Part shown: positions 1 to 64,000 of the stretch, piece after piece | How positions within the stretch are numbered: the first letter of the stretch is position 1 | Layout: each line of letters starts with the position of its first letter | From: Niastella koreensis GR20-10 | Lineage (GTDB): Bacteria > Bacteroidota > Bacteroidia > Chitinophagales > Chitinophagaceae | Direction: 5' to 3' | NCBI RefSeq assembly: GCF_000246855.1 | Contig: NC_016609.1 | Location: forward strand, 3,906,001 to 3,970,000 | Length of the DNA: 64,000 bases | Translations under genes and position numbers: made by a program | The notes under the pieces: model-generated | What the model saw: the letters and a program-made list of their open reading frames with translations, nothing else | Told to the model about the DNA's origin: nothing | The model's database searches: none

Positions 1-376
1 AATAATTCAGGTTGGCGATGCACTGATACATGCCAGACCACATGCCCGCCATTACGGCCCTTACATCGTTATCCTGAAAATTATACTGAACACCCTGGTA
101 ATAGATATTCCTGATTGCCGGGGAGATGGTGGTATCATAACTTCTGCCCAATACCGATAACAAGCCATAGGTTAATTCGCGGCCATACAGCGTGGAGTCT
201 CCCATTTTCAGGTACACCCCGTTCAATATATCACGGAAACCCTGTTCACTGGCAAAAACAGTTTTTTCATTCACCTGTAACGGAGCATCCACATTCACCC
301 ATTTCTTACACGCCGCCACCCCGCCGGTCACAAGAATTAAGAACAGAATGATCATGCTATTTTTCCTTTTATACAT
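1..376 (-). CDS. SusD/RagB-like outer-membrane lipoprotein, N-terminal part (runs off the left edge)
   Basis: The visible 125 residues begin MYKRKNSM and contain a lipoprotein signal ending in VAAC (Cys23), followed by the KKWVNVD start and the 'FASEQGFRDILNGVYLKM' type helix usual in SusD N-termini (TPR region). SusD proteins sit on the cell surface as a lid on the SusC pore and bind oligosaccharides or other nutrients. It starts 18 bases after the stop of the SusC-like gene at 395-3562, so the two form the usual susC-susD operon. The C-terminal three quarters lie outside the window, so neither substrate nor completeness can be judged. Start chosen at the ATG at 376; a second Met at codon 8 is possible but would shorten the basic n-region. 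Confidence 0.85.
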   Translation of the reverse strand, partial: MYKRKNSMIILFLILVTGGVAACKKWVNVDAPLQVNEKTVFASEQGFRDILNGVYLKMGDSTLYGRELTYGLLSVLGRSYDTTISPAIRNIYYQGVQYNFQDNDVRAVMAGMWSGMYQCIANLNY

Positions 377-394
377 ATCAATTCGTTTATGCGG

Positions 395-3300
395 TTAGAA
401 AGCGGTTGTCAGTGAAAAAGTATAGGTGCGGTTGAAAGGATAATAAATACCTCTTTCGGCATTCATGCCGCCCGAACGGAACAGGTTGGTGGCGGTAAGC
501 CCTACCCTGGTATAATTTGACTTTATCCTGGCAAGAACAGATTTAGGCAGGCTGTAGCGCAAGGAAGCCACCGCATTGCTGATGTAATTGTTCTTTTCAA
601 CAAAACGCGTGGTGGCGTACGTTGGATCTGTTTTTAACCCATTTACCGAAACGGCTTTATACAACGCATTATCGCCCGGCTGGCTCCAGCGGTTATTCAA
701 CGCCCTGCTGTCTACGTTATACATCAGGTTGGCATTTTCCACTTTGTTGGCCAGGGTTTGGTTGTATGCTGAAGCGCCGTACTGGTAAAAACAATAGAAG
801 TCTGCGCTCCAGTTTTTTACCGTTACAGAGGTGCCGAAAGAACCCTGCCATTTTGGGTCATAATCACCGGCCGGTATCTTATCGGCGGCATCCCAGGTAA
901 ACGTTTCGGTGCCATCGGCCTTTACAAATTTTTCCTGGCCGGTTGCAGCGTCAATGCCTAACGACTTAACCGCCCAGATGCCGGTCAACGATTCCCCTTT
1001 TACATACCGGGGTTGAGGCCTGGTTTGGTCGGTAGTGGCTGCATCATTGAGCGTGTTCAGCGTTTGCAGGTAATCGGTAACTGCAGTGATGCGGTTTTCG
1101 TTATGGATCCCGTTTACCCGCACACTCCAGAATAGCTTCTTTTTTGTATCCCTGATAAGCTGGGCATTCAGATCAAACTCGAGGCCTTTATTTTCTATGT
1201 CCGCGCCATTATCGTAATAACTGAAGTTCTGGAAACCGGTATACACCGGTGAAGTAACCGGCAACACCAGGTTGGTGGTTGTATTTCGGTAGGCATTCAC
1301 TGTTAGTGAGATCCTGTTCCGGAACAGGCTTACATCCATACCCACGTTCTGTTGCTGTGTTTCAGGCGCCTGCAGGTTTTCGTTGCCAAAACCGGTTAAA
1401 TAAGCGCCGATCCCAACATCGCGGGTCCCCAATCCTGTTGAACCGGTAGATACATATTGCCTGCTTGTGATATAATTAAAACTGGTTTTTCCCAGGTAAC
1501 TCTGGTAAAACAGGTTGCCTGTTGTACCTACGCTGCCATATAAACGTAAAGTGGAAAGAATGTTATTTGGCTGGAAAAAATGTTCCTGGTGCAGGCTCCA
1601 GCTGGCCCCGGCGGACCAATGGATTGTAGCTGGGTGATTTTTACTGTATTGAGACGACTCATCGGCATTGACAGTGCCTTCCAGCTGATACCGGTTATCG
1701 TAACTATAACCAAGGTTACCATAACCTGAAATAAGCCGGGTGGTTATTTTACCCGCATCGGGCCTGGTATTGAGATAGGCATTGCCCAAAGCCAGGTCAG
1801 CGAATTTATCGCTGGTAAAACCAGCCAATGTAATACCAGCCGACTGGCTGTTGGTTTGCTGGGCAATTACACCCGTGGAAACATACAGCTGGTGCCGGTC
1901 GATCTTTTTAGTATAATCCAGGTTCAGATTACCATCAATACTCAGGAAATCATTTGCAATCTGCGTATAGGTACCTCTTTTAAAAAAACTATCGGGCGGA
2001 AAGTTGGCAAAGGCAAGATGACTGGGTGGCAAAAAGTTGTTGGTTTCATCCGACTGTTTACTGATACTCATTCTGCCGCTCAGTTTGAAACCATTCCCGA
2101 TGCTCCAGACAGCAGACAGCACATCGCTCAGCCTTGAATAATCAGTTGTATTGGTGGTAGACAGGCCGCCGTTCCAGGCAGGATTGAAAAAACGCACCGT
2201 ATCGGGGTTGGCATACATATCCAACAGCTTTTTAAATCCATGGGTCACCGGGTTAACGGGGTCCCAGAAAGCATTCTGTTTGGCATAGTCGGCAAAATTG
2301 CCATATGGGGAATTAGCTGCTTTGGAAGAGGTTACGGAAAGATAATTGGTTAAAAAAACATTCTTTACGTGTACATTTAAATAAGCGCCCAGGTTGATGT
2401 TCTTTCTGCCGGAACCTTTCATCACCCCCTGCATAGCATTATACGCCACATCTGCTCCATAAGCAATATCAAGGTCCCCCCCCTCGAGCGATAATGAATG
2501 GCGTTGTCCTATGCCCGTTTGAGTAGGTACAGCCAGCCAGTTGGTGTTCACCCCATCATCTACCTGCTGCTGCCTGTTTTGCCAGGCTGCGGCATTATTT
2601 GTGTATACCCCTGCTGCTTTATCAAGACCCAGCTTTTCTGCTGCGGTTGGTAAATGATAGGAAGACAGATCGGGTGAAGCAATTTGCACCTGGCCGGTAT
2701 ATGTTACGTTCATACGGCCGGCTTTCGGCTTCAGGGTTTGAATAAGCAATACGCCGTTCCCACCCCGGGCGCCATAAGCTGCCGTGGCTACCGCATCTTT
2801 CAACACCACGATCCTTTCAATGCGGTTCACATCTATATCAAGCACACTTTGCAAGGCAACCTGTACCCCGTTCAATATTATCACCGGCTGGTTGGGGTTA
2901 TAAATGTCACTGGCTACAAAATCGCCGGTGGAGGGATTCAATTGCGCATTGGTATTGGAAACACCTCCATGGGTGGCCATGGTAGCTGATGCTGGAAAAT
3001 TATTGCGGCCTCTGATACTTATAGCAGGGGCTGCATTGGGATCGTTGCCGGTATAATTATTTACTTCAACTATTAAGGAGGGAGCAAAATATCTTAGAAC
3101 GCTGATGAAGTTGAGGGCATTTACTTTTCGCAATTCGGCGCCATCGATGACCGAGTAAGCAGCCGCCGTATTTTCAAGCGGGCGCTGGTACAAACCGTTT
3201 GTAAAATCTTCCAGCGGCACATCCCTTTCCTGTTTAATCAGGCGAACCGTCAACTCCGGTTCTACCTTTTTATCCTGCGATAAATAACCGATCCTTGAGA

Positions 3301-3562
3301 TATTGACCACCTGGTAGTTTTTCACCGAATCAAGTTCTGCATATCCGTTCTCATTTGTATAAAACCTGTGTTTACCAATCATGACAAGCGCTTTGTTCAA
3401 GCCCGTGTCGCCCGACAGGTCTTTAACATAGATCCTGACTTTGTGATAGATGGAAGGAATACTGTCGCGCCTGATGACCTGAAAGTTTTCCCGCGCATAT
3501 AGTGTATTGACAAGACATAGCAGTACAACGCCAAAGGCAATTACAAGCTTCGTTTTTTTCAT
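395..3562 (-). CDS. SusC/RagA-family TonB-dependent outer-membrane receptor
   Basis: A 1055-residue receptor with a signal peptide (about 1-23, ending LYAREN), a degenerate carboxypeptidase-regulatory-like beta domain (about 40-110), a TonB plug (about 130-285, with the motifs 'SIRGRNNF', 'VIILNGVQV', 'IERIVVLKDAVATAAYG' and 'GGNGVLLIQT' typical of the SusC clade) and a 22-strand type barrel to the C-terminus, which ends in Phe. It imports substrate across the outer membrane with energy from TonB-ExbBD. The partner SusD gene follows directly. No degradative enzyme of this operon is visible in the window, so the substrate is unknown. It is divergent from the LytS/LytTR pair at 3826, and a regulatory link to that pair is possible but only inferred from position. 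Confidence 0.93.
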   Translation of the reverse strand: MKKTKLVIAFGVVLLCLVNTLYARENFQVIRRDSIPSIYHKVRIYVKDLSGDTGLNKALVMIGKHRFYTNENGYAELDSVKNYQVVNISRIGYLSQDKKVEPELTVRLIKQERDVPLEDFTNGLYQRPLENTAAAYSVIDGAELRKVNALNFISVLRYFAPSLIVEVNNYTGNDPNAAPAISIRGRNNFPASATMATHGGVSNTNAQLNPSTGDFVASDIYNPNQPVIILNGVQVALQSVLDIDVNRIERIVVLKDAVATAAYGARGGNGVLLIQTLKPKAGRMNVTYTGQVQIASPDLSSYHLPTAAEKLGLDKAAGVYTNNAAAWQNRQQQVDDGVNTNWLAVPTQTGIGQRHSLSLEGGDLDIAYGADVAYNAMQGVMKGSGRKNINLGAYLNVHVKNVFLTNYLSVTSSKAANSPYGNFADYAKQNAFWDPVNPVTHGFKKLLDMYANPDTVRFFNPAWNGGLSTTNTTDYSRLSDVLSAVWSIGNGFKLSGRMSISKQSDETNNFLPPSHLAFANFPPDSFFKRGTYTQIANDFLSIDGNLNLDYTKKIDRHQLYVSTGVIAQQTNSQSAGITLAGFTSDKFADLALGNAYLNTRPDAGKITTRLISGYGNLGYSYDNRYQLEGTVNADESSQYSKNHPATIHWSAGASWSLHQEHFFQPNNILSTLRLYGSVGTTGNLFYQSYLGKTSFNYITSRQYVSTGSTGLGTRDVGIGAYLTGFGNENLQAPETQQQNVGMDVSLFRNRISLTVNAYRNTTTNLVLPVTSPVYTGFQNFSYYDNGADIENKGLEFDLNAQLIRDTKKKLFWSVRVNGIHNENRITAVTDYLQTLNTLNDAATTDQTRPQPRYVKGESLTGIWAVKSLGIDAATGQEKFVKADGTETFTWDAADKIPAGDYDPKWQGSFGTSVTVKNWSADFYCFYQYGASAYNQTLANKVENANLMYNVDSRALNNRWSQPGDNALYKAVSVNGLKTDPTYATTRFVEKNNYISNAVASLRYSLPKSVLARIKSNYTRVGLTATNLFRSGGMNAERGIYYPFNRTYTFSLTTAF

Positions 3563-3652
3563 TAGCGAGTTATAGGTTTTGGAATACTGGAATGTTAAAT
3601 TAACAGAGTTTTGGGAGGTTGTTTTGACTGTTCTACAAACTGGACATTCCAG

Positions 3653-3696
3653 TTGACCAATATTCCCTTCAGACTGACCAAAATTTCATCAACCAA
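3653..3696. promoter_or_regulatory. Candidate operator: repeated TTGACCAA-type boxes between divergent genes
   Basis: In the 263-base gap between the susC-like gene and the kinase gene, TTGACCAA (3653-3660), CTGACCAA (3674-3681) and TCAACCAA (3689-3696) recur in the same direction. The first two start 21 bases apart, about two helical turns, the spacing known for LytTR-family direct-repeat operators. LytTR binding is an inference from that spacing and from the two LytTR genes next door. Confidence 0.35.
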
Positions 3697-3761
3697 TACC
3701 ATTGATTCGTCCGGCAAAAACAACAACATGTCCATTGAAAAAATTGTACGCCCAATATTTT

Positions 3762-3781
3762 AATAGATTACTGTGGTCAAT
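3762..3781 (+). promoter_or_regulatory. Conserved element upstream of first kinase gene
   Basis: AATAGATTACTGTGGTCAAT lies 45 bases before the TTG start of the first kinase gene. A near copy (AATAGATTACCGCCGTCAAT, 5742-5761) lies 42 bases before the TTG of the second kinase gene. Flanking sequence is also alike (CGGCAAAAACA about 45 bases further upstream in both), so the duplicated block includes the 5' regulatory region. Its function is not known. Confidence 0.5.
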
Positions 3782-3825
3782 TGCATTTTTAAAATTGAGT
3801 TTGTTTACTTTTTAATATTGAAACC

Positions 3826-4932
3826 TTGACGCCGCTGCTTTTTAATCGAAGGCCATTCCCTGTTTTGCTTGCTCACTGGGCGGCCTGGATCATTATATAT
3901 TCGCTTAGCTATCTTCCCACTGCCTTAAATGCCCCCAGGATCAACTGGACCCTTTTTTACCAGCAATATCTGGGGTTGAGTTCTGTTAACTTCTTTTTAT
4001 TTTACGTGGTAGCTTTTTACCTGTTGCGCGGGCTGGGCATGCAAAAAACCAGGTGGATCTGGTTGGCTATAAGCTGTATTGTATTGGTAATCTTGTTTAC
4101 TTATTTGAAATTCCGGCTCTATACTTATTTCACCGGGCAGGCGCTCTATAACAATATAAATGCCCCTGAATTCCTGAAGCAGCGTTGGCATAAAGAAACA
4201 ACCAAGCCCCTGGGGATCTTCAGCTACCACTTCAGAAGCTATTTTCAGGCGAATCTGTTCTATTCATTTTCGATTGTGGTGGTTGCCATAGCTTACCGCT
4301 CCGTTATTGCCTGGTACCTCCAGGAAAAAAGCAGGCGGGAACTGGAGAACCAGAAATTGAAGGCAGAACTGGCCTTCCTGGAAAGCCAGATCAACCCACA
4401 TTTCCTGTTCAATGCCCTGAATAATATTTATGCCTTATCGGTGCAGGAAAACAGCAAATTGACTGGCAACAGTTTGTTGAAGCTGTCGGACCTGTTGCGG
4501 TATATGCTGTACGAAAAAGAGGAAGCGGGCGACCTGGTACCGCTCGATAAAGAGATCCTGCACATCAATAATTACATTGACCTGGAGAAGATCCGTCACC
4601 GGGGCCCCATTCATATTGATTTCTCCATACAAGGTGAGATAAATGGTAAAATGGTAGTGCCCCTGCTGATCTTTCCATTGATAGAGAACGCCTGCAAACA
4701 TGGCATTCTTACTGACGCTAAAAGCCCGGTTACCATACTCCTGAACGTAACTGAAGACCGCCTGGAATTTTCACTGGCCAATTATTGCAATAATTACCAA
4801 AAGGACAAAGCGGGTGGTATTGGGGTGCAGAATGTAAAAAAACGACTGGAGTTGATCTATGGCGCACAACATAGCTTTCAGGAAATAAAAACCGGGAACA
4901 GGTATACTGTAAATTTAAACATACCATTATAA
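3826..4932 (+). CDS. LytS/YehU-type membrane sensor histidine kinase (first copy)
   Basis: A 368-residue protein with four predicted membrane helices in the first 165 residues, a short coiled linker (about 166-185, 'EKSRRELENQKLKAEL'), the His_kinase (PF06580) phosphoacceptor motif NPHFLFNALNN with His192, and a HATPase domain with N-box 'PLIENACKHG' and G-box 'GGIGVQNVKKRL'. It probably phosphorylates the LytTR regulator that starts 6 bases downstream. The frame is closed by a TGA at 3796-3798 and holds no ATG before the membrane helices, so the start is the TTG at 3826. The same TTG-ACG-CC(C/G) start is conserved in the paralogue, which supports it. The signal sensed cannot be read from the sequence. 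Confidence 0.92.
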   Translation: MTPLLFNRRPFPVLLAHWAAWIIIYSLSYLPTALNAPRINWTLFYQQYLGLSSVNFFLFYVVAFYLLRGLGMQKTRWIWLAISCIVLVILFTYLKFRLYTYFTGQALYNNINAPEFLKQRWHKETTKPLGIFSYHFRSYFQANLFYSFSIVVVAIAYRSVIAWYLQEKSRRELENQKLKAELAFLESQINPHFLFNALNNIYALSVQENSKLTGNSLLKLSDLLRYMLYEKEEAGDLVPLDKEILHINNYIDLEKIRHRGPIHIDFSIQGEINGKMVVPLLIFPLIENACKHGILTDAKSPVTILLNVTEDRLEFSLANYCNNYQKDKAGGIGVQNVKKRLELIYGAQHSFQEIKTGNRYTVNLNIPL

Positions 4933-4938
4933 CGTATT

Positions 4939-5658
4939 ATGTCTTCTATGTTCACCTGCATGGTCATTGACGATGAGCCGCTGGCCATCCAATTGCTGGC
5001 AAACCATATCGGCAAACTGCCTTTTCTGGAACTTACCAACGAGTTCAATGATCCCATGGAGGCGTTGCTCAGTTTCAGCAACCATCCCGTTGATCTTATT
5101 TTCCTGGATATCCAAATGCCCCAGTTGAATGGCATTCAGTTTATGAAGCTGTTACAGAACCGGTCCCGGGTAATTATCACGTCTGCCTACCAGAAATACG
5201 CCATAGAAGGGTTTGAACACGATGTGGTGGATTATTTATTGAAACCCATCCGGTTTGAACGGTTTTACAAAGCGGTTGAAAAGGCTTATAAACTAAAAAA
5301 TCCCGACCAGCAACCGGAGCCGCCAAAAGAATTACAACCTGCTACCGGTGGGTATATTTTTGTAAAAGTGGAAACGAGAATGGTAAGGATAGAACTGGAT
5401 GATATTTTGTTTGTTGAGGGGTTGAAAAACTATGTATCCATCAATACAAAAACCCAAAAGTTCATTTCCCTGCAAACAATGAAACAACTGGAAGAAACTT
5501 TACCGCATAACCGTTTTGTACGGGTACACAAAAGCTTCATCATTGCGCTCGACAAGATCAGCTCCATCGAGCGCCAGGAAATAACTATCCAGGATCGCAT
5601 TGTGCCCATTGGCCTTACTTTCCAGGAACAATTTTTCAAATTGCTGGATGCGCTGTAA
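4939..5658 (+). CDS. LytTR-family DNA-binding response regulator (first copy)
   Basis: A 239-residue regulator. The receiver domain (about 5-120) has the acidic pocket D11-D12, phosphoacceptor D57 in 'FLDIQMP', and the switch residues 'ITSAY' and 'LLKPI'. The LytTR DNA-binding domain (about 140-238) starts at 'GGYIFVKVETRMVRIELDDILFVEG' and contains the conserved 'NRFVRVHKSFIIAL' strand. It is co-transcribed with the kinase 6 bases upstream. LytTR proteins bind paired direct repeats about 21 bases apart; candidate boxes lie at 3653-3696. It is about 75% identical by eye to the regulator at 6909-7646, a tandem duplication product. Confidence 0.93.
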   Translation: MSSMFTCMVIDDEPLAIQLLANHIGKLPFLELTNEFNDPMEALLSFSNHPVDLIFLDIQMPQLNGIQFMKLLQNRSRVIITSAYQKYAIEGFEHDVVDYLLKPIRFERFYKAVEKAYKLKNPDQQPEPPKELQPATGGYIFVKVETRMVRIELDDILFVEGLKNYVSINTKTQKFISLQTMKQLEETLPHNRFVRVHKSFIIALDKISSIERQEITIQDRIVPIGLTFQEQFFKLLDAL

Positions 5659-5741
5659 CGAAAACTCATCCATTAAAACCGGCAATTGGTACGGCAAAAA
5701 CACCAATATATCCTTTGTCATTTTCTTTCCTTCATTAAATC

Positions 5742-5761
5742 AATAGATTACCGCCGTCAAT
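5742..5761 (+). promoter_or_regulatory. Conserved element upstream of second kinase gene
   Basis: AATAGATTACCGCCGTCAAT is the second copy of the 20-base element described at 3762-3781. It differs at three or four central bases and sits at nearly the same distance from the kinase start (42 against 45 bases). Retention of the two ends after duplication, while surrounding bases drifted, suggests a binding or promoter function. Confidence 0.5.
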
Positions 5762-5802
5762 ACTATTTAAAAAACGTTCACTACATTTTAATATTGCCTC
5801 TT

Positions 5803-6912
5803 TTGACGCCCGCGCTTTTTAACAGAAGGCCTTTGTTTATATTTTTTGCTCATTGGGCAACCTGGTTGCTTGTATATGCGATCACCTTTCTTCCCATGGC
5901 ATTGAATGCACCGTGGATCGGCTGGGCCTTTTTTTGTGAAAGCTTCCTGGTAATAGCCACTGTTAACTTCCTGCTGTTTTACCTGGCGGCTTTTTACCTG
6001 ATGCAAAAGATTGAAATTAAAAGAACCAGGGGGGCCTGGTTAAGTATCAGCTGTCTTGTATTGCCCGTGTTATTAACTTACCTTAAATTCAGGATCTCGG
6101 TTTATTTTATGGGGCATGTGCTGGCCGATAAAACTGTACAACTGCCTGCTTCCTACCGGGAGCAATGGCAGGAAGCAACACAGGGAACCCGGGGCTTATT
6201 CAGCGCCCCCTTTAAAACCTATTTTCAAACGAACATCTATTTTTCGTTTTCCATTGTTGTAATAGCCATTGCCTATCGCTCGGCCGTTGCCTGGTACCTG
6301 CAGGAAAAGAACCGGCGCGAACTGGAGAACCAGAAATTACGGGCCGAACTTTCGTTCCTTGTAATGCAGGTAAACCCCCATTTCCTCTTCAATGCACTGA
6401 ACAATATTTATTCCTTGCTGGTACTGGAAAACAGTAAACTGGCAGGGAACAGCATTCTTAAACTCTCGGAACTGCTGCGGTATATGTTGTATGAAAAAGC
6501 GGATGAGAACAATAAAGTGGCGCTTGAAAGAGAGATCCGGCATATCAACAGCTATATCGACCTGGAAAAAATGCGCCGTTCCGAACGGGTGTATTTCAAC
6601 TTCTCCATTGAAGGTGATGTTTGCACCAAACGGGTAGCTCCCCTTCTGCTGTTCCCATTGGTAGAAAATTCTTTCAAACATGGGGTGCTTACCGACCCCG
6701 GCAAACCGGTGATTTTACAGTTAAACGTAACAGATGAGCAATTGTATTTTTCCCTGGAAAACTACAAGAACAGTCATCTGAAAGACACAGTGGGCGGCAT
6801 TGGCATTCAGAATGTAAAAAAACGCCTGGAGCTTATCTATGGCAGCCATTTTACTTTCCATGAAACTCAAAACGAGGAGGTGTATAAAGTAAAATTACAA
6901 TTACCTTTATGA
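5803..6912 (+). CDS. LytS/YehU-type membrane sensor histidine kinase (second copy)
   Basis: A paralogue of the kinase at 3826-4932, 369 residues with the same plan: four N-terminal membrane helices, linker 'EKNRRELENQKLRAEL', NPHFLFNALNN with His193, N-box 'PLVENSFKHG' and G-box 'GGIGIQNVKKRL'. An open frame extends upstream to 5686, but the extra 39 residues have no counterpart in the first copy and would cover the conserved upstream element at 5742. I therefore place the start at the TTG at 5803, matching the TTG start of the first copy. The stop overlaps the ATG of its LytTR partner (ATGA at 6909-6912), which indicates translational coupling. In the first pair the gap is instead 6 bases. 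Confidence 0.9.
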   Translation: MTPALFNRRPLFIFFAHWATWLLVYAITFLPMALNAPWIGWAFFCESFLVIATVNFLLFYLAAFYLMQKIEIKRTRGAWLSISCLVLPVLLTYLKFRISVYFMGHVLADKTVQLPASYREQWQEATQGTRGLFSAPFKTYFQTNIYFSFSIVVIAIAYRSAVAWYLQEKNRRELENQKLRAELSFLVMQVNPHFLFNALNNIYSLLVLENSKLAGNSILKLSELLRYMLYEKADENNKVALEREIRHINSYIDLEKMRRSERVYFNFSIEGDVCTKRVAPLLLFPLVENSFKHGVLTDPGKPVILQLNVTDEQLYFSLENYKNSHLKDTVGGIGIQNVKKRLELIYGSHFTFHETQNEEVYKVKLQLPL

Positions 6913-7646
6913 ATGAAAATGTCCCTGCTATGTTGCAATGCATGGTAATAGACGACGAACCCCTTGCCATTCAGCTGCTGGTGAACCACATCGGCAAAGT
7001 GCCTTTTTTACAACTGGCCGGCACCTTTAACAACCCCATGGAGGCTTTGCTCCACATTAACACAAACCCCATCGACCTCATTTTCCTGGATATTCAAATG
7101 CCCCAGTTAAACGGCGTACAGTTTATGCAATTACTGCAAAACCGCGCCCAGGTAATTGTAACCTCTGCGTATGACAAATACGCCATCGATGGGTTTGAAC
7201 ACAATGTGGTGGACTATATGATAAAGCCCATTGCGTTTGAACGATTTTACAAGGCCGCTGAAAAGGCTTATAACCTGAAAAACCCGGGCCAGAAGGCAGA
7301 ACAACCTAAAGACGCCTACCCTGCCACAGGCGGTTACATTTTTGTGAAGGTGGAAACCAAGATGGTGCGGGTAGAGCTGGACGATATTTTATTTATAGAA
7401 GGGCTGAAGAACTATGTATCCATTCAAACAAAAACCCAGCGCATTATTACCCTGCAGGTAATGAAGCAGCTGGAAGAAATATTGCCACCCAATCGCTTCG
7501 TACGGGTGCACAAGAGCTACATTATTGCGCTGGACAAGATCACTTCCATCGAGCGCCAGGAGATCACGATCAAAGACCGCATTATTCCTATTGGGATCAC
7601 TTATCAGGAGCAGTTCTTTAAACTACTGGAGACGAGGAAACCCTAG
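6909..7646 (+). CDS. LytTR-family DNA-binding response regulator (second copy)
   Basis: A 245-residue response regulator with receiver residues 'VIDDEP', phosphoacceptor Asp in 'FLDIQMP', 'VTSAY' and 'MIKPI', followed by a LytTR domain ('GGYIFVKVETKMVRVELDDILFIEG', 'NRFVRVHKSYIIAL'). The LytTR recognition region is almost unchanged from the first copy, so both may bind related operators. Divergence is concentrated in the linker and in receiver surface residues, as expected if the two kinase-regulator pairs have been insulated from each other. Its TAG stop (7644-7646) forms the first word of the palindromic element at 7644-7744. Confidence 0.93.
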   Translation: MNENVPAMLQCMVIDDEPLAIQLLVNHIGKVPFLQLAGTFNNPMEALLHINTNPIDLIFLDIQMPQLNGVQFMQLLQNRAQVIVTSAYDKYAIDGFEHNVVDYMIKPIAFERFYKAAEKAYNLKNPGQKAEQPKDAYPATGGYIFVKVETKMVRVELDDILFIEGLKNYVSIQTKTQRIITLQVMKQLEEILPPNRFVRVHKSYIIALDKITSIERQEITIKDRIIPIGITYQEQFFKLLETRKP

Positions 7647-7744
7647 TAGTGAGTTGTGAGTTGTCAGTTGTGAGTGGGTTCCCGACTGTTCAGAAGTCTA
7701 AAAAATCGCGAGCTCACTCACAACTCACTACTGACAACTCACTA
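7644..7744. repeat. Intergenic palindromic word-repeat element A
   Basis: The left side is made of TAGTGAG/TTGTGAG/TTGTCAG words and leads into GTGAGTGGGTTCCCGAC (7670-7686). The right side mirrors it (AATCGCGAGCTCACTCAC, 7704-7721, then CAACTCACTACTGACAACTC). It fills the whole gap between two convergent genes, and the TAG stop codons of both genes are its outermost words. The core arms recur in element B (37724-37814). It could fold into a long hairpin acting on both converging transcripts; that role is inference. Confidence 0.8.
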
Positions 7745-8812
7745 TTTAATAAACACTATCGTACTGGGATTAATTGCCGGTGAAGTTGAGAAGTTAAACT
7801 TCTTATTACCATTCTTATCAAAGCAAAATACCTCGCCTGAAGTTTTGTAATCTTTTGCATCGGTAACGTATACATCGCCATTGGCAGGATCTACATTCAC
7901 ATTATACGGGTTCATTACTTTGGTGCCATCGGTAACGAAGTTGGCGCTCACCTGGGAAAAATCGGTGGTGCTTAATTTACGTACGGTTGCTACGCCATAA
8001 TAACTGGCCGCGGCATACAGGGCATTGTTATAGTATTTGATGCGGCCTACTGCGGTATCAGCTACTTTTACAACTGAATTGGTGGCAGTGCTTACTTTAA
8101 CCAGTCTTGATTTATACAAACCGGCATAATCAGGTCCACAGGAGATGTACAAATTACCAGCCTCATCTGAAGTCATATAGCCGGGGTTATAGCCTACGGT
8201 TATTTTTTTAGTTTCGGTCATGGTGGTCAGGTCTACTATAGAAACCGTTGAATCGCTCACGGCATTCAATGCACCGGAAACAGCCACATATAATTTATCG
8301 CCCAGGATAGCCATTTGCTCCAGGTTGGGCCCGATGTTGATGTCCTTTTCAATAGCCAGGCTGGTGGTATCGATCACTGAAACTTTACCATCCCAGTTAG
8401 ACACCAATACTTTGCCTTTATAAGACGTTACATAACGTGGCTGACGGTTTACATTGCCGGCGGTTTTAAAACTGATGTTGGTGATCTTTACACCTGTATG
8501 CGCATCGGCAACAGTTACCACCCCTGATTCATTCATTACAATATACAGTTTGGTACCATAGATCAACATGTCGTTACCCGTATCGCCCAGTCCGGTACCG
8601 CCGTTTGTTTTGGCGAAAAAATCGGTACTGCTAACGCCGGTAGTGTTATTGTAATACGAAAGCATGCTGTTGTTTTGCTGCCACAGTCCTTCGCTCAATA
8701 CATATACCCCGGTGGTAACTTTTGGCGCCGACGAATCGTCCTTATCTTTTTTACACGATGTTATACCAATTACCAATAGGGATACAAACAAAATGATCCT
8801 GTTGTGTTTCAT
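7742..8812 (-). CDS. btuG: BtuG-like beta-propeller surface lipoprotein (YncE/DUF5074 type)
   Basis: A 356-residue lipoprotein: signal with lipobox ITSC (Cys20), a Lys/Asp/Ser-rich linker, then repeated propeller blades (for example 'GTGLGDTGNDMLIYGTKLYIVMNESGVVTVADAHTG', 'PRYVTSYKGKVLVSNWDGKVSVIDTTSL', 'GYMTSDEAGNLYISCG'). It starts 9 bases after the stop of the BtuB-like receptor and lies under the same cobalamin riboswitch. In Bacteroides, BtuG is a surface propeller that binds vitamin B12 tightly and caps BtuB; operon position and fold support that role here. The gene symbol rests on context, since B12-contact residues were not checked. Its TAG stop is part of repeat element A. Confidence 0.8.
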   Translation of the reverse strand: MKHNRIILFVSLLVIGITSCKKDKDDSSAPKVTTGVYVLSEGLWQQNNSMLSYYNNTTGVSSTDFFAKTNGGTGLGDTGNDMLIYGTKLYIVMNESGVVTVADAHTGVKITNISFKTAGNVNRQPRYVTSYKGKVLVSNWDGKVSVIDTTSLAIEKDINIGPNLEQMAILGDKLYVAVSGALNAVSDSTVSIVDLTTMTETKKITVGYNPGYMTSDEAGNLYISCGPDYAGLYKSRLVKVSTATNSVVKVADTAVGRIKYYNNALYAAASYYGVATVRKLSTTDFSQVSANFVTDGTKVMNPYNVNVDPANGDVYVTDAKDYKTSGEVFCFDKNGNKKFNFSTSPAINPSTIVFIK

Positions 8813-8821
8813 TGCAATGAA

Positions 8822-10828
8822 TTATAAATTATTAAAAAGCAAACTTATTTTCCATGATCTGCCCGGCATTGGGAAATACCGTACCACGTCATACTTTTGA
8901 TGGGTAATATTATTTACCTCGCCCTTTACCTGCATGGCCACCTGTTTTATGTGCAGCTGCCGGGTAACAAACACATCATGCACGCCCCACCCTTCCACCT
9001 GGTTGTAGGCGTTGTTCTCACCCAATACATACCGCAACCCGGAAAACAACAGGCTGTAACCGGCCGTCCATTTACGGTAGCTTACACTGGCCAATGCCGA
9101 ACCGGAGTGATCGGGTGTATACGGGATGCGGTTCTTCCAGGTAGCAGAAGCGGGGTCAGTAACATCCAGCGCATGCTGAAAGGTGTAACTCATGCGGGTG
9201 AACCAGCTTACCTGTTCACTGAAAGCGCCATCTGCTTCAGTGGATACATCCACCCCTTTGATGCTTACCCTGCCCAGGTTCAGCATCGTCCACCCAAACA
9301 GGTATTTCCCCGGAATGGCCACTATTTTATCCTTTATTGAATTGTAATACGCATCCACACTGATGCTAAGGTGTTTTACCACGCCCTTCACCGGCGATGC
9401 ATACACAATGCCGGCATTGTATTGCCGTGCATATTCGGGCCGCAGCGACACATTGCCAATGATGCGGTAATACAGGTCGTTGAAAGTGGGCATTCTGAAA
9501 ACATGTTTATAAAACAGGCGCAGCATAAACGGGCTTTGCGCCGATACCTTTCCATTAAAGGCGAAGGAAGGTGTTAACTTATTGATGGTGCCGGCGGCTT
9601 TGCCACTTTTTACCTGGTCATTGATGGTTGTAAGCAAGGCTGAGCCATTGAGCTGCCAGAGCGGGCGGGCATAATTCAACGCCACGTTGTTCCAAAAGCT
9701 TTTACGGGTAGGATACACAAAATCGGCCATATTGGAGTTCAGCTTCATATACGCCGCATCTGACGAGGCGGAGGCTGTTAAACGTTCCCCTATCAGCTGA
9801 CTCAATGCGGCACTGGCGTAATATTCGTATTGGGTAAACCGGTTATCGAGCCCGTTGGTATTATTCAAATAATCCGGATCGATGTACCGGGTATAGCTGC
9901 GGGTGGCCTTTGCAGACACCAGTAACCCCGTTTTGTTATGATTGAAATATTTCCGGTAGCGGCTTTGTAAATAATAGTCTTCATTCCACAAATGCTGCGC
10001 AGACCGGTCGTTATAAAAAACCACCGTGCCCGGTAAGCCGCGGCTGCTGTTATACCCCGACAATTTTACCTGCCAGGTGGCGCTGTCGGCAAACTGTTTC
10101 AACAAATTCACTTCGCCCTGAAAAGATTTCACATCAGTATTCTGACGTTTGGCGTGTGTTGAGGAAGTACCATTATCGAGATAATACGGATAATTTCCCT
10201 TTGAAACAATGCCTTCTGCATTTACCCCAATGGCCATGTGTTTGGGCAATACCAGGTTCATGCCGGCAGCAGGTTGCCATAAACCAAAGGAGCCAGCCTT
10301 CAGGCCCGCCTGCCAACGATTGTGTTGCAGGGCTTCGGTTGAAAATGAAAGGGTGTTAATAGACAGCATGGCAGCGGAGGCATAGGCCCGCGCGGGCTGC
10401 AGCATAGTTTGTGCATTCGCCTGTTGCAGATCGATGCTTTGCACAAAGGTCACCGAGTACTTGCTCAGGTCTATTTGCCCGGTTTGCGCATCAGACACGG
10501 GGATGCCATCGTACGTGATACCGGTATGTTCAGCACCCAGGCTTCTTACCGAAACGGTTTTCAGGCCACCAACACCGCCATAATCTTTTACCAGTACACC
10601 AGAGAAGAACCGGGCCGCATCGCCTACCGTAGGCGCATTGATTTGTTGAAGGGTTTGCCGGCTTAATGATTGCGCAGGCGTAATAGCCGTGAAGGTTTGT
10701 TTCTTTTTCTGAGAACCTACCGTTACTTTTTCCAACGTTTTTACACTGTCTTGCTGTTGCGCAAAAAGTATAGCCGGCCATAACAGCCAGACGCCAAGGA
10801 ATGCATATGTGATAAAAGCAGTCTTCAA
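8822..10828 (-). CDS. btuB: BtuB-like TonB-dependent cobalamin receptor
   Basis: A 668-residue outer-membrane receptor: signal peptide (1-23, ending LFAQ), TonB-box region 'LEKVTVGSQ', plug domain (about 45-150, with 'VSVRSLGAEHTGITYDGIPVSDAQTGQIDLS') and a 22-strand type barrel ending in Leu. The length matches BtuB rather than the much longer SusC class, and no carboxypeptidase-like domain is present. A classic cobalamin riboswitch starts about 110 bases upstream, which makes B12 or another corrinoid the likely substrate. The BtuG-like lipoprotein follows in the same operon. The inner-membrane transporter BtuCDF is not in the window. Confidence 0.9.
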   Translation of the reverse strand: MKTAFITYAFLGVWLLWPAILFAQQQDSVKTLEKVTVGSQKKKQTFTAITPAQSLSRQTLQQINAPTVGDAARFFSGVLVKDYGGVGGLKTVSVRSLGAEHTGITYDGIPVSDAQTGQIDLSKYSVTFVQSIDLQQANAQTMLQPARAYASAAMLSINTLSFSTEALQHNRWQAGLKAGSFGLWQPAAGMNLVLPKHMAIGVNAEGIVSKGNYPYYLDNGTSSTHAKRQNTDVKSFQGEVNLLKQFADSATWQVKLSGYNSSRGLPGTVVFYNDRSAQHLWNEDYYLQSRYRKYFNHNKTGLLVSAKATRSYTRYIDPDYLNNTNGLDNRFTQYEYYASAALSQLIGERLTASASSDAAYMKLNSNMADFVYPTRKSFWNNVALNYARPLWQLNGSALLTTINDQVKSGKAAGTINKLTPSFAFNGKVSAQSPFMLRLFYKHVFRMPTFNDLYYRIIGNVSLRPEYARQYNAGIVYASPVKGVVKHLSISVDAYYNSIKDKIVAIPGKYLFGWTMLNLGRVSIKGVDVSTEADGAFSEQVSWFTRMSYTFQHALDVTDPASATWKNRIPYTPDHSGSALASVSYRKWTAGYSLLFSGLRYVLGENNAYNQVEGWGVHDVFVTRQLHIKQVAMQVKGEVNNITHQKYDVVRYFPMPGRSWKISLLFNNL

Positions 10829-10884
10829 TCAATTGTGTTTGGGCACAACAATGGAACAAACAGTAAAAACAATAAGCGGAGAGA

Positions 10885-10901
10885 CAAAAGCAGGCCTTTT
10901 G
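10885..10901 (-). promoter_or_regulatory. Hairpin between riboswitch and btuB (possible expression platform)
   Basis: CAAAAGGCCTGCTTTTG (minus strand) is a near-perfect hairpin between the aptamer and the start codon. Its AGGCCTGC could compete with the end of the aptamer, which reads CCTGCC. Regulation by sequestering the start region is inference; no U-run follows it on the minus strand. Confidence 0.35.
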
Positions 10902-10939
10902 TTTTTACCAGCTTCTTCCACGAAAGCCGATAAATAAGT

Positions 10940-11145
10940 TGGCTATGGCAGGTCTTCTGGCTCGTTTCATTTGTTCAACACCTTCCCGCCCTTCCAATGG
11001 GGACAGTGGTTGTAGATTGAACACTTGTGGATGCTGACAGATCCACGAAACTTACAGCTGCGGGACAGCCCCGGAGTTACACCGGGTTCCCTTTTAATCC
11101 AAATCCCCGTTTAAGTGGGGACCGGAACCATAACTGGCGCAAATG
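10940..11145 (-). ncRNA. Cobalamin (adenosylcobalamin-type) riboswitch
   Basis: Reading the minus strand, the region holds the conserved cobalamin aptamer landmarks in order: 'CCGGTGTAACTCCGGGGCTG', 'CCCGCAGCTGTAA', the P6/L6 region, and the 3' strand 'AGCCAGAAGACCTGCC'. The end is closed by pairing with 'GGTTCCGGTCCCC' type sequence at the 5' side. It lies in the 5' leader of the BtuB-like gene, where B12 riboswitches repress uptake when cobalamin is plentiful. The aptamer identity is clear by eye; exact ends are approximate. Confidence 0.93.
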
Positions 11146-11183
11146 TAGGGTATTTTCGGTATACGCTGGTGAATTACAGAGAA

Positions 11184-11414
11184 GTTGACAGGTTAACAGG
11201 TCGACAAGTTAACACGTTGACGGGTTTACACGTTGACAGGTTAATGGGTAAGAAGGAGGTTTTGGATGTATAAGGGAGGAGGTTGATAGAGTTGACGAAG
11301 TTGATAGGGTTGATAAAGGTATTAAACGCTGTATTCCTTGTTAACTTGTTAACCTATCAACTTATCAACTATCCCTCTATCAACTTCGTCAACTTTATCA
11401 ACCCTATCAACCTA
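11184..11414. repeat. Intergenic palindromic word-repeat element C (GTTGACAG words)
   Basis: From 11184 the plus strand reads eight successive 8-base words: GTTGACAG, GTTAACAG, GTCGACAA, GTTAACAC, GTTGACGG, GTTTACAC, GTTGACAG, GTTAATGG. After a purine-rich centre come GTTGATAGA-type 9-base words (11282-11318). Then follows the complementary arm (GTTAACTT, CTATCAAC, TTATCAAC, TTCGTCAAC, TTTATCAAC, CCTATCAAC) up to 11414. The last word supplies the TAG stop of the phosphatase gene. The element can form alternative large hairpins because the words are interchangeable. Confidence 0.8.
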
Positions 11415-12980
11415 CTTCGAAACGCGTACTTCAAATTTATCTTTCAAGCAAGTATAAGGATCAACCACCTCATACACAGTTTTAACAGCAGTGGGTTTTA
11501 CCGTAATTGTCCTGGTAGTGGCTGTGCCTTTGTTCCATTTGTAGGTACCAATAAAAGAAGCTTTCAGGGTGGCGGTTTCGCCTTTTTTGATGGTGATGAT
11601 CTCGTTCTTGTTTACGTCTTTCATCATTACAAAGTGGTCCCTGATCAGGCCGTCGGAGCAGATCCATTTCAACACCAGGCGGTTCTCATTTACTTCAAGC
11701 ATGGAGGCGCCGCCGAGTTCGTTGTATGAATAATAAAAGGCATCGTGCGGATAGGTAGCCTGCCGGGCACCCATGGCGCCGGCTGAACCGGTTACCACAT
11801 ACACTGTTCCCCGGTTGGCCGAATCTTTTATATACGGACAGGAATTGGCGCTGCCATCATACAATGCAGTGGAAGAGCTCAGGTTATGCCGGGCTGCATT
11901 GAAAGTGGCTTCCATTCCATAATGCCCGTTCATCAATCGCGATCTTTCGTACAAATGACTGTGTCCGCAAATGATGAGGTCAACCCCATAGCGCTCGAGA
12001 ATGCGAATGAAGTTCTCTCTTATTTTTACCAGTTCTGTCTCCTGGTCGCTGTTATGCGAGCCCATGGTATACGGCGGATGGTGCCAGTACGCCACAACCC
12101 AACCTCTTTTGGTATTGTGAAAGGCGTCGAGGTCTTTTTTTATCCATTGCACCTGGGCGCCCAGGGTATCGTACAGGCGGGTTTCTTTATCTTCCTTTCC
12201 GTAGGAGTCAATAGACAGGAAGTGCACATTGCCGATATCAAATGAATAATAGGCCTGGCTGCCGGAAGCTACGCCCCCACACTCCCCATTGGTGGGCATG
12301 GAGAAGTTCTGGTAATAGGCAATATCATGGGTTGATTGCGCCGTTGCTTTATACTGATCAAAATCATTGTAGTCGTGGTTACCGGGTGCGGGAAACACAG
12401 GATAATGCTTCAGCAGGTTATCTTTATAAATATTGAAGAATTTCTCCTGGAACTCGGGGTCCTGGCCGGAAAAATAAGCATTATCACCCAGCAGGATCCA
12501 GGCATCCATCGGTTTATTATCCAGGTACTTTATCACCTGGTCGCGTACCGAGCGCTGGTTAACGGAGTTGTTGCCGCAATCGCCAAACACGCCGATGCGG
12601 TAACTGCCTTCTTCACCGGGAGGCGGCAGGGTAACAAAATAATTGTCGGTTCCTTTTTGCAACGTATCACCTGCGCCCCCTCCAATGGCATAATAGTATT
12701 TGGTACGGGGAGTAAGACCAGTGATGGTAACCTTGTGCTCAAAAGTGAGCATTGGGTCCGAGGCCAGCCCGGTCAATTTTTTATCATCGGCGCTATAGTT
12801 CACCACGCTTCTTTGTAAGGCATCGGTACGCCAGCGGATAACAATACTGGTACTGCTGGCCACCTGTAAATAGGGCCCGCGGATCAAATGCGCCTGCACG
12901 TCGATCTTTCTTTGTGCGCTGCTGATGAAGGGCGCCAGCAACCCGGCCAAAGCCATCCCGGCAATTAATTTCGTTTTCAA
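11412..12980 (-). CDS. Purple acid phosphatase-like metallophosphoesterase
   Basis: A 522-residue secreted enzyme: signal peptide (1-22, ending SSAQ), a fibronectin-like N-terminal domain typical of purple acid phosphatases (about 30-118, 'RGPYLQVASSTSIVIRWRTD'), then the calcineurin-like catalytic domain with metal ligands in GDCG (133-136), GDNA (165-168), GNHDY (200-204), 'WHHPPYT' and 'CGHSHLYERS'. About 65 C-terminal residues form a small Ig-like domain ('KKGETATLKASFIGTYKWNKG'). It is expected to release phosphate from organic phosphoesters outside the cytoplasm. The start is a TTG directly after the TAA stop of the upstream peroxidase gene; it gives a proper lysine-rich signal peptide, while the next ATG (codon 9) would remove it. 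The two genes are therefore tightly coupled. Confidence 0.87.
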   Translation of the reverse strand: MKTKLIAGMALAGLLAPFISSAQRKIDVQAHLIRGPYLQVASSTSIVIRWRTDALQRSVVNYSADDKKLTGLASDPMLTFEHKVTITGLTPRTKYYYAIGGGAGDTLQKGTDNYFVTLPPPGEEGSYRIGVFGDCGNNSVNQRSVRDQVIKYLDNKPMDAWILLGDNAYFSGQDPEFQEKFFNIYKDNLLKHYPVFPAPGNHDYNDFDQYKATAQSTHDIAYYQNFSMPTNGECGGVASGSQAYYSFDIGNVHFLSIDSYGKEDKETRLYDTLGAQVQWIKKDLDAFHNTKRGWVVAYWHHPPYTMGSHNSDQETELVKIRENFIRILERYGVDLIICGHSHLYERSRLMNGHYGMEATFNAARHNLSSSTALYDGSANSCPYIKDSANRGTVYVVTGSAGAMGARQATYPHDAFYYSYNELGGASMLEVNENRLVLKWICSDGLIRDHFVMMKDVNKNEIITIKKGETATLKASFIGTYKWNKGTATTRTITVKPTAVKTVYEVVDPYTCLKDKFEVRVSK

Positions 12981-14828
12981 TTACTGATTTGATTTTTTGA
13001 TGAACAATCCTGTTGGTTCCGCATCATCCAGCGTATGGATAAAGCTTACAATACTGGCAGCTTCGTTGGGCGTAAGGTGTAATGGAAGTGGAGATAAGGT
13101 TTGGTTGGGGATGGGCAGTTTTAACCCCGCTGCCCCACCCTGGTTATAAAATTCAATTACGGCTTCCAGGGTTTTGAAAGCGCCATTGTGCATATAGGGC
13201 GCCGTGGCAGCCGTATTGCGCACCGTAGGCGTTTTGAAGGCCTGTTTATAGTAGTCCATGGGAAACAGCGGATACCGGCCCATGTCGGTATCTGCTACAG
13301 GATGCAACAGATCATCGGTACGCGTAATGCCCGGCACTTCAAATTCCGTACGATCGTATAAGGGCGGCGTTAACCCATTGAACAGCGGCGCAAAATGACA
13401 GGTACCGCATTGCGCCTGGCCCATAAACAGGTTGAACCCTTTTATTTCATCTTCACTCAATGCAGGTCCTTTTCCCTGGATGTAATCATCAAACCGGGAA
13501 CTGCGGGGATTCAAACTGCGCACATATGCGGCTATGCATCGGGCTATTTGATCGATGGGCGATGCAGCGCCCATCAGTTTGCTGTAGGTGGTATCCTGCT
13601 GCAGGTGTTTCACCAAAGCGAGTGAATCGGCATTCATTTCCTGTACATTGAACAGCACCGTTTTCACCTGGCTTTGCAGGCTTTCAGCTTTTCCATCCCA
13701 GAACTGCCGGTACTGAAATGCGGAATAGAATAACGATGGCGCATTGCGTGGTACGTGCGAATGGCCATCAAATGCATTACTGGTGGTTAGTCCATCGGTG
13801 AAATGTTTTTCGGGCTGGTGACAGGTAGCGCAACTGATCTTATTATTGCCAGATAGGCCGGGATCGAAAAACAAGCGGCGGCCCAGACCTATCTGCCATT
13901 GCGCGCTGCTATCGGCCCCAAGAAAAGCGATTAAGTTGAGGAAGGCCGGATTGAACAAATCACCTGCTTCATAATTCAATACATGGGTTGTATTCAGTTG
14001 TAATTGCAATTCCTTTATGAATACCTGCAACGACCGTTGCAACGGCAGCGCATAGTTGGTTAGAAAATGAAGACGGTCGAAGCTGTCAAAATCAGGATGC
14101 TGGTGCAACCAGGCAATGCCGCCTGACAGGTAATTAGCCACCTCCACCCCTGTTTTGGTTGCCTTCTCCCGGAAAGGCTGTAATACCGTTTGCAGGGCGC
14201 GGAGCGACATTTCCGACTCGGCAATGCCTGTCTTTAGCAAGGGGGCATCAAACCCGGTTATGCTTAAAGTAATTACCCGTACCAATTCCAGTTGTATGCT
14301 TTCCAGCAATTGTTTGTCATTAGCGGTAAAGCCGTATAACAAAGCATTGAGGTCTTTTGCGGAGGAGGTAACCACATCGGCCTGTTGTAATAATTCCAAC
14401 TTTTTAGTGGCAGGATGCGCCTCATACAACAGGCTTTCTATCACCTGGAATCCGGTTGGTTCCCGGTACTCCATGTAGGGTTCTTCTATCTCATACTTCG
14501 GGGCGCTGTTATAAATAAGCGCGGCGCTTTTGAAGAAATATTCCAGGAAGAAGGCGATCTTTTTATACTGTAAGCGGGTGTTCTTTAATGCCAGGCGGGC
14601 TTTTATAACAGAAGCAGGATCATCATCCAGCTTATCAATCGACTGCTGCAGCTCACCGGTAGCCGAGGCAAAGACCTCCGCATTGGTTTTGAAATACGCC
14701 AATGCAACTGGCACCCCAATATCGGGCTTTGACCGCGTAAAGCCGGCCGCCATTGCCAGGCAGAAGCTCCAAACGATCATTCCGGCGGATATTTTCAAAC
14801 GTACTGTATGAGTTGCTACAAATTTCAC
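12981..14828 (-). CDS. MauG/CcpA-type di-heme cytochrome c peroxidase with an imelysin-like N-terminal half
   Basis: A 615-residue exported protein. The C-terminal half (about 300-605) is a bacterial cytochrome c peroxidase with two heme-binding sites: CATCH (Cys333, Cys336, His337) and CGTCH (Cys474, Cys477, His478), plus 'FFDPGLSGN', 'RNAPSLFYSAFQYRQFWDG' and 'KTPTVRNTAATAPYMHNGAF'. The N-terminal 250 residues are helical and contain 'EPTGFQVIESLLYE', which resembles the imelysin GxHxxE motif but with Gln in place of His; that assignment is tentative. It would reduce peroxide or oxidise a periplasmic substrate. It lies just upstream of the phosphatase gene, in the same operon, and 41 bases downstream of the YcaQ-like gene. 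Confidence 0.85.
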   Translation of the reverse strand: MKFVATHTVRLKISAGMIVWSFCLAMAAGFTRSKPDIGVPVALAYFKTNAEVFASATGELQQSIDKLDDDPASVIKARLALKNTRLQYKKIAFFLEYFFKSAALIYNSAPKYEIEEPYMEYREPTGFQVIESLLYEAHPATKKLELLQQADVVTSSAKDLNALLYGFTANDKQLLESIQLELVRVITLSITGFDAPLLKTGIAESEMSLRALQTVLQPFREKATKTGVEVANYLSGGIAWLHQHPDFDSFDRLHFLTNYALPLQRSLQVFIKELQLQLNTTHVLNYEAGDLFNPAFLNLIAFLGADSSAQWQIGLGRRLFFDPGLSGNNKISCATCHQPEKHFTDGLTTSNAFDGHSHVPRNAPSLFYSAFQYRQFWDGKAESLQSQVKTVLFNVQEMNADSLALVKHLQQDTTYSKLMGAASPIDQIARCIAAYVRSLNPRSSRFDDYIQGKGPALSEDEIKGFNLFMGQAQCGTCHFAPLFNGLTPPLYDRTEFEVPGITRTDDLLHPVADTDMGRYPLFPMDYYKQAFKTPTVRNTAATAPYMHNGAFKTLEAVIEFYNQGGAAGLKLPIPNQTLSPLPLHLTPNEAASIVSFIHTLDDAEPTGLFIKKSNQ

Positions 14829-14869
14829 CTGCTATTAAAAGCGGCAAAGAAACGACTTGAATGTTATGG

Positions 14870-16045
14870 TTATATTAACTGTCTGAACTGCTTATTATTC
14901 GACTTTTTTATAACGACAGTGTCGCACTGGTTGAATTTCGCAAACGCCTTCAGGGCATCAGCAAATTTCTTCAGCATGTCCTTAGTAAGTTTCACCGGTT
15001 CAAAGTGCAGGTTGTGCACGATCAGTTCGTTTTGTTTGCGATCGGCTTTTGAATCCATGCGTGCTACAAAGGTATCGCCTATGAGTACGGGCAGGGAGAA
15101 ATAGCCGTATTTCCGCTTGGGCGCCGGCACAAAACATTCTATCTGGTAATCGAATTCAAAGAAGTCTTTTAACCGGTGCCGGAACACATTCAGCGAATCA
15201 AATGGCGATAAGATAAAGGCATCGCCGGCCAGGGTAATCTTTTTATTTTTATAAGCGGGTAACATATACAACGGCCCCTTCAGCCCTTCCACTTCCACCT
15301 GCAGGATCTCTTTTTCCGCTACCATTTTTACCAGTTCCTTTTTCACCAGGTTATCTTTTACGTAACGCGCCCGCCAGGCCATTTCTTTTGCATAGGCAAT
15401 GCCCATGCTTTGCAGACAACGTTTGATCACATGCCTGGCAAACTGCTCTGGTGTGGGTATATCGGTATCGATGTCTGCAGGAACAATATTTCGGGGCAGG
15501 TCATACTGTTTATGGAAATCCTTTTTTCGCGTTACCATCAGCTGGCCGCTCATATACAATCGTTCGAGCGCCACCTTGGACGGGCGCCAGTCCCACCAGC
15601 CGGAGCTGGCTACCTGGCGGTCGTTGTCAAAATCCTTTACGCCCAGCGGTCCATCGCGCCCTATCCTGTCCAGCACCTGGTTCATGAGATTGATCTCGGG
15701 CTGTTCCAATACATGCCGTTTGGCAAAGCTTGCTTTGATAGGCAGCGAAAACCTGAAATCATGCATGGGCATGTACCCTGCGTCGCAGGTAAAGTATTCA
15801 AACACCCGGCCATCCTGTTGAAGCTCTTCCAACCATTCCTGTTTATAATCGGGTACCCGCACATAAATGGCATGGTGATGCGCCCGTTCCACCACATAGT
15901 TGGTATCGAGCTGAACATACCCCAAATGATCGATGAGTTTGTACACGGCCTCGCGCCCTTTTCCAAACTGTGCGCGTTTAGCCAGTCCGGCCGCATGTAG
16001 AATGACTTTTCTTGCCTGTTCTTTGGTAAGGATGATCTGGTTCAT
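14870..16045 (-). CDS. YcaQ/AlkX-like winged-helix DNA glycosylase (crosslink repair family)
   Basis: A 391-residue cytoplasmic protein of the HTH_42 (PF06224) family, made of successive winged-helix modules. The YcaQ catalytic QxD motif is present as Q45-L-D47 in 'LGYVQLDTNYVVERAHHHAIYVRV'. Later family motifs include 'SGWWDWRPSKVALERLYMSGQL', 'LSPFDSLNVFRHRLKDFFEFDYQIE' and 'KYGYFSLPVLIGDTFVARMDSKADR'. E. coli YcaQ unhooks interstrand crosslinks and alkylated bases; that activity is expected but unproved here. A TAACTTTA box lies 10 bases before the ATG and may be its own -7 element, so the gene need not depend on the GH92 gene upstream. Confidence 0.87.
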   Translation of the reverse strand: MNQIILTKEQARKVILHAAGLAKRAQFGKGREAVYKLIDHLGYVQLDTNYVVERAHHHAIYVRVPDYKQEWLEELQQDGRVFEYFTCDAGYMPMHDFRFSLPIKASFAKRHVLEQPEINLMNQVLDRIGRDGPLGVKDFDNDRQVASSGWWDWRPSKVALERLYMSGQLMVTRKKDFHKQYDLPRNIVPADIDTDIPTPEQFARHVIKRCLQSMGIAYAKEMAWRARYVKDNLVKKELVKMVAEKEILQVEVEGLKGPLYMLPAYKNKKITLAGDAFILSPFDSLNVFRHRLKDFFEFDYQIECFVPAPKRKYGYFSLPVLIGDTFVARMDSKADRKQNELIVHNLHFEPVKLTKDMLKKFADALKAFAKFNQCDTVVIKKSNNKQFRQLI

Positions 16046-16071
16046 ACGTAGGCAATAAAGTTACCGAAAAA

Positions 16072-16221
16072 CGCTGAACGCCGAAAGCTTAACGCTAAAT
16101 GCTGAAGACTTAACGCTCCACGCCATATTCCTGCATCCATTTGAGTTCAGAGTTCCAAGTTCCGAGTTCTTAGCTCCGGGTTTCGGGGTAACCTGGAACC
16201 TGGAACTTGGAACCTGGAACT
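16072..16221. repeat. Intergenic word-repeat element D (CTGGAAC and CGCTGAA words)
   Basis: Two blocks lie between the GH92 and YcaQ-like genes. The first (16072-16122) repeats GCTGAACGC/GCTTAACGC/GCTGAAGAC-type words. The second (16144-16221) has GAGTTCAG-AGTTCCAA-GTTCCGAG on the left and CCTGGAAC-CTGGAAC-TTGGAAC-CTGGAAC on the right, forming an inverted repeat around a G-rich centre. The architecture matches the other elements of this window, with a different vocabulary. Confidence 0.72.
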
Positions 16222-16239
16222 AATTTCTGCTTATTGTAT

Positions 16240-18495
16240 TTAGTGGTCAATGCCCCACTCTTTATTAGGCTTCGGCCCCATTTCCAGCTCCAACGTACCT
16301 CCAGCCATTAACTGTTCATGGGTGAACCAGGGTATATTAAGCGGCTGGCCGTTGAATTTGGCGCTTTGGATGTATTTGTTGATTACGGAACAGTTTTTTG
16401 CGTTTACATGAAACTGTTTGCCGCCGGGCAGATCGATGCTGATCTTTTCAAACAAGGGGCTGCCAATGGTGTATACCGGGTTGCCAGGAGTAATGGGATA
16501 AAACCCCATAGCCGAGAATACCACGAAGGCCGACATACCGCCGCCATCTTCATCGCCGGGAATGCCAAAGATGTTGTCTTTAAACCATACATCGAGCAAA
16601 AAGCGAATGCGCTTCTGCGTTTTCCAGGGACTGTTGGTGAAATTATACAAATAAGGGATGTGAAAGCCCGGTTCGTTGCCCATGGAATATTGTCCTACCA
16701 ATGCGGTAGCATCCGGGAATTTTGCCCAGAACTCGTATTTGCTTCTATCCAGTCCTTCGTGAAATAACTGGTCGAGCTTTTGTTCAAAACCAGCTTTACC
16801 GTTCATCAGCGATACCAGTCCCTTTATATCCTGCTGCACCTGCCACAGGTAGGTCCAGCCGTTGTTTTCATCATAATAATCCCGGCCGCCCATACCGCCA
16901 TCGAATTTGGGGTCTATTTCCACCCAATGGCCTTTGTCGTCTTTGGGCAGGAACATACCCCGGCCGGGGTGCCAGAGATTTTTATAGTTTACTGCATGGG
17001 CATTGAAGGTTTTATAGTCGTCGTTTTTGCCAAGTTCTTTAGCCAGCTCGCCTACCGCCCAATCGTCGTAACTACCGGCAAGGGTAACGGCTACGGCCTG
17101 CCGCTTTTCAAAGGGATGTACGGAGGTATTGGTTTCCACCGCGCCTTTTTGCAAAGCGGGGAAATAACCATTGGTGCGGTAATAATCATCCAGCGGCGTG
17201 GAAGGCCCATTGCGCCAGGGGATCATAGTGGCCTGGGTAGCGTTTTTCTTCATGCCGGCATAGGCTTCCAGCACATCAAAATGCCGGAGCCCCTTACGAT
17301 AGCCATCCAGGATCATTACCGATGAATGAAACCCGTTCATACAGGCATGGTCGCCAAATAATACGGGGAAGGTAGGCATCCAGCCGCCCTGCCGGTACAT
17401 AGTCACATATGAGTTCAGGATATCTTCTTCCATGGCGGGGTTCAACACCGTGCGTAAAGGATGTTGCGCCAGGTAGGTATCCCAGGTCCAGTCGTCCACA
17501 TAAAAAGGGCGGTTGTTTTCTATAGTATGCACTTTATTATCGAAGCCGCTGAAGTATTTTCCATCTTCGGTAATATCAACCAGGCGTTCGTAACAGCGAT
17601 ACAACGCGGTATAGAAGGAACGCTTCTGTGCTTCGGTTCCACCGGTAACCTGGATCTGGCCCATAACTTTGTTCCAGGCAGTTTCTCCCAGTTGCTGTAA
17701 CTGTTCAAAACCGGTATTGGCCAATTCGTTATCATAATTCTTTTTCGCCTGTGCGGCACTGACATACGAAATGGCGTATTTAAATTCAATCACCGCCGGT
17801 GCGCTGGCGGGGAAACCGGCCCAGGCTTTTATGTCCTTACCGCCAACACTGTTCGCCGTTTGCAGGGCGCCGGCCTTTACCGTACCCGCCGTAACATCGG
17901 TATTGAACTGGCCGTAAACATACACTTTTATATTACCATGGTAGGTTTCCATGCCGGTGAACTCACGGGTGGCAGTAAAGTTGAATTCGCTTTCCCCATT
18001 ATTGTAAGGCGCAAACAGGATGTTTTTGGCGGAATTGGCGGGAAAGGTAAACCGGTAATACCCTGCTTTTTTGCCGGGGGTGAACTCTACCGTGATGTTA
18101 TCGTTTACCAGCCAGGTGCTGTAATACCAGGGCCGGGTCACTTCCAGGTCGTGGTCGTACAACATCGGTTCTTTCCAACTGCCCAACACCGGCTGTTTGA
18201 TGGTGGGTTTAATAGCGAACACTTCGCCAAGGCGGTGCGATACAATGTTCAGCGGAAAACTGGCAATCTGATCGTCGAGATAATCGGCCCGTTGCGGGTT
18301 CATGCGGATCATCTGGTTAGGTTGCTGGATCGTTGGCCGGGTGGGTTGCAACAAAGCGCCCACATTCCCGATGCGCGGATCAACATACCGGGTATTGCTT
18401 TCCGGAACGGTGATGCCTGTTGATATAGGGACATTTTGCGCCCAACTGTTCAGGGCTGCTACCTGTAGTAATAAAAATAGTCCTGTACGTTTCAT
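16240..18495 (-). CDS. GH92-family exo-alpha-mannosidase
   Basis: A 751-residue exported enzyme with signal peptide (1-19, ending SWAQ), the GH92 N-terminal beta-sandwich (about 30-270) and an (alpha/alpha)6 barrel. Family hallmarks are visible: 'YVDDWTWDTYLAQHPL', 'GGWMPTFPVLFGDHACMNGFHSSVMI', 'MGNEPGFHIPYLYNF' and, near residue 640, 'GIPGDEDGGGMSAFVVFSAMG'. GH92 enzymes are calcium-dependent inverting alpha-mannosidases, mostly alpha-1,2, that trim N-glycans or yeast mannan; linkage here is unknown. A single GH92 without SusC/D or other mannosidases suggests a scavenging role. A TAGATTTA box ends 4 bases before the ATG, so the mRNA may be leaderless. Confidence 0.92.
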   Translation of the reverse strand: MKRTGLFLLLQVAALNSWAQNVPISTGITVPESNTRYVDPRIGNVGALLQPTRPTIQQPNQMIRMNPQRADYLDDQIASFPLNIVSHRLGEVFAIKPTIKQPVLGSWKEPMLYDHDLEVTRPWYYSTWLVNDNITVEFTPGKKAGYYRFTFPANSAKNILFAPYNNGESEFNFTATREFTGMETYHGNIKVYVYGQFNTDVTAGTVKAGALQTANSVGGKDIKAWAGFPASAPAVIEFKYAISYVSAAQAKKNYDNELANTGFEQLQQLGETAWNKVMGQIQVTGGTEAQKRSFYTALYRCYERLVDITEDGKYFSGFDNKVHTIENNRPFYVDDWTWDTYLAQHPLRTVLNPAMEEDILNSYVTMYRQGGWMPTFPVLFGDHACMNGFHSSVMILDGYRKGLRHFDVLEAYAGMKKNATQATMIPWRNGPSTPLDDYYRTNGYFPALQKGAVETNTSVHPFEKRQAVAVTLAGSYDDWAVGELAKELGKNDDYKTFNAHAVNYKNLWHPGRGMFLPKDDKGHWVEIDPKFDGGMGGRDYYDENNGWTYLWQVQQDIKGLVSLMNGKAGFEQKLDQLFHEGLDRSKYEFWAKFPDATALVGQYSMGNEPGFHIPYLYNFTNSPWKTQKRIRFLLDVWFKDNIFGIPGDEDGGGMSAFVVFSAMGFYPITPGNPVYTIGSPLFEKISIDLPGGKQFHVNAKNCSVINKYIQSAKFNGQPLNIPWFTHEQLMAGGTLELEMGPKPNKEWGIDH

Positions 18496-18508
18496 CCGAT
18501 AAATCTAT
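18496..18508 (-). promoter_or_regulatory. -7-like promoter box abutting the GH92 start codon
   Basis: On the minus strand TAGATTTA is followed by TCGG and then ATG. It matches seven of eight bases of the Bacteroidota -7 consensus TAnnTTTG. Because transcription normally begins about 5-7 bases after this box, the transcript would start at or next to the start codon. Confidence 0.4.
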
Positions 18509-18617
18509 CACCGCGCGTATAATAAAGTCTTAATAAACCATTAACAGGATCATTTTCAGCTATTAAGTGAGTCAATTTTATTGAATTGGTGTTTTTACCG
18601 GGTGGGGATTCTATTAA

Positions 18618-18631
18618 TTCACAAATGTGAA
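18618..18631. promoter_or_regulatory. Crp/Fnr-like palindrome upstream of the efflux operon
   Basis: TTCACAAATGTGAA has perfect 6-base arms (TTCACA/TGTGAA). The identical 14-mer occurs once more in the window, at 23207-23220, before the DUF302 gene. In both cases a TTTG of a -7-like box begins 27 bases after the palindrome end. The Crp/Fnr-family protein encoded at the end of this operon is the obvious candidate to bind it. Confidence 0.75.
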
Positions 18632-18682
18632 CGAGCCCGCCATTTCTCCGCGGTTACTTTGTGTCTGCAAATTGATAATACA

Positions 18683-19999
18683 ATGAAAGCATTAACTAAA
18701 ATAATACTGGTAATAATGATCCTGGCGGGGCCAGCCAGCTTTAGCCAGGAAGCCCAACCCCGGGTATTAACCCTGCAACACGCGTTTGAACTGGCTGAAC
18801 AAAACAGCGAGCAATTAAAAATATCTGGCCAAAATACCGAACTGGCCAAACAGAAAATTGAGCTTGCCAAACTGGGACATCTGCCCAATATTTCTACGTC
18901 TCTGAATTACGGGTATCTAAGCAACTCCCAGATCTGGGAACCATCCTTTAACAAACACATCACCGCGCCTGTTCCGCACAACCTGACCCAATTTTCCGTA
19001 CAGGCTTCGGAAACCATTTTCCGCGGCGGCGAAATAGCCAATAATATTAAAAAGGCCAGCCTTGAAGAACAGGTAGCGCTGTTAAACCAGGACAAAAACG
19101 GGGAAGACATAAAACTGCTGGTAGCGGCCAAATACCTGGATATTTATAAATTCATCATTCAACGCCAGGTGTTTGAAAACAACACCAAACTGGCGAAGGA
19201 ACGGCTGAAAAACATCCTTCACCTGCAACAACAGGGACTGGTTACCAACAACGATGTGTTGCGCACCCAACTCATTATATCCGACTATGAACTGGCCATT
19301 CGCAAAACAGATGACAACATTGCTATTCTTACCCAACAGCTGAATGTAGTATTGGGATTAAGCCTCAACGAACCATTGATCCCCGATACTACCCTGTTAA
19401 CGCTTCCTTATAAAAATGTGACCATAACCCAACTGATGGCCACCAGCTATGCCAATAACAGGGAATTAAAAACGGCTGCCAAAGAAATTGAAATTGCCGA
19501 AACCAATCTAAAGATAATCCGTGCCGAAAGGTCGCCGGAGATAAGCCTTTTCGCCAGTAATAATTTTCAACGGCCTTACACCAACTCCATTCCGGCCAGG
19601 GATATCTATTATAATATCTGGCTGGCAGGGGTAAGCATTAAATACAACCTATCCTCCATTTATCAAAGTCCCCGGAAAATGAAAGCCGGCAGGATACAGG
19701 TAGAACAATCCCAGGCGAAAGAAACCCTGCAAAAACAAAACGTAGAAGTTTCGGTCAACGCTGCTTACATAAAATACAAAGAAGCAAAGGACGAACTGGA
19801 CACCTATACCAACGATCTGCATTCGGCCGAAGAAAACTACCGGATAGTAGAGAAAAAGTATTTCAACCAGCTGGCCCTGCTTACCGATATCATCGACGCC
19901 GCCAATACAAAAATTGAAGCCGAGCTTAAGGTAAGCAACGCGCAGATAAATATTGTATACACGCATTACCAGTTACAAAAATCAATTGGTTTATTATAA
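18683..19999 (+). CDS. TolC-family outer-membrane efflux protein
   Basis: A 438-residue protein with signal peptide (1-20, ending SFSQ), followed by the two-fold repeated helical/barrel structure of the OEP family (PF02321): 'LTLQHAFELAEQNSEQLKISGQNTELAKQKIELAKLG', 'GEIANNIKKASLEEQ', and the second repeat around 'RELKTAAKEIEIAETNLKIIRAERSPEISLFASNNFQRP'. It forms the trimeric outer-membrane exit duct for the membrane-fusion and MFS proteins encoded next. The open frame reaches back to 18581, but I use the ATG at 18683 because it starts a proper signal peptide and lies 21 bases after a TTACTTTG promoter-like box. Regulated through the palindrome at 18618-18631 (inference). Confidence 0.92.
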   Translation: MKALTKIILVIMILAGPASFSQEAQPRVLTLQHAFELAEQNSEQLKISGQNTELAKQKIELAKLGHLPNISTSLNYGYLSNSQIWEPSFNKHITAPVPHNLTQFSVQASETIFRGGEIANNIKKASLEEQVALLNQDKNGEDIKLLVAAKYLDIYKFIIQRQVFENNTKLAKERLKNILHLQQQGLVTNNDVLRTQLIISDYELAIRKTDDNIAILTQQLNVVLGLSLNEPLIPDTTLLTLPYKNVTITQLMATSYANNRELKTAAKEIEIAETNLKIIRAERSPEISLFASNNFQRPYTNSIPARDIYYNIWLAGVSIKYNLSSIYQSPRKMKAGRIQVEQSQAKETLQKQNVEVSVNAAYIKYKEAKDELDTYTNDLHSAEENYRIVEKKYFNQLALLTDIIDAANTKIEAELKVSNAQINIVYTHYQLQKSIGLL

Positions 20000-20019
20000 A
20001 ATTCTTCAATTCACTTTAT

Positions 20020-21069
20020 ATGAAACAGCTCCCTCATAAAAGCAAAAAAATAATAGTGGTGAACAGTTTATTGATCACCGTAGCAGTTGTATTTATTGCC
20101 TGGGGCATTGCAACCTATTTTAACCTGAACAGCGACCTGTACACCAATGATGCACAGGTAGAGGAATACATCAACCCGGTAAATACGCGCATTCCCGGTT
20201 ATATAAAGGAAGTACGCTTTACCGAGCACCAGCATGTAAAAAAAGGTGATACGCTGGTATTGATAGATGACCGGGAATATAAAATACAACTGGAGCAGGC
20301 CGAAGCGGCTTACCTGGCAGCTACTGCTTCAAAAACCGTAACCGCCTCCAGCGTCAATACCGTACAAAGCGGCCTGAGCATATCCGATGCCAATATTGCC
20401 GCCGCACAGGCCCGGTTGTGGAACGCCGAAAAACAATACCACCGGTACGAGAACCTGCTGACCGATGGCGCCGCCACCCAGCAACAATTTGACCAGGTAA
20501 AATCTGAGTACGACGCACTGGCGGCTCAAACAAAAGCCCTGATGCAGCAACGCGCTACCACCAATCTTTCCACTGTAGAAACCACCAACAGGATCTCTGT
20601 AAACAATGCCGACATCAAACGCACGCATGCCCTGCTGGACTATGCAAAACTGAACTTATCCTATACAGTTATTACGGCGCCGTATGATGGCGTTACCGGC
20701 CGCCGCAATATCCAGGAAGGACAATTACTCCAGGCCGGACAAACCCTGTTATCGTATGTACGTAACGACAGCAGCTGGGTAGTGGCCAATTATAAGGAAA
20801 CGCAAATAGCCAGGCTGGCCGTTGGCCAAAAAGTAAAACTACAGGTAGATGGTTTTAGCGGCCAGCAACTGGAGGGCATTGTGTCAGCCATTGCAGAAGC
20901 TACAGGCTCGCGGTTCTCTGCTATTCCTACCGATAACTCAACCGGGAACTTTATAAAAGTGCAGCAACGCATACCGGTTCGGATAGAGTTTGTAAAAAAT
21001 GAAAACAATGCAGCCTTGCTCAAACATTTCAGGGCCGGGATGAATGTAGAAGTTCGCATTGCTCATTAA
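20020..21069 (+). CDS. HlyD/EmrA-type membrane fusion protein
   Basis: A 349-residue periplasmic adaptor anchored by one N-terminal membrane helix (about 11-33, 'IIVVNSLLITVAVVFIAWGIATYF'). It has the split biotinyl-lipoyl domain ('YINPVNTRIPGYIKEVRFTEHQHVKKGDTLVLIDD' and 'YTVITAPYDGVTGRRNIQEGQLLQAGQTL'), a helical coiled-coil hairpin between (about 85-205) and a beta-barrel domain to the end. It bridges the MFS pump and TolC duct. The gene is 20 bases after the tolC-like gene and 12 bases before the MFS gene. Confidence 0.93.
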   Translation: MKQLPHKSKKIIVVNSLLITVAVVFIAWGIATYFNLNSDLYTNDAQVEEYINPVNTRIPGYIKEVRFTEHQHVKKGDTLVLIDDREYKIQLEQAEAAYLAATASKTVTASSVNTVQSGLSISDANIAAAQARLWNAEKQYHRYENLLTDGAATQQQFDQVKSEYDALAAQTKALMQQRATTNLSTVETTNRISVNNADIKRTHALLDYAKLNLSYTVITAPYDGVTGRRNIQEGQLLQAGQTLLSYVRNDSSWVVANYKETQIARLAVGQKVKLQVDGFSGQQLEGIVSAIAEATGSRFSAIPTDNSTGNFIKVQQRIPVRIEFVKNENNAALLKHFRAGMNVEVRIAH

Positions 21070-21081
21070 AAAATTGTAATC

Positions 21082-22608
21082 ATGGAAATCAAACCACTTT
21101 TTTATGCCTGGGTGCCCCCCTACGCCCGCTTTGCCATTTTAGCGCTGCTGACCTTTGTAGCCCTGTGTGTAAATGGCGTGTTTACCGGCATTACCATCGA
21201 TATGTACAGCGACCTCGGCGTATATGCAGAACCATTTACCATGGCGGGTAATGCGCTGTTCATAGGCATGGGCACCAGTATAATATTTATGACAAGGCTG
21301 TTGGGCAGGTTTCCCATCAAAACCCTGGCGATCACCGGCTTTATTATGCAACTGCTGATGAACTGGGTATGCGCCACCACCAGCGATCCAACTATAACGG
21401 TGGCTGCGAGCTTTGTATTGGGCTTCACCAAAATACTTACGGTGGGGCCGATCTACCTGGCGTGGTTAGGCATCTGGAGCAAAAAAATGGAAACTGCCAG
21501 GCTCTATCCTTTCTTTTATTTTATGGTACTGGCCGGTTTGTATTTCATTACCTGGTATACGGCCTGGCTCACCAACCAGTACTCCTGGCGATACACGTAT
21601 TATGCGATGTATATCCTGATAGCCGTTAGTATTGCGCTCGCGGTTGTCTTTATCGAACATCATCCATTAAGAAGAAAGATCCCTTTGTATCAGTTAGACA
21701 TTCCCGGACTGTTGCTGTTAATTACGTCCCTGATGCTGATCAACTACGTGGCAGTGTATGGAAAAGTAGAAGACTGGTTTAATTCATCAACTATTACAAT
21801 AGCCTGTTTTGGAGCGGTCATTACCCTGCTGTTATTCATCAGAAGAGAACTGCTGGTAAAACGGCCGCTGCTGAATGTACACCTGCTCAAAAAAACCAAT
21901 TTCAGTTTGGGGCTGTTACTGCTTGTATTGTTAAGTGTATTTACTCCGGCCACATTTCAATCGGCTTATTCAGGCAGTGTGCTGCACTTTGAATCTATCC
22001 GGAACGCAGAATTAAACCTGTATTTAATTCCCGGGATCATAGCAGGCTGTTTCCTGGCCTTCTTCTGGTTCCGCAGCAAGCTCAACGGGCAATTGTTTAT
22101 TATTATAGGTTTTGCAGCCATGGTTACCTACCACCTGCTCATGTATGGCAGTTTTGTGACCGACCTGAACATAAACAATTTCTGGTTGCCTTCGCTGGTT
22201 AAGGGGTTTGGACTGGCGCTGCTATACATTTCAATTGGACTGTATACAACAGCCGGCGTTCCTTTTCCCCATGTACTCAAGATCGTAGGTGTAATTGTGC
22301 TGGTACGCTCCTTTCTGGCGCCGGGCATCATGTCCGGGCTGTACAGCTATTTTTTATATGCCGAAAGGACCAGGCATTTGACCACCCTGGCAGCCCACAT
22401 TGATGCCAATGAGCCGCAGGTATTTGCCCAGGGTAATCCTGCCGGGTTTTATCAAAATATTCAACAGCAGGCGAGTTTAACGGCCTTAAAGGAAATCTCG
22501 GGAACTATCATTATTTTTGGTTTATCGGTTATTACTATTCTGATAGTAATACATTTTTTTAGAAAGATAAACCTGATTGCATTACATGATACCGGTAGAA
22601 ATAGGTGA
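21082..22608 (+). CDS. MFS drug transporter, EmrB/DHA2-like with 14 membrane segments
   Basis: A 508-residue inner-membrane transporter with about 14 hydrophobic segments. N-terminal features include 'FVALCVNGVFTGITIDMYSDLG' and the motif-A-like loop 'MTRLLGRFPIKTLAITGF'. This divergent EmrB-type protein is common in Bacteroidota, next to EmrA and TolC partners. It would expel a toxic organic compound through the tripartite complex. The natural substrate is unknown. Its 3' end overlaps the Crp/Fnr gene by 23 bases, so the regulator is produced together with the pump. Confidence 0.9.
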   Translation: MEIKPLFYAWVPPYARFAILALLTFVALCVNGVFTGITIDMYSDLGVYAEPFTMAGNALFIGMGTSIIFMTRLLGRFPIKTLAITGFIMQLLMNWVCATTSDPTITVAASFVLGFTKILTVGPIYLAWLGIWSKKMETARLYPFFYFMVLAGLYFITWYTAWLTNQYSWRYTYYAMYILIAVSIALAVVFIEHHPLRRKIPLYQLDIPGLLLLITSLMLINYVAVYGKVEDWFNSSTITIACFGAVITLLLFIRRELLVKRPLLNVHLLKKTNFSLGLLLLVLLSVFTPATFQSAYSGSVLHFESIRNAELNLYLIPGIIAGCFLAFFWFRSKLNGQLFIIIGFAAMVTYHLLMYGSFVTDLNINNFWLPSLVKGFGLALLYISIGLYTTAGVPFPHVLKIVGVIVLVRSFLAPGIMSGLYSYFLYAERTRHLTTLAAHIDANEPQVFAQGNPAGFYQNIQQQASLTALKEISGTIIIFGLSVITILIVIHFFRKINLIALHDTGRNR

Positions 22609-23191
22609 ACCTTTTTTTAATTACATGCGAAAGTTTGTAGAACTCGATGCCGACACCATGCAGTTAATAGCCGGTCATACCAGCGAAGTTACCCTGCCCG
22701 AAAAACATCTCCTGTTATTGGAAGGCAATCCTTGTGACAAGATCTATTTTATTGTTTCAGGTTTGGGCAGGTCGTACTATACCGACTTTTCCGGAAAAAC
22801 CATTACCTGGAACTTTTATTTCAATACACCCGACAGCGTCAGTAAAAACCTGTTCGCCACCGATTACCGGGCATTTCTAAGCAATACCGTTTCTTCTATC
22901 GCCATTGAGGCATTGACAGAAGTACAGGCCTTACTGTTCACGAAAAAAGAAGTGAACTATTTAATAGAGAAATCATTTACGTATGAACGTTGGTTGCGAA
23001 AATTGAACGAGACCGCTTTTATGAATATGTACGACCGGGCCTTTACCCTGCTTACCATGGCGGCTGCAGACCGGTACGATAAACTGGTGAAAGAAGAATC
23101 ACATCTTTTGCAAATGTTCTCCAATTATTATATCGCCTCCTACCTGGGGATTGCACCCCAATCACTCAGCAGGATCAGAAGCCAGCATTGA
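22586..23191 (+). CDS. Crp/Fnr-family transcriptional regulator
   Basis: A 201-residue protein with a cyclic-nucleotide-binding-like beta roll (about 25-120, 'LLLLEGNPCDKIYFIVSGLGRSYYTD'), a dimerisation helix, and a C-terminal helix-turn-helix 'YIASYLGIAPQSLSRIRSQ'. It lacks the canonical cAMP-contact PBC motif and has no Fnr cysteine cluster, so the effector is unknown, possibly the pump substrate. The start is the ATG at 22586, inside the end of the MFS gene; an alternative TTG lies 9 bases upstream. Its probable targets are the two identical palindromes at 18618 and 23207, one before its own operon and one 16 bases after its own stop. Confidence 0.9.
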   Translation: MIPVEIGEPFFNYMRKFVELDADTMQLIAGHTSEVTLPEKHLLLLEGNPCDKIYFIVSGLGRSYYTDFSGKTITWNFYFNTPDSVSKNLFATDYRAFLSNTVSSIAIEALTEVQALLFTKKEVNYLIEKSFTYERWLRKLNETAFMNMYDRAFTLLTMAAADRYDKLVKEESHLLQMFSNYYIASYLGIAPQSLSRIRSQH

Positions 23192-23206
23192 AACCTTTTT
23201 TGTTTA

Positions 23207-23220
23207 TTCACAAATGTGAA
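23207..23220. promoter_or_regulatory. Crp/Fnr-like palindrome upstream of the DUF302 gene
   Basis: The second copy of TTCACAAATGTGAA, identical over 14 bases to the site at 18618. A GAATTTTG box (23243-23250) sits at the same distance as TTACTTTG does in the first promoter. The site lies immediately after the regulator gene's stop and before the DUF302 gene, so this gene probably has its own regulated promoter rather than relying on read-through. Confidence 0.75.
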
Positions 23221-23254
23221 CCGAACGGCCCGCAGCAGCGACGAATTTTGGGAT

Positions 23255-23743
23255 ATGAAAAGAGCAGTAGTTATAGAACATGTGAGCCTTGAGATAAAAA
23301 GCAGTTTTGATCAATTTACCTATCAACTGGAAAAAGCATTGGGCATTTTAATGCCGGTTGAGCTTCGCTCCCTGGGCGCCGCTCCTGCCTCCACAAGTTG
23401 TTATTTAAACAGCACCTGTAATGAAAACAACCTGATGATCTATAGTATCATGTCGCTGGAAGACCTTCCCCAAAAAGAACGTTACAAAAAAGCCAAACAA
23501 TACCAACTTGGTAATCCCGATATTATGGGAAGAATGATAAACAATCATACCGGCGCCGGATTGTATGTACCCATTCACCTGTTAGTTTATGAAAACGAGC
23601 AGCAAAAAGTGATCGTTGAATATGATCTTCTTTCTTCTCAATGCGCTCAGTTCAACAATGCCGCCCTGTTCTCCGATTCCATTCTCCTGGAAAACAATCT
23701 TATTATCCTTATTCAACAGGCTGATAATTCTACGGATAACTAA
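23255..23743 (+). CDS. DUF302-domain protein co-regulated with the efflux operon
   Basis: A 162-residue cytoplasmic protein. The central and C-terminal part carries the DUF302 (PF03625) signature: 'QLGNPDIMGRMINNHTGAGLYVPIHLLVYEN' followed by 'KVIVEYDLLS'. Molecular function of DUF302 is not established; the fold resembles small ligand-binding alpha/beta proteins. The start is the ATG at 23255. It lies only 4 bases after the -7-like box GAATTTTG, so the mRNA may be leaderless; the frame is open upstream to 23216 but would run through the promoter. Shared regulation with the pump suggests a role in handling the same compound or its stress. Confidence 0.83.
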   Translation: MKRAVVIEHVSLEIKSSFDQFTYQLEKALGILMPVELRSLGAAPASTSCYLNSTCNENNLMIYSIMSLEDLPQKERYKKAKQYQLGNPDIMGRMINNHTGAGLYVPIHLLVYENEQQKVIVEYDLLSSQCAQFNNAALFSDSILLENNLIILIQQADNSTDN

Positions 23744-24063
23744 CACCGCTCACACACACCACCGGTGGCCGTGAAGGTGCATCAAAAAGTTCAGATGGCA
23801 ACCTGGAAGTTAATGCTCGCTATATCAGCCGCACAATAAATACAAAAACTATCTTAAATAAAAAACGTGAAAAACACCCTGTTTTATTTACTACATCAAA
23901 ATGAAGCACTAAAAAAAGCACCTATCTTTAAATTTTATTTTTATCCGTTATAGTAACAACGACAACTTAAGTAGTTTATATAGCAGGGAAGAAGTTTAGA
24001 CGTGTACTTGCTTTGAGCGGCACAAAAAAATCGGCACAAAAAAGACTTATAAAAAGTAACGCT
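23744..24063. other. Gene-free stretch
   Basis: 320 bases, AT-rich in the second half. I see no credible gene, no word-repeat element and no terminator. A TTGCTTTG sequence (24008-24015), one base off the -7 consensus, lies 48 bases before the small membrane-protein gene and could be its promoter. Confidence 0.4.
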
Positions 24064-24219
24064 ATGACAGACACTCCTTTTGATATTGAAACCGTCGTGT
24101 TTTTGTTTTGTGTATTATTTGCCGGATTTTTTAGTGGTTACCTGGTAGGCAAAACAAGAAGAAAATCGAAAGAAAAGTCAAGAAGGCCCAGATCACCCAA
24201 ACCCCATGCCGAAGGATAA
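24064..24219 (+). CDS. Small single-span membrane protein
   Basis: A 51-residue protein starting MTDTPFDIE, with one strongly hydrophobic helix (about 10-31, 'VVFLFCVLFAGFFSGYLVG') followed by a very basic tail 'KTRRKSKEKSRRPRSPKPH', so the tail is predicted to face the cytoplasm. The layout is similar to LapA-type or DUF1049-like small membrane proteins, but I do not recognise the family. It precedes the MBOAT gene by 58 bases on the same strand and may belong to that unit. An upstream in-frame extension to 24013 lacks a sensible start. Confidence 0.5.
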   Translation: MTDTPFDIETVVFLFCVLFAGFFSGYLVGKTRRKSKEKSRRPRSPKPHAEG

Positions 24220-24277
24220 CGGCACAAGCTAAAGATTGCACTCTTTTTAATACGCTAAAGCGATCAAGACCAACGAT

Positions 24278-25699
24278 ATGCTTTTCAACTCCATTAATTA
24301 TGCCTTGTTTCTTCCTGTTGTATTTACGCTCTATTGGGCAATCAAATCTCACAGCTGGAAAAACAGGCTGCTGCTGGCCGCCAGCTACTTCTTCTATGCC
24401 TGCTGGGACTGGCGCTTTCTTTTCCTACTCATGTTCTCTACCGGGCTTGACTATGTCACCGGAATAAAGATTCAGTCAACCAGTTACAAAAAGCTTTGGT
24501 TATGGTTGAGTATTATCATCAACGTTGGATTTTTGGGCATTTTTAAATACTATGATTTTTTTGTTATATCATTTATCAATTTTATCTCGCATGTTGGATT
24601 TAAAGTGCACCCGGCAACGTTAAATGTAATTCTGCCAGTGGGCATTTCTTTTTATACCTTTCATGGATTGTCATATGTAATTGATGTTTATAAGGGCCGG
24701 ATCAATTCCGAAAAGAATGTTATTGATTATTGCCTGTTTGTAAGCTTCTTTCCCCTGCTTGTGGCTGGCCCGATCGAACGCGCAACCCATCTGCTTCCTC
24801 AACTAAAAAAGAAACGGGCATTTAATTACGACCAGGCTGCTGATGGATTAAAGCAGATCCTTTGGGGCCTTTTCAAAAAGATAGCAATAGCCGATCAGTG
24901 CGCAGTATACGCTAACATGATCTTTAAAGACGCAACAAGCTATTCAGGAAGCACCCTGACAGCAGGCGCGTTGTTTTTTGCCATTCAGATATACGGGGAC
25001 TTCAGCGGATACTCAGACATTGCCCTGGGTACAGCCAAACTGTTTGGTATTGAGCTGCTCAGAAATTTCGCTTACCCATATTTTTCCCGGGACATTGCCG
25101 AGTTCTGGCGCCGTTGGCACATATCGCTATCCTCCTGGTTCAGAGATTACCTGTATATCCCGCTCGGAGGATCGAAAGGCAACAAAACAAAAGTGATCCG
25201 GAATATTTTAATTATATTCCTGGTAAGCGGATTCTGGCATGGCGCCAACTGGACATTCATAATATGGGGCCTGCTGAATGCCATCTACATGCTGCCCTCT
25301 ATTATCCTAAGAACCAATAGAACCAACCTGGAAATCGTAGCTAAAGATAAATCGATGCCGTCTGTAAAAGAGATTGCCCAGATCACTTTAACCTTTTGCC
25401 TGACCGTTTTTGCCTGGATTTTTTTCAGAGCAAGTGACCTGAGCCATGCCTTCAGTTATATAGCAGGCATTTTTTCTTATTCATTTTTTACTTTCCCTCA
25501 AATAACACCGGTGCCTTTGTTGTTCCTGATAATGATACTCTTTGCTATAGAATGGCTGGGCCGCCGGCAGCACTATGCTTTATCCGGCATTGGCTGCCGT
25601 TGGCCTCAGGTATACCGGCTGGCTTTATACTTTTGTCTAACTGCTATCATAATATACTTTTCCGGTGCTGAACAACAATTTATTTACTTCCAGTTTTAG
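24278..25699 (+). CDS. MBOAT-family O-acyltransferase (AlgI/DltB type)
   Basis: A 473-residue multi-span membrane protein with AlgI/PatA-type landmarks: 'LPVGISFYTFHGLSYVIDVYKG', 'SFFPLLVAGPIERATHLLPQL', 'YGDFSGYSDIALGTAKLFGI', 'FWRRWHISLSSWFRDYLYIPLGGSKG' and the catalytic-His segment 'SGFWHGANWTFIIWG'. Such proteins carry acyl (usually acetyl) groups across the membrane to modify an exported polysaccharide or cell-wall polymer. The next gene, 2 bases downstream, is a SGNH-like protein, the usual partner that completes transfer. No polysaccharide synthase is nearby, so the acceptor is unknown. Confidence 0.92.
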   Translation: MLFNSINYALFLPVVFTLYWAIKSHSWKNRLLLAASYFFYACWDWRFLFLLMFSTGLDYVTGIKIQSTSYKKLWLWLSIIINVGFLGIFKYYDFFVISFINFISHVGFKVHPATLNVILPVGISFYTFHGLSYVIDVYKGRINSEKNVIDYCLFVSFFPLLVAGPIERATHLLPQLKKKRAFNYDQAADGLKQILWGLFKKIAIADQCAVYANMIFKDATSYSGSTLTAGALFFAIQIYGDFSGYSDIALGTAKLFGIELLRNFAYPYFSRDIAEFWRRWHISLSSWFRDYLYIPLGGSKGNKTKVIRNILIIFLVSGFWHGANWTFIIWGLLNAIYMLPSIILRTNRTNLEIVAKDKSMPSVKEIAQITLTFCLTVFAWIFFRASDLSHAFSYIAGIFSYSFFTFPQITPVPLLFLIMILFAIEWLGRRQHYALSGIGCRWPQVYRLALYFCLTAIIIYFSGAEQQFIYFQF

Positions 25700-25701
25700 C
25701 A

Positions 25702-26598
25702 ATGAGAAAGTTCACAAAGCAAACGATTGCCTGTTGCCTGCCTGTTCTGATCCTGTTAGTATGCTTTGAATTATTATTGAGGCATATACCCAATGATTAT
25801 TCGTATAAAAAAGAATACCTGGACAGAAATGCCAGCAATATTGAAGTACTGGTATTGGGAAGTTCGCACAGTTATTATGGCATCAACCCGGCATACATCA
25901 AAGGGAACGTTTTTAACGCATCTCACGTTTCGCAGACAATTGACCTTGACTGGGAGATCATTAAAAAATACAAATGGAGCAACCTGAAATACATTTTGTT
26001 GCCTGTGGATTACTTTACACTTTATTACCGGCTGGATCAGGGTGTGGAAAGCTGGCGCCTGAAAAACTATCAGATCTACTACGGCATTACATCAACCAGT
26101 TTAACCAATTACTTTGAACTTACCAATGGCAGATTCAAGGACAACATTAATAGGGTTATCCGGTATTATGTTCATAGATTGAACGATGTTAATTGCGATA
26201 CGTTAGGGTATGGCATTAACTTCAACCTGGCTGCCCAGGACCTGGAAACGTCGGGCAAAGAAGCCGCCGCTAAGCACACCATAAAATCAACTGCTTTCTT
26301 ACAAAAAAATATCGGCGTATTGAGCCAATTCGCCGCCTTTGCCAAAGAAAACAAAATTAAACTGATTTTATTTAGCGCACCTGCATACAAAAGCTACAGG
26401 AACAATTTAAATCGAAATCAGCTGCAGACTACAGTTAATGCAATAGAGAAAACGGTACAATCCAATCCGAATGTCGTCTATTACAACTTTCTCACCGATA
26501 CTATCTTTAAAGCTTCAGACTATAGCGATGCCGATCATTTGAATCCGGCAGGAGCTAAAAAATTAAGCAGTAAATTAAATGACCGGATCTCCTACTAA
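25702..26598 (+). CDS. SGNH-hydrolase-like partner of the MBOAT acyltransferase
   Basis: A 298-residue protein with an N-terminal signal anchor (about 7-25, 'IACCLPVLILLVCFELLL') and an SGNH-like periplasmic domain: block I 'VLVLGSSHSYYGINP' (nucleophile-like Ser in GSSHS) and a C-terminal Asp/His block 'SDADHLNPAGAKKLS'. AlgJ/AlgX- and DltD-like proteins with this plan receive the acyl group from MBOAT and transfer it to the polymer. Location 2 bases after the MBOAT stop supports that. The family is weakly conserved, so the match is by motif and context rather than overall similarity. Confidence 0.77.
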   Translation: MRKFTKQTIACCLPVLILLVCFELLLRHIPNDYSYKKEYLDRNASNIEVLVLGSSHSYYGINPAYIKGNVFNASHVSQTIDLDWEIIKKYKWSNLKYILLPVDYFTLYYRLDQGVESWRLKNYQIYYGITSTSLTNYFELTNGRFKDNINRVIRYYVHRLNDVNCDTLGYGINFNLAAQDLETSGKEAAAKHTIKSTAFLQKNIGVLSQFAAFAKENKIKLILFSAPAYKSYRNNLNRNQLQTTVNAIEKTVQSNPNVVYYNFLTDTIFKASDYSDADHLNPAGAKKLSSKLNDRISY

Positions 26599-26688
26599 CC
26601 ATTAAGCAGGTTTGTATAAGGCTGGCCTGCAGGTACGCTTTATCAGTCTGCATTGGCAAGATGTTGCCGCGCACCTGACAGGTCTATT

Positions 26689-28587
26689 TTAAGGTTTTAT
26701 CCAGATAGCCTGACCGCCGGACGCCTGCAGTTTTACTTCCAGCACGGTGTCGGAAGTTACTTTTTTCTCTTCCACTTTTACTTTGGTAGCAGTGACTACC
26801 GCAGCATCATCGGAATAGATGCGGGCGGTAAAGGTTCTTCCTTTGGATAAAAAACTACAATCAAATTTTACCGTGCGTGCTTCATCGTTGGTGATGGCGC
26901 CTATAAACCATTCATCGCCTTTGCGCCGGGCCGTGGTAATCCATTGCCCGGGCGCCCCGGTCAGCACACGGGTCTCATCCCAGGTAGTGGGAATATGGTC
27001 CCAGAATTCGAGTTCCGGTTCATCGTTGCTCATTTCGGGTTTATCGTACCAGTACAGCGTTTGAATAGGACTGTAATAAACAGCAGCCAATGCCAGCTGG
27101 TGGGCATGCGTGGTTTTGATGCGTTTATCGTAATAGCAAATAGTATAGTCTGCCGCACCGGCTATATAGCGGGTGAACGGCAATAAAGTATTATGCGTGG
27201 CGCCGGGCATTTCTTCATTACCGCGAATACCTTCGGCTGTCATCAGGTTGGGCCAGGTACGTTGCTCACCGGTGGGCCGCCAGTCGTCGTGGATATTCAC
27301 CATGATGTTATTGTAAGCGGCTTTATGAATCATCTCTTCCAGCCAGGTTGTCCAGCGGTGTGAGCCGGCCTGTACAAAACCAAACTTTACGCCTTTTACT
27401 CCCCATCGGTGATACACTTCGAACAGCGAATCGGATTGTGCATAAATGCCCTGCAGATTCACATACAACCAAACCCCAATGCCTTTTTCCTTTCCATATT
27501 GTATAATGCCAGGCAGGTCAAAATCGGGAATGGCAACTTTGGTGGCATCGGATGAAAAACTAAATGCCGGGCCATACCATTTCCAGTCGAATAAAATGTA
27601 TTGCAGGTTATGCTTTACGGCAAAGTCGATATTGGCTTTTGCAGCAGCCGTTGTCTGCGTCATCACGCGCATGATCTTGCCGGGTTTGATCCAGCCAGGG
27701 TCTTTTATTTTTGAAGGCTCATTCAGGTTTAAGAGTAGGCTGTTGTTGACGATGAGGTCACCCGGTTCTTCCGCCACCATAATCACGCGCCAGGGTGTAC
27801 CTACCGGGGAGATCAGGTCGGCCGGAGTATACATACTGGTTAAAATGGTATTGGGCCTTGATTCGCTCAATTTGAATTTGGCGCGCGCATAATCCGTCAT
27901 GCCCGCTTCTGCTAAACAAACATATAACCGTGGAGTCACCCGCATGGTCAGTGGCCGTTCGCTTTCATCGGGCCAGTTTTTTAACGACAGTAATTTATAG
28001 TCTGCCTGCGCCCAGGAGGCATGCCAGGCCACCGTACCCTCGGGTAAACTGAATTCCGTGTTCTCCTGCATGATCCTGTAATACGTTCCTTTGGGGTTTT
28101 CGGGAAAGAAATACCGGATGGCAGCGCCTTCATTGTACACCCTGATCTCTACGTTCATACGATAGATGGGGTTATCATCTTTCACCAGTTCTATGGTTAC
28201 GGCGTTATAATGATCGCGGATCTGGCTTTGCTCGCCATACACAGGTTGCCAGGTAGTGTCTTGCGAGGAAGTATAAATACCGGTTACTTTCAGGTTCTCG
28301 CACCATTTGGCGTGTTTATCTACTTTCAACGCCATGGCTCGTTCGCTCAGGTTGTTATCCAGTTGAAGGTCCAGCGCCGATTCACTGATCACTGATTTAT
28401 TCTTATATCTCAACTGGTAATACATTTCCCGTTTACCGGGCGCCAGTTGTTTCTGGTAAAACTGTACGGTTATATTTTTATCGGGCGATAGTACGCTCGT
28501 TTTTGTTTCAGCGAGTATGGTTTGCGCCAAACTACTATTACTGATGATCGTGCTAAACGCTGCTATCAACAAAACGGATCTGCTCAT
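26689..28587 (-). CDS. GH97-family glycoside hydrolase (first of two)
   Basis: A 632-residue exported enzyme with signal peptide (1-21, ending SLAQ), GH97 N-terminal beta-supersandwich, (beta/alpha)8 barrel ('YILFDWKWYGPAFSFSSD', 'KGIGVWLYVNLQG', 'GVKGVKFGFVQAGS', 'IMVNIHDDWRPTGEQRTWPNLMTAEGIRGNE') and a C-terminal beta-sandwich. At the position where retaining GH97 enzymes have the Asp nucleophile it has Gly ('KFGF', near residue 400), as in inverting SusB-type alpha-glucosidases. The ATG overlaps the stop of the truncated GH88 gene (ATGA), so its translation may depend on that remnant. A transcription terminator at 28935-28966 stands between this pair and the rest of the locus. Confidence 0.92.
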   Translation of the reverse strand: MSRSVLLIAAFSTIISNSSLAQTILAETKTSVLSPDKNITVQFYQKQLAPGKREMYYQLRYKNKSVISESALDLQLDNNLSERAMALKVDKHAKWCENLKVTGIYTSSQDTTWQPVYGEQSQIRDHYNAVTIELVKDDNPIYRMNVEIRVYNEGAAIRYFFPENPKGTYYRIMQENTEFSLPEGTVAWHASWAQADYKLLSLKNWPDESERPLTMRVTPRLYVCLAEAGMTDYARAKFKLSESRPNTILTSMYTPADLISPVGTPWRVIMVAEEPGDLIVNNSLLLNLNEPSKIKDPGWIKPGKIMRVMTQTTAAAKANIDFAVKHNLQYILFDWKWYGPAFSFSSDATKVAIPDFDLPGIIQYGKEKGIGVWLYVNLQGIYAQSDSLFEVYHRWGVKGVKFGFVQAGSHRWTTWLEEMIHKAAYNNIMVNIHDDWRPTGEQRTWPNLMTAEGIRGNEEMPGATHNTLLPFTRYIAGAADYTICYYDKRIKTTHAHQLALAAVYYSPIQTLYWYDKPEMSNDEPELEFWDHIPTTWDETRVLTGAPGQWITTARRKGDEWFIGAITNDEARTVKFDCSFLSKGRTFTARIYSDDAAVVTATKVKVEEKKVTSDTVLEVKLQASGGQAIWIKP

Positions 28588-28922
28588 TTCTTCAATCCTC
28601 CTTCCAGTATTTTTTTCAACCGAAGCAATGCTTCGAGGTAGTAGTAATCGGCATAAATAATGGAGGCGTCTATTTCACCGCCGTTGCCGGGCCAGAAACC
28701 GCTTGTCCGGTCGCGGTACCCCACAAAGCGCCAGTCTCTTTTTCCATGGGCGATGCTGCGGGGCATCCGGGTTGAATCGTTCAGCGTGCCAACTGTTTTT
28801 GATAGCTGGGTAATACAATAATCAAGCGCCTGGGTGGTCTTTTCCGACTCACTGGTTTTACAACCCGCGGCCATCAATGCAACGGCCACACTCATTCCGG
28901 CAATGCCTGTGAGGATCTTCAT
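28584..28922 (-). pseudogene. GH88 unsaturated uronyl hydrolase with central deletion (in-frame remnant)
   Basis: Encodes only 112 residues where GH88 enzymes have about 380-420. The first part is a normal lipoprotein N-terminus (lipobox AAGC, Cys21) followed by GH88 N-terminal sequence 'MPRSIAHGKRDWRFVGYRDRTSGFWPGN'. It then passes directly into the GH88 C-terminal signature 'GEIDASIIYADYYYLEALLRLKKI'. Roughly 290 codons, including the catalytic Asp residues and most of the (alpha/alpha)6 barrel, are missing, and the frame is kept. It cannot be an active hydrolase. Retention of start, frame and overlap with the GH97 start suggests either a recent deletion or a remaining role in translational coupling. 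Confidence 0.8.
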
Positions 28923-28934
28923 GACAAGTGTTCG

Positions 28935-28966
28935 TTAAAAAAAGCCCCGACGGTTCCGCCGGGGCT
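28935..28966 (-). terminator. Rho-independent terminator after the CBM3 lyase gene
   Basis: On the minus strand a G/C-rich stem AGCCCCG/CGGGGCT with a 10-base loop is followed by seven T residues. It lies just downstream of the stop of the gene at 28974-33719 and before the GH88 remnant, so most transcripts of the main locus should end here. The two genes beyond it would be expressed by leakage or from their own promoter. Confidence 0.85.
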
Positions 28967-28973
28967 ATTGGTT

Positions 28974-31900
28974 TTATTGTTTAATAATTTGTTTTGTGGT
29001 TACGGTTTTTCCATTGCGCACCTCCACCTGGTAAATACCAGTTGTAAGTTTTTGCAATGAAATTGTTTGGCTACCGGAAGTAAGTCTTTGTAACAGCAGC
29101 AGTTCGCCGTTGAGGCTGTAAACACGTACAGTTGCGTCTGACGCTACTGTACCTGCCTGAATGTTCAAATAACCGGTAGTCGGATTCGGATACAACACGA
29201 TCCTGTTAGCAACAGCATTGCCGTTATCAGCTACTTCCGCAGTGGTATTGGCAGCTACACGCCCTTGTACGGCAGCAGCAGGCTCAGTACCATAGATCAA
29301 TTGTCCTTTGTAATACACGGTCATGTGCTCATTCACCGCCAACTGTGCAGGCGCCTGATACGACCAGTCGTTTGTAAACGTAAAGTTCGACCAGTCGGAT
29401 TTTGCAATGCGGTACTGGATATTGCCGGTGCTGCTTGCAGGATACAGGTTACCCAGCGTTGGTTTCACCTTGATCTCGAAGTACCTGTCGGCACTTGTCA
29501 ATGCAGGGCTAACCGTATTGATGCCGGTGATGATGTTGCTGGTGCCCAGTTTGGCGTAATCTACCCATGAATTGAGCGCAGCAGTGCCGTCTTCTGTAAA
29601 CCAGTAGCGAACACTCAGATCGCCATAAGCAACCGGCATGTTACCTTCATTGCTGATGGTCACATACGTACTGATGGTATTCTTACCGCCGTTTTGTGTT
29701 GAGGCATACGCTTTCACATCCACCACAGGTGTTACGGCTACAGGTTCTGTACCCCATACCAGTTGTCCATTGCGGTATAAAGTGATCTTGCTGTTGTTTG
29801 CATACGTTTTGTTGTTTACATAGGAATAGTCATCAGCTTCGTTGAAGTTCGACCAGTCTGTATTGGCAAAACGTGATTGGATTACACCAGAGTTTCCACC
29901 GGCAGCCAGGTTACCGGCTGTTTTATCGAAGCTGTATTCGATATAACCATAGGCGCCGGCGCGTGGCGTATCGAGTTGTACATATTTCGCTTTTACTTTG
30001 GCACTACCCAGTTGTGCATAGTCGATGAAGGTATTGATACCTGCATAGTTTTCTGCAGTGAACCAGTAACGGGCAGTCAACTCGCCATAAGCCACATTCG
30101 CTTTACCGGTGCTAACCAGTTGCAGGTAAGGACTGATGCTGTTGTTGTCTGTTTTCCCCTTGTCGCCATCCTGTGATTGAACGGCAATTCCAAGCGGTGC
30201 AAGGGTGAGCGTACGGCTAACTGATGCGGCAGGCAGGTAAGTGGCGTCACCATCCTGAGCGGCGGTAATGGTTACTGTACCATCGCGGATCACTTTCACC
30301 ACGCCATTTACAACAGTAGCGATGGTAGAATCAGAAACGGTAAAGCTCACTGGCAAACCGGAAGTAGCCACTGCATGCAGCCTGATAACCGCGGTATCGC
30401 CTAATAAAACAGCTGGAATGGAATCAAAGCTGATGCGCTGCGCTATCCGGTTTATCACCAGGGTTTGCGAAACAGGGGTTGCAGCCAGGTAGGCCGAGTC
30501 ACCCGCCTGTGAAGCCGTGATCACTACAGAACCGGCGCGGATCACATTCACCACTCCGTTATTAACTGTAGCGATGGTAGAATCTGAAACACTGTAGCTA
30601 ACCGGCAGGTTTGAGCTGGCAGTAGCATGCAGCACAACAGGGGTTGTATCGCCTAAAGTAACAGCAACGATTGAATCGAAGCTGATGCTTTGTTGTACAT
30701 GCGGTAACGTGTTCTTCAGGTCATCTATCGATTTCACCGTTTTCACCCAGTCAATGGCATAGCTGGTTTCACCTGAAGTGATATCGGCTACTTTAAACTG
30801 GAAGGTAGTGAGGGTGGTTGCAGTATTCTGAGACAGCCTGATAGCTGTTGCCCCGAATGTACCTTTGGTGAGATCATAATAATAAATATCATCCCCTACG
30901 GTACCCGTCCACTTATTGGCATTATTGCCAAATGAACCCAGGTTGGTATCGAAAGTGAGATTGACAACCTGTGGCTTTTTAAGGCGGATGGCTACGATGG
31001 GATAATTGTTTGGTAACAATTTCACAGCGGTAGTTTTCCTGGCATCACCACGGCCTTTACCATTCGATTGAGGAACCAGGGTTACCACCAGTTTACCATT
31101 TTGAACGGTTGCTACGGAACCGGCGGTGGCAGCAGCCCAGCCATCGGTAGTATCGATGAAGTTATCATCGATCAAACCCGAAACGGTGTCAACCGGCACA
31201 ACTATGTTCAATGTGCGGGCAACAGGCGAGGCAGGCAGGTAAGCGGTGTCACCGGCTTGTGAAGCCGTAATGATCACAGAGCCATCCTTTTTAACATTCA
31301 CTCTATTGTTTACAATAGTAGCAATGGTAGTATCGGAAATGGCATAGCTTACAGGCAGGCCTGAGCTGGCGGTAGCCTTCAGTACAATGGGGGTAGTATC
31401 GCCCAGGGTAACGGTGGCCAGTGAATCGAAAGTAATGGTTTGCGCAATGTGCGGCGCCGTTACTTCCACCAGGTCAGCGACAGTTTTCACTGTTCTGATC
31501 CATTCCACTGCATAGCTGGTTTCACCGGAGCTGATATCGGCCACTTTAAACTGGAAGGTAGTAAGCGTGGTAGCTTTATCAGCTGTCAGCATGGTGGGCG
31601 TTGCGCCAAAACCGCCTTTGGTAAGGTCGTAATAATAGATATCATCCCCTACTTTACCGGTCCATTTATTGGCGGCATTGCCAAAAGAACCCAGGTTGGT
31701 ATCGAAGGTAATATTGCCAACTGCTGGCTTTTTAAACTTGATGGCAAAAATGGGGTAATTATTAGGCATCAATACCGCGCCGGCGGTGCGCTTCACATCG
31801 CCACGGCCTTTACCGTTCGATTGCGTAACCAGCGTAATATTCAGTTTACCATTTGCTACGGTAGCTACGGAACCGCTGGTAGCCGCAGCCCAGCCACTGG

Positions 31901-33719
31901 CTGAAGTGGTAAAGCGATCGTTGATCAAACCAACCGTATCAACAGGCACAGCCGTGCTGTCTTTTGGATAATCAGCCACCGTGCTTGTATAGAAGAACAA
32001 AGAGCCATAGCCAGGGTTGTCTGCGCCCGGAGGAGCGCCTTCCGGCCCTGTGGCCTGCAATACTTTCAAAGTCCAGGGCATTTGCAAACCCTTTTGAACA
32101 ACGTAATGGTTATACGCAATTTCAAATACAGGTCTGAACTGTCCACGGGCGGTGGCAGAAATTGCTTCGGGCGTATAGTCAGAATAGTTCTTTTCGCAAT
32201 AATCGTAGGCAGTCTGGTAATCAACATCGTTGCCGAGGTTATATTTCGAAGCATACTCATAGCCGCGCATAATGGCATTCCCTGAGGCTGAGTACAGATC
32301 AACACCCTGTTTATTGGCCATTTCAGCCAGTTCAGCCAGTGAGCCGATCGCCAGCAATACGTGTCCCTGGTCGCGGTTACTTTCCTGCAACTGACCGGCA
32401 GCCGTTATTACATAATTGTCGATGCTGCCATTGCCTTCGCCATGATAGAAATAAGTTACCACACGGTCGAACATTTCGGTATCGTTGGTATAAACGGCAA
32501 TAGCCATCAACGCCTTCATACAGATAATATCCCAGTTACCATGCGAACAGGGCGAGAAGTTTCCCAGCACAGGGTAGAAAACATTTTTCAGCATGGTTTC
32601 GGTTTGCTGTTGTTTATCAACCGGCCATGCGGGATACGTATAACGCATGATCTCGGCCGCATTGGCCAGCATACAGCCGTACAAACCGTTCAATGCAGCA
32701 TCTGTACCAACTATAGCAGTAGTGGTAGCTGAATACGCATCGATGATCTCCACCGCTTTTTTGGCATGCGCCTCATCACCGGTGATGTTATATAGCAGGG
32801 CATTGTAGTACGCGGCAAGGAAGTCGGCTTCCACACCATTTTTAACCGTACCACCGTTTACACCATTTACAGTAACGGTAGCGTCGCGGGTAAGTTGCGC
32901 ATAGGGCCCTGCCATCTTGTAAGTAGCGGAAGAACGCGTTGATGCTGCCAGTAACTGGTAATCTGCATAGGGACGGCCAAATTTGCTGGCCACCTCCGTT
33001 TTCATTCTCGCCAGGTCGGCTGTATTGTGCAACAGGCCCGGGTGCGCAAAAGCGCCTTTGAAATTAAAGGTGTCGGGGTTGTTAACGCCCACATACGACC
33101 GCAGTTCATTTACCGAGGTAAAGGTTTTAACCCAGTCCACCTCATACTGAATATCATTCGCAGCTACTTCAGCTGATGTCAATACTACATCGGCTATTTT
33201 AAACTGGAAGGTGGTGAGGCTGGTTGTTGAGCTGGTTAACATGGCAGTGGTACCCAGGGTACCGGTTGAAAGGTCCCAGTAATAAACGTTTCCAGTAGCC
33301 GAAGCTATTTTGGTGGCATTGTTGTTGGTGCCATTGAACGACCCCAGGTTGGTGTCGAAGAAATAGTTACAACGGGGCGGCTTGTTGAACTTGATAGCCA
33401 CAATAGGATAGGCGCCGGGACTAAAAGTTACACCGCCTGTTTTCTGAAAGTCGCCACGGTACTTGCCTCCGGTTTGCGGAGCCATGGTTACCACAAACTT
33501 TCCGTTTACGATCTGTCCTGTAGAGCCGGCGGTAGCAGCTTTCCAGTTGTTGGTGTTACCGGTTGAGAAATCATCATTCAGCAACCCGGTTTGGGCAAAG
33601 GAACGTTGAACAAAGAACGTGAGCGCAACCAACAAAGTGGTGGCTCCGAACTTCATGACTGCTGTTCGCAGCCATTTTCGCTTCAGCAGAAGCTCATTAC
33701 GCGTAACGGTAATCTTCAT
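28974..33719 (-). CDS. Large secreted alginate-lyase-superfamily enzyme with tandem CBM3 modules and T9SS tail
   Basis: A 1581-residue protein in this order: signal peptide (1-43, long n-region); beta module 1 (46-210); alginate_lyase-type (alpha/alpha) catalytic domain (225-580) with 'SHGNWD' (392-397), 'NRDQGH' (448-453) and 'YEYASKYNLGNDVDY'; beta module 2 (597-755); Ig-like repeat (757-840); beta module 3 (848-1005); two more Ig-like repeats (1006-1174); two family-3 cellulose-binding-like modules (1176-1327, 1331-1481; 'ISPYLQLVSTG', 'ELTARYWFT'); and a type A T9SS sorting domain (1503-1581, 'YPNPTTG'). The lyase fold cleaves uronic acid polymers by beta-elimination (alginate, glucuronan or similar). 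CBM3 modules suggest anchoring to cellulose or a cellulose-like backbone. The modules at 597-755 and 848-1005 are near-duplicates at DNA level. Confidence 0.88.
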   Translation of the reverse strand: MKITVTRNELLLKRKWLRTAVMKFGATTLLVALTFFVQRSFAQTGLLNDDFSTGNTNNWKAATAGSTGQIVNGKFVVTMAPQTGGKYRGDFQKTGGVTFSPGAYPIVAIKFNKPPRCNYFFDTNLGSFNGTNNNATKIASATGNVYYWDLSTGTLGTTAMLTSSTTSLTTFQFKIADVVLTSAEVAANDIQYEVDWVKTFTSVNELRSYVGVNNPDTFNFKGAFAHPGLLHNTADLARMKTEVASKFGRPYADYQLLAASTRSSATYKMAGPYAQLTRDATVTVNGVNGGTVKNGVEADFLAAYYNALLYNITGDEAHAKKAVEIIDAYSATTTAIVGTDAALNGLYGCMLANAAEIMRYTYPAWPVDKQQQTETMLKNVFYPVLGNFSPCSHGNWDIICMKALMAIAVYTNDTEMFDRVVTYFYHGEGNGSIDNYVITAAGQLQESNRDQGHVLLAIGSLAELAEMANKQGVDLYSASGNAIMRGYEYASKYNLGNDVDYQTAYDYCEKNYSDYTPEAISATARGQFRPVFEIAYNHYVVQKGLQMPWTLKVLQATGPEGAPPGADNPGYGSLFFYTSTVADYPKDSTAVPVDTVGLINDRFTTSASGWAAATSGSVATVANGKLNITLVTQSNGKGRGDVKRTAGAVLMPNNYPIFAIKFKKPAVGNITFDTNLGSFGNAANKWTGKVGDDIYYYDLTKGGFGATPTMLTADKATTLTTFQFKVADISSGETSYAVEWIRTVKTVADLVEVTAPHIAQTITFDSLATVTLGDTTPIVLKATASSGLPVSYAISDTTIATIVNNRVNVKKDGSVIITASQAGDTAYLPASPVARTLNIVVPVDTVSGLIDDNFIDTTDGWAAATAGSVATVQNGKLVVTLVPQSNGKGRGDARKTTAVKLLPNNYPIVAIRLKKPQVVNLTFDTNLGSFGNNANKWTGTVGDDIYYYDLTKGTFGATAIRLSQNTATTLTTFQFKVADITSGETSYAIDWVKTVKSIDDLKNTLPHVQQSISFDSIVAVTLGDTTPVVLHATASSNLPVSYSVSDSTIATVNNGVVNVIRAGSVVITASQAGDSAYLAATPVSQTLVINRIAQRISFDSIPAVLLGDTAVIRLHAVATSGLPVSFTVSDSTIATVVNGVVKVIRDGTVTITAAQDGDATYLPAASVSRTLTLAPLGIAVQSQDGDKGKTDNNSISPYLQLVSTGKANVAYGELTARYWFTAENYAGINTFIDYAQLGSAKVKAKYVQLDTPRAGAYGYIEYSFDKTAGNLAAGGNSGVIQSRFANTDWSNFNEADDYSYVNNKTYANNSKITLYRNGQLVWGTEPVAVTPVVDVKAYASTQNGGKNTISTYVTISNEGNMPVAYGDLSVRYWFTEDGTAALNSWVDYAKLGTSNIITGINTVSPALTSADRYFEIKVKPTLGNLYPASSTGNIQYRIAKSDWSNFTFTNDWSYQAPAQLAVNEHMTVYYKGQLIYGTEPAAAVQGRVAANTTAEVADNGNAVANRIVLYPNPTTGYLNIQAGTVASDATVRVYSLNGELLLLQRLTSGSQTISLQKLTTGIYQVEVRNGKTVTTKQIIKQ

Positions 33720-33829
33720 GCATAGGGATTTTGGGATTATTCATGGGATTAAGAACTCACTTATATATGATAACACACCGGACCTTGCCATTCTTAGCTC
33801 CCTGAAAATCCTGTTCACAAATGGTTTAG

Positions 33830-35716
33830 CTACCGGCTTTGGTTGTTATTTATCGATGTCGCTTTTATTTGTATTGCTACCCCACCCGATGCCAGCAACG
33901 GGCATATCAATACGGTTGATGCATCTACCTTTCTTTGCGCTATGTTTACGTTTTGCGCATTGGCATCATCCGTATAAATAGTGGCTTCGTACGAAGCGCC
34001 TGGTTTCAGAAAACTGCAGTTGATGGTGATCGTTCTGCTTTCATGATTGGTGATGCCGCCTACATACCAGTCGTTTCCTTTACGCCGGGCGATCACGGCA
34101 TATTCGCCTATTTCGCCCTGCAATACTTTGGTATCGTCCCAGGTAACAGGCACCTCCCGCCACAGGGCCAGTTCGGGCCGTTCATGACATTCACCCAGGG
34201 TTTCATTCCAGAAAAGGAATTGTCCGGGGCTATAGTAAAGGATAGGTAAGGCTAACCGGTGCGTCCAGGTATTTTTTAAATTACTGCGACAATAGCCGGG
34301 GGTGTAATCTGCTGCGCCAATGGTAAAGCGCACGAATGGTAATTTGGTATTATGATCAGCGTCGGGGCTTTGTTCGTTGCCATGCACGCCTTCCTGGGTT
34401 ATCAGGTTGGGATACGTGCGGCTTAATCCTGTTGGGCGATACGCATCGTGGATATCCACCATCAGGTGATGTTGCGCGGCTTTGCGCACCAGGTCTTCGG
34501 TCCATTGCTGCCACTCCTGCGTGCCCACATTTACAAACCCGGGTTTGATACCTTTGATGCCCCATGATTCATACAGCGGGAAGATCCTGTCCATGTAACG
34601 CTCCAGCCCCTGCCGGTTTACATACAGGAAAATGCCCACGCCTTTTGATTTTCCATACGCCACTATCTCTTTTATATCAAGCCCCGGGTGATTGGGCATA
34701 GATTTCCCCTTGCCATCTACCACGTTTATTTTTGAAGGGTCGGAGTCTTCGCCATTTGGCGGACCATACCAGTTGGCGTCGAGTATGATGTAGTTGATGC
34801 CATGCACCTGCGCATAATCGATCAGCTTTTTGCTGTTGATTGTCGACAGCTGGTTATCGCGCATAGCCTTGCCGGGTTTTATCCAGCCGGTTTCTTTTAT
34901 TACACCCGGTTTGTTCAGGTTCAGCAACAGGTAATTCTTTTCCAGCAGATCGCCGGGGCGGTCGCCCATAGTGATCATGCGCCAGTTGGTAACGTACCCG
35001 CCGGCTCCCTTTGCCTCGCCTCTGAGTGAAATAGATATCATACCATTATTGGTGCGGCCACCACCCTTTTGCACATATGCTTTTGGATAGTTGCTGACCC
35101 CACCTTCTGCGATCGCAGCATATATACTGTCCGCCGAGATTACCGTAAGGGGTAATTCACAATTAAATTTTATTTCCGGGGCCGGTACTTTATTATACAA
35201 TCCTTCATGGCCATACTCTTCCCACACCATGGCGCCGGGGGTAAACTGAAAGCCGGTCATTTCCCGCTGAATGGTGAAAGGCTTTGTGGCGGCCTGTTGC
35301 GGGAACTCATAGCGAAAGGCAATGCCTTCATCATAAGCCCTGAAAACGATGTTCAACTGGCGCTGTGGTAGTATTTTTTCTACCAGCGCAATCGTAATCT
35401 CATTGTAATTTTCCGGATACACTTCCTTCTCACCATACACGGGTTTCCAGCTGCCACGGTGCGCCTGCTTTTTTACGCCGGTTATTTTAAAAAAGGATTG
35501 CAGGATGGGCCCGCCGGAAAACTGAAATCCCATTGGCGAGGGAAGCAAAAATTGTTTCCCTTTGTAAAACACTTCATAGGTGACCTGTTTGTCGCCAACC
35601 GTATCGATGTTACAAACGATCCTGATCTGTTTATCGGGCGACACCACTTCTGTTTGTGCGGCCAATGCTGCCGGTATTATAACAGGCATCAGTAAATACA
35701 GGAATTTCTTTATCAT
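33830..35716 (-). CDS. GH97-family glycoside hydrolase (second of two)
   Basis: A 628-residue exported enzyme (signal peptide 1-19, ending ALAAQ) with the GH97 plan: N-terminal supersandwich, barrel motifs 'YIILDANWYGPPNGEDSD', 'GVGIFLYVNRQG', 'GIKGIKPGFVNVGT', 'LMVDIHDAYRPTGLSRTYPNLITQEGVHGNEQ', and C-terminal sandwich 'RRKGNDWYVGGITNHESRTI'. As in the paralogue at 26689, Gly stands where retaining members have the Asp nucleophile (KPGF, near residue 392), which predicts an inverting, SusB-like mechanism. It lies 8 bases after the second lyase gene, in the main operon. Likely substrate is an alpha-linked side-chain sugar; glucose or galactose cannot be decided. Confidence 0.92.
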   Translation of the reverse strand: MIKKFLYLLMPVIIPAALAAQTEVVSPDKQIRIVCNIDTVGDKQVTYEVFYKGKQFLLPSPMGFQFSGGPILQSFFKITGVKKQAHRGSWKPVYGEKEVYPENYNEITIALVEKILPQRQLNIVFRAYDEGIAFRYEFPQQAATKPFTIQREMTGFQFTPGAMVWEEYGHEGLYNKVPAPEIKFNCELPLTVISADSIYAAIAEGGVSNYPKAYVQKGGGRTNNGMISISLRGEAKGAGGYVTNWRMITMGDRPGDLLEKNYLLLNLNKPGVIKETGWIKPGKAMRDNQLSTINSKKLIDYAQVHGINYIILDANWYGPPNGEDSDPSKINVVDGKGKSMPNHPGLDIKEIVAYGKSKGVGIFLYVNRQGLERYMDRIFPLYESWGIKGIKPGFVNVGTQEWQQWTEDLVRKAAQHHLMVDIHDAYRPTGLSRTYPNLITQEGVHGNEQSPDADHNTKLPFVRFTIGAADYTPGYCRSNLKNTWTHRLALPILYYSPGQFLFWNETLGECHERPELALWREVPVTWDDTKVLQGEIGEYAVIARRKGNDWYVGGITNHESRTITINCSFLKPGASYEATIYTDDANAQNVNIAQRKVDASTVLICPLLASGGVAIQIKATSINNNQSR

Positions 35717-35724
35717 GCAGGGAG

Positions 35725-37713
35725 TTAATTAGTAGTTACAGATACATTGTCTATTTGCACCATGGTGCTGTTGGGCATGCCGGAGGCAACAGGGATTGCA
35801 ACCAACAGGTCTTTTTTCAAAGTCAGTTGCACACTTCCAATGAGCGTCCAGTTATTGCCATCGTAAGAACCAAAGCCGGTAAAAGTGGAGCCCTTTCTTT
35901 GCAAACGTAACCAGTAAAAGCCGGTCAGGCGGCCATAGGTTACAGCGGGTTCCACCAATGCATGTCCAATGGTATCAACCGTGTTTACCGCCCCTGTTTT
36001 TGCGCGACTCACTAATCGCACATGCCAGGAGGGCGCTTCCACGGTATTGGTTTTACCAGGATATAACATAAGCGCAGCATGCACTGCATTTGCGGTCAAT
36101 GCTTCGCGCATCATCAACCCCATGCTGGTGAACTGCGAACCAGGTTCGGGATTTATACGCATGGTGATGGTTCCATCGCCTTGTAATAGCCGGTAAATAA
36201 CAAAACAGGTATCCCGGGTATCGCCCAAACCATTCCCCAAAGCGGCTACGCTAAATCCATTACCAACGTATTCGGCTTTGTCTGTTGTGGCAGCTGCGCC
36301 TATTGCCTGTTGTTTCCAGGCATTGGGCAAGCCGGCAGCAATGCTCACTTCCCAGGCTTTGGCACTTTCACCTTTTGCATTGGTTGCAGTGAGGGTATAG
36401 TAATACACAACACCGGGTTTTACCTGTTTGTCAGTATAGTTAGCAGCGGTAATGCGGGTCGCAATGGTCGTATAAGGACCACCGCTATTTAATGCTCGTT
36501 TTACAGAATAGGTTTCAGCACCGGTAGTGGCTATCCAGCTCAGGGTTATTTGTTGGTTGGAACCTGTGGGGATAATACCACCCGGCGCGGCTTTTGGATT
36601 GTGAACGATGGCCGAACCGGGCAGTCTTGTATATAACAGCGTACCATAGCCGGGGTGATCGGCGCCGGGTTTGCCTGGCCCTTCGGGTCTTATCTTTTCC
36701 GCAGCCTGTTTGGTGAAGGGCGCTTGCAGCCCCATCCTGTTTACATAATGATTATAGATCTGTTCATACACCGCCCGCAAGTCACCGCGTGATTGTTCAG
36801 ATGGTTTGAAATGCTCATACTTTCCGGTACGATCCAGCTCATGTATAAAGGGCACGTCGTTATTCAGGTTATACTTTGCAGTATATTCAAACCCTTTTAA
36901 CAGTCGGTTATTGGCATAACCATACAGGTCCAACCCCTGGTGCCAGGCCATTTCGCAGCAATCGCTCAACAGGGCAATCCCCAATTGGGCATGCGCCTGG
37001 TCGCGGCCGGTTTCCTGTACCTGTCCGGTTTCATTGATTACATAATGCGTGAGGCGGCCATTACCACTGCCATTTACATAGTATTGCAGGGCGCGTTCAT
37101 AGATGAACCGGTCGTTACAAAAGATGCCGATGCCCATAACGGTTTTAATAGCCGCTGCATCCCAGTTGCCATTGGCAAATGGCGCAAAGTCTTTCAAAAC
37201 GGGATAGATCACTTCCCTGAAATGTTTTTCCGTTTGTTGAATATCTGCCTCCAACCAGCCTGCATTGGTATACCGGATGATCTCGGCCGCATTCACCATT
37301 TTGAAAGGCCCCAACCCGGCCATCAGCACCGCATCGCGACCCGTGATCGATTTCAGCGTGGCCGACCAGGCATTGATGATTCTGATCGCGGTATCTGCAT
37401 AGGATTTCTGTCCCGTGATCGCCCACATAATCGCATGTTGATACGCTGCATTGGCGTCATTGTCGTAAGTAGTTTGTCCCACTGTAGGGTTGCGCCCCAC
37501 CATGGCCATCGGTCCCTGCATTTTATAACCCTCCCGCGAGGCGGGATCCTGAATAAACACCTGGTAGCCGGCATAAATGGGTTCCTGTTTGGCAGCCACT
37601 GCGGTCTTCATCCGTTGCAGATCTTCCCGGCTTTGGAGTAGGCCGGGATGGATGAATGTTTGGGCGTGGATCATACCTGGTAAAAGGGAAAATATCATAA
37701 TGAGATGCTTCAT
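35725..37713 (-). CDS. Secreted alginate-lyase-superfamily enzyme with Fn3 and beta-sandwich modules
   Basis: A 662-residue protein: signal peptide (1-17, ending IHAQ), (alpha/alpha) lyase domain (about 20-365) with the same active-site blocks as the larger enzyme, 'NGNWD' (181-185) and 'GRDQAH' (236-241), plus 'YTAKYNLNNDVPF' and 'PGADHPGYGTLLYTR'. A fibronectin type III domain follows (about 375-460), then a DUF1349/laminin-G-like sandwich (about 470-660, 'GFGSYDGNNWTLIGS'). It has neither CBM3 nor T9SS tail, so it probably acts in the periplasm on oligosaccharides made by its larger relative at the surface. It is the first enzyme gene after susD, separated from it by repeat element B. Confidence 0.87.
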   Translation of the reverse strand: MKHLIMIFSLLPGMIHAQTFIHPGLLQSREDLQRMKTAVAAKQEPIYAGYQVFIQDPASREGYKMQGPMAMVGRNPTVGQTTYDNDANAAYQHAIMWAITGQKSYADTAIRIINAWSATLKSITGRDAVLMAGLGPFKMVNAAEIIRYTNAGWLEADIQQTEKHFREVIYPVLKDFAPFANGNWDAAAIKTVMGIGIFCNDRFIYERALQYYVNGSGNGRLTHYVINETGQVQETGRDQAHAQLGIALLSDCCEMAWHQGLDLYGYANNRLLKGFEYTAKYNLNNDVPFIHELDRTGKYEHFKPSEQSRGDLRAVYEQIYNHYVNRMGLQAPFTKQAAEKIRPEGPGKPGADHPGYGTLLYTRLPGSAIVHNPKAAPGGIIPTGSNQQITLSWIATTGAETYSVKRALNSGGPYTTIATRITAANYTDKQVKPGVVYYYTLTATNAKGESAKAWEVSIAAGLPNAWKQQAIGAAATTDKAEYVGNGFSVAALGNGLGDTRDTCFVIYRLLQGDGTITMRINPEPGSQFTSMGLMMREALTANAVHAALMLYPGKTNTVEAPSWHVRLVSRAKTGAVNTVDTIGHALVEPAVTYGRLTGFYWLRLQRKGSTFTGFGSYDGNNWTLIGSVQLTLKKDLLVAIPVASGMPNSTMVQIDNVSVTTN

Positions 37714-37723
37714 AGTATTAATT

Positions 37724-37814
37724 TAGTGAGTAGTGAGTAGTGAGTGGGTTCCCGACATTCGGGAGAACTGAACAATCGCGAGTTCACTCACTACTGACTA
37801 CTGACTACTGACTA
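37724..37814. repeat. Intergenic palindromic word-repeat element B
   Basis: TAGTGAG words lead to GTGAGTGGGTTCCCGAC (37740-37756), identical over all 17 bases to element A. A short centre and the mirror arm AATCGCGAGTTCACTCAC (37774-37791) follow, then CTACTGA words. Its last word is the TAG stop of the susD-like gene. It lies inside the operon, between susD and the first lyase gene, so it could attenuate downstream transcription or stabilise the susCD message; that is inference. Confidence 0.8.
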
Positions 37815-39611
37815 CCAACCATTATTCTGAGTAACTTCCTGCTGATTAGATAAACTATTCATCCAACTTAACGGGAAAGGTCGCAAATAAAATTTAGAAT
37901 CGCCGGTTGTCAATTGGGTTTGCACGCCGCCGGTGATGTGGGTAACATCCCAGTTGTATTTAAGTACGCGGTCTGCTAACTTATGGGTGCGTTGCAGGTC
38001 GTTCCAGCGTGGCGCTTCGCCAAACAATTCCAATGCCCTCTCGTCAAGAATATCATCGATGGTAACGGTTCCTGTTTTCTGTAAGGAGCCGGGTATTTTT
38101 TCAGCTCTTGTTCTTACTTTATTCAAGTAGAGTAATGCATTGGCATTGTCACCCTTTTTTACGGCTGCTTCGGCGGCTATCAAACAGGTTTCGGCCAGGC
38201 GGTACAGGTAAATATCGCGGGTGCCGGAACCGGCATTGCTTTCATTGTAAATGGTGTTGGCATCCTTGAACTTCCAAACCGGTAACCAGGCCCGGGTAGT
38301 GGAATTGGTGGTTTGATAGGCGTTCTTGTAATAATCATCCTTCGTCCAGTCGGTGGTATCGCCAACGGGGTAATTGTATACTACATACTTTACGGTTGTT
38401 CTATCGGCATCGCTCCATTGTTTGTATTTGGCATCAGTAGGCACCGGCAAATAAATAACGGTATCGCCCAAGGCAAATTTTCCTGCTACGGCACTGGTGC
38501 ACTGGAACCAGTCCTTACCACGATTGGTGCCATCGACAGCCGTTGCCGGCGTACCATTAACCGGACTCATAAAGGTTACTTCGGCTCGGCGGTCTTTTTG
38601 CCAGTCGTATAATAAATACGCCAGTTTGGTGGGAATGCCGGCCACATCATCATTGCTGTAAATGGCGCTTTTCGACAACCCGGCCCAGCCTTCGCGATAC
38701 GGAAACAAATACCATTTGGGCCAGTTGTTGGTATTGTTATTCGCCGTGGTGGAAAAACCTATAGAGAACAGGATCTCGTTATTGGTTTCATTGGCCTGCC
38801 GGTGTACCTGGGCAAAATCACTTACCAGGGAGTAACCGGAGTTATTGATCACATCTGCTGCATCGTTATACGCATTCGTAAAATCATTGGCATCGGCATA
38901 CGGTTGATACCCCCTGGTGAGGTACACCAGCGCCCGCAGGTGTTTGGCTGCGCTTGCCGACATTCTGCCAAAATCTGTTCCTGTTGGTTTCCCGGGTAAG
39001 ATGGCAATGGCATCGGTAAGGTCTTTCAGGATCTGCGTATAAAACGCCGCGCCATCTGCTATTTCCGCAGTGTTGGTGGGCGCCATGGGCTCCGACGTTA
39101 TTAATGGCGCCCGGCCCCAGTTACGCACGATCTCGAATAAATACAGGGCGCGTAAGGCCTTTGCCTCTGCTACTCTTTTATCACGCACCGCAGGATCGAT
39201 GCCATCGGGATCGGCATCCTTGGTGATTACCGCCGGCGCCCGGTCAATAGCAGCATTTACGTTCTTCAACGCCGCATACAACATGGTCCAGTAATTGGCG
39301 ATGCTGCCGTCGTTTGAGGTTAACGTTACTGTATACTGGTTTAACGGGCTCACCGCACCGGGATAATTTTGTGTTACTATATCGGTGCCCAGCTGCGTTA
39401 CGTTTTGGTAGTCTTTGCTGTTATAGATCGTTCGCAGGTTACTGTAACAACCAATCACCAGGCTTTCATAGCCAGCCCTGGTAGCGAAATACTGTTCGGC
39501 CGACTGGCTGCTGTAATTCACTTCGGCCAGGAAATCTTTTTTGCAGGAAGTGGTGGCAACCACTATCGTGAGCGCCAGCATTCCTTTTATCATGTATTTA
39601 TTGATGCACAT
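37812..39611 (-). CDS. susD: SusD/RagB-family nutrient-binding lipoprotein
   Basis: A 599-residue surface lipoprotein. The signal has lipobox TTSC (Cys23) followed by KKDFL. The SusD N-terminal TPR region and the RagB/SusD C-terminal domain are clear ('KALRALYLFEIVRNWGRAPLITSE', 'DIYLYRLAETCLIAAEAAVKKGDNANALLYLNKVRTRA', 'DDILDERALELFGEAPRWNDLQRTHKL'). It forms the lid of the SusC importer encoded 18 bases upstream and binds the oligosaccharides released by the surface lyase. A start at the second Met (codon 7) would give a more usual signal peptide; both are possible. Confidence 0.95.
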   Translation of the reverse strand: MCINKYMIKGMLALTIVVATTSCKKDFLAEVNYSSQSAEQYFATRAGYESLVIGCYSNLRTIYNSKDYQNVTQLGTDIVTQNYPGAVSPLNQYTVTLTSNDGSIANYWTMLYAALKNVNAAIDRAPAVITKDADPDGIDPAVRDKRVAEAKALRALYLFEIVRNWGRAPLITSEPMAPTNTAEIADGAAFYTQILKDLTDAIAILPGKPTGTDFGRMSASAAKHLRALVYLTRGYQPYADANDFTNAYNDAADVINNSGYSLVSDFAQVHRQANETNNEILFSIGFSTTANNNTNNWPKWYLFPYREGWAGLSKSAIYSNDDVAGIPTKLAYLLYDWQKDRRAEVTFMSPVNGTPATAVDGTNRGKDWFQCTSAVAGKFALGDTVIYLPVPTDAKYKQWSDADRTTVKYVVYNYPVGDTTDWTKDDYYKNAYQTTNSTTRAWLPVWKFKDANTIYNESNAGSGTRDIYLYRLAETCLIAAEAAVKKGDNANALLYLNKVRTRAEKIPGSLQKTGTVTIDDILDERALELFGEAPRWNDLQRTHKLADRVLKYNWDVTHITGGVQTQLTTGDSKFYLRPFPLSWMNSLSNQQEVTQNNGW

Positions 39612-39629
39612 GGTAGTTCGTTAAAGCGT

Positions 39630-42600
39630 TTAGAAAGAAATGTCCAGGCCCAGCAACAGGTTACGGGTCATCAGGTCGCTGGTATTAGGGCCCACCGTTG
39701 CCTGTTCCGGATCGTACCCGCTGAACGGCGTAATGATGAGCGGGTTCTGCACCGTTGCATAGATCCTGAAGCGACTGATCTTTAATCTATCCAGTAACTT
39801 CTTATTGAACGTATAGCCCAACGTGGCATACGCTGCTTTTACAAAGTCGGTGCTTTGCATTTCGTGCGACACGGTTTTAGAAATGCTGTTCTGATCTCTG
39901 TAGGGCCCCATGTTGCTGGGTTGCGCCATGGTATTGGAAGGATTTTCGGGTGTCCAGTAATCCTTCTTCAGGTTATTAAAGTTGCCGTTGTTGTTCTCCA
40001 ACGCCCAGGATACATAGAACTGGTTTCGTTCCCTGGCACCGGTTCTGAAGTAAACATGTACCGCAAAGTCGAAGTTCTTATATTGAAAGGTATTGGTAAA
40101 CCCTCCGATATAATCGGGTGTGCGTTTGCCATCGAGGTAACGGTCTTTTTCATTGTTGATCACGCCGTCCTTATCAGAATCCTTTACGCGGAACTGTCCG
40201 GGCTTTTGTCCGTATTGGGCGGCTTCGGCTTCCTGGCCTAATTGCCATACGCCAATCGTCATCAGGTCCCAGTTAACCCGAATGGGTTGGCCAATAAACC
40301 AGCCGTTCGCATAATCACCCGTCATGCCGGCCAACTGGTTGCTGTATTTGCCCAGGTCTTCTTTGTAAGCCAGGTCAACAATGGCGTTTTTATTATACGC
40401 CAGCGTGAAGGTAGAGTTCCAGCGAAAATGTTCCGTTTGTACGTTCACGGTATTCAGGGTTAACTCTACACCTTTATTGCGAACCGAGCCTACATTGGCG
40501 GTAATGGAAGTATACCCTAGTGTTACGGGCACCAGTTTGCTCATGATGAGGTTGGTGGTTAACCGGTTGTACAACTCCACCGAACCGGTGATGCGGTTGT
40601 TCAACAACCCGAAGTCAACACCGAGGTTATATTCTTTGGTGGTTTCCCAGCTCAGCGCATCGTTGCGTAAATTGTTGGGTACATTACCAATTACATCGGA
40701 GCCGAAGGAATAATATTGCGGTGCAGAAATACTGCCGTTTGTTTGATAAGGCTTCACCGCATCATTACCGGTTTGTCCATAACTCATGCGCAGTTTCAGA
40801 TCGCTCAACCACTTCACATCTTTTAAAAAGTTTTCCTCCCTTATCTTCCAGCCAACGGCGGCAGAGGGAAACATCGCCCATTTATGTCCTTCCGCCAGGC
40901 GGGAAGAACCATCGTAGCGCGCGCTCACCGTAAACAGATACTTATTCATGAGCGTATAGTTGATACGCCCGAGGCAGGAAGTTAAATTAGTTTGGGTATA
41001 CGCAGAACTCTGACCGGTTGGCGTACCACCCTGGATGTTATAATAAAGTGAATTGAACGTAAGGTCTTTTGAAGCTGCCTGCACGTTTTCATATTGCGTT
41101 TTCTGTAAGGAATATACCGCCGTTGCATCGAGGTTGTGAATACCCCTGGCCCATTTATACGTGGCAATGTTATCCAGCACCCAGTTGGTGTTGGTATACT
41201 TCTGCAAACTGGAAGTGGCGCCCGCAGCCGTACCCTGTAATGCTTTTGTATATACGCCACGGTATTGGCCCACCTGGTAATTTTCTACATAAGGAGAAAA
41301 TGAAGAACGAAGTTCCAGGCCGTTCACCGGGGTTAATCTAAGATATACATTCCCCAAAAACGTATTGCCTTTGGTATTATTGAACTCATTGTTTTGGGTA
41401 ATGAGGGGATTGAACAAACCATTGCTGGGGTACTTCCATTGCGAAGTACCATCTACCAGGCTATTGGGAAATTGCGTGGGCCGCATGCGGAAGGCGTCCT
41501 GCAACAGATCGCTGTTACCGGTTTCGCGTATGCTGTGGGTAAAATACACGCTGCCGCCAAAACCCAGTACTTCATTCGCTTTCAGGTCCAACACCGCACG
41601 CAGGTTGTACCGAGTATACTCCTGGGGTTTCAGCATGCCGTCTTCATAATAGTAGCCGCCGGAAAGGGCGTATTTGGCGTCATCGGTACCACCGGCAGCA
41701 GATACGGTATGATTAGTTTGCAGCGCCTTGCTGGAGATAGCGTCTATCCAGTCGTAATAATTATGGTCCTGCACCGCTTTTAATTCGGAAGGATCGGTGA
41801 AAATCTGGTCGTCGGGCACGTACACATTGTTATTGGTGGCCCGCCGGGCTTCGCGCGCCAGTTGAACATACTCATCGCCGGTCATCATCTTTGGCACATT
41901 GGTATATTGCCGCATGCCCACATAATTATCGTAGCTGATCTTTACCTTACCCGTTTTACCTCTTTTAGTGGTTACGATCACCACGCCATTGGCGCCACGC
42001 GAACCGTAAATGGCAGTCGCAGATGCGTCTTTCAGGATGTCGATCTTCTCGATGTCGTTCGGGTTGATCATATCCATATTGGTAACCTGGATGCCATCTA
42101 CCACAATCAACGGAGTATTGGAGCTTGAAATAGAACTCAACCCCCGCATATCTATACTATAACTGCCACCTGGCTTGTTGTTACTTCTTACAATGTTAAC
42201 GCCGGCTACAGCACCCTGCATGGCGCCCATGGAGTTGTTATTGCCGCCCCGCACCAGCGTTTCATTGCTTACACTGGCAATGGCCCCGGTAAGGTCTGAC
42301 TTCTTTTTTGTTCCATATCCCACTACCACTACATCATTCAGGTTCGAGGCCTCGGTAACCAGGGTTATATTGATGGTTTTGCTGTTGCCAATTGTTTGTT
42401 CTTTGGTTCCATACCCAATGGCGCTGAACACCAGCACGTTTTTATTGCCCGGTACGGCAATGGTAAATTTGCCGCCGGCATCGGTAGTGGTGACCGTGTT
42501 GGTACCTTTTACGGTAACGTTAATGCCCGACAGCGGTTCGCCACCGGCGCCTTTAACTGTTCCGGTGACAGTTTTGGTTCCCTGGGCAAACCCATTACCG

Positions 42601-42668
42601 GTAATAAACAGTAACAGGACAATGAGGCACAATGGAAGCCCCGTAATCTTGTTGTCAATTTTGCTCAT
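39630..42668 (-). CDS. susC: SusC/RagA-family TonB-dependent oligosaccharide importer
   Basis: A 1012-residue receptor with signal peptide (1-28, ending GFAQ), carboxypeptidase-D-like beta domain (about 33-110), TonB-box segment 'DVVVVGYGTKKKSDLTGAI' (about 113-131), plug with 'GLSSISSSNTPLIVVDGIQV' and 'IEKIDILKDASATAIYGSRGANGVVIVTTK', and barrel ending LDISF. It is the outer-membrane pore of this polysaccharide locus. The upstream 391-base gap to the hybrid regulator gene contains a nested hairpin at 42713-42755, about 45 bases before the start codon. Confidence 0.95.
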   Translation of the reverse strand: MSKIDNKITGLPLCLIVLLLFITGNGFAQGTKTVTGTVKGAGGEPLSGINVTVKGTNTVTTTDAGGKFTIAVPGNKNVLVFSAIGYGTKEQTIGNSKTINITLVTEASNLNDVVVVGYGTKKKSDLTGAIASVSNETLVRGGNNNSMGAMQGAVAGVNIVRSNNKPGGSYSIDMRGLSSISSSNTPLIVVDGIQVTNMDMINPNDIEKIDILKDASATAIYGSRGANGVVIVTTKRGKTGKVKISYDNYVGMRQYTNVPKMMTGDEYVQLAREARRATNNNVYVPDDQIFTDPSELKAVQDHNYYDWIDAISSKALQTNHTVSAAGGTDDAKYALSGGYYYEDGMLKPQEYTRYNLRAVLDLKANEVLGFGGSVYFTHSIRETGNSDLLQDAFRMRPTQFPNSLVDGTSQWKYPSNGLFNPLITQNNEFNNTKGNTFLGNVYLRLTPVNGLELRSSFSPYVENYQVGQYRGVYTKALQGTAAGATSSLQKYTNTNWVLDNIATYKWARGIHNLDATAVYSLQKTQYENVQAASKDLTFNSLYYNIQGGTPTGQSSAYTQTNLTSCLGRINYTLMNKYLFTVSARYDGSSRLAEGHKWAMFPSAAVGWKIREENFLKDVKWLSDLKLRMSYGQTGNDAVKPYQTNGSISAPQYYSFGSDVIGNVPNNLRNDALSWETTKEYNLGVDFGLLNNRITGSVELYNRLTTNLIMSKLVPVTLGYTSITANVGSVRNKGVELTLNTVNVQTEHFRWNSTFTLAYNKNAIVDLAYKEDLGKYSNQLAGMTGDYANGWFIGQPIRVNWDLMTIGVWQLGQEAEAAQYGQKPGQFRVKDSDKDGVINNEKDRYLDGKRTPDYIGGFTNTFQYKNFDFAVHVYFRTGARERNQFYVSWALENNNGNFNNLKKDYWTPENPSNTMAQPSNMGPYRDQNSISKTVSHEMQSTDFVKAAYATLGYTFNKKLLDRLKISRFRIYATVQNPLIITPFSGYDPEQATVGPNTSDLMTRNLLLGLDISF

Positions 42669-42712
42669 AATGGCTTTTTAAAAAATGTATTAGCAATCAA
42701 ACTCAGACATGA

Positions 42713-42755
42713 GAAAGCCGTTCAGGTCTGTTGGGTGAACTGACCTGTCACTTTC
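42713..42755 (-). promoter_or_regulatory. Nested inverted repeat in the susC leader
   Basis: GAAAG (42713-42717) and CTTTC (42751-42755) enclose CAGGTC (42723-42728) and GACCTG (42742-42747) around a 13-base loop. The structure lies in the probable 5' untranslated region of susC. It may be an operator or an mRNA hairpin; the sequence alone does not decide. Confidence 0.45.
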
Positions 42756-42971
42756 CTGCAGTAAAAACTCAATGAACTATGATCCGGAAGGTGGCTGTTG
42801 TACAATAGGCATGATGGCAAGTTTTGGTTTGAAATGTTCAATCGTTACAAGGCGGTTGCCTTAACGACTGCAAAATACGGGGGGAAATCAGGAGCTTGGG
42901 GAGGGAGGGAAGCCGTTTCAGGGGGGTGAGGAAGCCATTTTTACTACTTTACCCCCTTTGAAATACAGGAA

Positions 42972-43056
42972 TATTTAATAATGAATGTTGACGTGAAGAC
43001 CTCGTCGCGGACTTTTTCCTTACTTCAATATTCGACATTCAACATTCGACATTTTG
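42972..43056. repeat. Intergenic word-repeat element E (AATGTCGA/ATGTTGAA words)
   Basis: Read on the minus strand after the regulator's stop: AATGTCGA-ATGTTGAA-TGTCGAAT-ATTGAAGT, a centre, then an opposing GTCAACATTCATTATT arm. The same vocabulary (ATATTGAATGTTGAAGTGAAG) is found in elements G and H. It fills the region just 3' of the hybrid regulator gene. Confidence 0.68.
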
Positions 43057-43059
43057 TAT

Positions 43060-46000
43060 TTACTTTCCCGGTTTTCTCACACTAAATTGGGCACCAAAGG
43101 TTTTACGATATTTCTTAATATAATCAGAGGGGTTCATCCCAAACACTTTATGGAATTCGGCGCGGAAGAATTTGATGTCGTTAATGCCAACGCGTAAGGC
43201 TGTTTCGCTTACATTATAATTTGTATTAATAAACAGTTCGGCCGCCTTGCGCAGGCGGATGAAGCGGATGAATGATTTGATGGAGAGCCCCGAAACCGAT
43301 TTTACTTTCCGGAACAGGTTGCTGCGGCTCATACCTATTTCGGCCAGCAATACTTTCAGGTTAAAACTGTCATCGTCGAGGTGGCTTTCCACAATGGCGA
43401 TACAGCGTTCCAGGAATTCCTTGTATTCCTGCGACACCTTCTGATCGGTATGGTTGAGGGTGATGGCGTTGAAGAAATAATGCTGCAGCACGGTGCGGGC
43501 CTTGAGCAAGCTGGCCACACGGGCCACCAGGATATCTTTATCAAATGGTTTAGTGATGTAATCGTCGGCGCCACCTTCAACGCCTTTCAACCGTACTTCG
43601 GCCGACGTACTGGCGGTGAGCAAAATAACCGGGATGTGCTGCAGGGCCGCATCTTCTTTGATCTTTTTACAAAGATCGATGCCGCTCATGCCCTGCATCT
43701 GGATATCGGCGATCACCAGGTCGGGCAGGTGTTTGTGCGCCAGGCTCAGGCCATTTTCCCCGTCAGCTGCCAGCAGCACCTGGTAGGTATTTCTAAACAG
43801 CCCGGAAAGATATTGCAGGATCCGTTCATCGTCATCTATCAGCAGGATCGATTTCTTTTCGGTAACCACTGCCTCCAGCGGTTCGCCATCCGGCTCCCCT
43901 GATTCGGTGGATGCGCTTAATTCATCATCCAGCGTCAGTTCATCCAGTAATACAGGTTGAACCGTCACATCATCCAGGATCACATCCGTTCCAAAATGCT
44001 GAACACCTTTAAGCAGACTAAGCGTAAACGTAGTGCCCTCACCGGGTTTGCTTTCAAAACTGATCTTGCCTTTATGCCGGGCAGTTAGGTGCTTTACCAG
44101 ATACAAGCCAATGCCAAAACCCTTTTGGGCGGTAATGGCCGAACCGGAAGCCCGGTAGAATTTCTCAAACAACTGATCGCCGGTTTCCTTGTCAATGCCA
44201 ATGCCTGTGTCCTGCACCTGGAACACTACTTCATTGTCTGTTTCCCGCACCTGTAAAACAATGCGGCCGCCTTCCGGCGTATACTTACATGCATTCGACA
44301 ACAGGTTATATAAGATAATGCCCAGTTTTTCCCGGTCGGCATACACCTCCGGGTGTTGGGGGCAATCATATTCATAGGTTATCTTTTTGGCTTTCGCCTG
44401 CTGTACAAAACACAGGTAAATATCGTGGGCCAGGGCATACACATCCTGCTTTGCCGGCCGAATGGTATCCATGCCGCTTTCCGCCTTGCGGAACAGCAAC
44501 AACTGATCTACCAGGCTCAACATGCGGCGGGCATTCCTGTATACGGTTTGTAATTCGCCATCCGGTTTTTCCGGCGACTCGGGTTTGCGGCTCAACACAT
44601 CTTTAAGCGGATTGATGATGAGCGTCAACGGCGTTCTGAACTCGTGCGAAACATTGGTAAAGAAGGTGAGTTTGTTTTCATTGATGGTGCGTTCGCGTTC
44701 ATTGAGCACCTGTTCCTTTTCCCGTTCTGCCTTTTCCCGTTCCAGTTCTACCTTTTTATTTTCTGCATCCAGGTGCGCAATAGCCACTTCGTATTTTAAC
44801 CGGGTTTGCCTGCTGCGATACCCCCACCAGGCATACAACAGGGAAGCAACCGCACAACCATATAAAAGATACGCTAACCAGGTACGGTACCAGGGTGGCA
44901 GTACGGTAATGCGCAGCTTTACTTCCTCTTTATTCCAGTTGCCATTTACATCGGTGCTTTTTACGCGGAACACATAACTGCCTTCGCCCAGGTGCGTATA
45001 ATTGGCGGTGCGCAGGTTGCCGGTATAGTTCCAGCCCCTGTCCCACCCTTCCATATAATACGCATACGTTATTTTACCAGGCGTGGCATATTCGGGCGCT
45101 ACATAGGTAAACGAAAAAACCGCCTTACTGTAAGGCACTTTCAATTTATCGGTAAAGGGTACCGATTGATTATCTACTGTAATACCGGTGAAGTACACCT
45201 GCGATGGATGCGGTGTTTGCTGAATGCTTTCGGGATTAAAAATATTGAATCCTTTTATGCCACCAAATAACAGTTCGCCCGAACGCAGCGCCAGCGAAGA
45301 ATTGGGGTTGAACTGGTTGCTTTGCAAACCGTCGCCCTGGTAGTAATTACGAAATGTTTTGGCGCCAATGGCAAAACACGACATACCATTAAACGTGCTC
45401 ATCCACAAATTGCCTTTTCCGTCTTCCTGCATGTTCAGCACCGCATTGTTACACAACCCTTCGGCAGTGGTAAACCGGGCGGCTATTTTACCCTGGGCAC
45501 GGTTGAACAACACCAGTCCGCCGCCTTCGGCACCTACCCAGAAATTGCCGGCCCTATCCTCTACTATACAGCGCACGCTTTTACCAATGTTGTAATAAGT
45601 ATGTTGTTTGTTTACACGGTCTATTTTTATCAACTGGGTAAAGTTGCCAGCCCACAATACGCCGTTGCGGTCTTCTTTCAGGGCAAACAATTCCGACAGG
45701 TTATCAAAATATTCAAAGCGGTCGGTTGTTTTGTTATACCGGTACAACGCGCCTTTTATGCCGCCTTCCTGCAGCGTGGTTGCCCACAGCGTTCCTTCAT
45801 GATCTACACACAACTGGTACACCATCTTGTTCTCGGCGTTATTATAGTTTGAGTTGAAACATTTGTACCGGCGGAAAGTATGGGTTTGTTGATTGTACCG
45901 GTTTATGCCGCCCCAATAGGTACCGATCCAAACAGCACCGGTGTGATCGGCAGCAATACTCGTGATGAAATTATTGCTGATGGTTGCTGCATTACCGGGG

Positions 46001-47178
46001 TCGTTCTTAAAATTGATGAACGAACTTCGCTTTCTATCCCACAGGCTTATCCCACCAAACTCGGATCCGATCCAGATCTTCCCATCGGGCATTTCATAAA
46101 AAGCCGACACGTAACTACTCACCAGGCTGTTGCTGTTGAGCGGGTCGTGCGCAATAGTCGTAAAGCGGCTTTTTTGTCCGTCAATGATATTGATGCCGCC
46201 ACGTTGTGAACCCAGCCATACGCGGCCTTCGCGGTCAACAAAAACAGTATTGAAATTTTCATTGCTCAGGCTGTTTACCCGGCCATCGGCTACCAGGTGC
46301 GTTACCTGCGGGGTGGCGGGGTCATAAACTTTTACGCCATTGTCTTTGGTCACCATCCATAAACGGTGCTGGTGATCCAGCGCAAAATCTGCCACCTTAT
46401 CAGTAGCCAGTTGCGGATCGTATTGATCTAATGCACGGGTATAGGTATTGGTGTTTATATCATAAGTATAAATGCCATTATTAGTGCCTACCCATAACCG
46501 ATCGCCATCGGGAAAAATGCGGAAGGAAGCCCTGAGCGTTTCGTTTACCAGTTGCAGTTGCCGGGTATTGGGGTTGAACAAACAAAGTCCGCGCGATACT
46601 ACAAATACCCACACTCTTTTTTTATCATCGATGCGGATACATGCGGCGGAATAGTTAGCGGTTGTAACGCCGTTGGCCACCAGGGGTATCTGTACAGCTA
46701 CATCATTCTTATACATCAACAACCCATCCGTTAAACTCGCGATCAGCATGGCGCCATCTGCCGTTCGTTTGAGGTCTTTTGTTTCTGTGCTAAACGGGCG
46801 GGCTGCCTTTTCGCCATAAGGCAGGAACCGGAGCCGGGAAAATTTACCGGTAGCGGTTTCATAAATACTAAGCCCCGTATTGGTGCCCACCCATACATTG
46901 CCGGCGGCATCTTCCTGGATGGCGTGAATGCTGTTATCTATCAGCGAGCTGGTATCGTTAAACCGGTTACGGAATACTTTGAATTCATAGCCATCGTAGC
47001 GATTCAACCCATCGTAGGTACCGAACCAGATAAACCCCTTACGGTCCTGGTAAATAGCGCGGATGGTATTATTGGAAAGCCCCTGCTCAATGCCCAGGTA
47101 AGACAATGGCGGATTACCGGCAAAAGCAGGTTGTATTGCTACAAGTAAAACCAGTATACACTTTATAACATACCTCAT
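43060..47178 (-). CDS. Hybrid two-component system regulator (one-protein HTCS)
   Basis: A 1372-residue regulator typical of Bacteroidota polysaccharide loci. In order: signal peptide (1-20), two seven-bladed Reg_prop beta-propellers forming the periplasmic sensor (about 25-680, with repeated 'DRKGFIWFGTYDGLNRYDG'-type blades), Y_Y_Y domain (about 690-755), one membrane helix (about 765-785), coiled-coil, HisKA with His845 in 'FTNVSHEFRTPL', HATPase (about 955-1065), receiver with Asp1158 in 'VIADIQM', and an AraC-type HTH (about 1270-1360). HTCS proteins sense oligosaccharide released from the target polymer and activate the adjacent susC operon. It is encoded directly upstream of susC on the same strand and divergent from the GH39-like gene. 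Confidence 0.96.
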   Translation of the reverse strand: MRYVIKCILVLLVAIQPAFAGNPPLSYLGIEQGLSNNTIRAIYQDRKGFIWFGTYDGLNRYDGYEFKVFRNRFNDTSSLIDNSIHAIQEDAAGNVWVGTNTGLSIYETATGKFSRLRFLPYGEKAARPFSTETKDLKRTADGAMLIASLTDGLLMYKNDVAVQIPLVANGVTTANYSAACIRIDDKKRVWVFVVSRGLCLFNPNTRQLQLVNETLRASFRIFPDGDRLWVGTNNGIYTYDINTNTYTRALDQYDPQLATDKVADFALDHQHRLWMVTKDNGVKVYDPATPQVTHLVADGRVNSLSNENFNTVFVDREGRVWLGSQRGGINIIDGQKSRFTTIAHDPLNSNSLVSSYVSAFYEMPDGKIWIGSEFGGISLWDRKRSSFINFKNDPGNAATISNNFITSIAADHTGAVWIGTYWGGINRYNQQTHTFRRYKCFNSNYNNAENKMVYQLCVDHEGTLWATTLQEGGIKGALYRYNKTTDRFEYFDNLSELFALKEDRNGVLWAGNFTQLIKIDRVNKQHTYYNIGKSVRCIVEDRAGNFWVGAEGGGLVLFNRAQGKIAARFTTAEGLCNNAVLNMQEDGKGNLWMSTFNGMSCFAIGAKTFRNYYQGDGLQSNQFNPNSSLALRSGELLFGGIKGFNIFNPESIQQTPHPSQVYFTGITVDNQSVPFTDKLKVPYSKAVFSFTYVAPEYATPGKITYAYYMEGWDRGWNYTGNLRTANYTHLGEGSYVFRVKSTDVNGNWNKEEVKLRITVLPPWYRTWLAYLLYGCAVASLLYAWWGYRSRQTRLKYEVAIAHLDAENKKVELEREKAEREKEQVLNERERTINENKLTFFTNVSHEFRTPLTLIINPLKDVLSRKPESPEKPDGELQTVYRNARRMLSLVDQLLLFRKAESGMDTIRPAKQDVYALAHDIYLCFVQQAKAKKITYEYDCPQHPEVYADREKLGIILYNLLSNACKYTPEGGRIVLQVRETDNEVVFQVQDTGIGIDKETGDQLFEKFYRASGSAITAQKGFGIGLYLVKHLTARHKGKISFESKPGEGTTFTLSLLKGVQHFGTDVILDDVTVQPVLLDELTLDDELSASTESGEPDGEPLEAVVTEKKSILLIDDDERILQYLSGLFRNTYQVLLAADGENGLSLAHKHLPDLVIADIQMQGMSGIDLCKKIKEDAALQHIPVILLTASTSAEVRLKGVEGGADDYITKPFDKDILVARVASLLKARTVLQHYFFNAITLNHTDQKVSQEYKEFLERCIAIVESHLDDDSFNLKVLLAEIGMSRSNLFRKVKSVSGLSIKSFIRFIRLRKAAELFINTNYNVSETALRVGINDIKFFRAEFHKVFGMNPSDYIKKYRKTFGAQFSVRKPGK

Positions 47179-47184
47179 ATAATG

Positions 47185-47353
47185 GTGAGCTGTAAGCTGT
47201 AAGCTGTAAGCTGTGAGCTGTAAGCTGTGAGCTGTAAGCCGTAAGCTGTAAGCGAATACAGGCTACAAGCTTCAGGCTGCAAGCCATCGCGGCAAGCTTT
47301 AGCGTAGTGGACTGTTTGCCGTCTGCCTTTTGCCTTAGGCCTTATGCCTTCAG
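47185..47353. repeat. Intergenic word-repeat element F (AGCTGTA heptamers)
   Basis: About nine head-to-tail 7-base words AGCTGTA/AGCTGTG (47187-47252) are followed by GCGAATACAGGCTACAAGCTTCAGGCTGCAAGCC. A block of 8-base words then follows: TGCCTTTTGCCTTAGGCCTTATGCCTT. The segment AATACAGGCT...GCTGCAAGC resembles the AAGCTGCAAGCAAATACAGG module of element H. It lies between two divergent genes, next to the start of the regulator gene, unlike most other copies, which sit at gene ends. Confidence 0.7.
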
Positions 47354-47434
47354 CAATAAAAATAAGATTTTTTTTATGACCACTGGTGGAACCTGGGACT
47401 TTATTACGTATTGAACGGAGTATGGTGTAAAACA

Positions 47435-47442
47435 TACCTTTA
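47435..47442 (+). promoter_or_regulatory. -7-like promoter box abutting the GH39-like start codon
   Basis: TACCTTTA matches seven of eight bases of TAnnTTTG and ends 3 bases before the ATG. A TTGA lies about 22 bases upstream, where the -33 TTTG element is expected. If used, the transcript has no leader. Confidence 0.4.
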
Positions 47443-47445
47443 ACT

Positions 47446-48918
47446 ATGAAACGATTGCTTGTTGCCTGTACAATTCTTTTAAACACGGCGCTGCATGCGC
47501 AAACCGATACCTGTAAAATTACGATCGACTGGAAGGCGGTAGTCAGTGAATCAAAAACAACGGCGACTTTACAATTGGTAGAAAATCCCATGGTGCGGCC
47601 CGGCTCCCCTATTCATACCAATACCTTCAAAGCGTTGAAGGAACTGGGCGCTGATTATGTCCGGTACGTTCCCTGGTTTCCCTATCCTAAAATGGCCGTT
47701 GCCGAATTACAGCCGCCTGCTGCCAATAAAACATTTTGGGACTTTACTTACCTCGACAGCACCATGCAGGCCGTAATGGAGGCCACCAAAGGACACTCCA
47801 CGGTTATCAACTTCAGCACTACGCCTGCCTGGTTATGGACAACTGCCAAACCGGTACAATATCCGGCAGACCCATACGGGCTCTGCTGGGATTACAACCA
47901 GGGCACCCAGCTGCGCGACGCTACCATGAAGGAGCTAACGGGCTATTATGTTCGCTTATTCAGCTGGTACACCAAAGGAGGTTTTACCGACGAGCTGGGC
48001 GTATTTCACAAATCAGGCCATTTCTATAATATTCCCTATTGGGAAGTATTGAATGAACCCGACCTGGAGCACCACATCCCGGTGGAGTTATATACAAAAA
48101 TGTATGATGCTATTGTGGCTGAGCTGAAGAAGCTTTCGCCGCAGACAAAATTTGTGGGACTATCGCTCGCCTATGTACGCGACCCGGCTTATTTTGAATA
48201 CTTTCTAAATCCCAAGAATCATAAACCAGGTATTCCACTGGAATGCATCTCGTACCATCATTATTCAAGGCCAGCCTGGCCACAGCAAACCATCGATGAA
48301 TACCAGTATTCATTCTTTGACTATGCGGAATCATTTCTCGATAAGGTCCGCTATATAGAAAGCATCCGGAAACGGCTGGCGCCACAGGTGTTTACCATGA
48401 TCAATGAGATAGGCGTGATCCTGCGTTCGCCCAGTGAACAGGGCCCCATAGACCAACACTACTGGAACCTGGCAGGCGCCATGTATGCCTATATTTTCCT
48501 GGAGCTCACCAAACTGGGTGTTGATGTAGCCGGTGAATCGCAACTGGTGGGTTACCCCACCCAATTCCCTGATGTAAGCATGATGAACTGGGAAAACGGT
48601 AACCCTAATGCCAGGTATTGGGTGCTGCGGTTGCTGAAGGAAAACTTCGGCCCGGGCAATCAATTGCTGAAAACAAGTATTAATGGTAAAGGCGGGCATA
48701 TTACCGCTCAGGGCATCATTACCAAACAGGGTAAAAAGATCCTGCTGATCAATAAACACAACACAGCGGTACCTGTGGTATTACCAGCAGAAGCGGGGAA
48801 TGCGGTTGTTAACCAGACAGATATTCTTACCGGGGAAAACCCGCCGGCAAAAACGACGCTTTCGGGCAATACGATTGTATTGAAGCCGTTTGCCGTGGCG
48901 GTAGTGGACTGTAAGTAG
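47446..48918 (+). CDS. GH39-like glycoside hydrolase
   Basis: A 490-residue exported enzyme: signal peptide (1-19, ending LHAQ), clan GH-A (beta/alpha)8 barrel, and a short C-terminal beta domain. The acid/base is Glu204 in 'YWEVLNEPD' and the nucleophile Glu321 in 'MINEIGVI', spaced as in GH39 (beta-xylosidases and alpha-L-iduronidases). An N-terminal 'PMVRPGSPIHTNTFKALKELGADYVRYVPWFPYP' block matches this family. Its placement next to uronate-cleaving lyases makes a xyloside- or uronide-cleaving role attractive, but specificity is unknown. It is divergent from the regulator gene and may be in the same regulon. Confidence 0.82.
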   Translation: MKRLLVACTILLNTALHAQTDTCKITIDWKAVVSESKTTATLQLVENPMVRPGSPIHTNTFKALKELGADYVRYVPWFPYPKMAVAELQPPAANKTFWDFTYLDSTMQAVMEATKGHSTVINFSTTPAWLWTTAKPVQYPADPYGLCWDYNQGTQLRDATMKELTGYYVRLFSWYTKGGFTDELGVFHKSGHFYNIPYWEVLNEPDLEHHIPVELYTKMYDAIVAELKKLSPQTKFVGLSLAYVRDPAYFEYFLNPKNHKPGIPLECISYHHYSRPAWPQQTIDEYQYSFFDYAESFLDKVRYIESIRKRLAPQVFTMINEIGVILRSPSEQGPIDQHYWNLAGAMYAYIFLELTKLGVDVAGESQLVGYPTQFPDVSMMNWENGNPNARYWVLRLLKENFGPGNQLLKTSINGKGGHITAQGIITKQGKKILLINKHNTAVPVVLPAEAGNAVVNQTDILTGENPPAKTTLSGNTIVLKPFAVAVVDCK

Positions 48919-48926
48919 TATCTTTA
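48919..48926 (+). promoter_or_regulatory. -7-like promoter box abutting the start of the gene at 48933
   Basis: TATCTTTA begins directly after the GH39-like gene's stop codon and ends 6 bases before the next ATG. It would give that small gene its own, nearly leaderless, transcript. Confidence 0.4.
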
Positions 48927-48932
48927 GGACCT

Positions 48933-49445
48933 ATGAACTTCAGATCCTATCTGAAAGAATTTGAAAACGCAGCGGGTCGTCTGGACAGGAACCTGTTGGC
49001 GCAAAAAGAAATGGAAACAGAAACCGGCGTTTGGCTGGAGTCGGTTGTTTTGCGGATGCACAAAAAACACTGGGCCAACAAACCGCTTACACAACCCCAG
49101 GGAGATGCGGCTATCTTTTTCTCTGTTTGGCTAAACGACAAAGGCGTACAGGGCAACAAATTGTTTTACAATCTTCATGCGCTTAAGTTACGGCAGCTGA
49201 AAGCATATACATTAACGAGCCGGGAGTTCGCTGCTGCATTCAGAGAACAATTTAAAAGCGAGACAGATCACTGGCCCAATGTGAGCACCAATTTCGGGCC
49301 GCTCACGCTGATGGAAGGCTGGATGCTCTTCGACCCTGCAGATATTGCGGAGAGTGTATATAAACTCGCCAACCAGTTCCTCGAAATCGATTCCCTGATT
49401 GACGGATTGTTAAAGAAGTATAAAAAAACATCATCAATTCTGTAA
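48933..49445 (+). CDS. Uncharacterised 170-residue cytoplasmic protein
   Basis: I do not recognise the family. The protein begins MNFRSYLKEFENAAGRL, has no signal peptide or membrane segment, is mostly helical with charged surface, and contains an aromatic-rich middle ('HKKHWANKPLTQPQGDAAIFFSVWLND') and a C-terminal helix ending KKYKKTSSIL. It follows the GH39-like gene by 14 bases but has its own -7-like box and is closed by a strong terminator. Its base composition and length make a real gene likely. No function can be assigned from sequence or context. Confidence 0.68.
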   Translation: MNFRSYLKEFENAAGRLDRNLLAQKEMETETGVWLESVVLRMHKKHWANKPLTQPQGDAAIFFSVWLNDKGVQGNKLFYNLHALKLRQLKAYTLTSREFAAAFREQFKSETDHWPNVSTNFGPLTLMEGWMLFDPADIAESVYKLANQFLEIDSLIDGLLKKYKKTSSIL

Positions 49446-49478
49446 CCGGTATTCGTTTGGCGACATACCGGTTTTTTT
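49444..49478 (+). terminator. Rho-independent terminator after the gene at 48933
   Basis: AACCGGTAT and ATACCGGTT form a 9-base-pair stem around a 12-base loop, followed by a run of T (TTTTTT). It overlaps the stop codon of the upstream gene and precedes the aldo/keto reductase remnant. Confidence 0.85.
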
Positions 49479-49485
49479 GTTTAAT

Positions 49486-49527
49486 ATGCAAAAAAGAATA
49501 TTAGGTAAAAGCGGCCTGGAAGTATAA
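49486..49527 (+). pseudogene. Aldo/keto reductase N-terminal remnant
   Basis: The 13-codon frame reads MQKRILGKSGLEV and then TAA. This is the highly characteristic start of aldo/keto reductases (M-x-x-R-x-LGKSGLEVS-x-LGLG). Nothing after the stop in any frame continues the family, so only the first exon-sized scrap remains; the following 50 bases are unrelated and then word-repeat element G begins. Best read as the stump of a gene removed by deletion or by arrival of the repeat element. Confidence 0.7.
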
Positions 49528-50014
49528 TGAAAATACTGTATAGCAGGAGTACTTGTATAGCGGCAAAGGATATGCCATGGGAAGTTGATCAGTTAACCAG
49601 GTTGATAGCGCTGATAAAGAGCGAATACAATTATTGAATATCGAATGTCCAATATTGAATGTTGAAGTGAAGAAAACGGGTTAAAGCCAAAAGGTTAAAG
49701 GCTAAAGCTAAAACCGGAAGTGTATTTACCTTTCTTCCGCCAGCCGGCGGATTTCGGCTTTCAGCCTGTATTTGCCTGCTCCGCCGCCGGGCGGATGCGG
49801 CTTGCAGCTATTCTCCCACTGCCCACTGCCTTCCACTGGCTTCCTTTTTGCGTGCACCTTTATAAAACTATCAGTTATGAATATCGAAGTGAAAGCACCG
49901 AAAAACAATCCATTGGAAAAATATCCACAGCCGCCTTATCCCGAACAGGAACAACAAATGCCTGGTTAATCGAATTATCACATTATCGAATTATCACATT
50001 GGCATTTTCCCTTC
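49528..50014. other. Gene-free stretch with repeat element
   Basis: Contains element G and, after it, a short frame (49877-49969, starting MNIEVKAPKN) that I do not count as a gene because it has no recognisable content. A short AT-rich direct repeat (ATCGAATTATCACATT twice, about 49970-50000) lies just before the next gene's end. Confidence 0.5.
49581..49844. repeat. Intergenic mosaic word-repeat element G
   Basis: A chain of modules seen separately elsewhere: GTTGATCAGTTAACCAGGTTGATAG (vocabulary of element C), GAATATCGAATGTCCAATATTGAATG (of E and H), GGGTTAAAGCCAAAAGGTTAAAGGCTAAAGC, then AGTGTATTTAC, GGCTTTCAGCCTGTATTTGC and TTCTCCCACTGCCCACTGCC. From about 49630 on it is homologous, in opposite orientation, to element H at 61797-61978, with one insertion of a CCGCC-rich segment near 49740 and another near 49785. 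Confidence 0.85.
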
Positions 50015-50347
50015 CTACTTTACTGCTGTTGTCGTAAAATGATGCGGCTTGTTAAAATGCTTGCACAAAGCCATTCCCACCGCCAGTCTTAACTGGCCTG
50101 TTCTGTTTTCGGGCATCGGACTTAATTCAATCCAGCTGTCATCGTCTACAAAAACATGGTTGCCATATAATTTTTGCTCCAACTCACCATTCATGACGGT
50201 GATGTGGTATTCATTATGGTCTTTTTTGTCTTTAATGCGGGCAAGCGCGTAATAAATCTTGTGCTTGTACTCAAATTCAATAGATACTATCTCTTCCATA
50301 CGCTTCGATTTTCCTTTTTTATTTGATATATATAAATTCAGTTTCAT
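50015..50347 (-). CDS. Uncharacterised 110-residue protein
   Basis: I do not recognise a named family. The protein is compact and soluble, with alternating strands ('EEIVSIEFEYKHKIYYALARIKDKKDHNEYHITVMNGELEQKLYGNHVFVDDD') and a C-terminal helix with 'ALCKHFNKPHHF'. A perfect TAnnTTTG box (TACATTTG, 50371-50364) lies 16 bases before the ATG at 50347, which supports that start; a second Met at codon 17 is possible. It is a single-gene unit convergent with the repeat region. Confidence 0.65.
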   Translation of the reverse strand: MKLNLYISNKKGKSKRMEEIVSIEFEYKHKIYYALARIKDKKDHNEYHITVMNGELEQKLYGNHVFVDDDSWIELSPMPENRTGQLRLAVGMALCKHFNKPHHFTTTAVK

Positions 50348-50363
50348 GACATTCGTCAGTAGA

Positions 50364-50371
50364 CAAATGTA
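50364..50371 (-). promoter_or_regulatory. Consensus Bacteroidota -7 promoter element
   Basis: TACATTTG on the minus strand fits TAnnTTTG exactly. It lies 16 bases before the ATG of the gene at 50015-50347. No clear TTTG is found at the usual -33 distance. Confidence 0.55.
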
Positions 50372-50539
50372 AATAGCCCATTACCGGCTATTTTTACTTT
50401 TTATGTATAACTGCTATAAAAGAGGCTGCTGTGGGAGGATACGTATTGGATATAACACAAAATAATATGCCTGTGCGATAAAGGTAACCAATCGAACTAA
50501 AGGAACCTAAGTATATTTTTTCTTTAACATACCCGTGGC

Positions 50540-51199
50540 ATGGCAATGGCATTCATTATTGCAATGTGTAACAAAGATGCAATGAAAGAACCCTGGCTAC
50601 GTGAAGTAGTACCGGCGCAACATACCGGGCAATCTTCATTTACCCACAGCCGTATCAATTGCCGCAACTATTCCCATGCACAATCATGCTTCCGGATTGC
50701 TGCGGAACGATTGGTACATATTAACCAGTGGAATGATTATGCCGGGAAGGCCACGGCCAGCTTTCAGTTATTTGACGAAACAGGTAATGCGATTAACAGA
50801 CCGGTGATGAAAAATGACTACCTCAGGATCAACATTCCCGGCCCTGGCAATCCCGATGAAGGAGGCGACTGGGTGCAGGTACAACAAATGGGTGAAAGAT
50901 CGTCAGGCGAACAACAGTTGATCTTTATAACGGTAAAGTCGTGCCCAAATCCTTTAACCAGTACATCGGCCCCTACTCATTTTTTTGACCAGCCTGCCAC
51001 CTCCACCTTTGTGATCTTTCGCAAGCAGTTGAGCTTAATGGCAGCGGTGTTTGGCCGGAACGAACATCCCAATCAAAAAAGCCGGAATATCATTACCCGT
51101 ATCCGGAATTTCTTTGTGTACCTCGGCGCCCGGTTAGGATTAGCGAACCTGCAATGGAAAGCGTTAACACATGGATTGTTATATGAAAAGGAACCTTAA
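50540..51199 (+). CDS. Uncharacterised protein, about 205-219 residues
   Basis: No family recognised. The N-terminal third mentions 'RINCRNYSHAQSCFRIAAERLVHINQWNDYAG'; the middle is beta-rich ('ASFQLFDETGNAINRPVMKNDYLRINIPGPG', 'DWVQVQQMGERSSGEQQLIFITVKSCPNP'); the C-terminus is basic and helical. Similar SRPBCC-like layouts exist but I cannot claim one. There is no signal peptide or convincing membrane segment. The true start may be the ATG at 50582 (MKEPWLRE), since the preceding 14 residues are atypically hydrophobic. It is 34 bases upstream of the royal-jelly-family lipoprotein gene. Confidence 0.6.
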   Translation: MAMAFIIAMCNKDAMKEPWLREVVPAQHTGQSSFTHSRINCRNYSHAQSCFRIAAERLVHINQWNDYAGKATASFQLFDETGNAINRPVMKNDYLRINIPGPGNPDEGGDWVQVQQMGERSSGEQQLIFITVKSCPNPLTSTSAPTHFFDQPATSTFVIFRKQLSLMAAVFGRNEHPNQKSRNIITRIRNFFVYLGARLGLANLQWKALTHGLLYEKEP

Positions 51200-51233
51200 A
51201 ACTACTTCTGTTTAAATAATAAAAACTTGCTGT

Positions 51234-52355
51234 ATGATGCGTTCAATTTTATTCATAATGTGTTGTTATGTAGGTGTGGTTTCGTGCAATAAATTACCCT
51301 GTGAGCCGAAAATGCCACGATTGACAACTGTTTTTAAAGACGATACCTTCCAACTAACCGGTGTGGCCATTTCGCCCGAAGGACGATTGTTCACCAATTA
51401 TCCGTTGTGGTCAGACATATATAAATATGCCGTTGTGGAAGTAAATGGTAAAGTAAGCGATCTTAAAACAGATGATCAGTGGATGGCTAAGGCGCCCTAT
51501 CCCAACCTGTATATGAACAGCTCTAAGATCAGTGACGGGGGTAAAGACAAATGGGTTTGTGTACAGTCGGTTGTTACCGATGAAGATAATAATTTGTGGG
51601 TGGTTGACCCGGCCTCGCCAAAAATGGCCGGTGTATACAACAACAGCCATAAACTGGTTAAAATAAATCTCAACAACAACACGATTGAAAGAACCTGGTT
51701 ATTTGCCGGTATCACCGATGCTCAAAGTTACATCAATGATGTTCGCATCGATAACCAGCGGCAGTACGCTTATCTCACCAACAGCAGTGAAGGTGGCATT
51801 GTAGTGGTGAACCTGGCCAGTGGTTATTCAAGGCAGGTACTGCACGACCATTACTCCACCCAAAGCGATCCTGACTTCAAGTTCATCATCGATGGTCATG
51901 AACTGATGAAGAACGGCCAGCCGGTAAAGATCAATTCGGATGGCATTGCGTTAACACCGGATGGCGACTGGTTGTATTACAAACCGCTTACCGATGACAA
52001 ACTGTACCGCATCCGTACTGAATACCTGCGCGATGAAACCATGAGCAGCGCCCAACTGGGCAGCAAGGTGGAAGACCTGGGTCATTTTGCCACTACCGAC
52101 GGAATGATCTTTGACCATAAAGGCAATCTGTACATGGGCGATATGCGCACCTATTCCATTTTGCGGATCACCCCCGAGCTGAAAATGGAAACCGTTATTG
52201 TCGATGCCAACCTCATCTGGCCCGACAGCTATTCGATATCGAAAGACGGATGGTTGTACATCAGTTGTTCTCAGATCCAAAAACAACCGGAGTATAACGA
52301 CGGCGTGAACAAACGTACCGATCCTTATGCCATTTACAAACTGAAGGTTGAATAA
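51234..52355 (+). CDS. Major-royal-jelly/yellow-family beta-propeller lipoprotein
   Basis: A 373-residue lipoprotein (lipobox VVSC, Cys18) with a six-bladed propeller of the MRJP/SMP-30-like superfamily (PF03022). Family blocks are 'TGVAISPEGRLFTNYPLW', 'DEDNNLWVVDPASPK', 'YINDVRIDNQRQYAYLTNSSEGGIVVVNLASG', 'SDGIALTPDGDWLYYKPLTDDKLYRI' and 'TDGMIFDHKGNLYMGDM'. Bacterial members are poorly characterised and may bind or hydrolyse small molecules or sugar lactones. The start has two adjacent Met codons (51234 and 51237). It is not clearly part of any neighbouring operon. Confidence 0.85.
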   Translation: MMRSILFIMCCYVGVVSCNKLPCEPKMPRLTTVFKDDTFQLTGVAISPEGRLFTNYPLWSDIYKYAVVEVNGKVSDLKTDDQWMAKAPYPNLYMNSSKISDGGKDKWVCVQSVVTDEDNNLWVVDPASPKMAGVYNNSHKLVKINLNNNTIERTWLFAGITDAQSYINDVRIDNQRQYAYLTNSSEGGIVVVNLASGYSRQVLHDHYSTQSDPDFKFIIDGHELMKNGQPVKINSDGIALTPDGDWLYYKPLTDDKLYRIRTEYLRDETMSSAQLGSKVEDLGHFATTDGMIFDHKGNLYMGDMRTYSILRITPELKMETVIVDANLIWPDSYSISKDGWLYISCSQIQKQPEYNDGVNKRTDPYAIYKLKVE

Positions 52356-52357
52356 CA

Positions 52358-52414
52358 ATGCAGCAAACAAGAAACAGTATCGATGATATCTGGGGGATGC
52401 CCCGCAAACCCTGA
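52358..52414 (+). pseudogene. Tiny frame, possible N-terminal remnant of an oxidoreductase
   Basis: An 18-codon frame starts 2 bases after the upstream stop and reads MQQTRNSIDDIWGMPRKP then TGA. The 'SIDDIWG' piece faintly resembles the start of some molybdopterin oxidoreductases (DIWGxRTPY). Evidence is thin, and it may be chance or a small leader peptide. Confidence 0.2.
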
Positions 52415-52428
52415 TCGCCTCGGCCTGA

Positions 52429-54606
52429 TCATTTGGACTCCATTGTATTGGGACAATGCAACAGAATAACCGAACGGCCGGCTGCCGTAACCGTATCGCC
52501 GGCGTTATGCATGGCCCCTTCCTCGTTTATGGCAGCACTAACGGTGTTGATCACTTCCTTCCAGCATTCGGCGTAATTGGCCGGTGGTAATTTAAAAGAA
52601 ACCGGCTCTGCCGTACAATTAAAAATGATGTAAAAATTATCATCGGTGATCTTTTCGCCCAACGGGCTGGTCATGTCCAGGTCGGCGCCATTCAGGTAAA
52701 TGCCCAGCAGGCGCGCCACATCCGATGAATAATTATCATCTTTCAACGCCGTGCCATCGGGTAAAAACCATTCTATATCTTTCAGGTTACTTTCCTTAAT
52801 TAAATGTCCCCTGAACCAGCGCCTGCGGCAAAACACCGGGTGGTTCCGGCGCCAGAAGATCAACTGCCGCGTAAACTCCAGCAGGCTTGTATCTGCTTTT
52901 TCCCAGTCTATCCAGGAAATCTCATTGTCCTGGCAATAGGAGTTGTTATTTCCATGTTTGGTGCGGCTTATTTCATCCCCACTCAGGATCATAGGCACCC
53001 CCTGCGATAATAGTAACGTTGTAAGCAGGTTTCGCTTTTGCCGTTCGCGCAGGTCGTTGATGTCTTTATTGTCCGTTGGCCCTTCAGCTCCGCAATTCCA
53101 GGAGTGGTTTTGCTGATCGCCGTCTTTATTGTCTTCCCCGTTGGCCTCATTATGCCGGTCGTTATAAGACACCAGGTCGTTAAGCGTAAAGCCGTCGTGC
53201 GCGGTTATAAAATTGATACTGGCCGTAGGCGACCGGTAATCGCTTTTATACAGGTCGGCGCTGCCGGTAAACCGTTCGGCAAATTCATGCAGCATGCTGT
53301 CGCCGCCACGCCAGTAATCGCGCATACAATCCCGGTACTTGCCGTTCCATTCGGCCCAGCCGGGTGGAAACTTGCCTACCTGGTAACCGCCTTCCCCCAC
53401 ATCCCAGGGTTCAGCTATCAGTTTTGCCTGCGAGATCACCGGATCCTGGTAAATAATTTCAAAAAAGGCGCTCAGGTAGTTAACGTCGTGCAACTCACGG
53501 GCAAGCGTGGCTGCCAGGTCAAAGCGGAAACCATCCACCTGCATTTCGGTAATCCAGTAACGCAGACTGTCCATGATCAGCCGCAGCACCCCAGGCAAAT
53601 ACGCATTCAGCGTATTACCGGTGCCGGTATAGTCCATATAATAACGCTTGTCTTCTGTAAGGCGGTAATAGGCTTCGTTGTCGATGCCTTTGAACGATAA
53701 CGTGGGCCCCAGGTGATTTCCTTCGGCCGTATGGTTATACACCACATCGAGTATTACTTCAATACCGGCCTTGTGCAGCTCCTTCACCATATTTTTAAAT
53801 TCGGTTACCTGTTCGCCTTTTACCCCGCCGGAGGAATACCGTACATCGGGCGCAAAAAAACCAATGGTGTTATAGCCCCAGAAATTCGTCAGTCCCTTTT
53901 CAACCAGGTGGCGGTCGGTCACAAAATGATGTACCGGCATCAGTTCTATGGCGGTAATGCCCAGTTTTTTAAAATAGTCTATCGTCGCCGGATGCGCCAG
54001 CCCCGCATACGTACCCTGTAAATTTTCCGGTACATCAGGGTTCAGTTTGGTAAATTCCTTTACATGCAGCTCATAGATCACCGTTTGATCGTATGGTATT
54101 TTGGGCTGTTGTACATTTTCCCAATCATACTGCGGGTTAATTACCACCGAGCGGGGCACATAGGGTGCACTATCGGTGCCATTCAGGTTTAAGTCATCGC
54201 CACCTATTTTGTAACTAAACACACTGTCGTGCCAGTCGATAGTCCCTGAAATAGCCTTGGCATAAGGGTCCAGCAGGAGTTTATTTGGGTTGAACCGTTT
54301 GCCATCATTTGGGTCATACGGTCCGCTAACCCGGTAACCATATAACTGCCCGGGTTTCAGATCGGCTATATACACATGCCAGATGGAATGTTCCCGCTCC
54401 TTGAGTTTTATTTTTACAAACTCTGTTTTACTATCCAGGTTTTCGAACAGGCATAGTTCCACTTCTTCAGCATGTTCGCTGTAAATGGAAAAATTAACTC
54501 CCTTTCCATCGTAGGTAGCGCCAAGTGGAAAGGCCTTACCGGGATAAATGCCTGAAAATACCGATTCAAGGGACAGTCTTGTCCCTGATCTTTTTTCCGC
54601 AATCAT
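52429..54606 (-). CDS. glgX: Glycogen debranching enzyme GlgX/TreX (isoamylase type)
   Basis: A 725-residue GH13 enzyme of the GlgX/TreX subfamily. A CBM48 N-terminal domain ('PLGATYDGKGVNFSIYSEHAEEVELCLF') precedes the (beta/alpha)8 barrel with 'VILDVVYNHTAEG', nucleophile Asp in 'DGFRFDLAATLARE' (near residue 360), acid/base Glu in 'LIAEPWDVGEGGYQVG' (near 399) and 'FITAHDGFTLNDLVSYNDRHN'. It removes alpha-1,6 branches from glycogen to give linear maltodextrins, the substrate of TreY. It lies 9 bases after treY, so here it acts as the TreX of a TreXYZ pathway. Confidence 0.95.
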   Translation of the reverse strand: MIAEKRSGTRLSLESVFSGIYPGKAFPLGATYDGKGVNFSIYSEHAEEVELCLFENLDSKTEFVKIKLKEREHSIWHVYIADLKPGQLYGYRVSGPYDPNDGKRFNPNKLLLDPYAKAISGTIDWHDSVFSYKIGGDDLNLNGTDSAPYVPRSVVINPQYDWENVQQPKIPYDQTVIYELHVKEFTKLNPDVPENLQGTYAGLAHPATIDYFKKLGITAIELMPVHHFVTDRHLVEKGLTNFWGYNTIGFFAPDVRYSSGGVKGEQVTEFKNMVKELHKAGIEVILDVVYNHTAEGNHLGPTLSFKGIDNEAYYRLTEDKRYYMDYTGTGNTLNAYLPGVLRLIMDSLRYWITEMQVDGFRFDLAATLARELHDVNYLSAFFEIIYQDPVISQAKLIAEPWDVGEGGYQVGKFPPGWAEWNGKYRDCMRDYWRGGDSMLHEFAERFTGSADLYKSDYRSPTASINFITAHDGFTLNDLVSYNDRHNEANGEDNKDGDQQNHSWNCGAEGPTDNKDINDLRERQKRNLLTTLLLSQGVPMILSGDEISRTKHGNNNSYCQDNEISWIDWEKADTSLLEFTRQLIFWRRNHPVFCRRRWFRGHLIKESNLKDIEWFLPDGTALKDDNYSSDVARLLGIYLNGADLDMTSPLGEKITDDNFYIIFNCTAEPVSFKLPPANYAECWKEVINTVSAAINEEGAMHNAGDTVTAAGRSVILLHCPNTMESK

Positions 54607-54615
54607 ATACAGTAT

Positions 54616-57285
54616 TTATTTAACTTCTCCGGTGAGCAATGAAACCGGGAAATTGTTGAAAATGGTATGTATTGGTAAATCACCTGCAGCTTCCATTGTT
54701 TCGCCGGTAAAAACATGTTTCCATTTTATGGGCGCATTGGCTGGCAGGGTTATAGAACAATTGGTATTGGTTACCCGAACCGAGACTGGTGCAATAACCA
54801 GCACCCACTCATTTTTATACTGCCTTATGTAGGCAATAATTCCACACTCAGCCGGAGTTTGTAAGGGTATATAACTTCCATGCAAAAAGACTGCCGCCAG
54901 TTGCCGCCGGCATTGCAGCGCCTTCCAGGTAACATAAAATTTTTCCAGGCCTTCCGTCTTTTTCGACGAAATATATTTCAACACCTCCGCTGTACCCTGC
55001 TGTTCCCGTTCTTTGATCTCCTTTAAAGCCTGTTTGAAAAACCCATAATCAACCGGGCGGCGGTTATCGGGATCTACATAACTGGTATCCCAGCCTTCAC
55101 TGCCCTGGTATGTATCCGGAATGCCGGGCGCTGTGATCTTTACCAGGGTTTGGGTTACTGACAGTTGCTGTGCAGCGTCCCGGATTTTTTTAAAGAACGG
55201 CAGAAAGCTTTTTAGAAAATTATGCTCCGGCGCCAGGATCTTTTCAATGAACCGGCAACCTGCCTCTTCATACGTTGAATCGGGTTCCTGCCAGGTGGTA
55301 AACAGTTTGGCTTCCCGTACCGATTTTATGTAATAGGCTTTTAACCTTTCCACATATTCCTCAGTTACCTGTTCATCGGCAGGAAAACCGGCTATCAACG
55401 ACTGATAAATAAAATACTCATCTTCACCTGCCGGCATCGGCTTACCATCCCGGCTTTCTTTACAGGGTGCATTAATTAACCGCCAGTGTTCATTCACCTG
55501 CTGCCACTCAATGGTAAACCAGGTGAGCGCATTCACCCGCAAACGGCCATCTTCCCCACGTTTGGTATCGTGGGTGGAAGTGGTATTCAATGAAAACGGG
55601 AATTGTTGCTGCCGCTGTTGCACCCATTGATGAAAGTCCTGGATAGTATAATTTTCTATATCCGGCGTATCGCCCACTTCGTTGTGCCCTAATAGCGCGT
55701 TGTATACGTAAAAGGTAGTATCCTCCACGCCCTTGGCCATAAGCGGGCCGGTAAACTGCATGAGGCGTTTTTGAAACTCCAGGCGCCGTAAATTAATTCC
55801 ATTATCTGTTGCATCAAAATCCCAGATGGTTTGTAATACCTGCAAGGGGGCTGCCCATTCCGGTCCTCTTGCTTTCGCTTCTTCAAAGGTTTCTTTGATC
55901 AGGTCCTGCGGATTGCTGTGGGGGGCCTCTTCACCAGGGTACAACCGGTATACCGGCATACAGCACATGAACAGGGCCAGGGCCTGTTTTATTTCATCGG
56001 GCATCATCGTTTCCGGCACCAGTTGCAGCGTGTATAAACTTCTTACCAGGTTATTCCACTCACCGCCCAGGTACTTCTCCAGGAAGCTGCGCTTCTTTTC
56101 AAACGTAATGGTTTTGTAATCCGGCATACCGGGAAAAAGCGTAGTATAGTAGTGCTTCAACTGCCGGGCGCCTTCACTATTGGTAAGCAACCAGCTTACC
56201 TGCGAAGTAAATTCATATCCCGTAGTACCCTGTACGGGCCAGTTACCACCCAGGTGCTCGCCCTGCTCCAGGATCTTTTCCACTACTATATAACAATCGT
56301 TTCCAAAGAATTGCCTCAGCCGGTGTAAATATTCAACCGGCTTCTCCAGTCCGTCTATATGATCTATCCGTAACCCATGCACCAGTTTTTGCCGGTACAA
56401 ATTGTGTAACAGCTGGTGGTATTCGTAAAAAACCTCTTCACTGGCCATGTTCAGTGAAATGAGTTCACTAACGGCAAAAAAGCGGCGGAAGTTGATCAGT
56501 TGGTTGGCCTTTTGCCAAAAACAAAGCTGGTAATATTGCCTTTGTAAAATATTATCCAGGGCCCGCGCATCGCTGTTTATTACGGTAAGCAGCCTGCGCA
56601 CTTCCAATACTGCCTGCTCTTTGCCAAGAAATGTTTGTACCAGTCCGGTCTTTATTTCGCGCCAGGAAGACAATGGCCACCCCTGCACCGCTTCTGCACG
56701 CAGTTGCTGCAGTAATTGCATAATATCCTCCTGGTGTAAAAGAGCCAGCAACGGCTCATAGGCCCCAATGGAAAGCGGGTATTTGGTATCCCCATACTTT
56801 ATCACAAAACCTTCCGGCCCCAGGTCTATCGTAATTTCCTGCTGTTGTAAACATTCCGGTAATGGCTTTCCCAAAAAGGGCACCATCAGTTTGCCATGCA
56901 ATAAGGGATCGGGATGGTTCCAGTCTATATCGAACCAATTATAATAGGGTGAATATTCGCCCCGTTCCAGCACATCGGCCAGGCGGTTATTGCTCATGGC
57001 AAAAACCATATGGTTGGGCACTACATCCTGCAGCCAGGTCATGCCTTTTTGCTGTAGCTCCATATTGATCCGTTGCAACTGGTCGATGGTGCCAATTTCA
57101 GTATTCAGGCTATAGGGATCGGACACATCGTACCCATGCATACCGCCGGCAGGCGCTGAAAAGAACGGGCTTGCATAAATGGCAGTAATACCCAGCTCGT
57201 GTAAGTAAGCTAGTATCTCCTCTACCTGTTTAAAATTAAAATGGGCATTTAACTGTAACCGGTATGTAGCAACTGGTATTCTCAT
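54616..57285 (-). CDS. treY: Maltooligosyltrehalose synthase
   Basis: An 889-residue GH13_26 enzyme. It starts with the hallmark 'PVATYRLQLNAHFNFKQVEEILAYLHELGITAIYASPFF' and 'GGMHGYDVSDPYSLN'. Catalytic blocks are 'HGLRIDHIDGL' (nucleophile Asp near residue 304), 'YIVVEKILEQGEHL' (Glu near 332) and 'TTSTHDTKRGEDGRLRVNAL'. The C-terminal part has 'PGIPDTYQGSEGW' and 'VDPDNRRPVDY'. It converts the reducing-end alpha-1,4 linkage of maltodextrins into alpha,alpha-1,1 (trehalose type). It lies between treZ and glgX with 9-base gaps on each side. Confidence 0.96.
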   Translation of the reverse strand: MRIPVATYRLQLNAHFNFKQVEEILAYLHELGITAIYASPFFSAPAGGMHGYDVSDPYSLNTEIGTIDQLQRINMELQQKGMTWLQDVVPNHMVFAMSNNRLADVLERGEYSPYYNWFDIDWNHPDPLLHGKLMVPFLGKPLPECLQQQEITIDLGPEGFVIKYGDTKYPLSIGAYEPLLALLHQEDIMQLLQQLRAEAVQGWPLSSWREIKTGLVQTFLGKEQAVLEVRRLLTVINSDARALDNILQRQYYQLCFWQKANQLINFRRFFAVSELISLNMASEEVFYEYHQLLHNLYRQKLVHGLRIDHIDGLEKPVEYLHRLRQFFGNDCYIVVEKILEQGEHLGGNWPVQGTTGYEFTSQVSWLLTNSEGARQLKHYYTTLFPGMPDYKTITFEKKRSFLEKYLGGEWNNLVRSLYTLQLVPETMMPDEIKQALALFMCCMPVYRLYPGEEAPHSNPQDLIKETFEEAKARGPEWAAPLQVLQTIWDFDATDNGINLRRLEFQKRLMQFTGPLMAKGVEDTTFYVYNALLGHNEVGDTPDIENYTIQDFHQWVQQRQQQFPFSLNTTSTHDTKRGEDGRLRVNALTWFTIEWQQVNEHWRLINAPCKESRDGKPMPAGEDEYFIYQSLIAGFPADEQVTEEYVERLKAYYIKSVREAKLFTTWQEPDSTYEEAGCRFIEKILAPEHNFLKSFLPFFKKIRDAAQQLSVTQTLVKITAPGIPDTYQGSEGWDTSYVDPDNRRPVDYGFFKQALKEIKEREQQGTAEVLKYISSKKTEGLEKFYVTWKALQCRRQLAAVFLHGSYIPLQTPAECGIIAYIRQYKNEWVLVIAPVSVRVTNTNCSITLPANAPIKWKHVFTGETMEAAGDLPIHTIFNNFPVSLLTGEVK

Positions 57286-57294
57286 AACTAAGGT

Positions 57295-59127
57295 TTATTC
57301 TTCCGGCTTATTGGTTAGTTCAAAAACAATGGCCGAAAATGGGTTTATCAGAAAGGGTTGTTCCGGCTGCACCACGGCTGGCGCCAGGCTGCCGGGGCCA
57401 TGCCATTCTACATCGGAGGTATCGAAAATTTTGGTGCAGGCTTTTTCAAACTGAATATTTTCAGGTTCTCTGCCCAGGTTCAAACAAATGATAAGCACTT
57501 CTTCATTGCCATGCCGTTCAAAACGCAGTACCTTGTTTTGAACGCGGATGTTCCGCACCGCATCATCACGCCGGAAATTATACAGGGCCTGCCGCTCTTT
57601 CCTGAAGGCGATCAGGTATTTATATAACCTGAACAAACCCGGTACTTCATCAATCTGCCAGCTTAATTTCGACTGGCGGAAGATGGCTTCATCCTGGGGG
57701 TCGGGCACTTCGCCTTCCCAGTTAAACACGGCAAACTCCTTACGCCGGCCTTCCCGTAAATTTTTTATCAGTTCTTCATCTGAATGACTGGTAAAATACA
57801 GGAAGGGATTTTTTTCGCCGTATTCTTCGCCCATAAACAACAGGGGTACATGCGGCGACAACATAAGCGTGGCAGCAGCAACTTTCAATCCTTCCGGCGA
57901 CAACATTGTACTTAGGCGGTCGCCCAGCAGGCGGTTGCCTACCTGGTCGTGGTTCTGCACAAAAGCTATGAATTGATTGTAACCTGTATTTACAGGCTCC
58001 CTGCCGAAATGCCTTTTGCGGTGTTTGGAAAATTGCCCGGTATATACATATGAATGTTGCAGGCTTCGGGCCAGGTCTTCCAGCGGGCCAAAGTCTTCAT
58101 AATACCCCGTTTGCTCCCCGGTGATGGCCCCATGCAACGCATGATGAAATTCATCTACCCACTGCGCATCCATGCCATAACCGCCCTGGGCAACCGGTGA
58201 AATATACCGCGGATTGTTGAGATCAAATTCCGCGATCAGGATCTTTCTTCTTTGTGCACGCTGTTCCAGCAGCCTTACCTGGGCAGTCAGTTCCTCCATA
58301 ATATGCGTGGCACTGCTGTCGAAAATGCCATGCACCGCATCCAGCCGCAACCCGTCTATTTGAAATTCATCCAGCCACATCAGGGCGTTCTGAATAAAAT
58401 AATTGCGAACACCATCACACCACTGGCCATCAAAATTGATGGCGCCGCCCCAGAACAATTTATATTTTTCAGTGAAGTAAGGGGCAAAGTCCTGCAGGTA
58501 ATTGCCCTCGGGCCCCAGATGATTATATACCACATCCAAAATAACGGCTATGCCCCGCTGATGGGCGGCATTCACCAGCTGCTTCAGATCGTTAGCCGTG
58601 CCATAGTCTTTATGAATAGCAAATGGGAACACCCCATCGTAACCCCAGTTATGGTGCCCCGGAAACTGGGCAATGGGCAACAGTTCAATGGCTGTTATAC
58701 CTAATGTTTGCAGATGATCGAGTTTACTGATGATGCCCTGGAAATTACCGGCCGCAGTAAAGGTGCCGGTATGCAGTTCATACAACACCATCTCCGCCAG
58801 CTCCATACCCTGCCAGTCATCATCTGTCCAGTTAAATGAGGTATCTGTTACTTCAGAAGGGCCATGCACGCCCTGTGGTTGGTAGCGCGCAGCCGGATCG
58901 GCACGCTGCAATTCATTATCCAACTTATACCAGTATTGCATACCTGGTGTTACTTTGTCGATAGTCACCGTCCAGTAACCTTCTTCCCCTTTTTCCATTT
59001 GCCAGGGAAGCGTGGGCGAAGATCCTAAAACCAATTGCACAGCATTACATACAGGCGCCCAAACAGTAAAGGTACACTGTCCATTTTTTGCAAGCGAAGG
59101 GCCGATAGGGATATAGGTAGTATGCAA
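57295..59127 (-). CDS. treZ: Malto-oligosyltrehalose trehalohydrolase
   Basis: A 610-residue GH13_10 enzyme: N-terminal CBM48-like domain ('CTFTVWAPVCNAVQLVL'), barrel with 'AVILDVVYNHLGPEGNYL', nucleophile Asp in 'DGLRLDAVHGIF' (near 261), Glu in 'KILIAEFDLNNPRY' (near 297) and 'FVQNHDQVGNRLLGDRLS'. It cuts trehalose off the end of the product of TreY. The family's insertion 'FAPYFTEKYKLFWGGAINFDG' distinguishes it from glycogen branching enzyme. It follows the FAD/Rieske gene by 84 bases, a gap large enough for an internal promoter. Confidence 0.95.
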   Translation of the reverse strand: MHTTYIPIGPSLAKNGQCTFTVWAPVCNAVQLVLGSSPTLPWQMEKGEEGYWTVTIDKVTPGMQYWYKLDNELQRADPAARYQPQGVHGPSEVTDTSFNWTDDDWQGMELAEMVLYELHTGTFTAAGNFQGIISKLDHLQTLGITAIELLPIAQFPGHHNWGYDGVFPFAIHKDYGTANDLKQLVNAAHQRGIAVILDVVYNHLGPEGNYLQDFAPYFTEKYKLFWGGAINFDGQWCDGVRNYFIQNALMWLDEFQIDGLRLDAVHGIFDSSATHIMEELTAQVRLLEQRAQRRKILIAEFDLNNPRYISPVAQGGYGMDAQWVDEFHHALHGAITGEQTGYYEDFGPLEDLARSLQHSYVYTGQFSKHRKRHFGREPVNTGYNQFIAFVQNHDQVGNRLLGDRLSTMLSPEGLKVAAATLMLSPHVPLLFMGEEYGEKNPFLYFTSHSDEELIKNLREGRRKEFAVFNWEGEVPDPQDEAIFRQSKLSWQIDEVPGLFRLYKYLIAFRKERQALYNFRRDDAVRNIRVQNKVLRFERHGNEEVLIICLNLGREPENIQFEKACTKIFDTSDVEWHGPGSLAPAVVQPEQPFLINPFSAIVFELTNKPEE

Positions 59128-59211
59128 GATTTTACTTTTTGTTAAAAGGTTGAAAATAATATGCCAGTAACAATCATTACGGGCATAGTTATTCCATCAA
59201 AACCAACTCTT

Positions 59212-60756
59212 TTAATCGTTCTTTAATTCAATCTTTTTCAGGTCCATATTCGCCGGCCCATTCAGCACAACTCCATCAATGGAATACCGGGCACCATGGC
59301 AGGGACAATCCCACGACAACTCGGCTGCATTCCACGACACACTGCATTTTAAATGCGTGCAGGTAGGGTTCAGTACATGCAGGTTGCCATTGCCGTCTTT
59401 ATACATGGCAATTTTATGTCCTTCAAACACCACTACCCTTCCTTCATTATGGGCCAGGCCACTCAAAGACTCCAGCTGGGTGCGTGTTACCAACCCGCTT
59501 ACCAGGTTCTTTATTACATCGGCGTTCTCCTTTATAAAATTCGCAAAACCCGCCACCGGGGCTATCCTGTTAGGATTGTACAACGATGCATACGCACTGG
59601 CGCCGGTTGTTATAAGGTCAGTTAACAGTATAGTGGCTACCTGGCTATATACCATGCCATTGCCGCCATAGCCTGTGGCCACATATACATTGGGCCGCGC
59701 CCCCGGTAACTCACCGATATAAGGCAATCCATCCGCCGGTTCATAATATTGGGAAGACCACTTATGTGTAATACTTTCTACATTGAAATACTTTTTGGCA
59801 TGCGCTTCCAGTTTATTAAAACAGGCAGCGGTATTGTCTTCATGACCGGTTTTATGATCTTCGCCACCTATAATAAAATAGGGTTCGCCATCTATCAACT
59901 GTGTGCGGTAATAATGATAGGGATCATACATATCATAACACAATTCATCAGGATAGGGGCCATTCAACTTAACCGCCATGGCGTATGACCGGTAGGGTGC
60001 ACAACGCATATGCAGCACATTTACTCCCGGAGGGATATGCGTTGCGAATACCAGTTTATTGGTTACATAGCTGTAACCAGCATCTGTTTGCACTTCAATG
60101 ATTTCCTGTTGAACCACCTCATCTGTTCTATGGGTATAACCGGTAACCGCCGTTTGCTCTATGATGCGGCCGCCTGCAGCAATAAATGCTTTTGCCAGCC
60201 CGTATACATATTGTACCGGGCTGAACTTTGCCTGTGCCGGTATTTCGATCGCTTTTGTAAAGGGTATATTTAGAGGGATATTGTTTGAATAATGCACCGG
60301 TACGCTCACTTTTTCACAGGCAGTTACTATATCCTGTAATTCCTTTTCCTGTTGCACGTTCTGCGCAAACAGGTAAGCGGCCGTTCTTTCAAAACCACAA
60401 TCTGCCTGGTACGTTTCTATATTCTTTTCAATATGGTGAATGGCTTCCTTAACGCTTTGCGCCACCAGTTTGGCGCCATCTTCCCCAACATGTTTTATAA
60501 TGGTGGTGTAGGGCGTATCAAGCATCGTATTCAAATGGGCCGTGGTGCCACCCGTTGTGCCAAAACAGCAATTATGTGCTTCCAGTACCAGGCATTGCAG
60601 TCCTGCAGTTTGCAAGCGCAGGGCCAGGCTGATACCGGTGATGCCGGCGCCAACGATAACCACATCGTAATTGCCGGCCGGCGCTTCATTATTGAAGGGC
60701 AGTGGTTCTACCGTTTGTTGCCATAAACTGGGCATTGCACCATCTCTTTTAATCAT
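59212..60756 (-). CDS. FAD-dependent oxidoreductase with C-terminal Rieske domain
   Basis: A 514-residue protein. A DAO-type FAD domain has GAGITG at 36-41 and 'FGTTGGTTAHLNTMLDTPY'. A C-terminal Rieske [2Fe-2S] domain has ligands Cys466-Thr-His468 and Cys484-Pro-Cys-His487. Such proteins occur in Bacteroidota and other bacteria near stress genes, but their substrate is not known; proposed roles involve oxidation of amines or quinone-linked electron transfer. No signal peptide is seen. It is 10 bases after the DUF421 gene and upstream of treZ, so it probably shares the trehalose operon. Confidence 0.9.
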   Translation of the reverse strand: MIKRDGAMPSLWQQTVEPLPFNNEAPAGNYDVVIVGAGITGISLALRLQTAGLQCLVLEAHNCCFGTTGGTTAHLNTMLDTPYTTIIKHVGEDGAKLVAQSVKEAIHHIEKNIETYQADCGFERTAAYLFAQNVQQEKELQDIVTACEKVSVPVHYSNNIPLNIPFTKAIEIPAQAKFSPVQYVYGLAKAFIAAGGRIIEQTAVTGYTHRTDEVVQQEIIEVQTDAGYSYVTNKLVFATHIPPGVNVLHMRCAPYRSYAMAVKLNGPYPDELCYDMYDPYHYYRTQLIDGEPYFIIGGEDHKTGHEDNTAACFNKLEAHAKKYFNVESITHKWSSQYYEPADGLPYIGELPGARPNVYVATGYGGNGMVYSQVATILLTDLITTGASAYASLYNPNRIAPVAGFANFIKENADVIKNLVSGLVTRTQLESLSGLAHNEGRVVVFEGHKIAMYKDGNGNLHVLNPTCTHLKCSVSWNAAELSWDCPCHGARYSIDGVVLNGPANMDLKKIELKND

Positions 60757-60766
60757 ATAAATAATT

Positions 60767-61255
60767 TTATTGTTTTTTTATTACACTTATAACTCCGTTC
60801 CTTTCCATATACACCCGTTCAATTTTACTCAGATCATCTGTCAGTGCCGATTCCCTGATCCCCTGCATGATATTCTCCTTACACACCTGCGCCCGCTTCA
60901 TATTGTCGTCGATGAAATGGCCATCTTTAAACAGCAACATTTTCTTACCTTCTATAAAGTTGCCCAACCTTTCGTTACGGGAAACAAGCGCACCCAGTAA
61001 CCGGTGAATCAATACGATCACCAGGCAACAGATAATAACGGGAACAAACGGCGAAGCCCCCACTACGGTCCTGCTTAAAACGGCGCCCAGCAATATGGTA
61101 ATGATGTTATCAAGTGGGGTATGCAACCCAAAGGATCGCCTGCCTGAAATGCGAATGAGTGCAAGCGCCAGTACAAACACTACAATGCCCCGCATACTCA
61201 TTTGAAGGGCCGTGAGGTCTTTACCCTGTCCAAACAATTGTAAAACCCAATCCAT
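60767..61255 (-). CDS. YetF/DUF421-family membrane protein
   Basis: A 162-residue protein with three N-terminal membrane helices (about 18-90: 'GIVVFVLALALIRISGRRSFG', 'NIITILLGAVLSRTVVG', 'PVIICCLVIVLIHRLLG') and the conserved cytoplasmic DUF421 domain ('NERLGNFIEGKKMLLFKDGHFIDDNMKRAQVCKENIMQGIRE', 'KIERVYMERNGVISVI'). The family is linked to stress and spore-associated genes in Bacillus, but its activity is not established. It is the first gene of the putative five-gene trehalose operon. Confidence 0.88.
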   Translation of the reverse strand: MDWVLQLFGQGKDLTALQMSMRGIVVFVLALALIRISGRRSFGLHTPLDNIITILLGAVLSRTVVGASPFVPVIICCLVIVLIHRLLGALVSRNERLGNFIEGKKMLLFKDGHFIDDNMKRAQVCKENIMQGIRESALTDDLSKIERVYMERNGVISVIKKQ

Positions 61256-61325
61256 ATAAACACCACTTCAAAAAACGAACCATGCGCCCCGGAAAGGTTT
61301 TTGCAATTAAAATAGAAAAGAGCCT

Positions 61326-61808
61326 ATGCAAACCATTGAAGTCGTTATAGAATCGCCCCGTGCTACCCAGGCCAAGTTCAAGTTTGATCCCAAATCAAAA
61401 CTCTTTAAACTCTCCCGGCTGCTGCCATTGGGCATGGTGTTCCCCTACGATTTTGGATTTATTCCCGGTACGGTTGGTGAAGATGGCGATCCGCTGGATG
61501 CGCTGGTACTGTCTGAGTTTGGCAGTTTTACCGGGGCTCACCTTACCTGCCGCGTTATTGGCGCATTGAAAGCCGTACAGGGAAAAGAAGGCAAGAAAGG
61601 CGTTCGCAACGACCGGTATTTTTGTATACCAGCCGGTTCCATCACCTATTCAACCATCGAAAACATCGATCAACTGGGTAAGGAGCACCATAAACAGATC
61701 GAAGAATTTTTTATCAACTACAATAAAGTAGATGGAAAGATATTCAGTTGCCTGGGAACTGCGGATGCGGAGAAGGCGATTAAGATGATAAAAAAAGGCA
61801 GTAGGTAG
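61326..61808 (+). CDS. ppa: Family I inorganic pyrophosphatase (short type)
   Basis: A 160-residue cytoplasmic enzyme that hydrolyses pyrophosphate to phosphate. Active-site residues are visible in 'YDFGFIPGTVGEDGDPLDAL' with metal ligands D53, D55 and D58, and 'KGVRNDRYFCIPAG'. It is shorter than E. coli Ppa (175 residues). The last residues, GSR and the TAG stop, are encoded by the first words of repeat element H (GGCAGTAGGTAGTAGG), so the C-terminus appears to have been shaped by that element. The start is the ATG at 61326, divergent from the DUF421 gene. Confidence 0.92.
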   Translation: MQTIEVVIESPRATQAKFKFDPKSKLFKLSRLLPLGMVFPYDFGFIPGTVGEDGDPLDALVLSEFGSFTGAHLTCRVIGALKAVQGKEGKKGVRNDRYFCIPAGSITYSTIENIDQLGKEHHKQIEEFFINYNKVDGKIFSCLGTADAEKAIKMIKKGSR

Positions 61809-61978
61809 TAGGCAATGGGAGAACAGCCACAAGCTGCAAGCAAATACAGGCTGAAAGCCGAAAGGTCAAAGCTTAAAGTAAATACACTTTCGGTTTTAGC
61901 TTTAGCCTTTAACCTTTTGGCTTTAACCCGTTTCTTCACTCAACATTCAATATTGGACATTCAATATTTAATATTTTG
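61797..61978. repeat. Intergenic mosaic word-repeat element H
   Basis: The reverse complement of element G over most of its length. Read on the minus strand: AATATTGAATGTCCAATATTGAATG, then GGGTTAAAGCCAAAAGGTTAAAGGCTAAAGC (identical to G over more than 30 bases), GTGTATTTAC, GGCTTTCAGCCTGTATTTGC and TTCTCCCATTGCCTACTACC. It starts within the last codons of ppa and fills the gap to the convergent DUF6496 gene. Confidence 0.87.
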
Positions 61979-61994
61979 TTTTTGCCTATATCAA

Positions 61995-62285
61995 TTAACG
62001 ACTTGTAGATTTCTTCCTCGTCGTTCTCTTTCCTGCTGACTTTTTCTTACCCGGCGATTTCTTCCTGGCGGTTGTAGCTCTCTTCTTTGCAGCGCTTTTT
62101 TTAGTGGCGCTTTTCTTTTTAGGCACCCTTGCGCCTTCCTTCCGGGCTTCGGACAAACCAATGGCAATGGCTTGTTTACGGCTCTTTACTTTACGGCCGC
62201 TTCTGCCACTTTTCAATGTGCCTTCTTTTTTTTCGTGCATAGCCTTTTCTACTTTTTTACCTGCACCTTTTGAATATTTAGCCAT
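61995..62285 (-). CDS. DUF6496-domain protein with histone-H1-like basic tail
   Basis: A 96-residue, extremely basic protein. The N-terminal half matches the DUF6496 type ('MAKYSKGAGKKVEKAMHEKKEGTLKSG', 'SRKQAIAIGLSEARKEGARVP'). The C-terminal half is a low-complexity tail of KKSATKKSAAKK-type repeats like bacterial H1/Hc1 proteins, so binding to nucleic acid is likely. The ATG at 62285 is preferred over one 9 bases upstream because MAKYSKG is the family start. Often found near stress genes in Bacteroidota. Single-gene unit. Confidence 0.8.
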   Translation of the reverse strand: MAKYSKGAGKKVEKAMHEKKEGTLKSGRSGRKVKSRKQAIAIGLSEARKEGARVPKKKSATKKSAAKKRATTARKKSPGKKKSAGKRTTRKKSTSR

Positions 62286-62410
62286 AAAAAACAATTTAAA
62301 GGATTAATAATTACCATTATCTGCATCAATTTCGTTACCAGTGCATTTGTAGATGAATGTCTACATGCAAGGCATTCTATCAGGGCAGTATTTTTGTGGG
62401 CGCATTAAGT

Positions 62411-62893
62411 ATGGAACTATTTGATAAGAATCTGCTTATACGAATTGGTAAATACCTGAAGAAAAAGGAAGAAACCATTGCAGTGGCCGAAAGCGTTACC
62501 TCGGGAATGCTGCAATATGCCTTCTCCAATATACCCGATGCCACTGACTTTTTCCAGGGCGGACTTACAGCATACAACATTGCTCAAAAATACAAACACC
62601 TGCAGGTAGAACCCATTCACGCCCTGTCTGTTAACTGTGTTTCACCATTGGTGGCTGAACAAATGGCAATAGAAGTTTGCCGCATCTTTGGGGCGCACTG
62701 GGGTATTGGTATAACCGGTTATGCCACCCCGGTACCGGAATCGGGCAATAAACTGTTTGCTTACTTTGCCATTACATATAAAGAAAAAGTACGTTTAAAA
62801 GGCATGTTGCGCAGCGAAGAGAAGCATCCACCCGACGTTCAGCTTCAATATACAAAGACCGTGTTGCAAAAGCTGGCTACAGTAACAAAGTAA
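62411..62893 (+). CDS. CinA C-terminal-domain protein (nicotinamide-nucleotide amidase family)
   Basis: A 160-residue stand-alone CinA_C (PF02464) domain: 'IAVAESVTSGMLQYAFSNIPDATDFFQGGLTAYNIAQKYKHLQV', then 'GIGITGYATPVPESGNKLFAYFAI'. In PncC-type enzymes it deamidates nicotinamide mononucleotide in NAD recycling. Two positions differ from typical members (Gly-Thr of 'ESLTGG' is Thr-Ser; 'GIAGPGG' is 'GITGYAT'), so activity is uncertain. The start is the ATG at 62411; the frame is open to 62357, but the extra residues are not family-like. Confidence 0.83.
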   Translation: MELFDKNLLIRIGKYLKKKEETIAVAESVTSGMLQYAFSNIPDATDFFQGGLTAYNIAQKYKHLQVEPIHALSVNCVSPLVAEQMAIEVCRIFGAHWGIGITGYATPVPESGNKLFAYFAITYKEKVRLKGMLRSEEKHPPDVQLQYTKTVLQKLATVTK

Positions 62894-63066
62894 TTATTCT
62901 TCCGTTTCACTGCAAGGGGGTATCAACTGGCTTTGACTGGGACGATCCCTTTTAACGGAGATAAATAGATAGGTTTGGCCGGAAAGACTAATCACAAACA
63001 ACAGGAAACAATGGACAAACTATTTTCATGAATGAACTTTCGCATACAACATTAATTGCAAAACAA

Positions 63067-63094
63067 GAGCCCTCCCGATAAATGGGGAGGGCTC
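63067..63094 (-). terminator. Hairpin terminator after the DUF892 gene
   Basis: GAGCCCTCCC (63067-63076) and GGGAGGGCTC (63085-63094) form a 10-base-pair stem with an 8-base loop. On the minus strand it is followed by a short T-rich run (TTGTTTT). It lies 33 bases after the DUF892 stop, between two convergent genes. Confidence 0.72.
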
Positions 63095-63126
63095 ACAATC
63101 CAACAATGCTCATCAGTAAAAAAAGT

Positions 63127-63732
63127 TTATTCTTCCTCTTCTTCTTCCTCCCCTTCTTCGCCTTCATCAGATTCCTCCTGTTCAGCTTCCCAGTTAATAC
63201 CACTCTCAGCTATTCCGGTGAGGGTTTGATCTGTTTGTTTTTCTTCTTCCAGCGTTTGCGCCAGCAATTCGGCCACATCGTTTTCACCCATGGTTTTTGC
63301 CAGGGTTACCAGCGTGCCATAGGTGGCGATCTCGTAGTGTTCTACTTTTTGCGCTGCAGCAATAATACCGGCATCGCGGGTCATGGAACCTCTTTCAGTT
63401 TCCTCCAGAATGCTTTCCCCTTCTTTCACCAGGCCTTCCATGGCTTCGCATTTTTTTGCCTGGGCTTTTTTACCCATCATTTGAAAAGCCTCTTCAATAC
63501 GGCTAACATGTTCCTGGGTTTGGCTCAGGTGTTCTTCAATGGCATTCTTTAACTCCTGCGTAGTAGCTCCCTTTTGAAGCTTGGGCAGGGTTTTCGTCAG
63601 CTTCTTTTCAGCCCAGTAAATGTCTTTAAGGGCGTCCATAAAAAATTCCTGAAGTTGTGAATTTCCTTTTGCGGCAGCTGCTACCGGAGCTGCTTTCTTT
63701 TTTGTGCTGCGTGACTTAGTTGTTGCAGGCAT
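63127..63732 (-). CDS. YciE/YciF-type ferritin-like protein (DUF892)
   Basis: A 201-residue protein with an Ala/Lys-rich N-terminal tail (1-25), a ferritin-like four-helix bundle of the DUF892 family (about 27-175; 'ELFMDALKDIYWAEKKL'-like start, 'AIEEHLSQTQEHVSRIEEAFQMMGKK', 'GIIAAAQKVEHYEIATYGTLVTLAKTMGENDVAELLAQTLEEEKQTDQTLT') and an unusually long acidic tail of about 15 Glu/Asp residues. The Glu and His residues of the di-iron site are present. Members are induced by stress and may bind metal; the exact function is not settled. A T9SS or signal sequence is absent. Confidence 0.87.
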   Translation of the reverse strand: MPATTKSRSTKKKAAPVAAAAKGNSQLQEFFMDALKDIYWAEKKLTKTLPKLQKGATTQELKNAIEEHLSQTQEHVSRIEEAFQMMGKKAQAKKCEAMEGLVKEGESILEETERGSMTRDAGIIAAAQKVEHYEIATYGTLVTLAKTMGENDVAELLAQTLEEEKQTDQTLTGIAESGINWEAEQEESDEGEEGEEEEEEE

Positions 63733-63923
63733 ATTCGTTAGGTTTTTAATTTAATAAATAATAAAAGAGATACACAAAATGTTGTGCCTATGCTTATTTG
63801 ATATATACGTGTAATTATTTTATGGAATAGTATAAATCTGTTTTTTATATGTTCCCCAAGGTGTAGGTATAATTGCCCATCGTTGGTACAAATATTTCAG
63901 CTGATTATAAAACATTATCCATT

Positions 63924-64000
63924 ATGACTGCAGAAGATAAGATATTCAACATTGCATTTGAATCGGATGGTGTAAAATATACAGGCTGGGCAAATCCGTC
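63924..64000 (+). CDS. Start of an unknown gene (runs off the right edge)
   Basis: The first 25 codons read MTAEDKIFNIAFESDGVKYT then GWANPS. No signal peptide is present. The family is not recognisable from so short a piece. It is divergent from the DUF892 gene with a 190-base AT-rich gap between them. Confidence 0.45.
   Translation, partial: MTAEDKIFNIAFESDGVKYTGWANP

Follow-up and report, generated by a model that had tools for sequence, protein, structure and literature searches.

Niastella koreensis GR20-10 is a soil bacterium in which a window of 64,000 nucleotides, the whole stretch of DNA analysed here, raises the question of what the short words are that fill its intergenic gaps in tandem. 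The original prediction described eight such elements (A to H), built of repeated words and mostly carrying a facing complementary arm. Element positions were checked by direct reading and against TRF tandem-repeat rows, and all eight were found at or near the predicted places (Table 1). The predicted sharing of modules was also recovered by eye: C-type and E-type words both occur inside element G, and element H has a AAGCTGCAAGC/AAATACAGGCT-like stretch in common with F and an AAAGCC module in common with G. Folding of each element, one of the checks proposed with the prediction, bore out only part of it, as hairpins were strong in A, B, C inner and D but weak in H, E and G, with none beyond chance in F and C outer.

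Table 1. Word-repeat elements of the 64,000-nucleotide window, with positions counted from its first letter.
Element	Words	Position	Strand	Fold z	Setting
A	TAGTGAG/TTGTCAG words, both arms + core	7644..7745	+	-7.5	convergent gap, LytTR response-regulator gene (+, stop 7644-7646) vs DUF5074 gene (-, stop 7742-7744)
B	TAGTGAG/TAGTCAG words, core as in A	37722..37815	-	-4.1	overlaps end of - gene 37812-39611
C inner	GTTGATAGG-type 9-mers + GTTAACAAG-type 8-mers, hairpin	11280..11412	-	-5.1	adjoins stop of purple acid phosphatase-like gene (11412-12980, -)
C outer	8-mer array GTTGACAG/GTTAACAC	11179..11249	no strand	-0.5 (11179-11336)	
D	GTTCCAG/GAACTCG words, facing arms	16143..16220	-	-4.0 (16126-16222)	19 bp 3' of stop of GH92 gene (16240-18495, -)
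D, second array	ACGCTGA-type words	16070..16123	no strand		
E	AATGTTGAATGTCG words	42972..43057	-	-1.4	6 bp 3' of stop of - gene 43060-47178
F	nine AGCTGTA words, then AGCTTGCAGG + TGCCTTA words	47183..47353	no strand	-0.1	between two divergent genes
G	mosaic of GTTGATAG/GTTAACC, ATTGAATGTTGAA, AAAGGTTAAAGCC, GCTTGCAGC, CACTGCC words	49579..49850	no strand	-1.0	convergent gap; start ~135 bp from a stop
H	mosaic of GGCAGTAGG, CAAGCTGCAAGC, GAAAGCCGAAAGG, GCTTTAGCC, ATTCAATATTGGACATTC words	61797..61983	no strand	-1.7	words start inside last codons of pyrophosphatase-like gene (61326-61808, +), by eye

The pattern is genome-wide and exceeds chance. In 464 kb we detected 90 arrays, all with periods of 7, 8 or 9, compared to 6 in one order-3 Markov control, and a genome sample of 1.244 Mb yielded 266 arrays, nearly all of period 7-9. 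The elements had been predicted to occur only between genes; this was true of 246 of the 266 arrays, but 20 lay inside called genes, where gene calls are our own ORF and hexamer calls with no curated annotation behind them. Array density per kb of gap was 3.15 in convergent, 1.67 in tandem and 0.52 in divergent gaps.

Mapping of the arrays relative to stop codons gave a new observation, absent from the original prediction. In tandem gaps with arrays (n=123), the array started at a median of 3 bp 3' of the stop and lay a median of 80 bp from the next start, and 75 of the 123 arrays were within 10 bp of the stop, where 24.8 were expected. In convergent gaps with arrays, an edge lay within 10 bp of a stop in 32 of 37 cases (our own count, without a control). 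In the window, the detector placed elements A, B and C in contact with a stop codon, and element F is an exception to this placement.

A facing complementary arm was present in 134 of the 266 arrays (control, 34 of 532), which is about half, where most elements had been predicted to carry one. Over the 130 nt 3' of the stop, mean fold z in tandem gaps was -2.25 with an array near (n=68) versus -0.88 in the comparison set (n=70); the corresponding values in convergent gaps were -3.72 (n=22) and -1.64 (n=54). Facing words of the TAGTGAG family showed no covariation (p 0.36 and 0.23) in a set of 58 records, some of which are one element read twice, and base-by-base selection on pairing is therefore not supported.

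Canonical terminators were rarer in gaps with arrays, both over all gaps (odds ratio 0.34, p 2e-5, with convergent gaps counted once per gene) and in tandem gaps alone (odds ratio 0.31, p 0.001). Hairpin-plus-T sites, scored per gap and not per word hairpin, were found in 28 array gaps versus 47.3 expected. In the relatives the deficit was weak (odds ratio 0.44, p 0.025; tandem alone, p 0.21). When 23 genes with elements were paired with element-free orthologs, 18 pairs had no canonical terminator on either side, the remaining pairs split 3 versus 1 (p 0.63), and one pair had terminators on both sides; replacement of terminators is unsupported because this paired test was null. In short gaps, the element itself leaves little space for a terminator.

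These word-repeat hairpins are possibly a gene-end signal of an unusual type. The reading that we tentatively favour is that the word elements are lineage-specific, short-lived 3'-end elements in which the word hairpin would serve as a non-canonical transcript end. In its favour are the stop position, in N. koreensis and in other Bacteroidota, the higher densities in convergent and tandem than in divergent gaps, the facing arms, the stronger folds near arrays, the terminator deficit and the different words that relatives carry behind the same gene. The predicted idea of an mRNA-end signal fits both the stop position and the terminator deficit, and the role itself is one that we infer. Counted against it are the half of the arrays that have no facing arm, the 22 arrays of the 266-array set that lie in divergent gaps, the occurrence of some in operon-like gaps, the absence of covariation, the null paired-ortholog test and the weak deficit in relatives.

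A serious possibility, albeit a doubtful one, is that the arrays are functionless repeats, self-spreading or born by slippage, that are tolerated behind stops where they do least harm. The words themselves speak for such tolerance. On the gene strand, stop-proximal arrays held 436 stop triplets versus 236 on the other strand and versus 340 +/- 19 after permutation of word columns, and 52 of 112 such arrays closed all three frames versus 25 of 112. Since words with stop triplets close the reading frames, an insertion right at the 3' end of a coding sequence would be survivable. The same strand bias was seen in Niastella relatives (92 versus 44), and some genes have words that extend into their final codons and thereby alter their tail. 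The lack of covariation between facing words is likewise consistent with tolerance, as is the variable presence of arrays among relatives: of 18 syntenic gaps in which an array occurred, 13 had it on one side only. However, under simple tolerance the arrays should be scattered throughout the gap, and the observed peak is at the stop. Outside Niastella the stop-triplet bias was absent (28 versus 50), so that arrays supply stop codons within Niastella and not beyond it, yet the position bias persists there. Tolerance alone also leaves the facing arms and the terminator deficit unexplained.

In related species, the nearest of which were 93, 88 and 88% identical at one protein, other words or none were often found behind the same gene. 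A MITE or IS-derived element would be expected to show a target duplication at a clean empty site. Gene 253 provides the cleanest empty site, with no target duplication by eye, and among the comparisons listed most other differing gaps had their sequence replaced and were not cleanly filled. In N. caeni, 60 bp were gained between two genes in an operon-like gap, a setting in which other elements also occur. Orthologous gaps were co-occupied with an odds ratio of 14 (p 7e-4), with gap length uncontrolled and with the five both-present syntenic pairs coming from only three loci. At the LytTR locus, N. soli retains a hairpin with a T-run at the site of element A.

It is improbable that the arrays arise purely by replication slippage and template switching, with array and mirror born on the spot at each locus and nothing copied between loci. 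Such a process would suit the periods, which in intergenic DNA were confined to 7, 8 and 9 (and multiples) plus 8 arrays at 11, while 5, 6, 10, 12 and 13 were absent. A preference of slippage for 7 bases has been discussed by Mrazek, according to the account cited in PMC4679880, and template switching that perfects palindromes has been discussed in PMC4060949. The word vocabulary, however, is restricted: 264 arrays fall into 58 word families where chance predicts 147-153, with degenerate units within single arrays. The A/B-type element recurs with a common core at at least about 40 distinct genomic places (our own count, 77 rows), which is a lower bound because scoring covered 40 of the 72 first-look candidates. 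This common vocabulary and core already argue against slippage as the sole mechanism; they agree with the predicted modular, dispersed intergenic set and show that the elements are not confined to the gaps of the window. A role at the DNA level, with 7-bp-phased arrays binding a nucleoid or recombination protein, would account for the strict periods (three words make 21 bp, or two helical turns) but is very improbable given the many different words and a position tied to stops instead of a spread over intergenic DNA.

The claim that the elements resemble no described pattern has to be withdrawn at the level of general kind, as intergenic heptamer arrays (PMC4679880) and heptamer hairpins of Nostoc (PMC4476775, PMC3488679) are known; beyond that level we found no match. 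The closest precedents are these heptamer arrays, known from several phyla, and the hairpin of the Nostoc trnL intron, in which heptamer classes can be swapped. Direct TAACTGA repeats occur in Beggiatoaceae, Cyanobacteria and five Bacteroidetes, and Bacteroidetes contain larger assemblages of heptamer repeats (PMC4679880). Like the arrays described here, they are tandem 7-mers, mainly intergenic and patchy over phyla; in two Bacteroidetes they lie amid other heptamer repeats, and the gaps of close relatives are shorter and without them (PMC4679880). In their main genome, however, they form a one-word system just upstream of start codons with a single inverted case (PMC4679880), whereas N. koreensis has dozens of words, half of the arrays with facing arms, located at the upstream stop and not at the next start. 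TAACTGA is missing from the 45 word families listed, and we rejected identity with these repeats on both word and position.

In the P6b hairpin of the Nostoc trnL(UAA) intron, the stem is made of degenerate heptamers, and the hairpin persists when one class gives way to another (PMC4476775, PMC3488679). Stems of facing degenerate repeats are also found here, in the arrays with facing arms and in elements A-D, and in our own comparison the class II motif NNTGAGT also matches the A/B word. P6b is, however, a single locus with two word classes in the group I intron of a tRNA gene, whereas N. koreensis has hundreds of loci behind protein genes; at gathering scores, the sole Rfam match in the whole window was a cobalamin riboswitch, outside every element.

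The STRR repeats of cyanobacteria are tandem heptamers of intergenic DNA. The arrays share with these and with long simple sequence repeats an intergenic location, a head-to-tail arrangement with a unit length of about 7 bases and a frequency above chance. Where such repeats would have a genome carry one word or a few in nearly identical copies, the arrays have many families and degenerate units, and we did not meet mirrored arms, shared cores, stop position or word exchange between species in the descriptions of STRR and long simple repeats. Heptanucleotides are the most abundant long class of such repeats in most genomes, as far as the summary cited in PMC4679880 goes. REP, BIME and REPIN sequences are dispersed intergenic palindromes proposed for termination or mRNA stabilisation; unlike them, the arrays consist of tandem 7-9 base words of many families. 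For REPIN/RAYT, the genome held two Y1 matches, and none of six core or motif strings, which represent the A/B type only, occurred in their 3 kb loci; the REP hallmark of a GTAG or CGTC tag next to a 20-40 bp palindrome is uninformative because GTAG occurs within TAGTGAG arrays. CRISPR was rejected by direct reading, the words being contiguous without spacers. Intrinsic U-tract terminators are likewise hairpins 3' of stops, often in convergent gaps, but start about 30 bp behind the stop, whereas word hairpins start at it.

In 74 other named Bacteroidota loci, the same stop bias was present (8 of 18 within 10 bp versus 1.6 expected), with densities of 0.31 in convergent, 0.16 in tandem and 0.02 in divergent gaps. 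Array density outside Niastella was low and in some genera near that of shuffled sequence (Pedobacter, 2 versus 2; Chitinophaga, 16 versus 4). Three TAGTSAG units in a row occurred 68 times in the N. koreensis genome versus 0 for the reversed control pattern. Among 395 Bacteroidota genomes, 18 including N. koreensis had the pattern; because the reversed control reached 12 (our own row count), there is no specific enrichment outside Niastella, and TAGTSAG was rejected as a phylum marker. A broader reading, in which hairpins spelt from a limited set of 7-9 base words form an unnamed, widespread Bacteroidota gene-end signal that adjoins the stop codon and replaces intrinsic terminators, keeping its place while exchanging its words between species, is rather unlikely.

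For the lineage-specific 3'-end elements that we favour, the following course can be proposed. The region immediately 3' of stop codons would gain and lose arrays and swap one for another. The arms of the arrays would grow by slippage in 7-8 base steps, and new arrays would come in as copies of arrays at other loci; many Niastella words contain a stop triplet, which could offer microhomology for this copying and would also provide a fresh stop in genes whose final codons receive an array. Once transcribed, the word hairpin could form a non-canonical transcript end for genes without a classical terminator, as a terminator without a U-tract, as a Rho-assisted end or as a block to 3' exonucleases.

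If the elements do end transcripts, they would explain part of the mRNA ends of Bacteroidota genes without a classical terminator and would represent a signal whose shape and place are preserved although its sequence changes. Should they instead be tolerated parasites, they would clearly exemplify the invasion of the region directly behind stops by a sequence, with Niastella words that carry built-in stop triplets. In both cases, they mark a rapidly evolving part of the 3' UTR that is missed by the Rfam families in the window.

Inspection of all eight places A-H as sequence showed arrays of 7-9 base words, mirrored in many cases (table). A detector requiring base i to equal base i+p over a run, with p = 6-10, found 90 arrays in the window plus twenty 20 kb stretches (464 kb together) compared to 6 in one order-3 Markov control, and every array detected in this set had a period of 7, 8 or 9. 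A larger sample of 1.244 Mb, or 14% of the genome (a single contig of 9,033,684 bases), yielded 266 arrays in total. The contiguous block around the window (464 kb) contributed 71 and a set of other stretches (400 kb) 74; the remaining 121 come from 380 kb picked around copies of element B, which makes that part a biased sample. Without the biased part, 145 arrays remain in 864 kb, which extrapolates to about 1,500 arrays genome-wide. At a stricter score, intergenic arrays had periods of 7 (109), 8 (64), 9 (9) and 11 (8), and none had a period of 5, 6, 10, 12 or 13; periods 14, 16 and 21 are multiples, and periods 3, 4, 18 and 20 occurred in small numbers (2-4 each). Period 11 is the sole other non-multiple period in excess in the N. 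koreensis sample; N. soli carries a run of CCTCACAGGGA 11-mers in the corresponding gap at L133, upstream of an AlkZ-like gene (G004:C6). Consensus words of 264 arrays fell into 58 families, compared to 147-153 for random words of the same make-up (three draws).

Positions of the elements and adjoining features (window coordinates unless stated)
Feature	Position	Strand	Remark
Element A	7644		strong hairpin
Element B	37724		strong hairpin
Element C	11184		behind stop of purple acid phosphatase-like gene
Element C, outer part	11179-11249		no hairpin beyond chance
Element C, inner part	11280-11412		strong hairpin
Element D	16072		strong hairpin
Element E	42972		weak hairpin
Element F	47185		no hairpin beyond chance
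Element G	49581		weak hairpin
Element H	61797		weak hairpin
Purple acid phosphatase-like gene	11412-12980	-	
Cobalamin riboswitch	10930-11147	-	Rfam RF00174, 107.7 bits; upstream of TonB-dependent receptor-like gene, adjoins element C
Y1 transposase-like gene (L281)	G000:C1:5623007-5623342 (genome)		146 aa

The original prediction placed the elements only between genes, which holds for 246/266 arrays when genes are called by our own procedure (open frames plus hexamer bias); the other 20 lie inside called genes. Density was 3.15 arrays per kb in convergent gaps (37/123 occupied), 1.67 in tandem gaps (123/586) and 0.52 in divergent gaps (15/118). Across the 123 array-bearing tandem gaps, which take in the biased stretches around element B copies, the median distance was 3 bp from the upstream stop to the first array edge and 80 bp from the last edge to the next start, and an array lay within 10 bp of the stop in 75, compared to 24.8 expected with random placement in the same gaps. 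An edge was likewise ≤10 bp from a stop in 32/37 array-bearing convergent gaps, counted from the list with no control. TAG was the stop codon in 45/98 array-abutting cases vs 199/840 genes. Stop-proximal placement is general beyond Niastella: 74 named loci (1.47 Mb, including two from Longitalea) gave 30 arrays when the score was set slightly stricter, with densities of 0.31 (convergent), 0.16 (tandem) and 0.02 (divergent) per kb, and 8/18 tandem gaps had an array ≤10 bp from the stop (1.6 expected). For stretches of five Niastella relatives the count was 13/30 (4.8 expected).

The 112 stop-proximal arrays had 0.112 stop triplets per base on the gene strand; the opposite strand had 0.061 and other 3' flanks 0.060. 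The 436 gene-strand triplets exceeded the 340 +/- 19 obtained with word columns permuted (200 permutations, maximum 386). All three frames were closed by 52/112 arrays on the gene strand and by 25/112 on the other. The gene's own stop matched the word in phase at 155/264 positions, compared to 27% in other phases, an agreement inflated by selecting arrays that reach the stop. Niastella relatives had 92 gene-strand triplets vs 44; the 74 loci outside Niastella showed no gene-strand bias (28 vs 50).

Canonical hairpin-plus-T terminator sites, stratified by orientation and gap length, were rarer in array gaps both in N. koreensis (28 observed vs 47.3 expected; odds ratio 0.34, p 2e-5) and in relatives (12 vs 19.6; odds ratio 0.44, p 0.025), although these p values are optimistic because convergent gaps were counted once per gene. 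With tandem gaps only, odds ratios were 0.31 (p 0.001) and 0.50 (p 0.21), respectively. Evidence against simple replacement of terminators by elements comes from 23 element-bearing genes with element-free orthologs: a terminator was absent from both sides in 18, present on both in 1, found only without the element in 3 and only with it in 1. In short gaps, lack of space may exclude a terminator.

A complementary partner lay within 160 bp of 134/266 arrays, compared to 34/532 controls drawn from neighbourhoods of randomly chosen arrays; hairpin strengths on folding are tabulated. The TAGTGAG-type A/B family occupies ~40 distinct genomic places, some with arms only. Its common core, taken by eye, is GGGTTCCCGATT..TTCAGA..TCTGAA..AATCGCGAGC, palindromic apart from a recurring C:C mismatch, and its facing words showed no covariation. 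An octamer, AAATACAG or its complement CTGTATTT, was commoner beside arrays, occurring outside them in 24/172 array gaps vs 18/397 other gaps.

Orthologous 3' gaps were compared between N. koreensis and stretches of N. soli (G004), N. yeongjuensis (G009), N. sp. OAS944 (G002), N. caeni (G003) and a MAG (G008). Tolerated insertion, the main rival to a 3'-end role, is conceivable though on the doubtful side. The 137 syntenic gap pairs, which are not independent, had arrays in both members in 5, in one in 13 and in neither in 119; with non-syntenic pairs added, both sides had arrays in 11, 3 of which had words in common. Behind the purple acid phosphatase-like gene, four genomes share both the stop and the cobalamin-riboswitch flank, and what lies between the two varies: GTTGATAGG words in N. 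koreensis, a shorter set of these words in the MAG, GGAAGTAAGA words in N. yeongjuensis and other repeats in N. soli. Gene 253, which lies beyond the window, shows a clean gain: in two relatives TGA runs straight into (G/A)TTCCGAT, and in N. koreensis ~115 bp of words separate TGA from GTTCCGAT; the C-terminal residues are unchanged. Alignment of the C-termini through to the end was equally frequent in pairs with an element at the stop (13/23) and in other pairs (154/260). In a few genes words extend into the last codons and alter the tail. Gene 14 of N. yeongjuensis contig C17 and its ortholog, gene 246 of N. koreensis block C3606001, both have word-built last codons (GGCAGTAG vs GGAAGTAAGAAGTAG) and differing C-terminal tails. 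Another dispersed palindrome, distinct from these elements and resembling GACCTGTAAGGTGC...GACAGGTC, lies behind genes 249 and 214 of that block and their orthologs; it is found repeatedly after stops in N. soli and N. yeongjuensis, and partly in N. koreensis.

A literature search by title and abstract opening, with most subscription journals outside it, recognised no described Bacteroidota family of such design. Two precedents matter. PMC4679880 describes TAACTGA arrays with other heptamer assemblages alongside in a few Bacteroidetes, and in the Nostoc trnL-intron P6b stem, according to PMC4476775 and PMC3488679, degenerate heptamer classes substitute for one another while the hairpin stays; such patterns are surveyed generally in PMC4060949. 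Of two Y1 matches genome-wide, only the Y1 transposase-like gene at L281 was strong; TCGTGAA and ATTGCCG word arrays adjoin it. Mosaic heptamer assemblages extend well beyond Chitinophagaceae: five 3 kb loci of distant Bacteroidota genomes (L284, L286, L287, L294 and L299) each contain several distinct heptamer words. The word-repeat elements are an expanded, multi-word, stop-codon-bound form of tandem heptamer repeats, and we tentatively suggest, at somewhat less than even confidence, that they have a 3'-end role.
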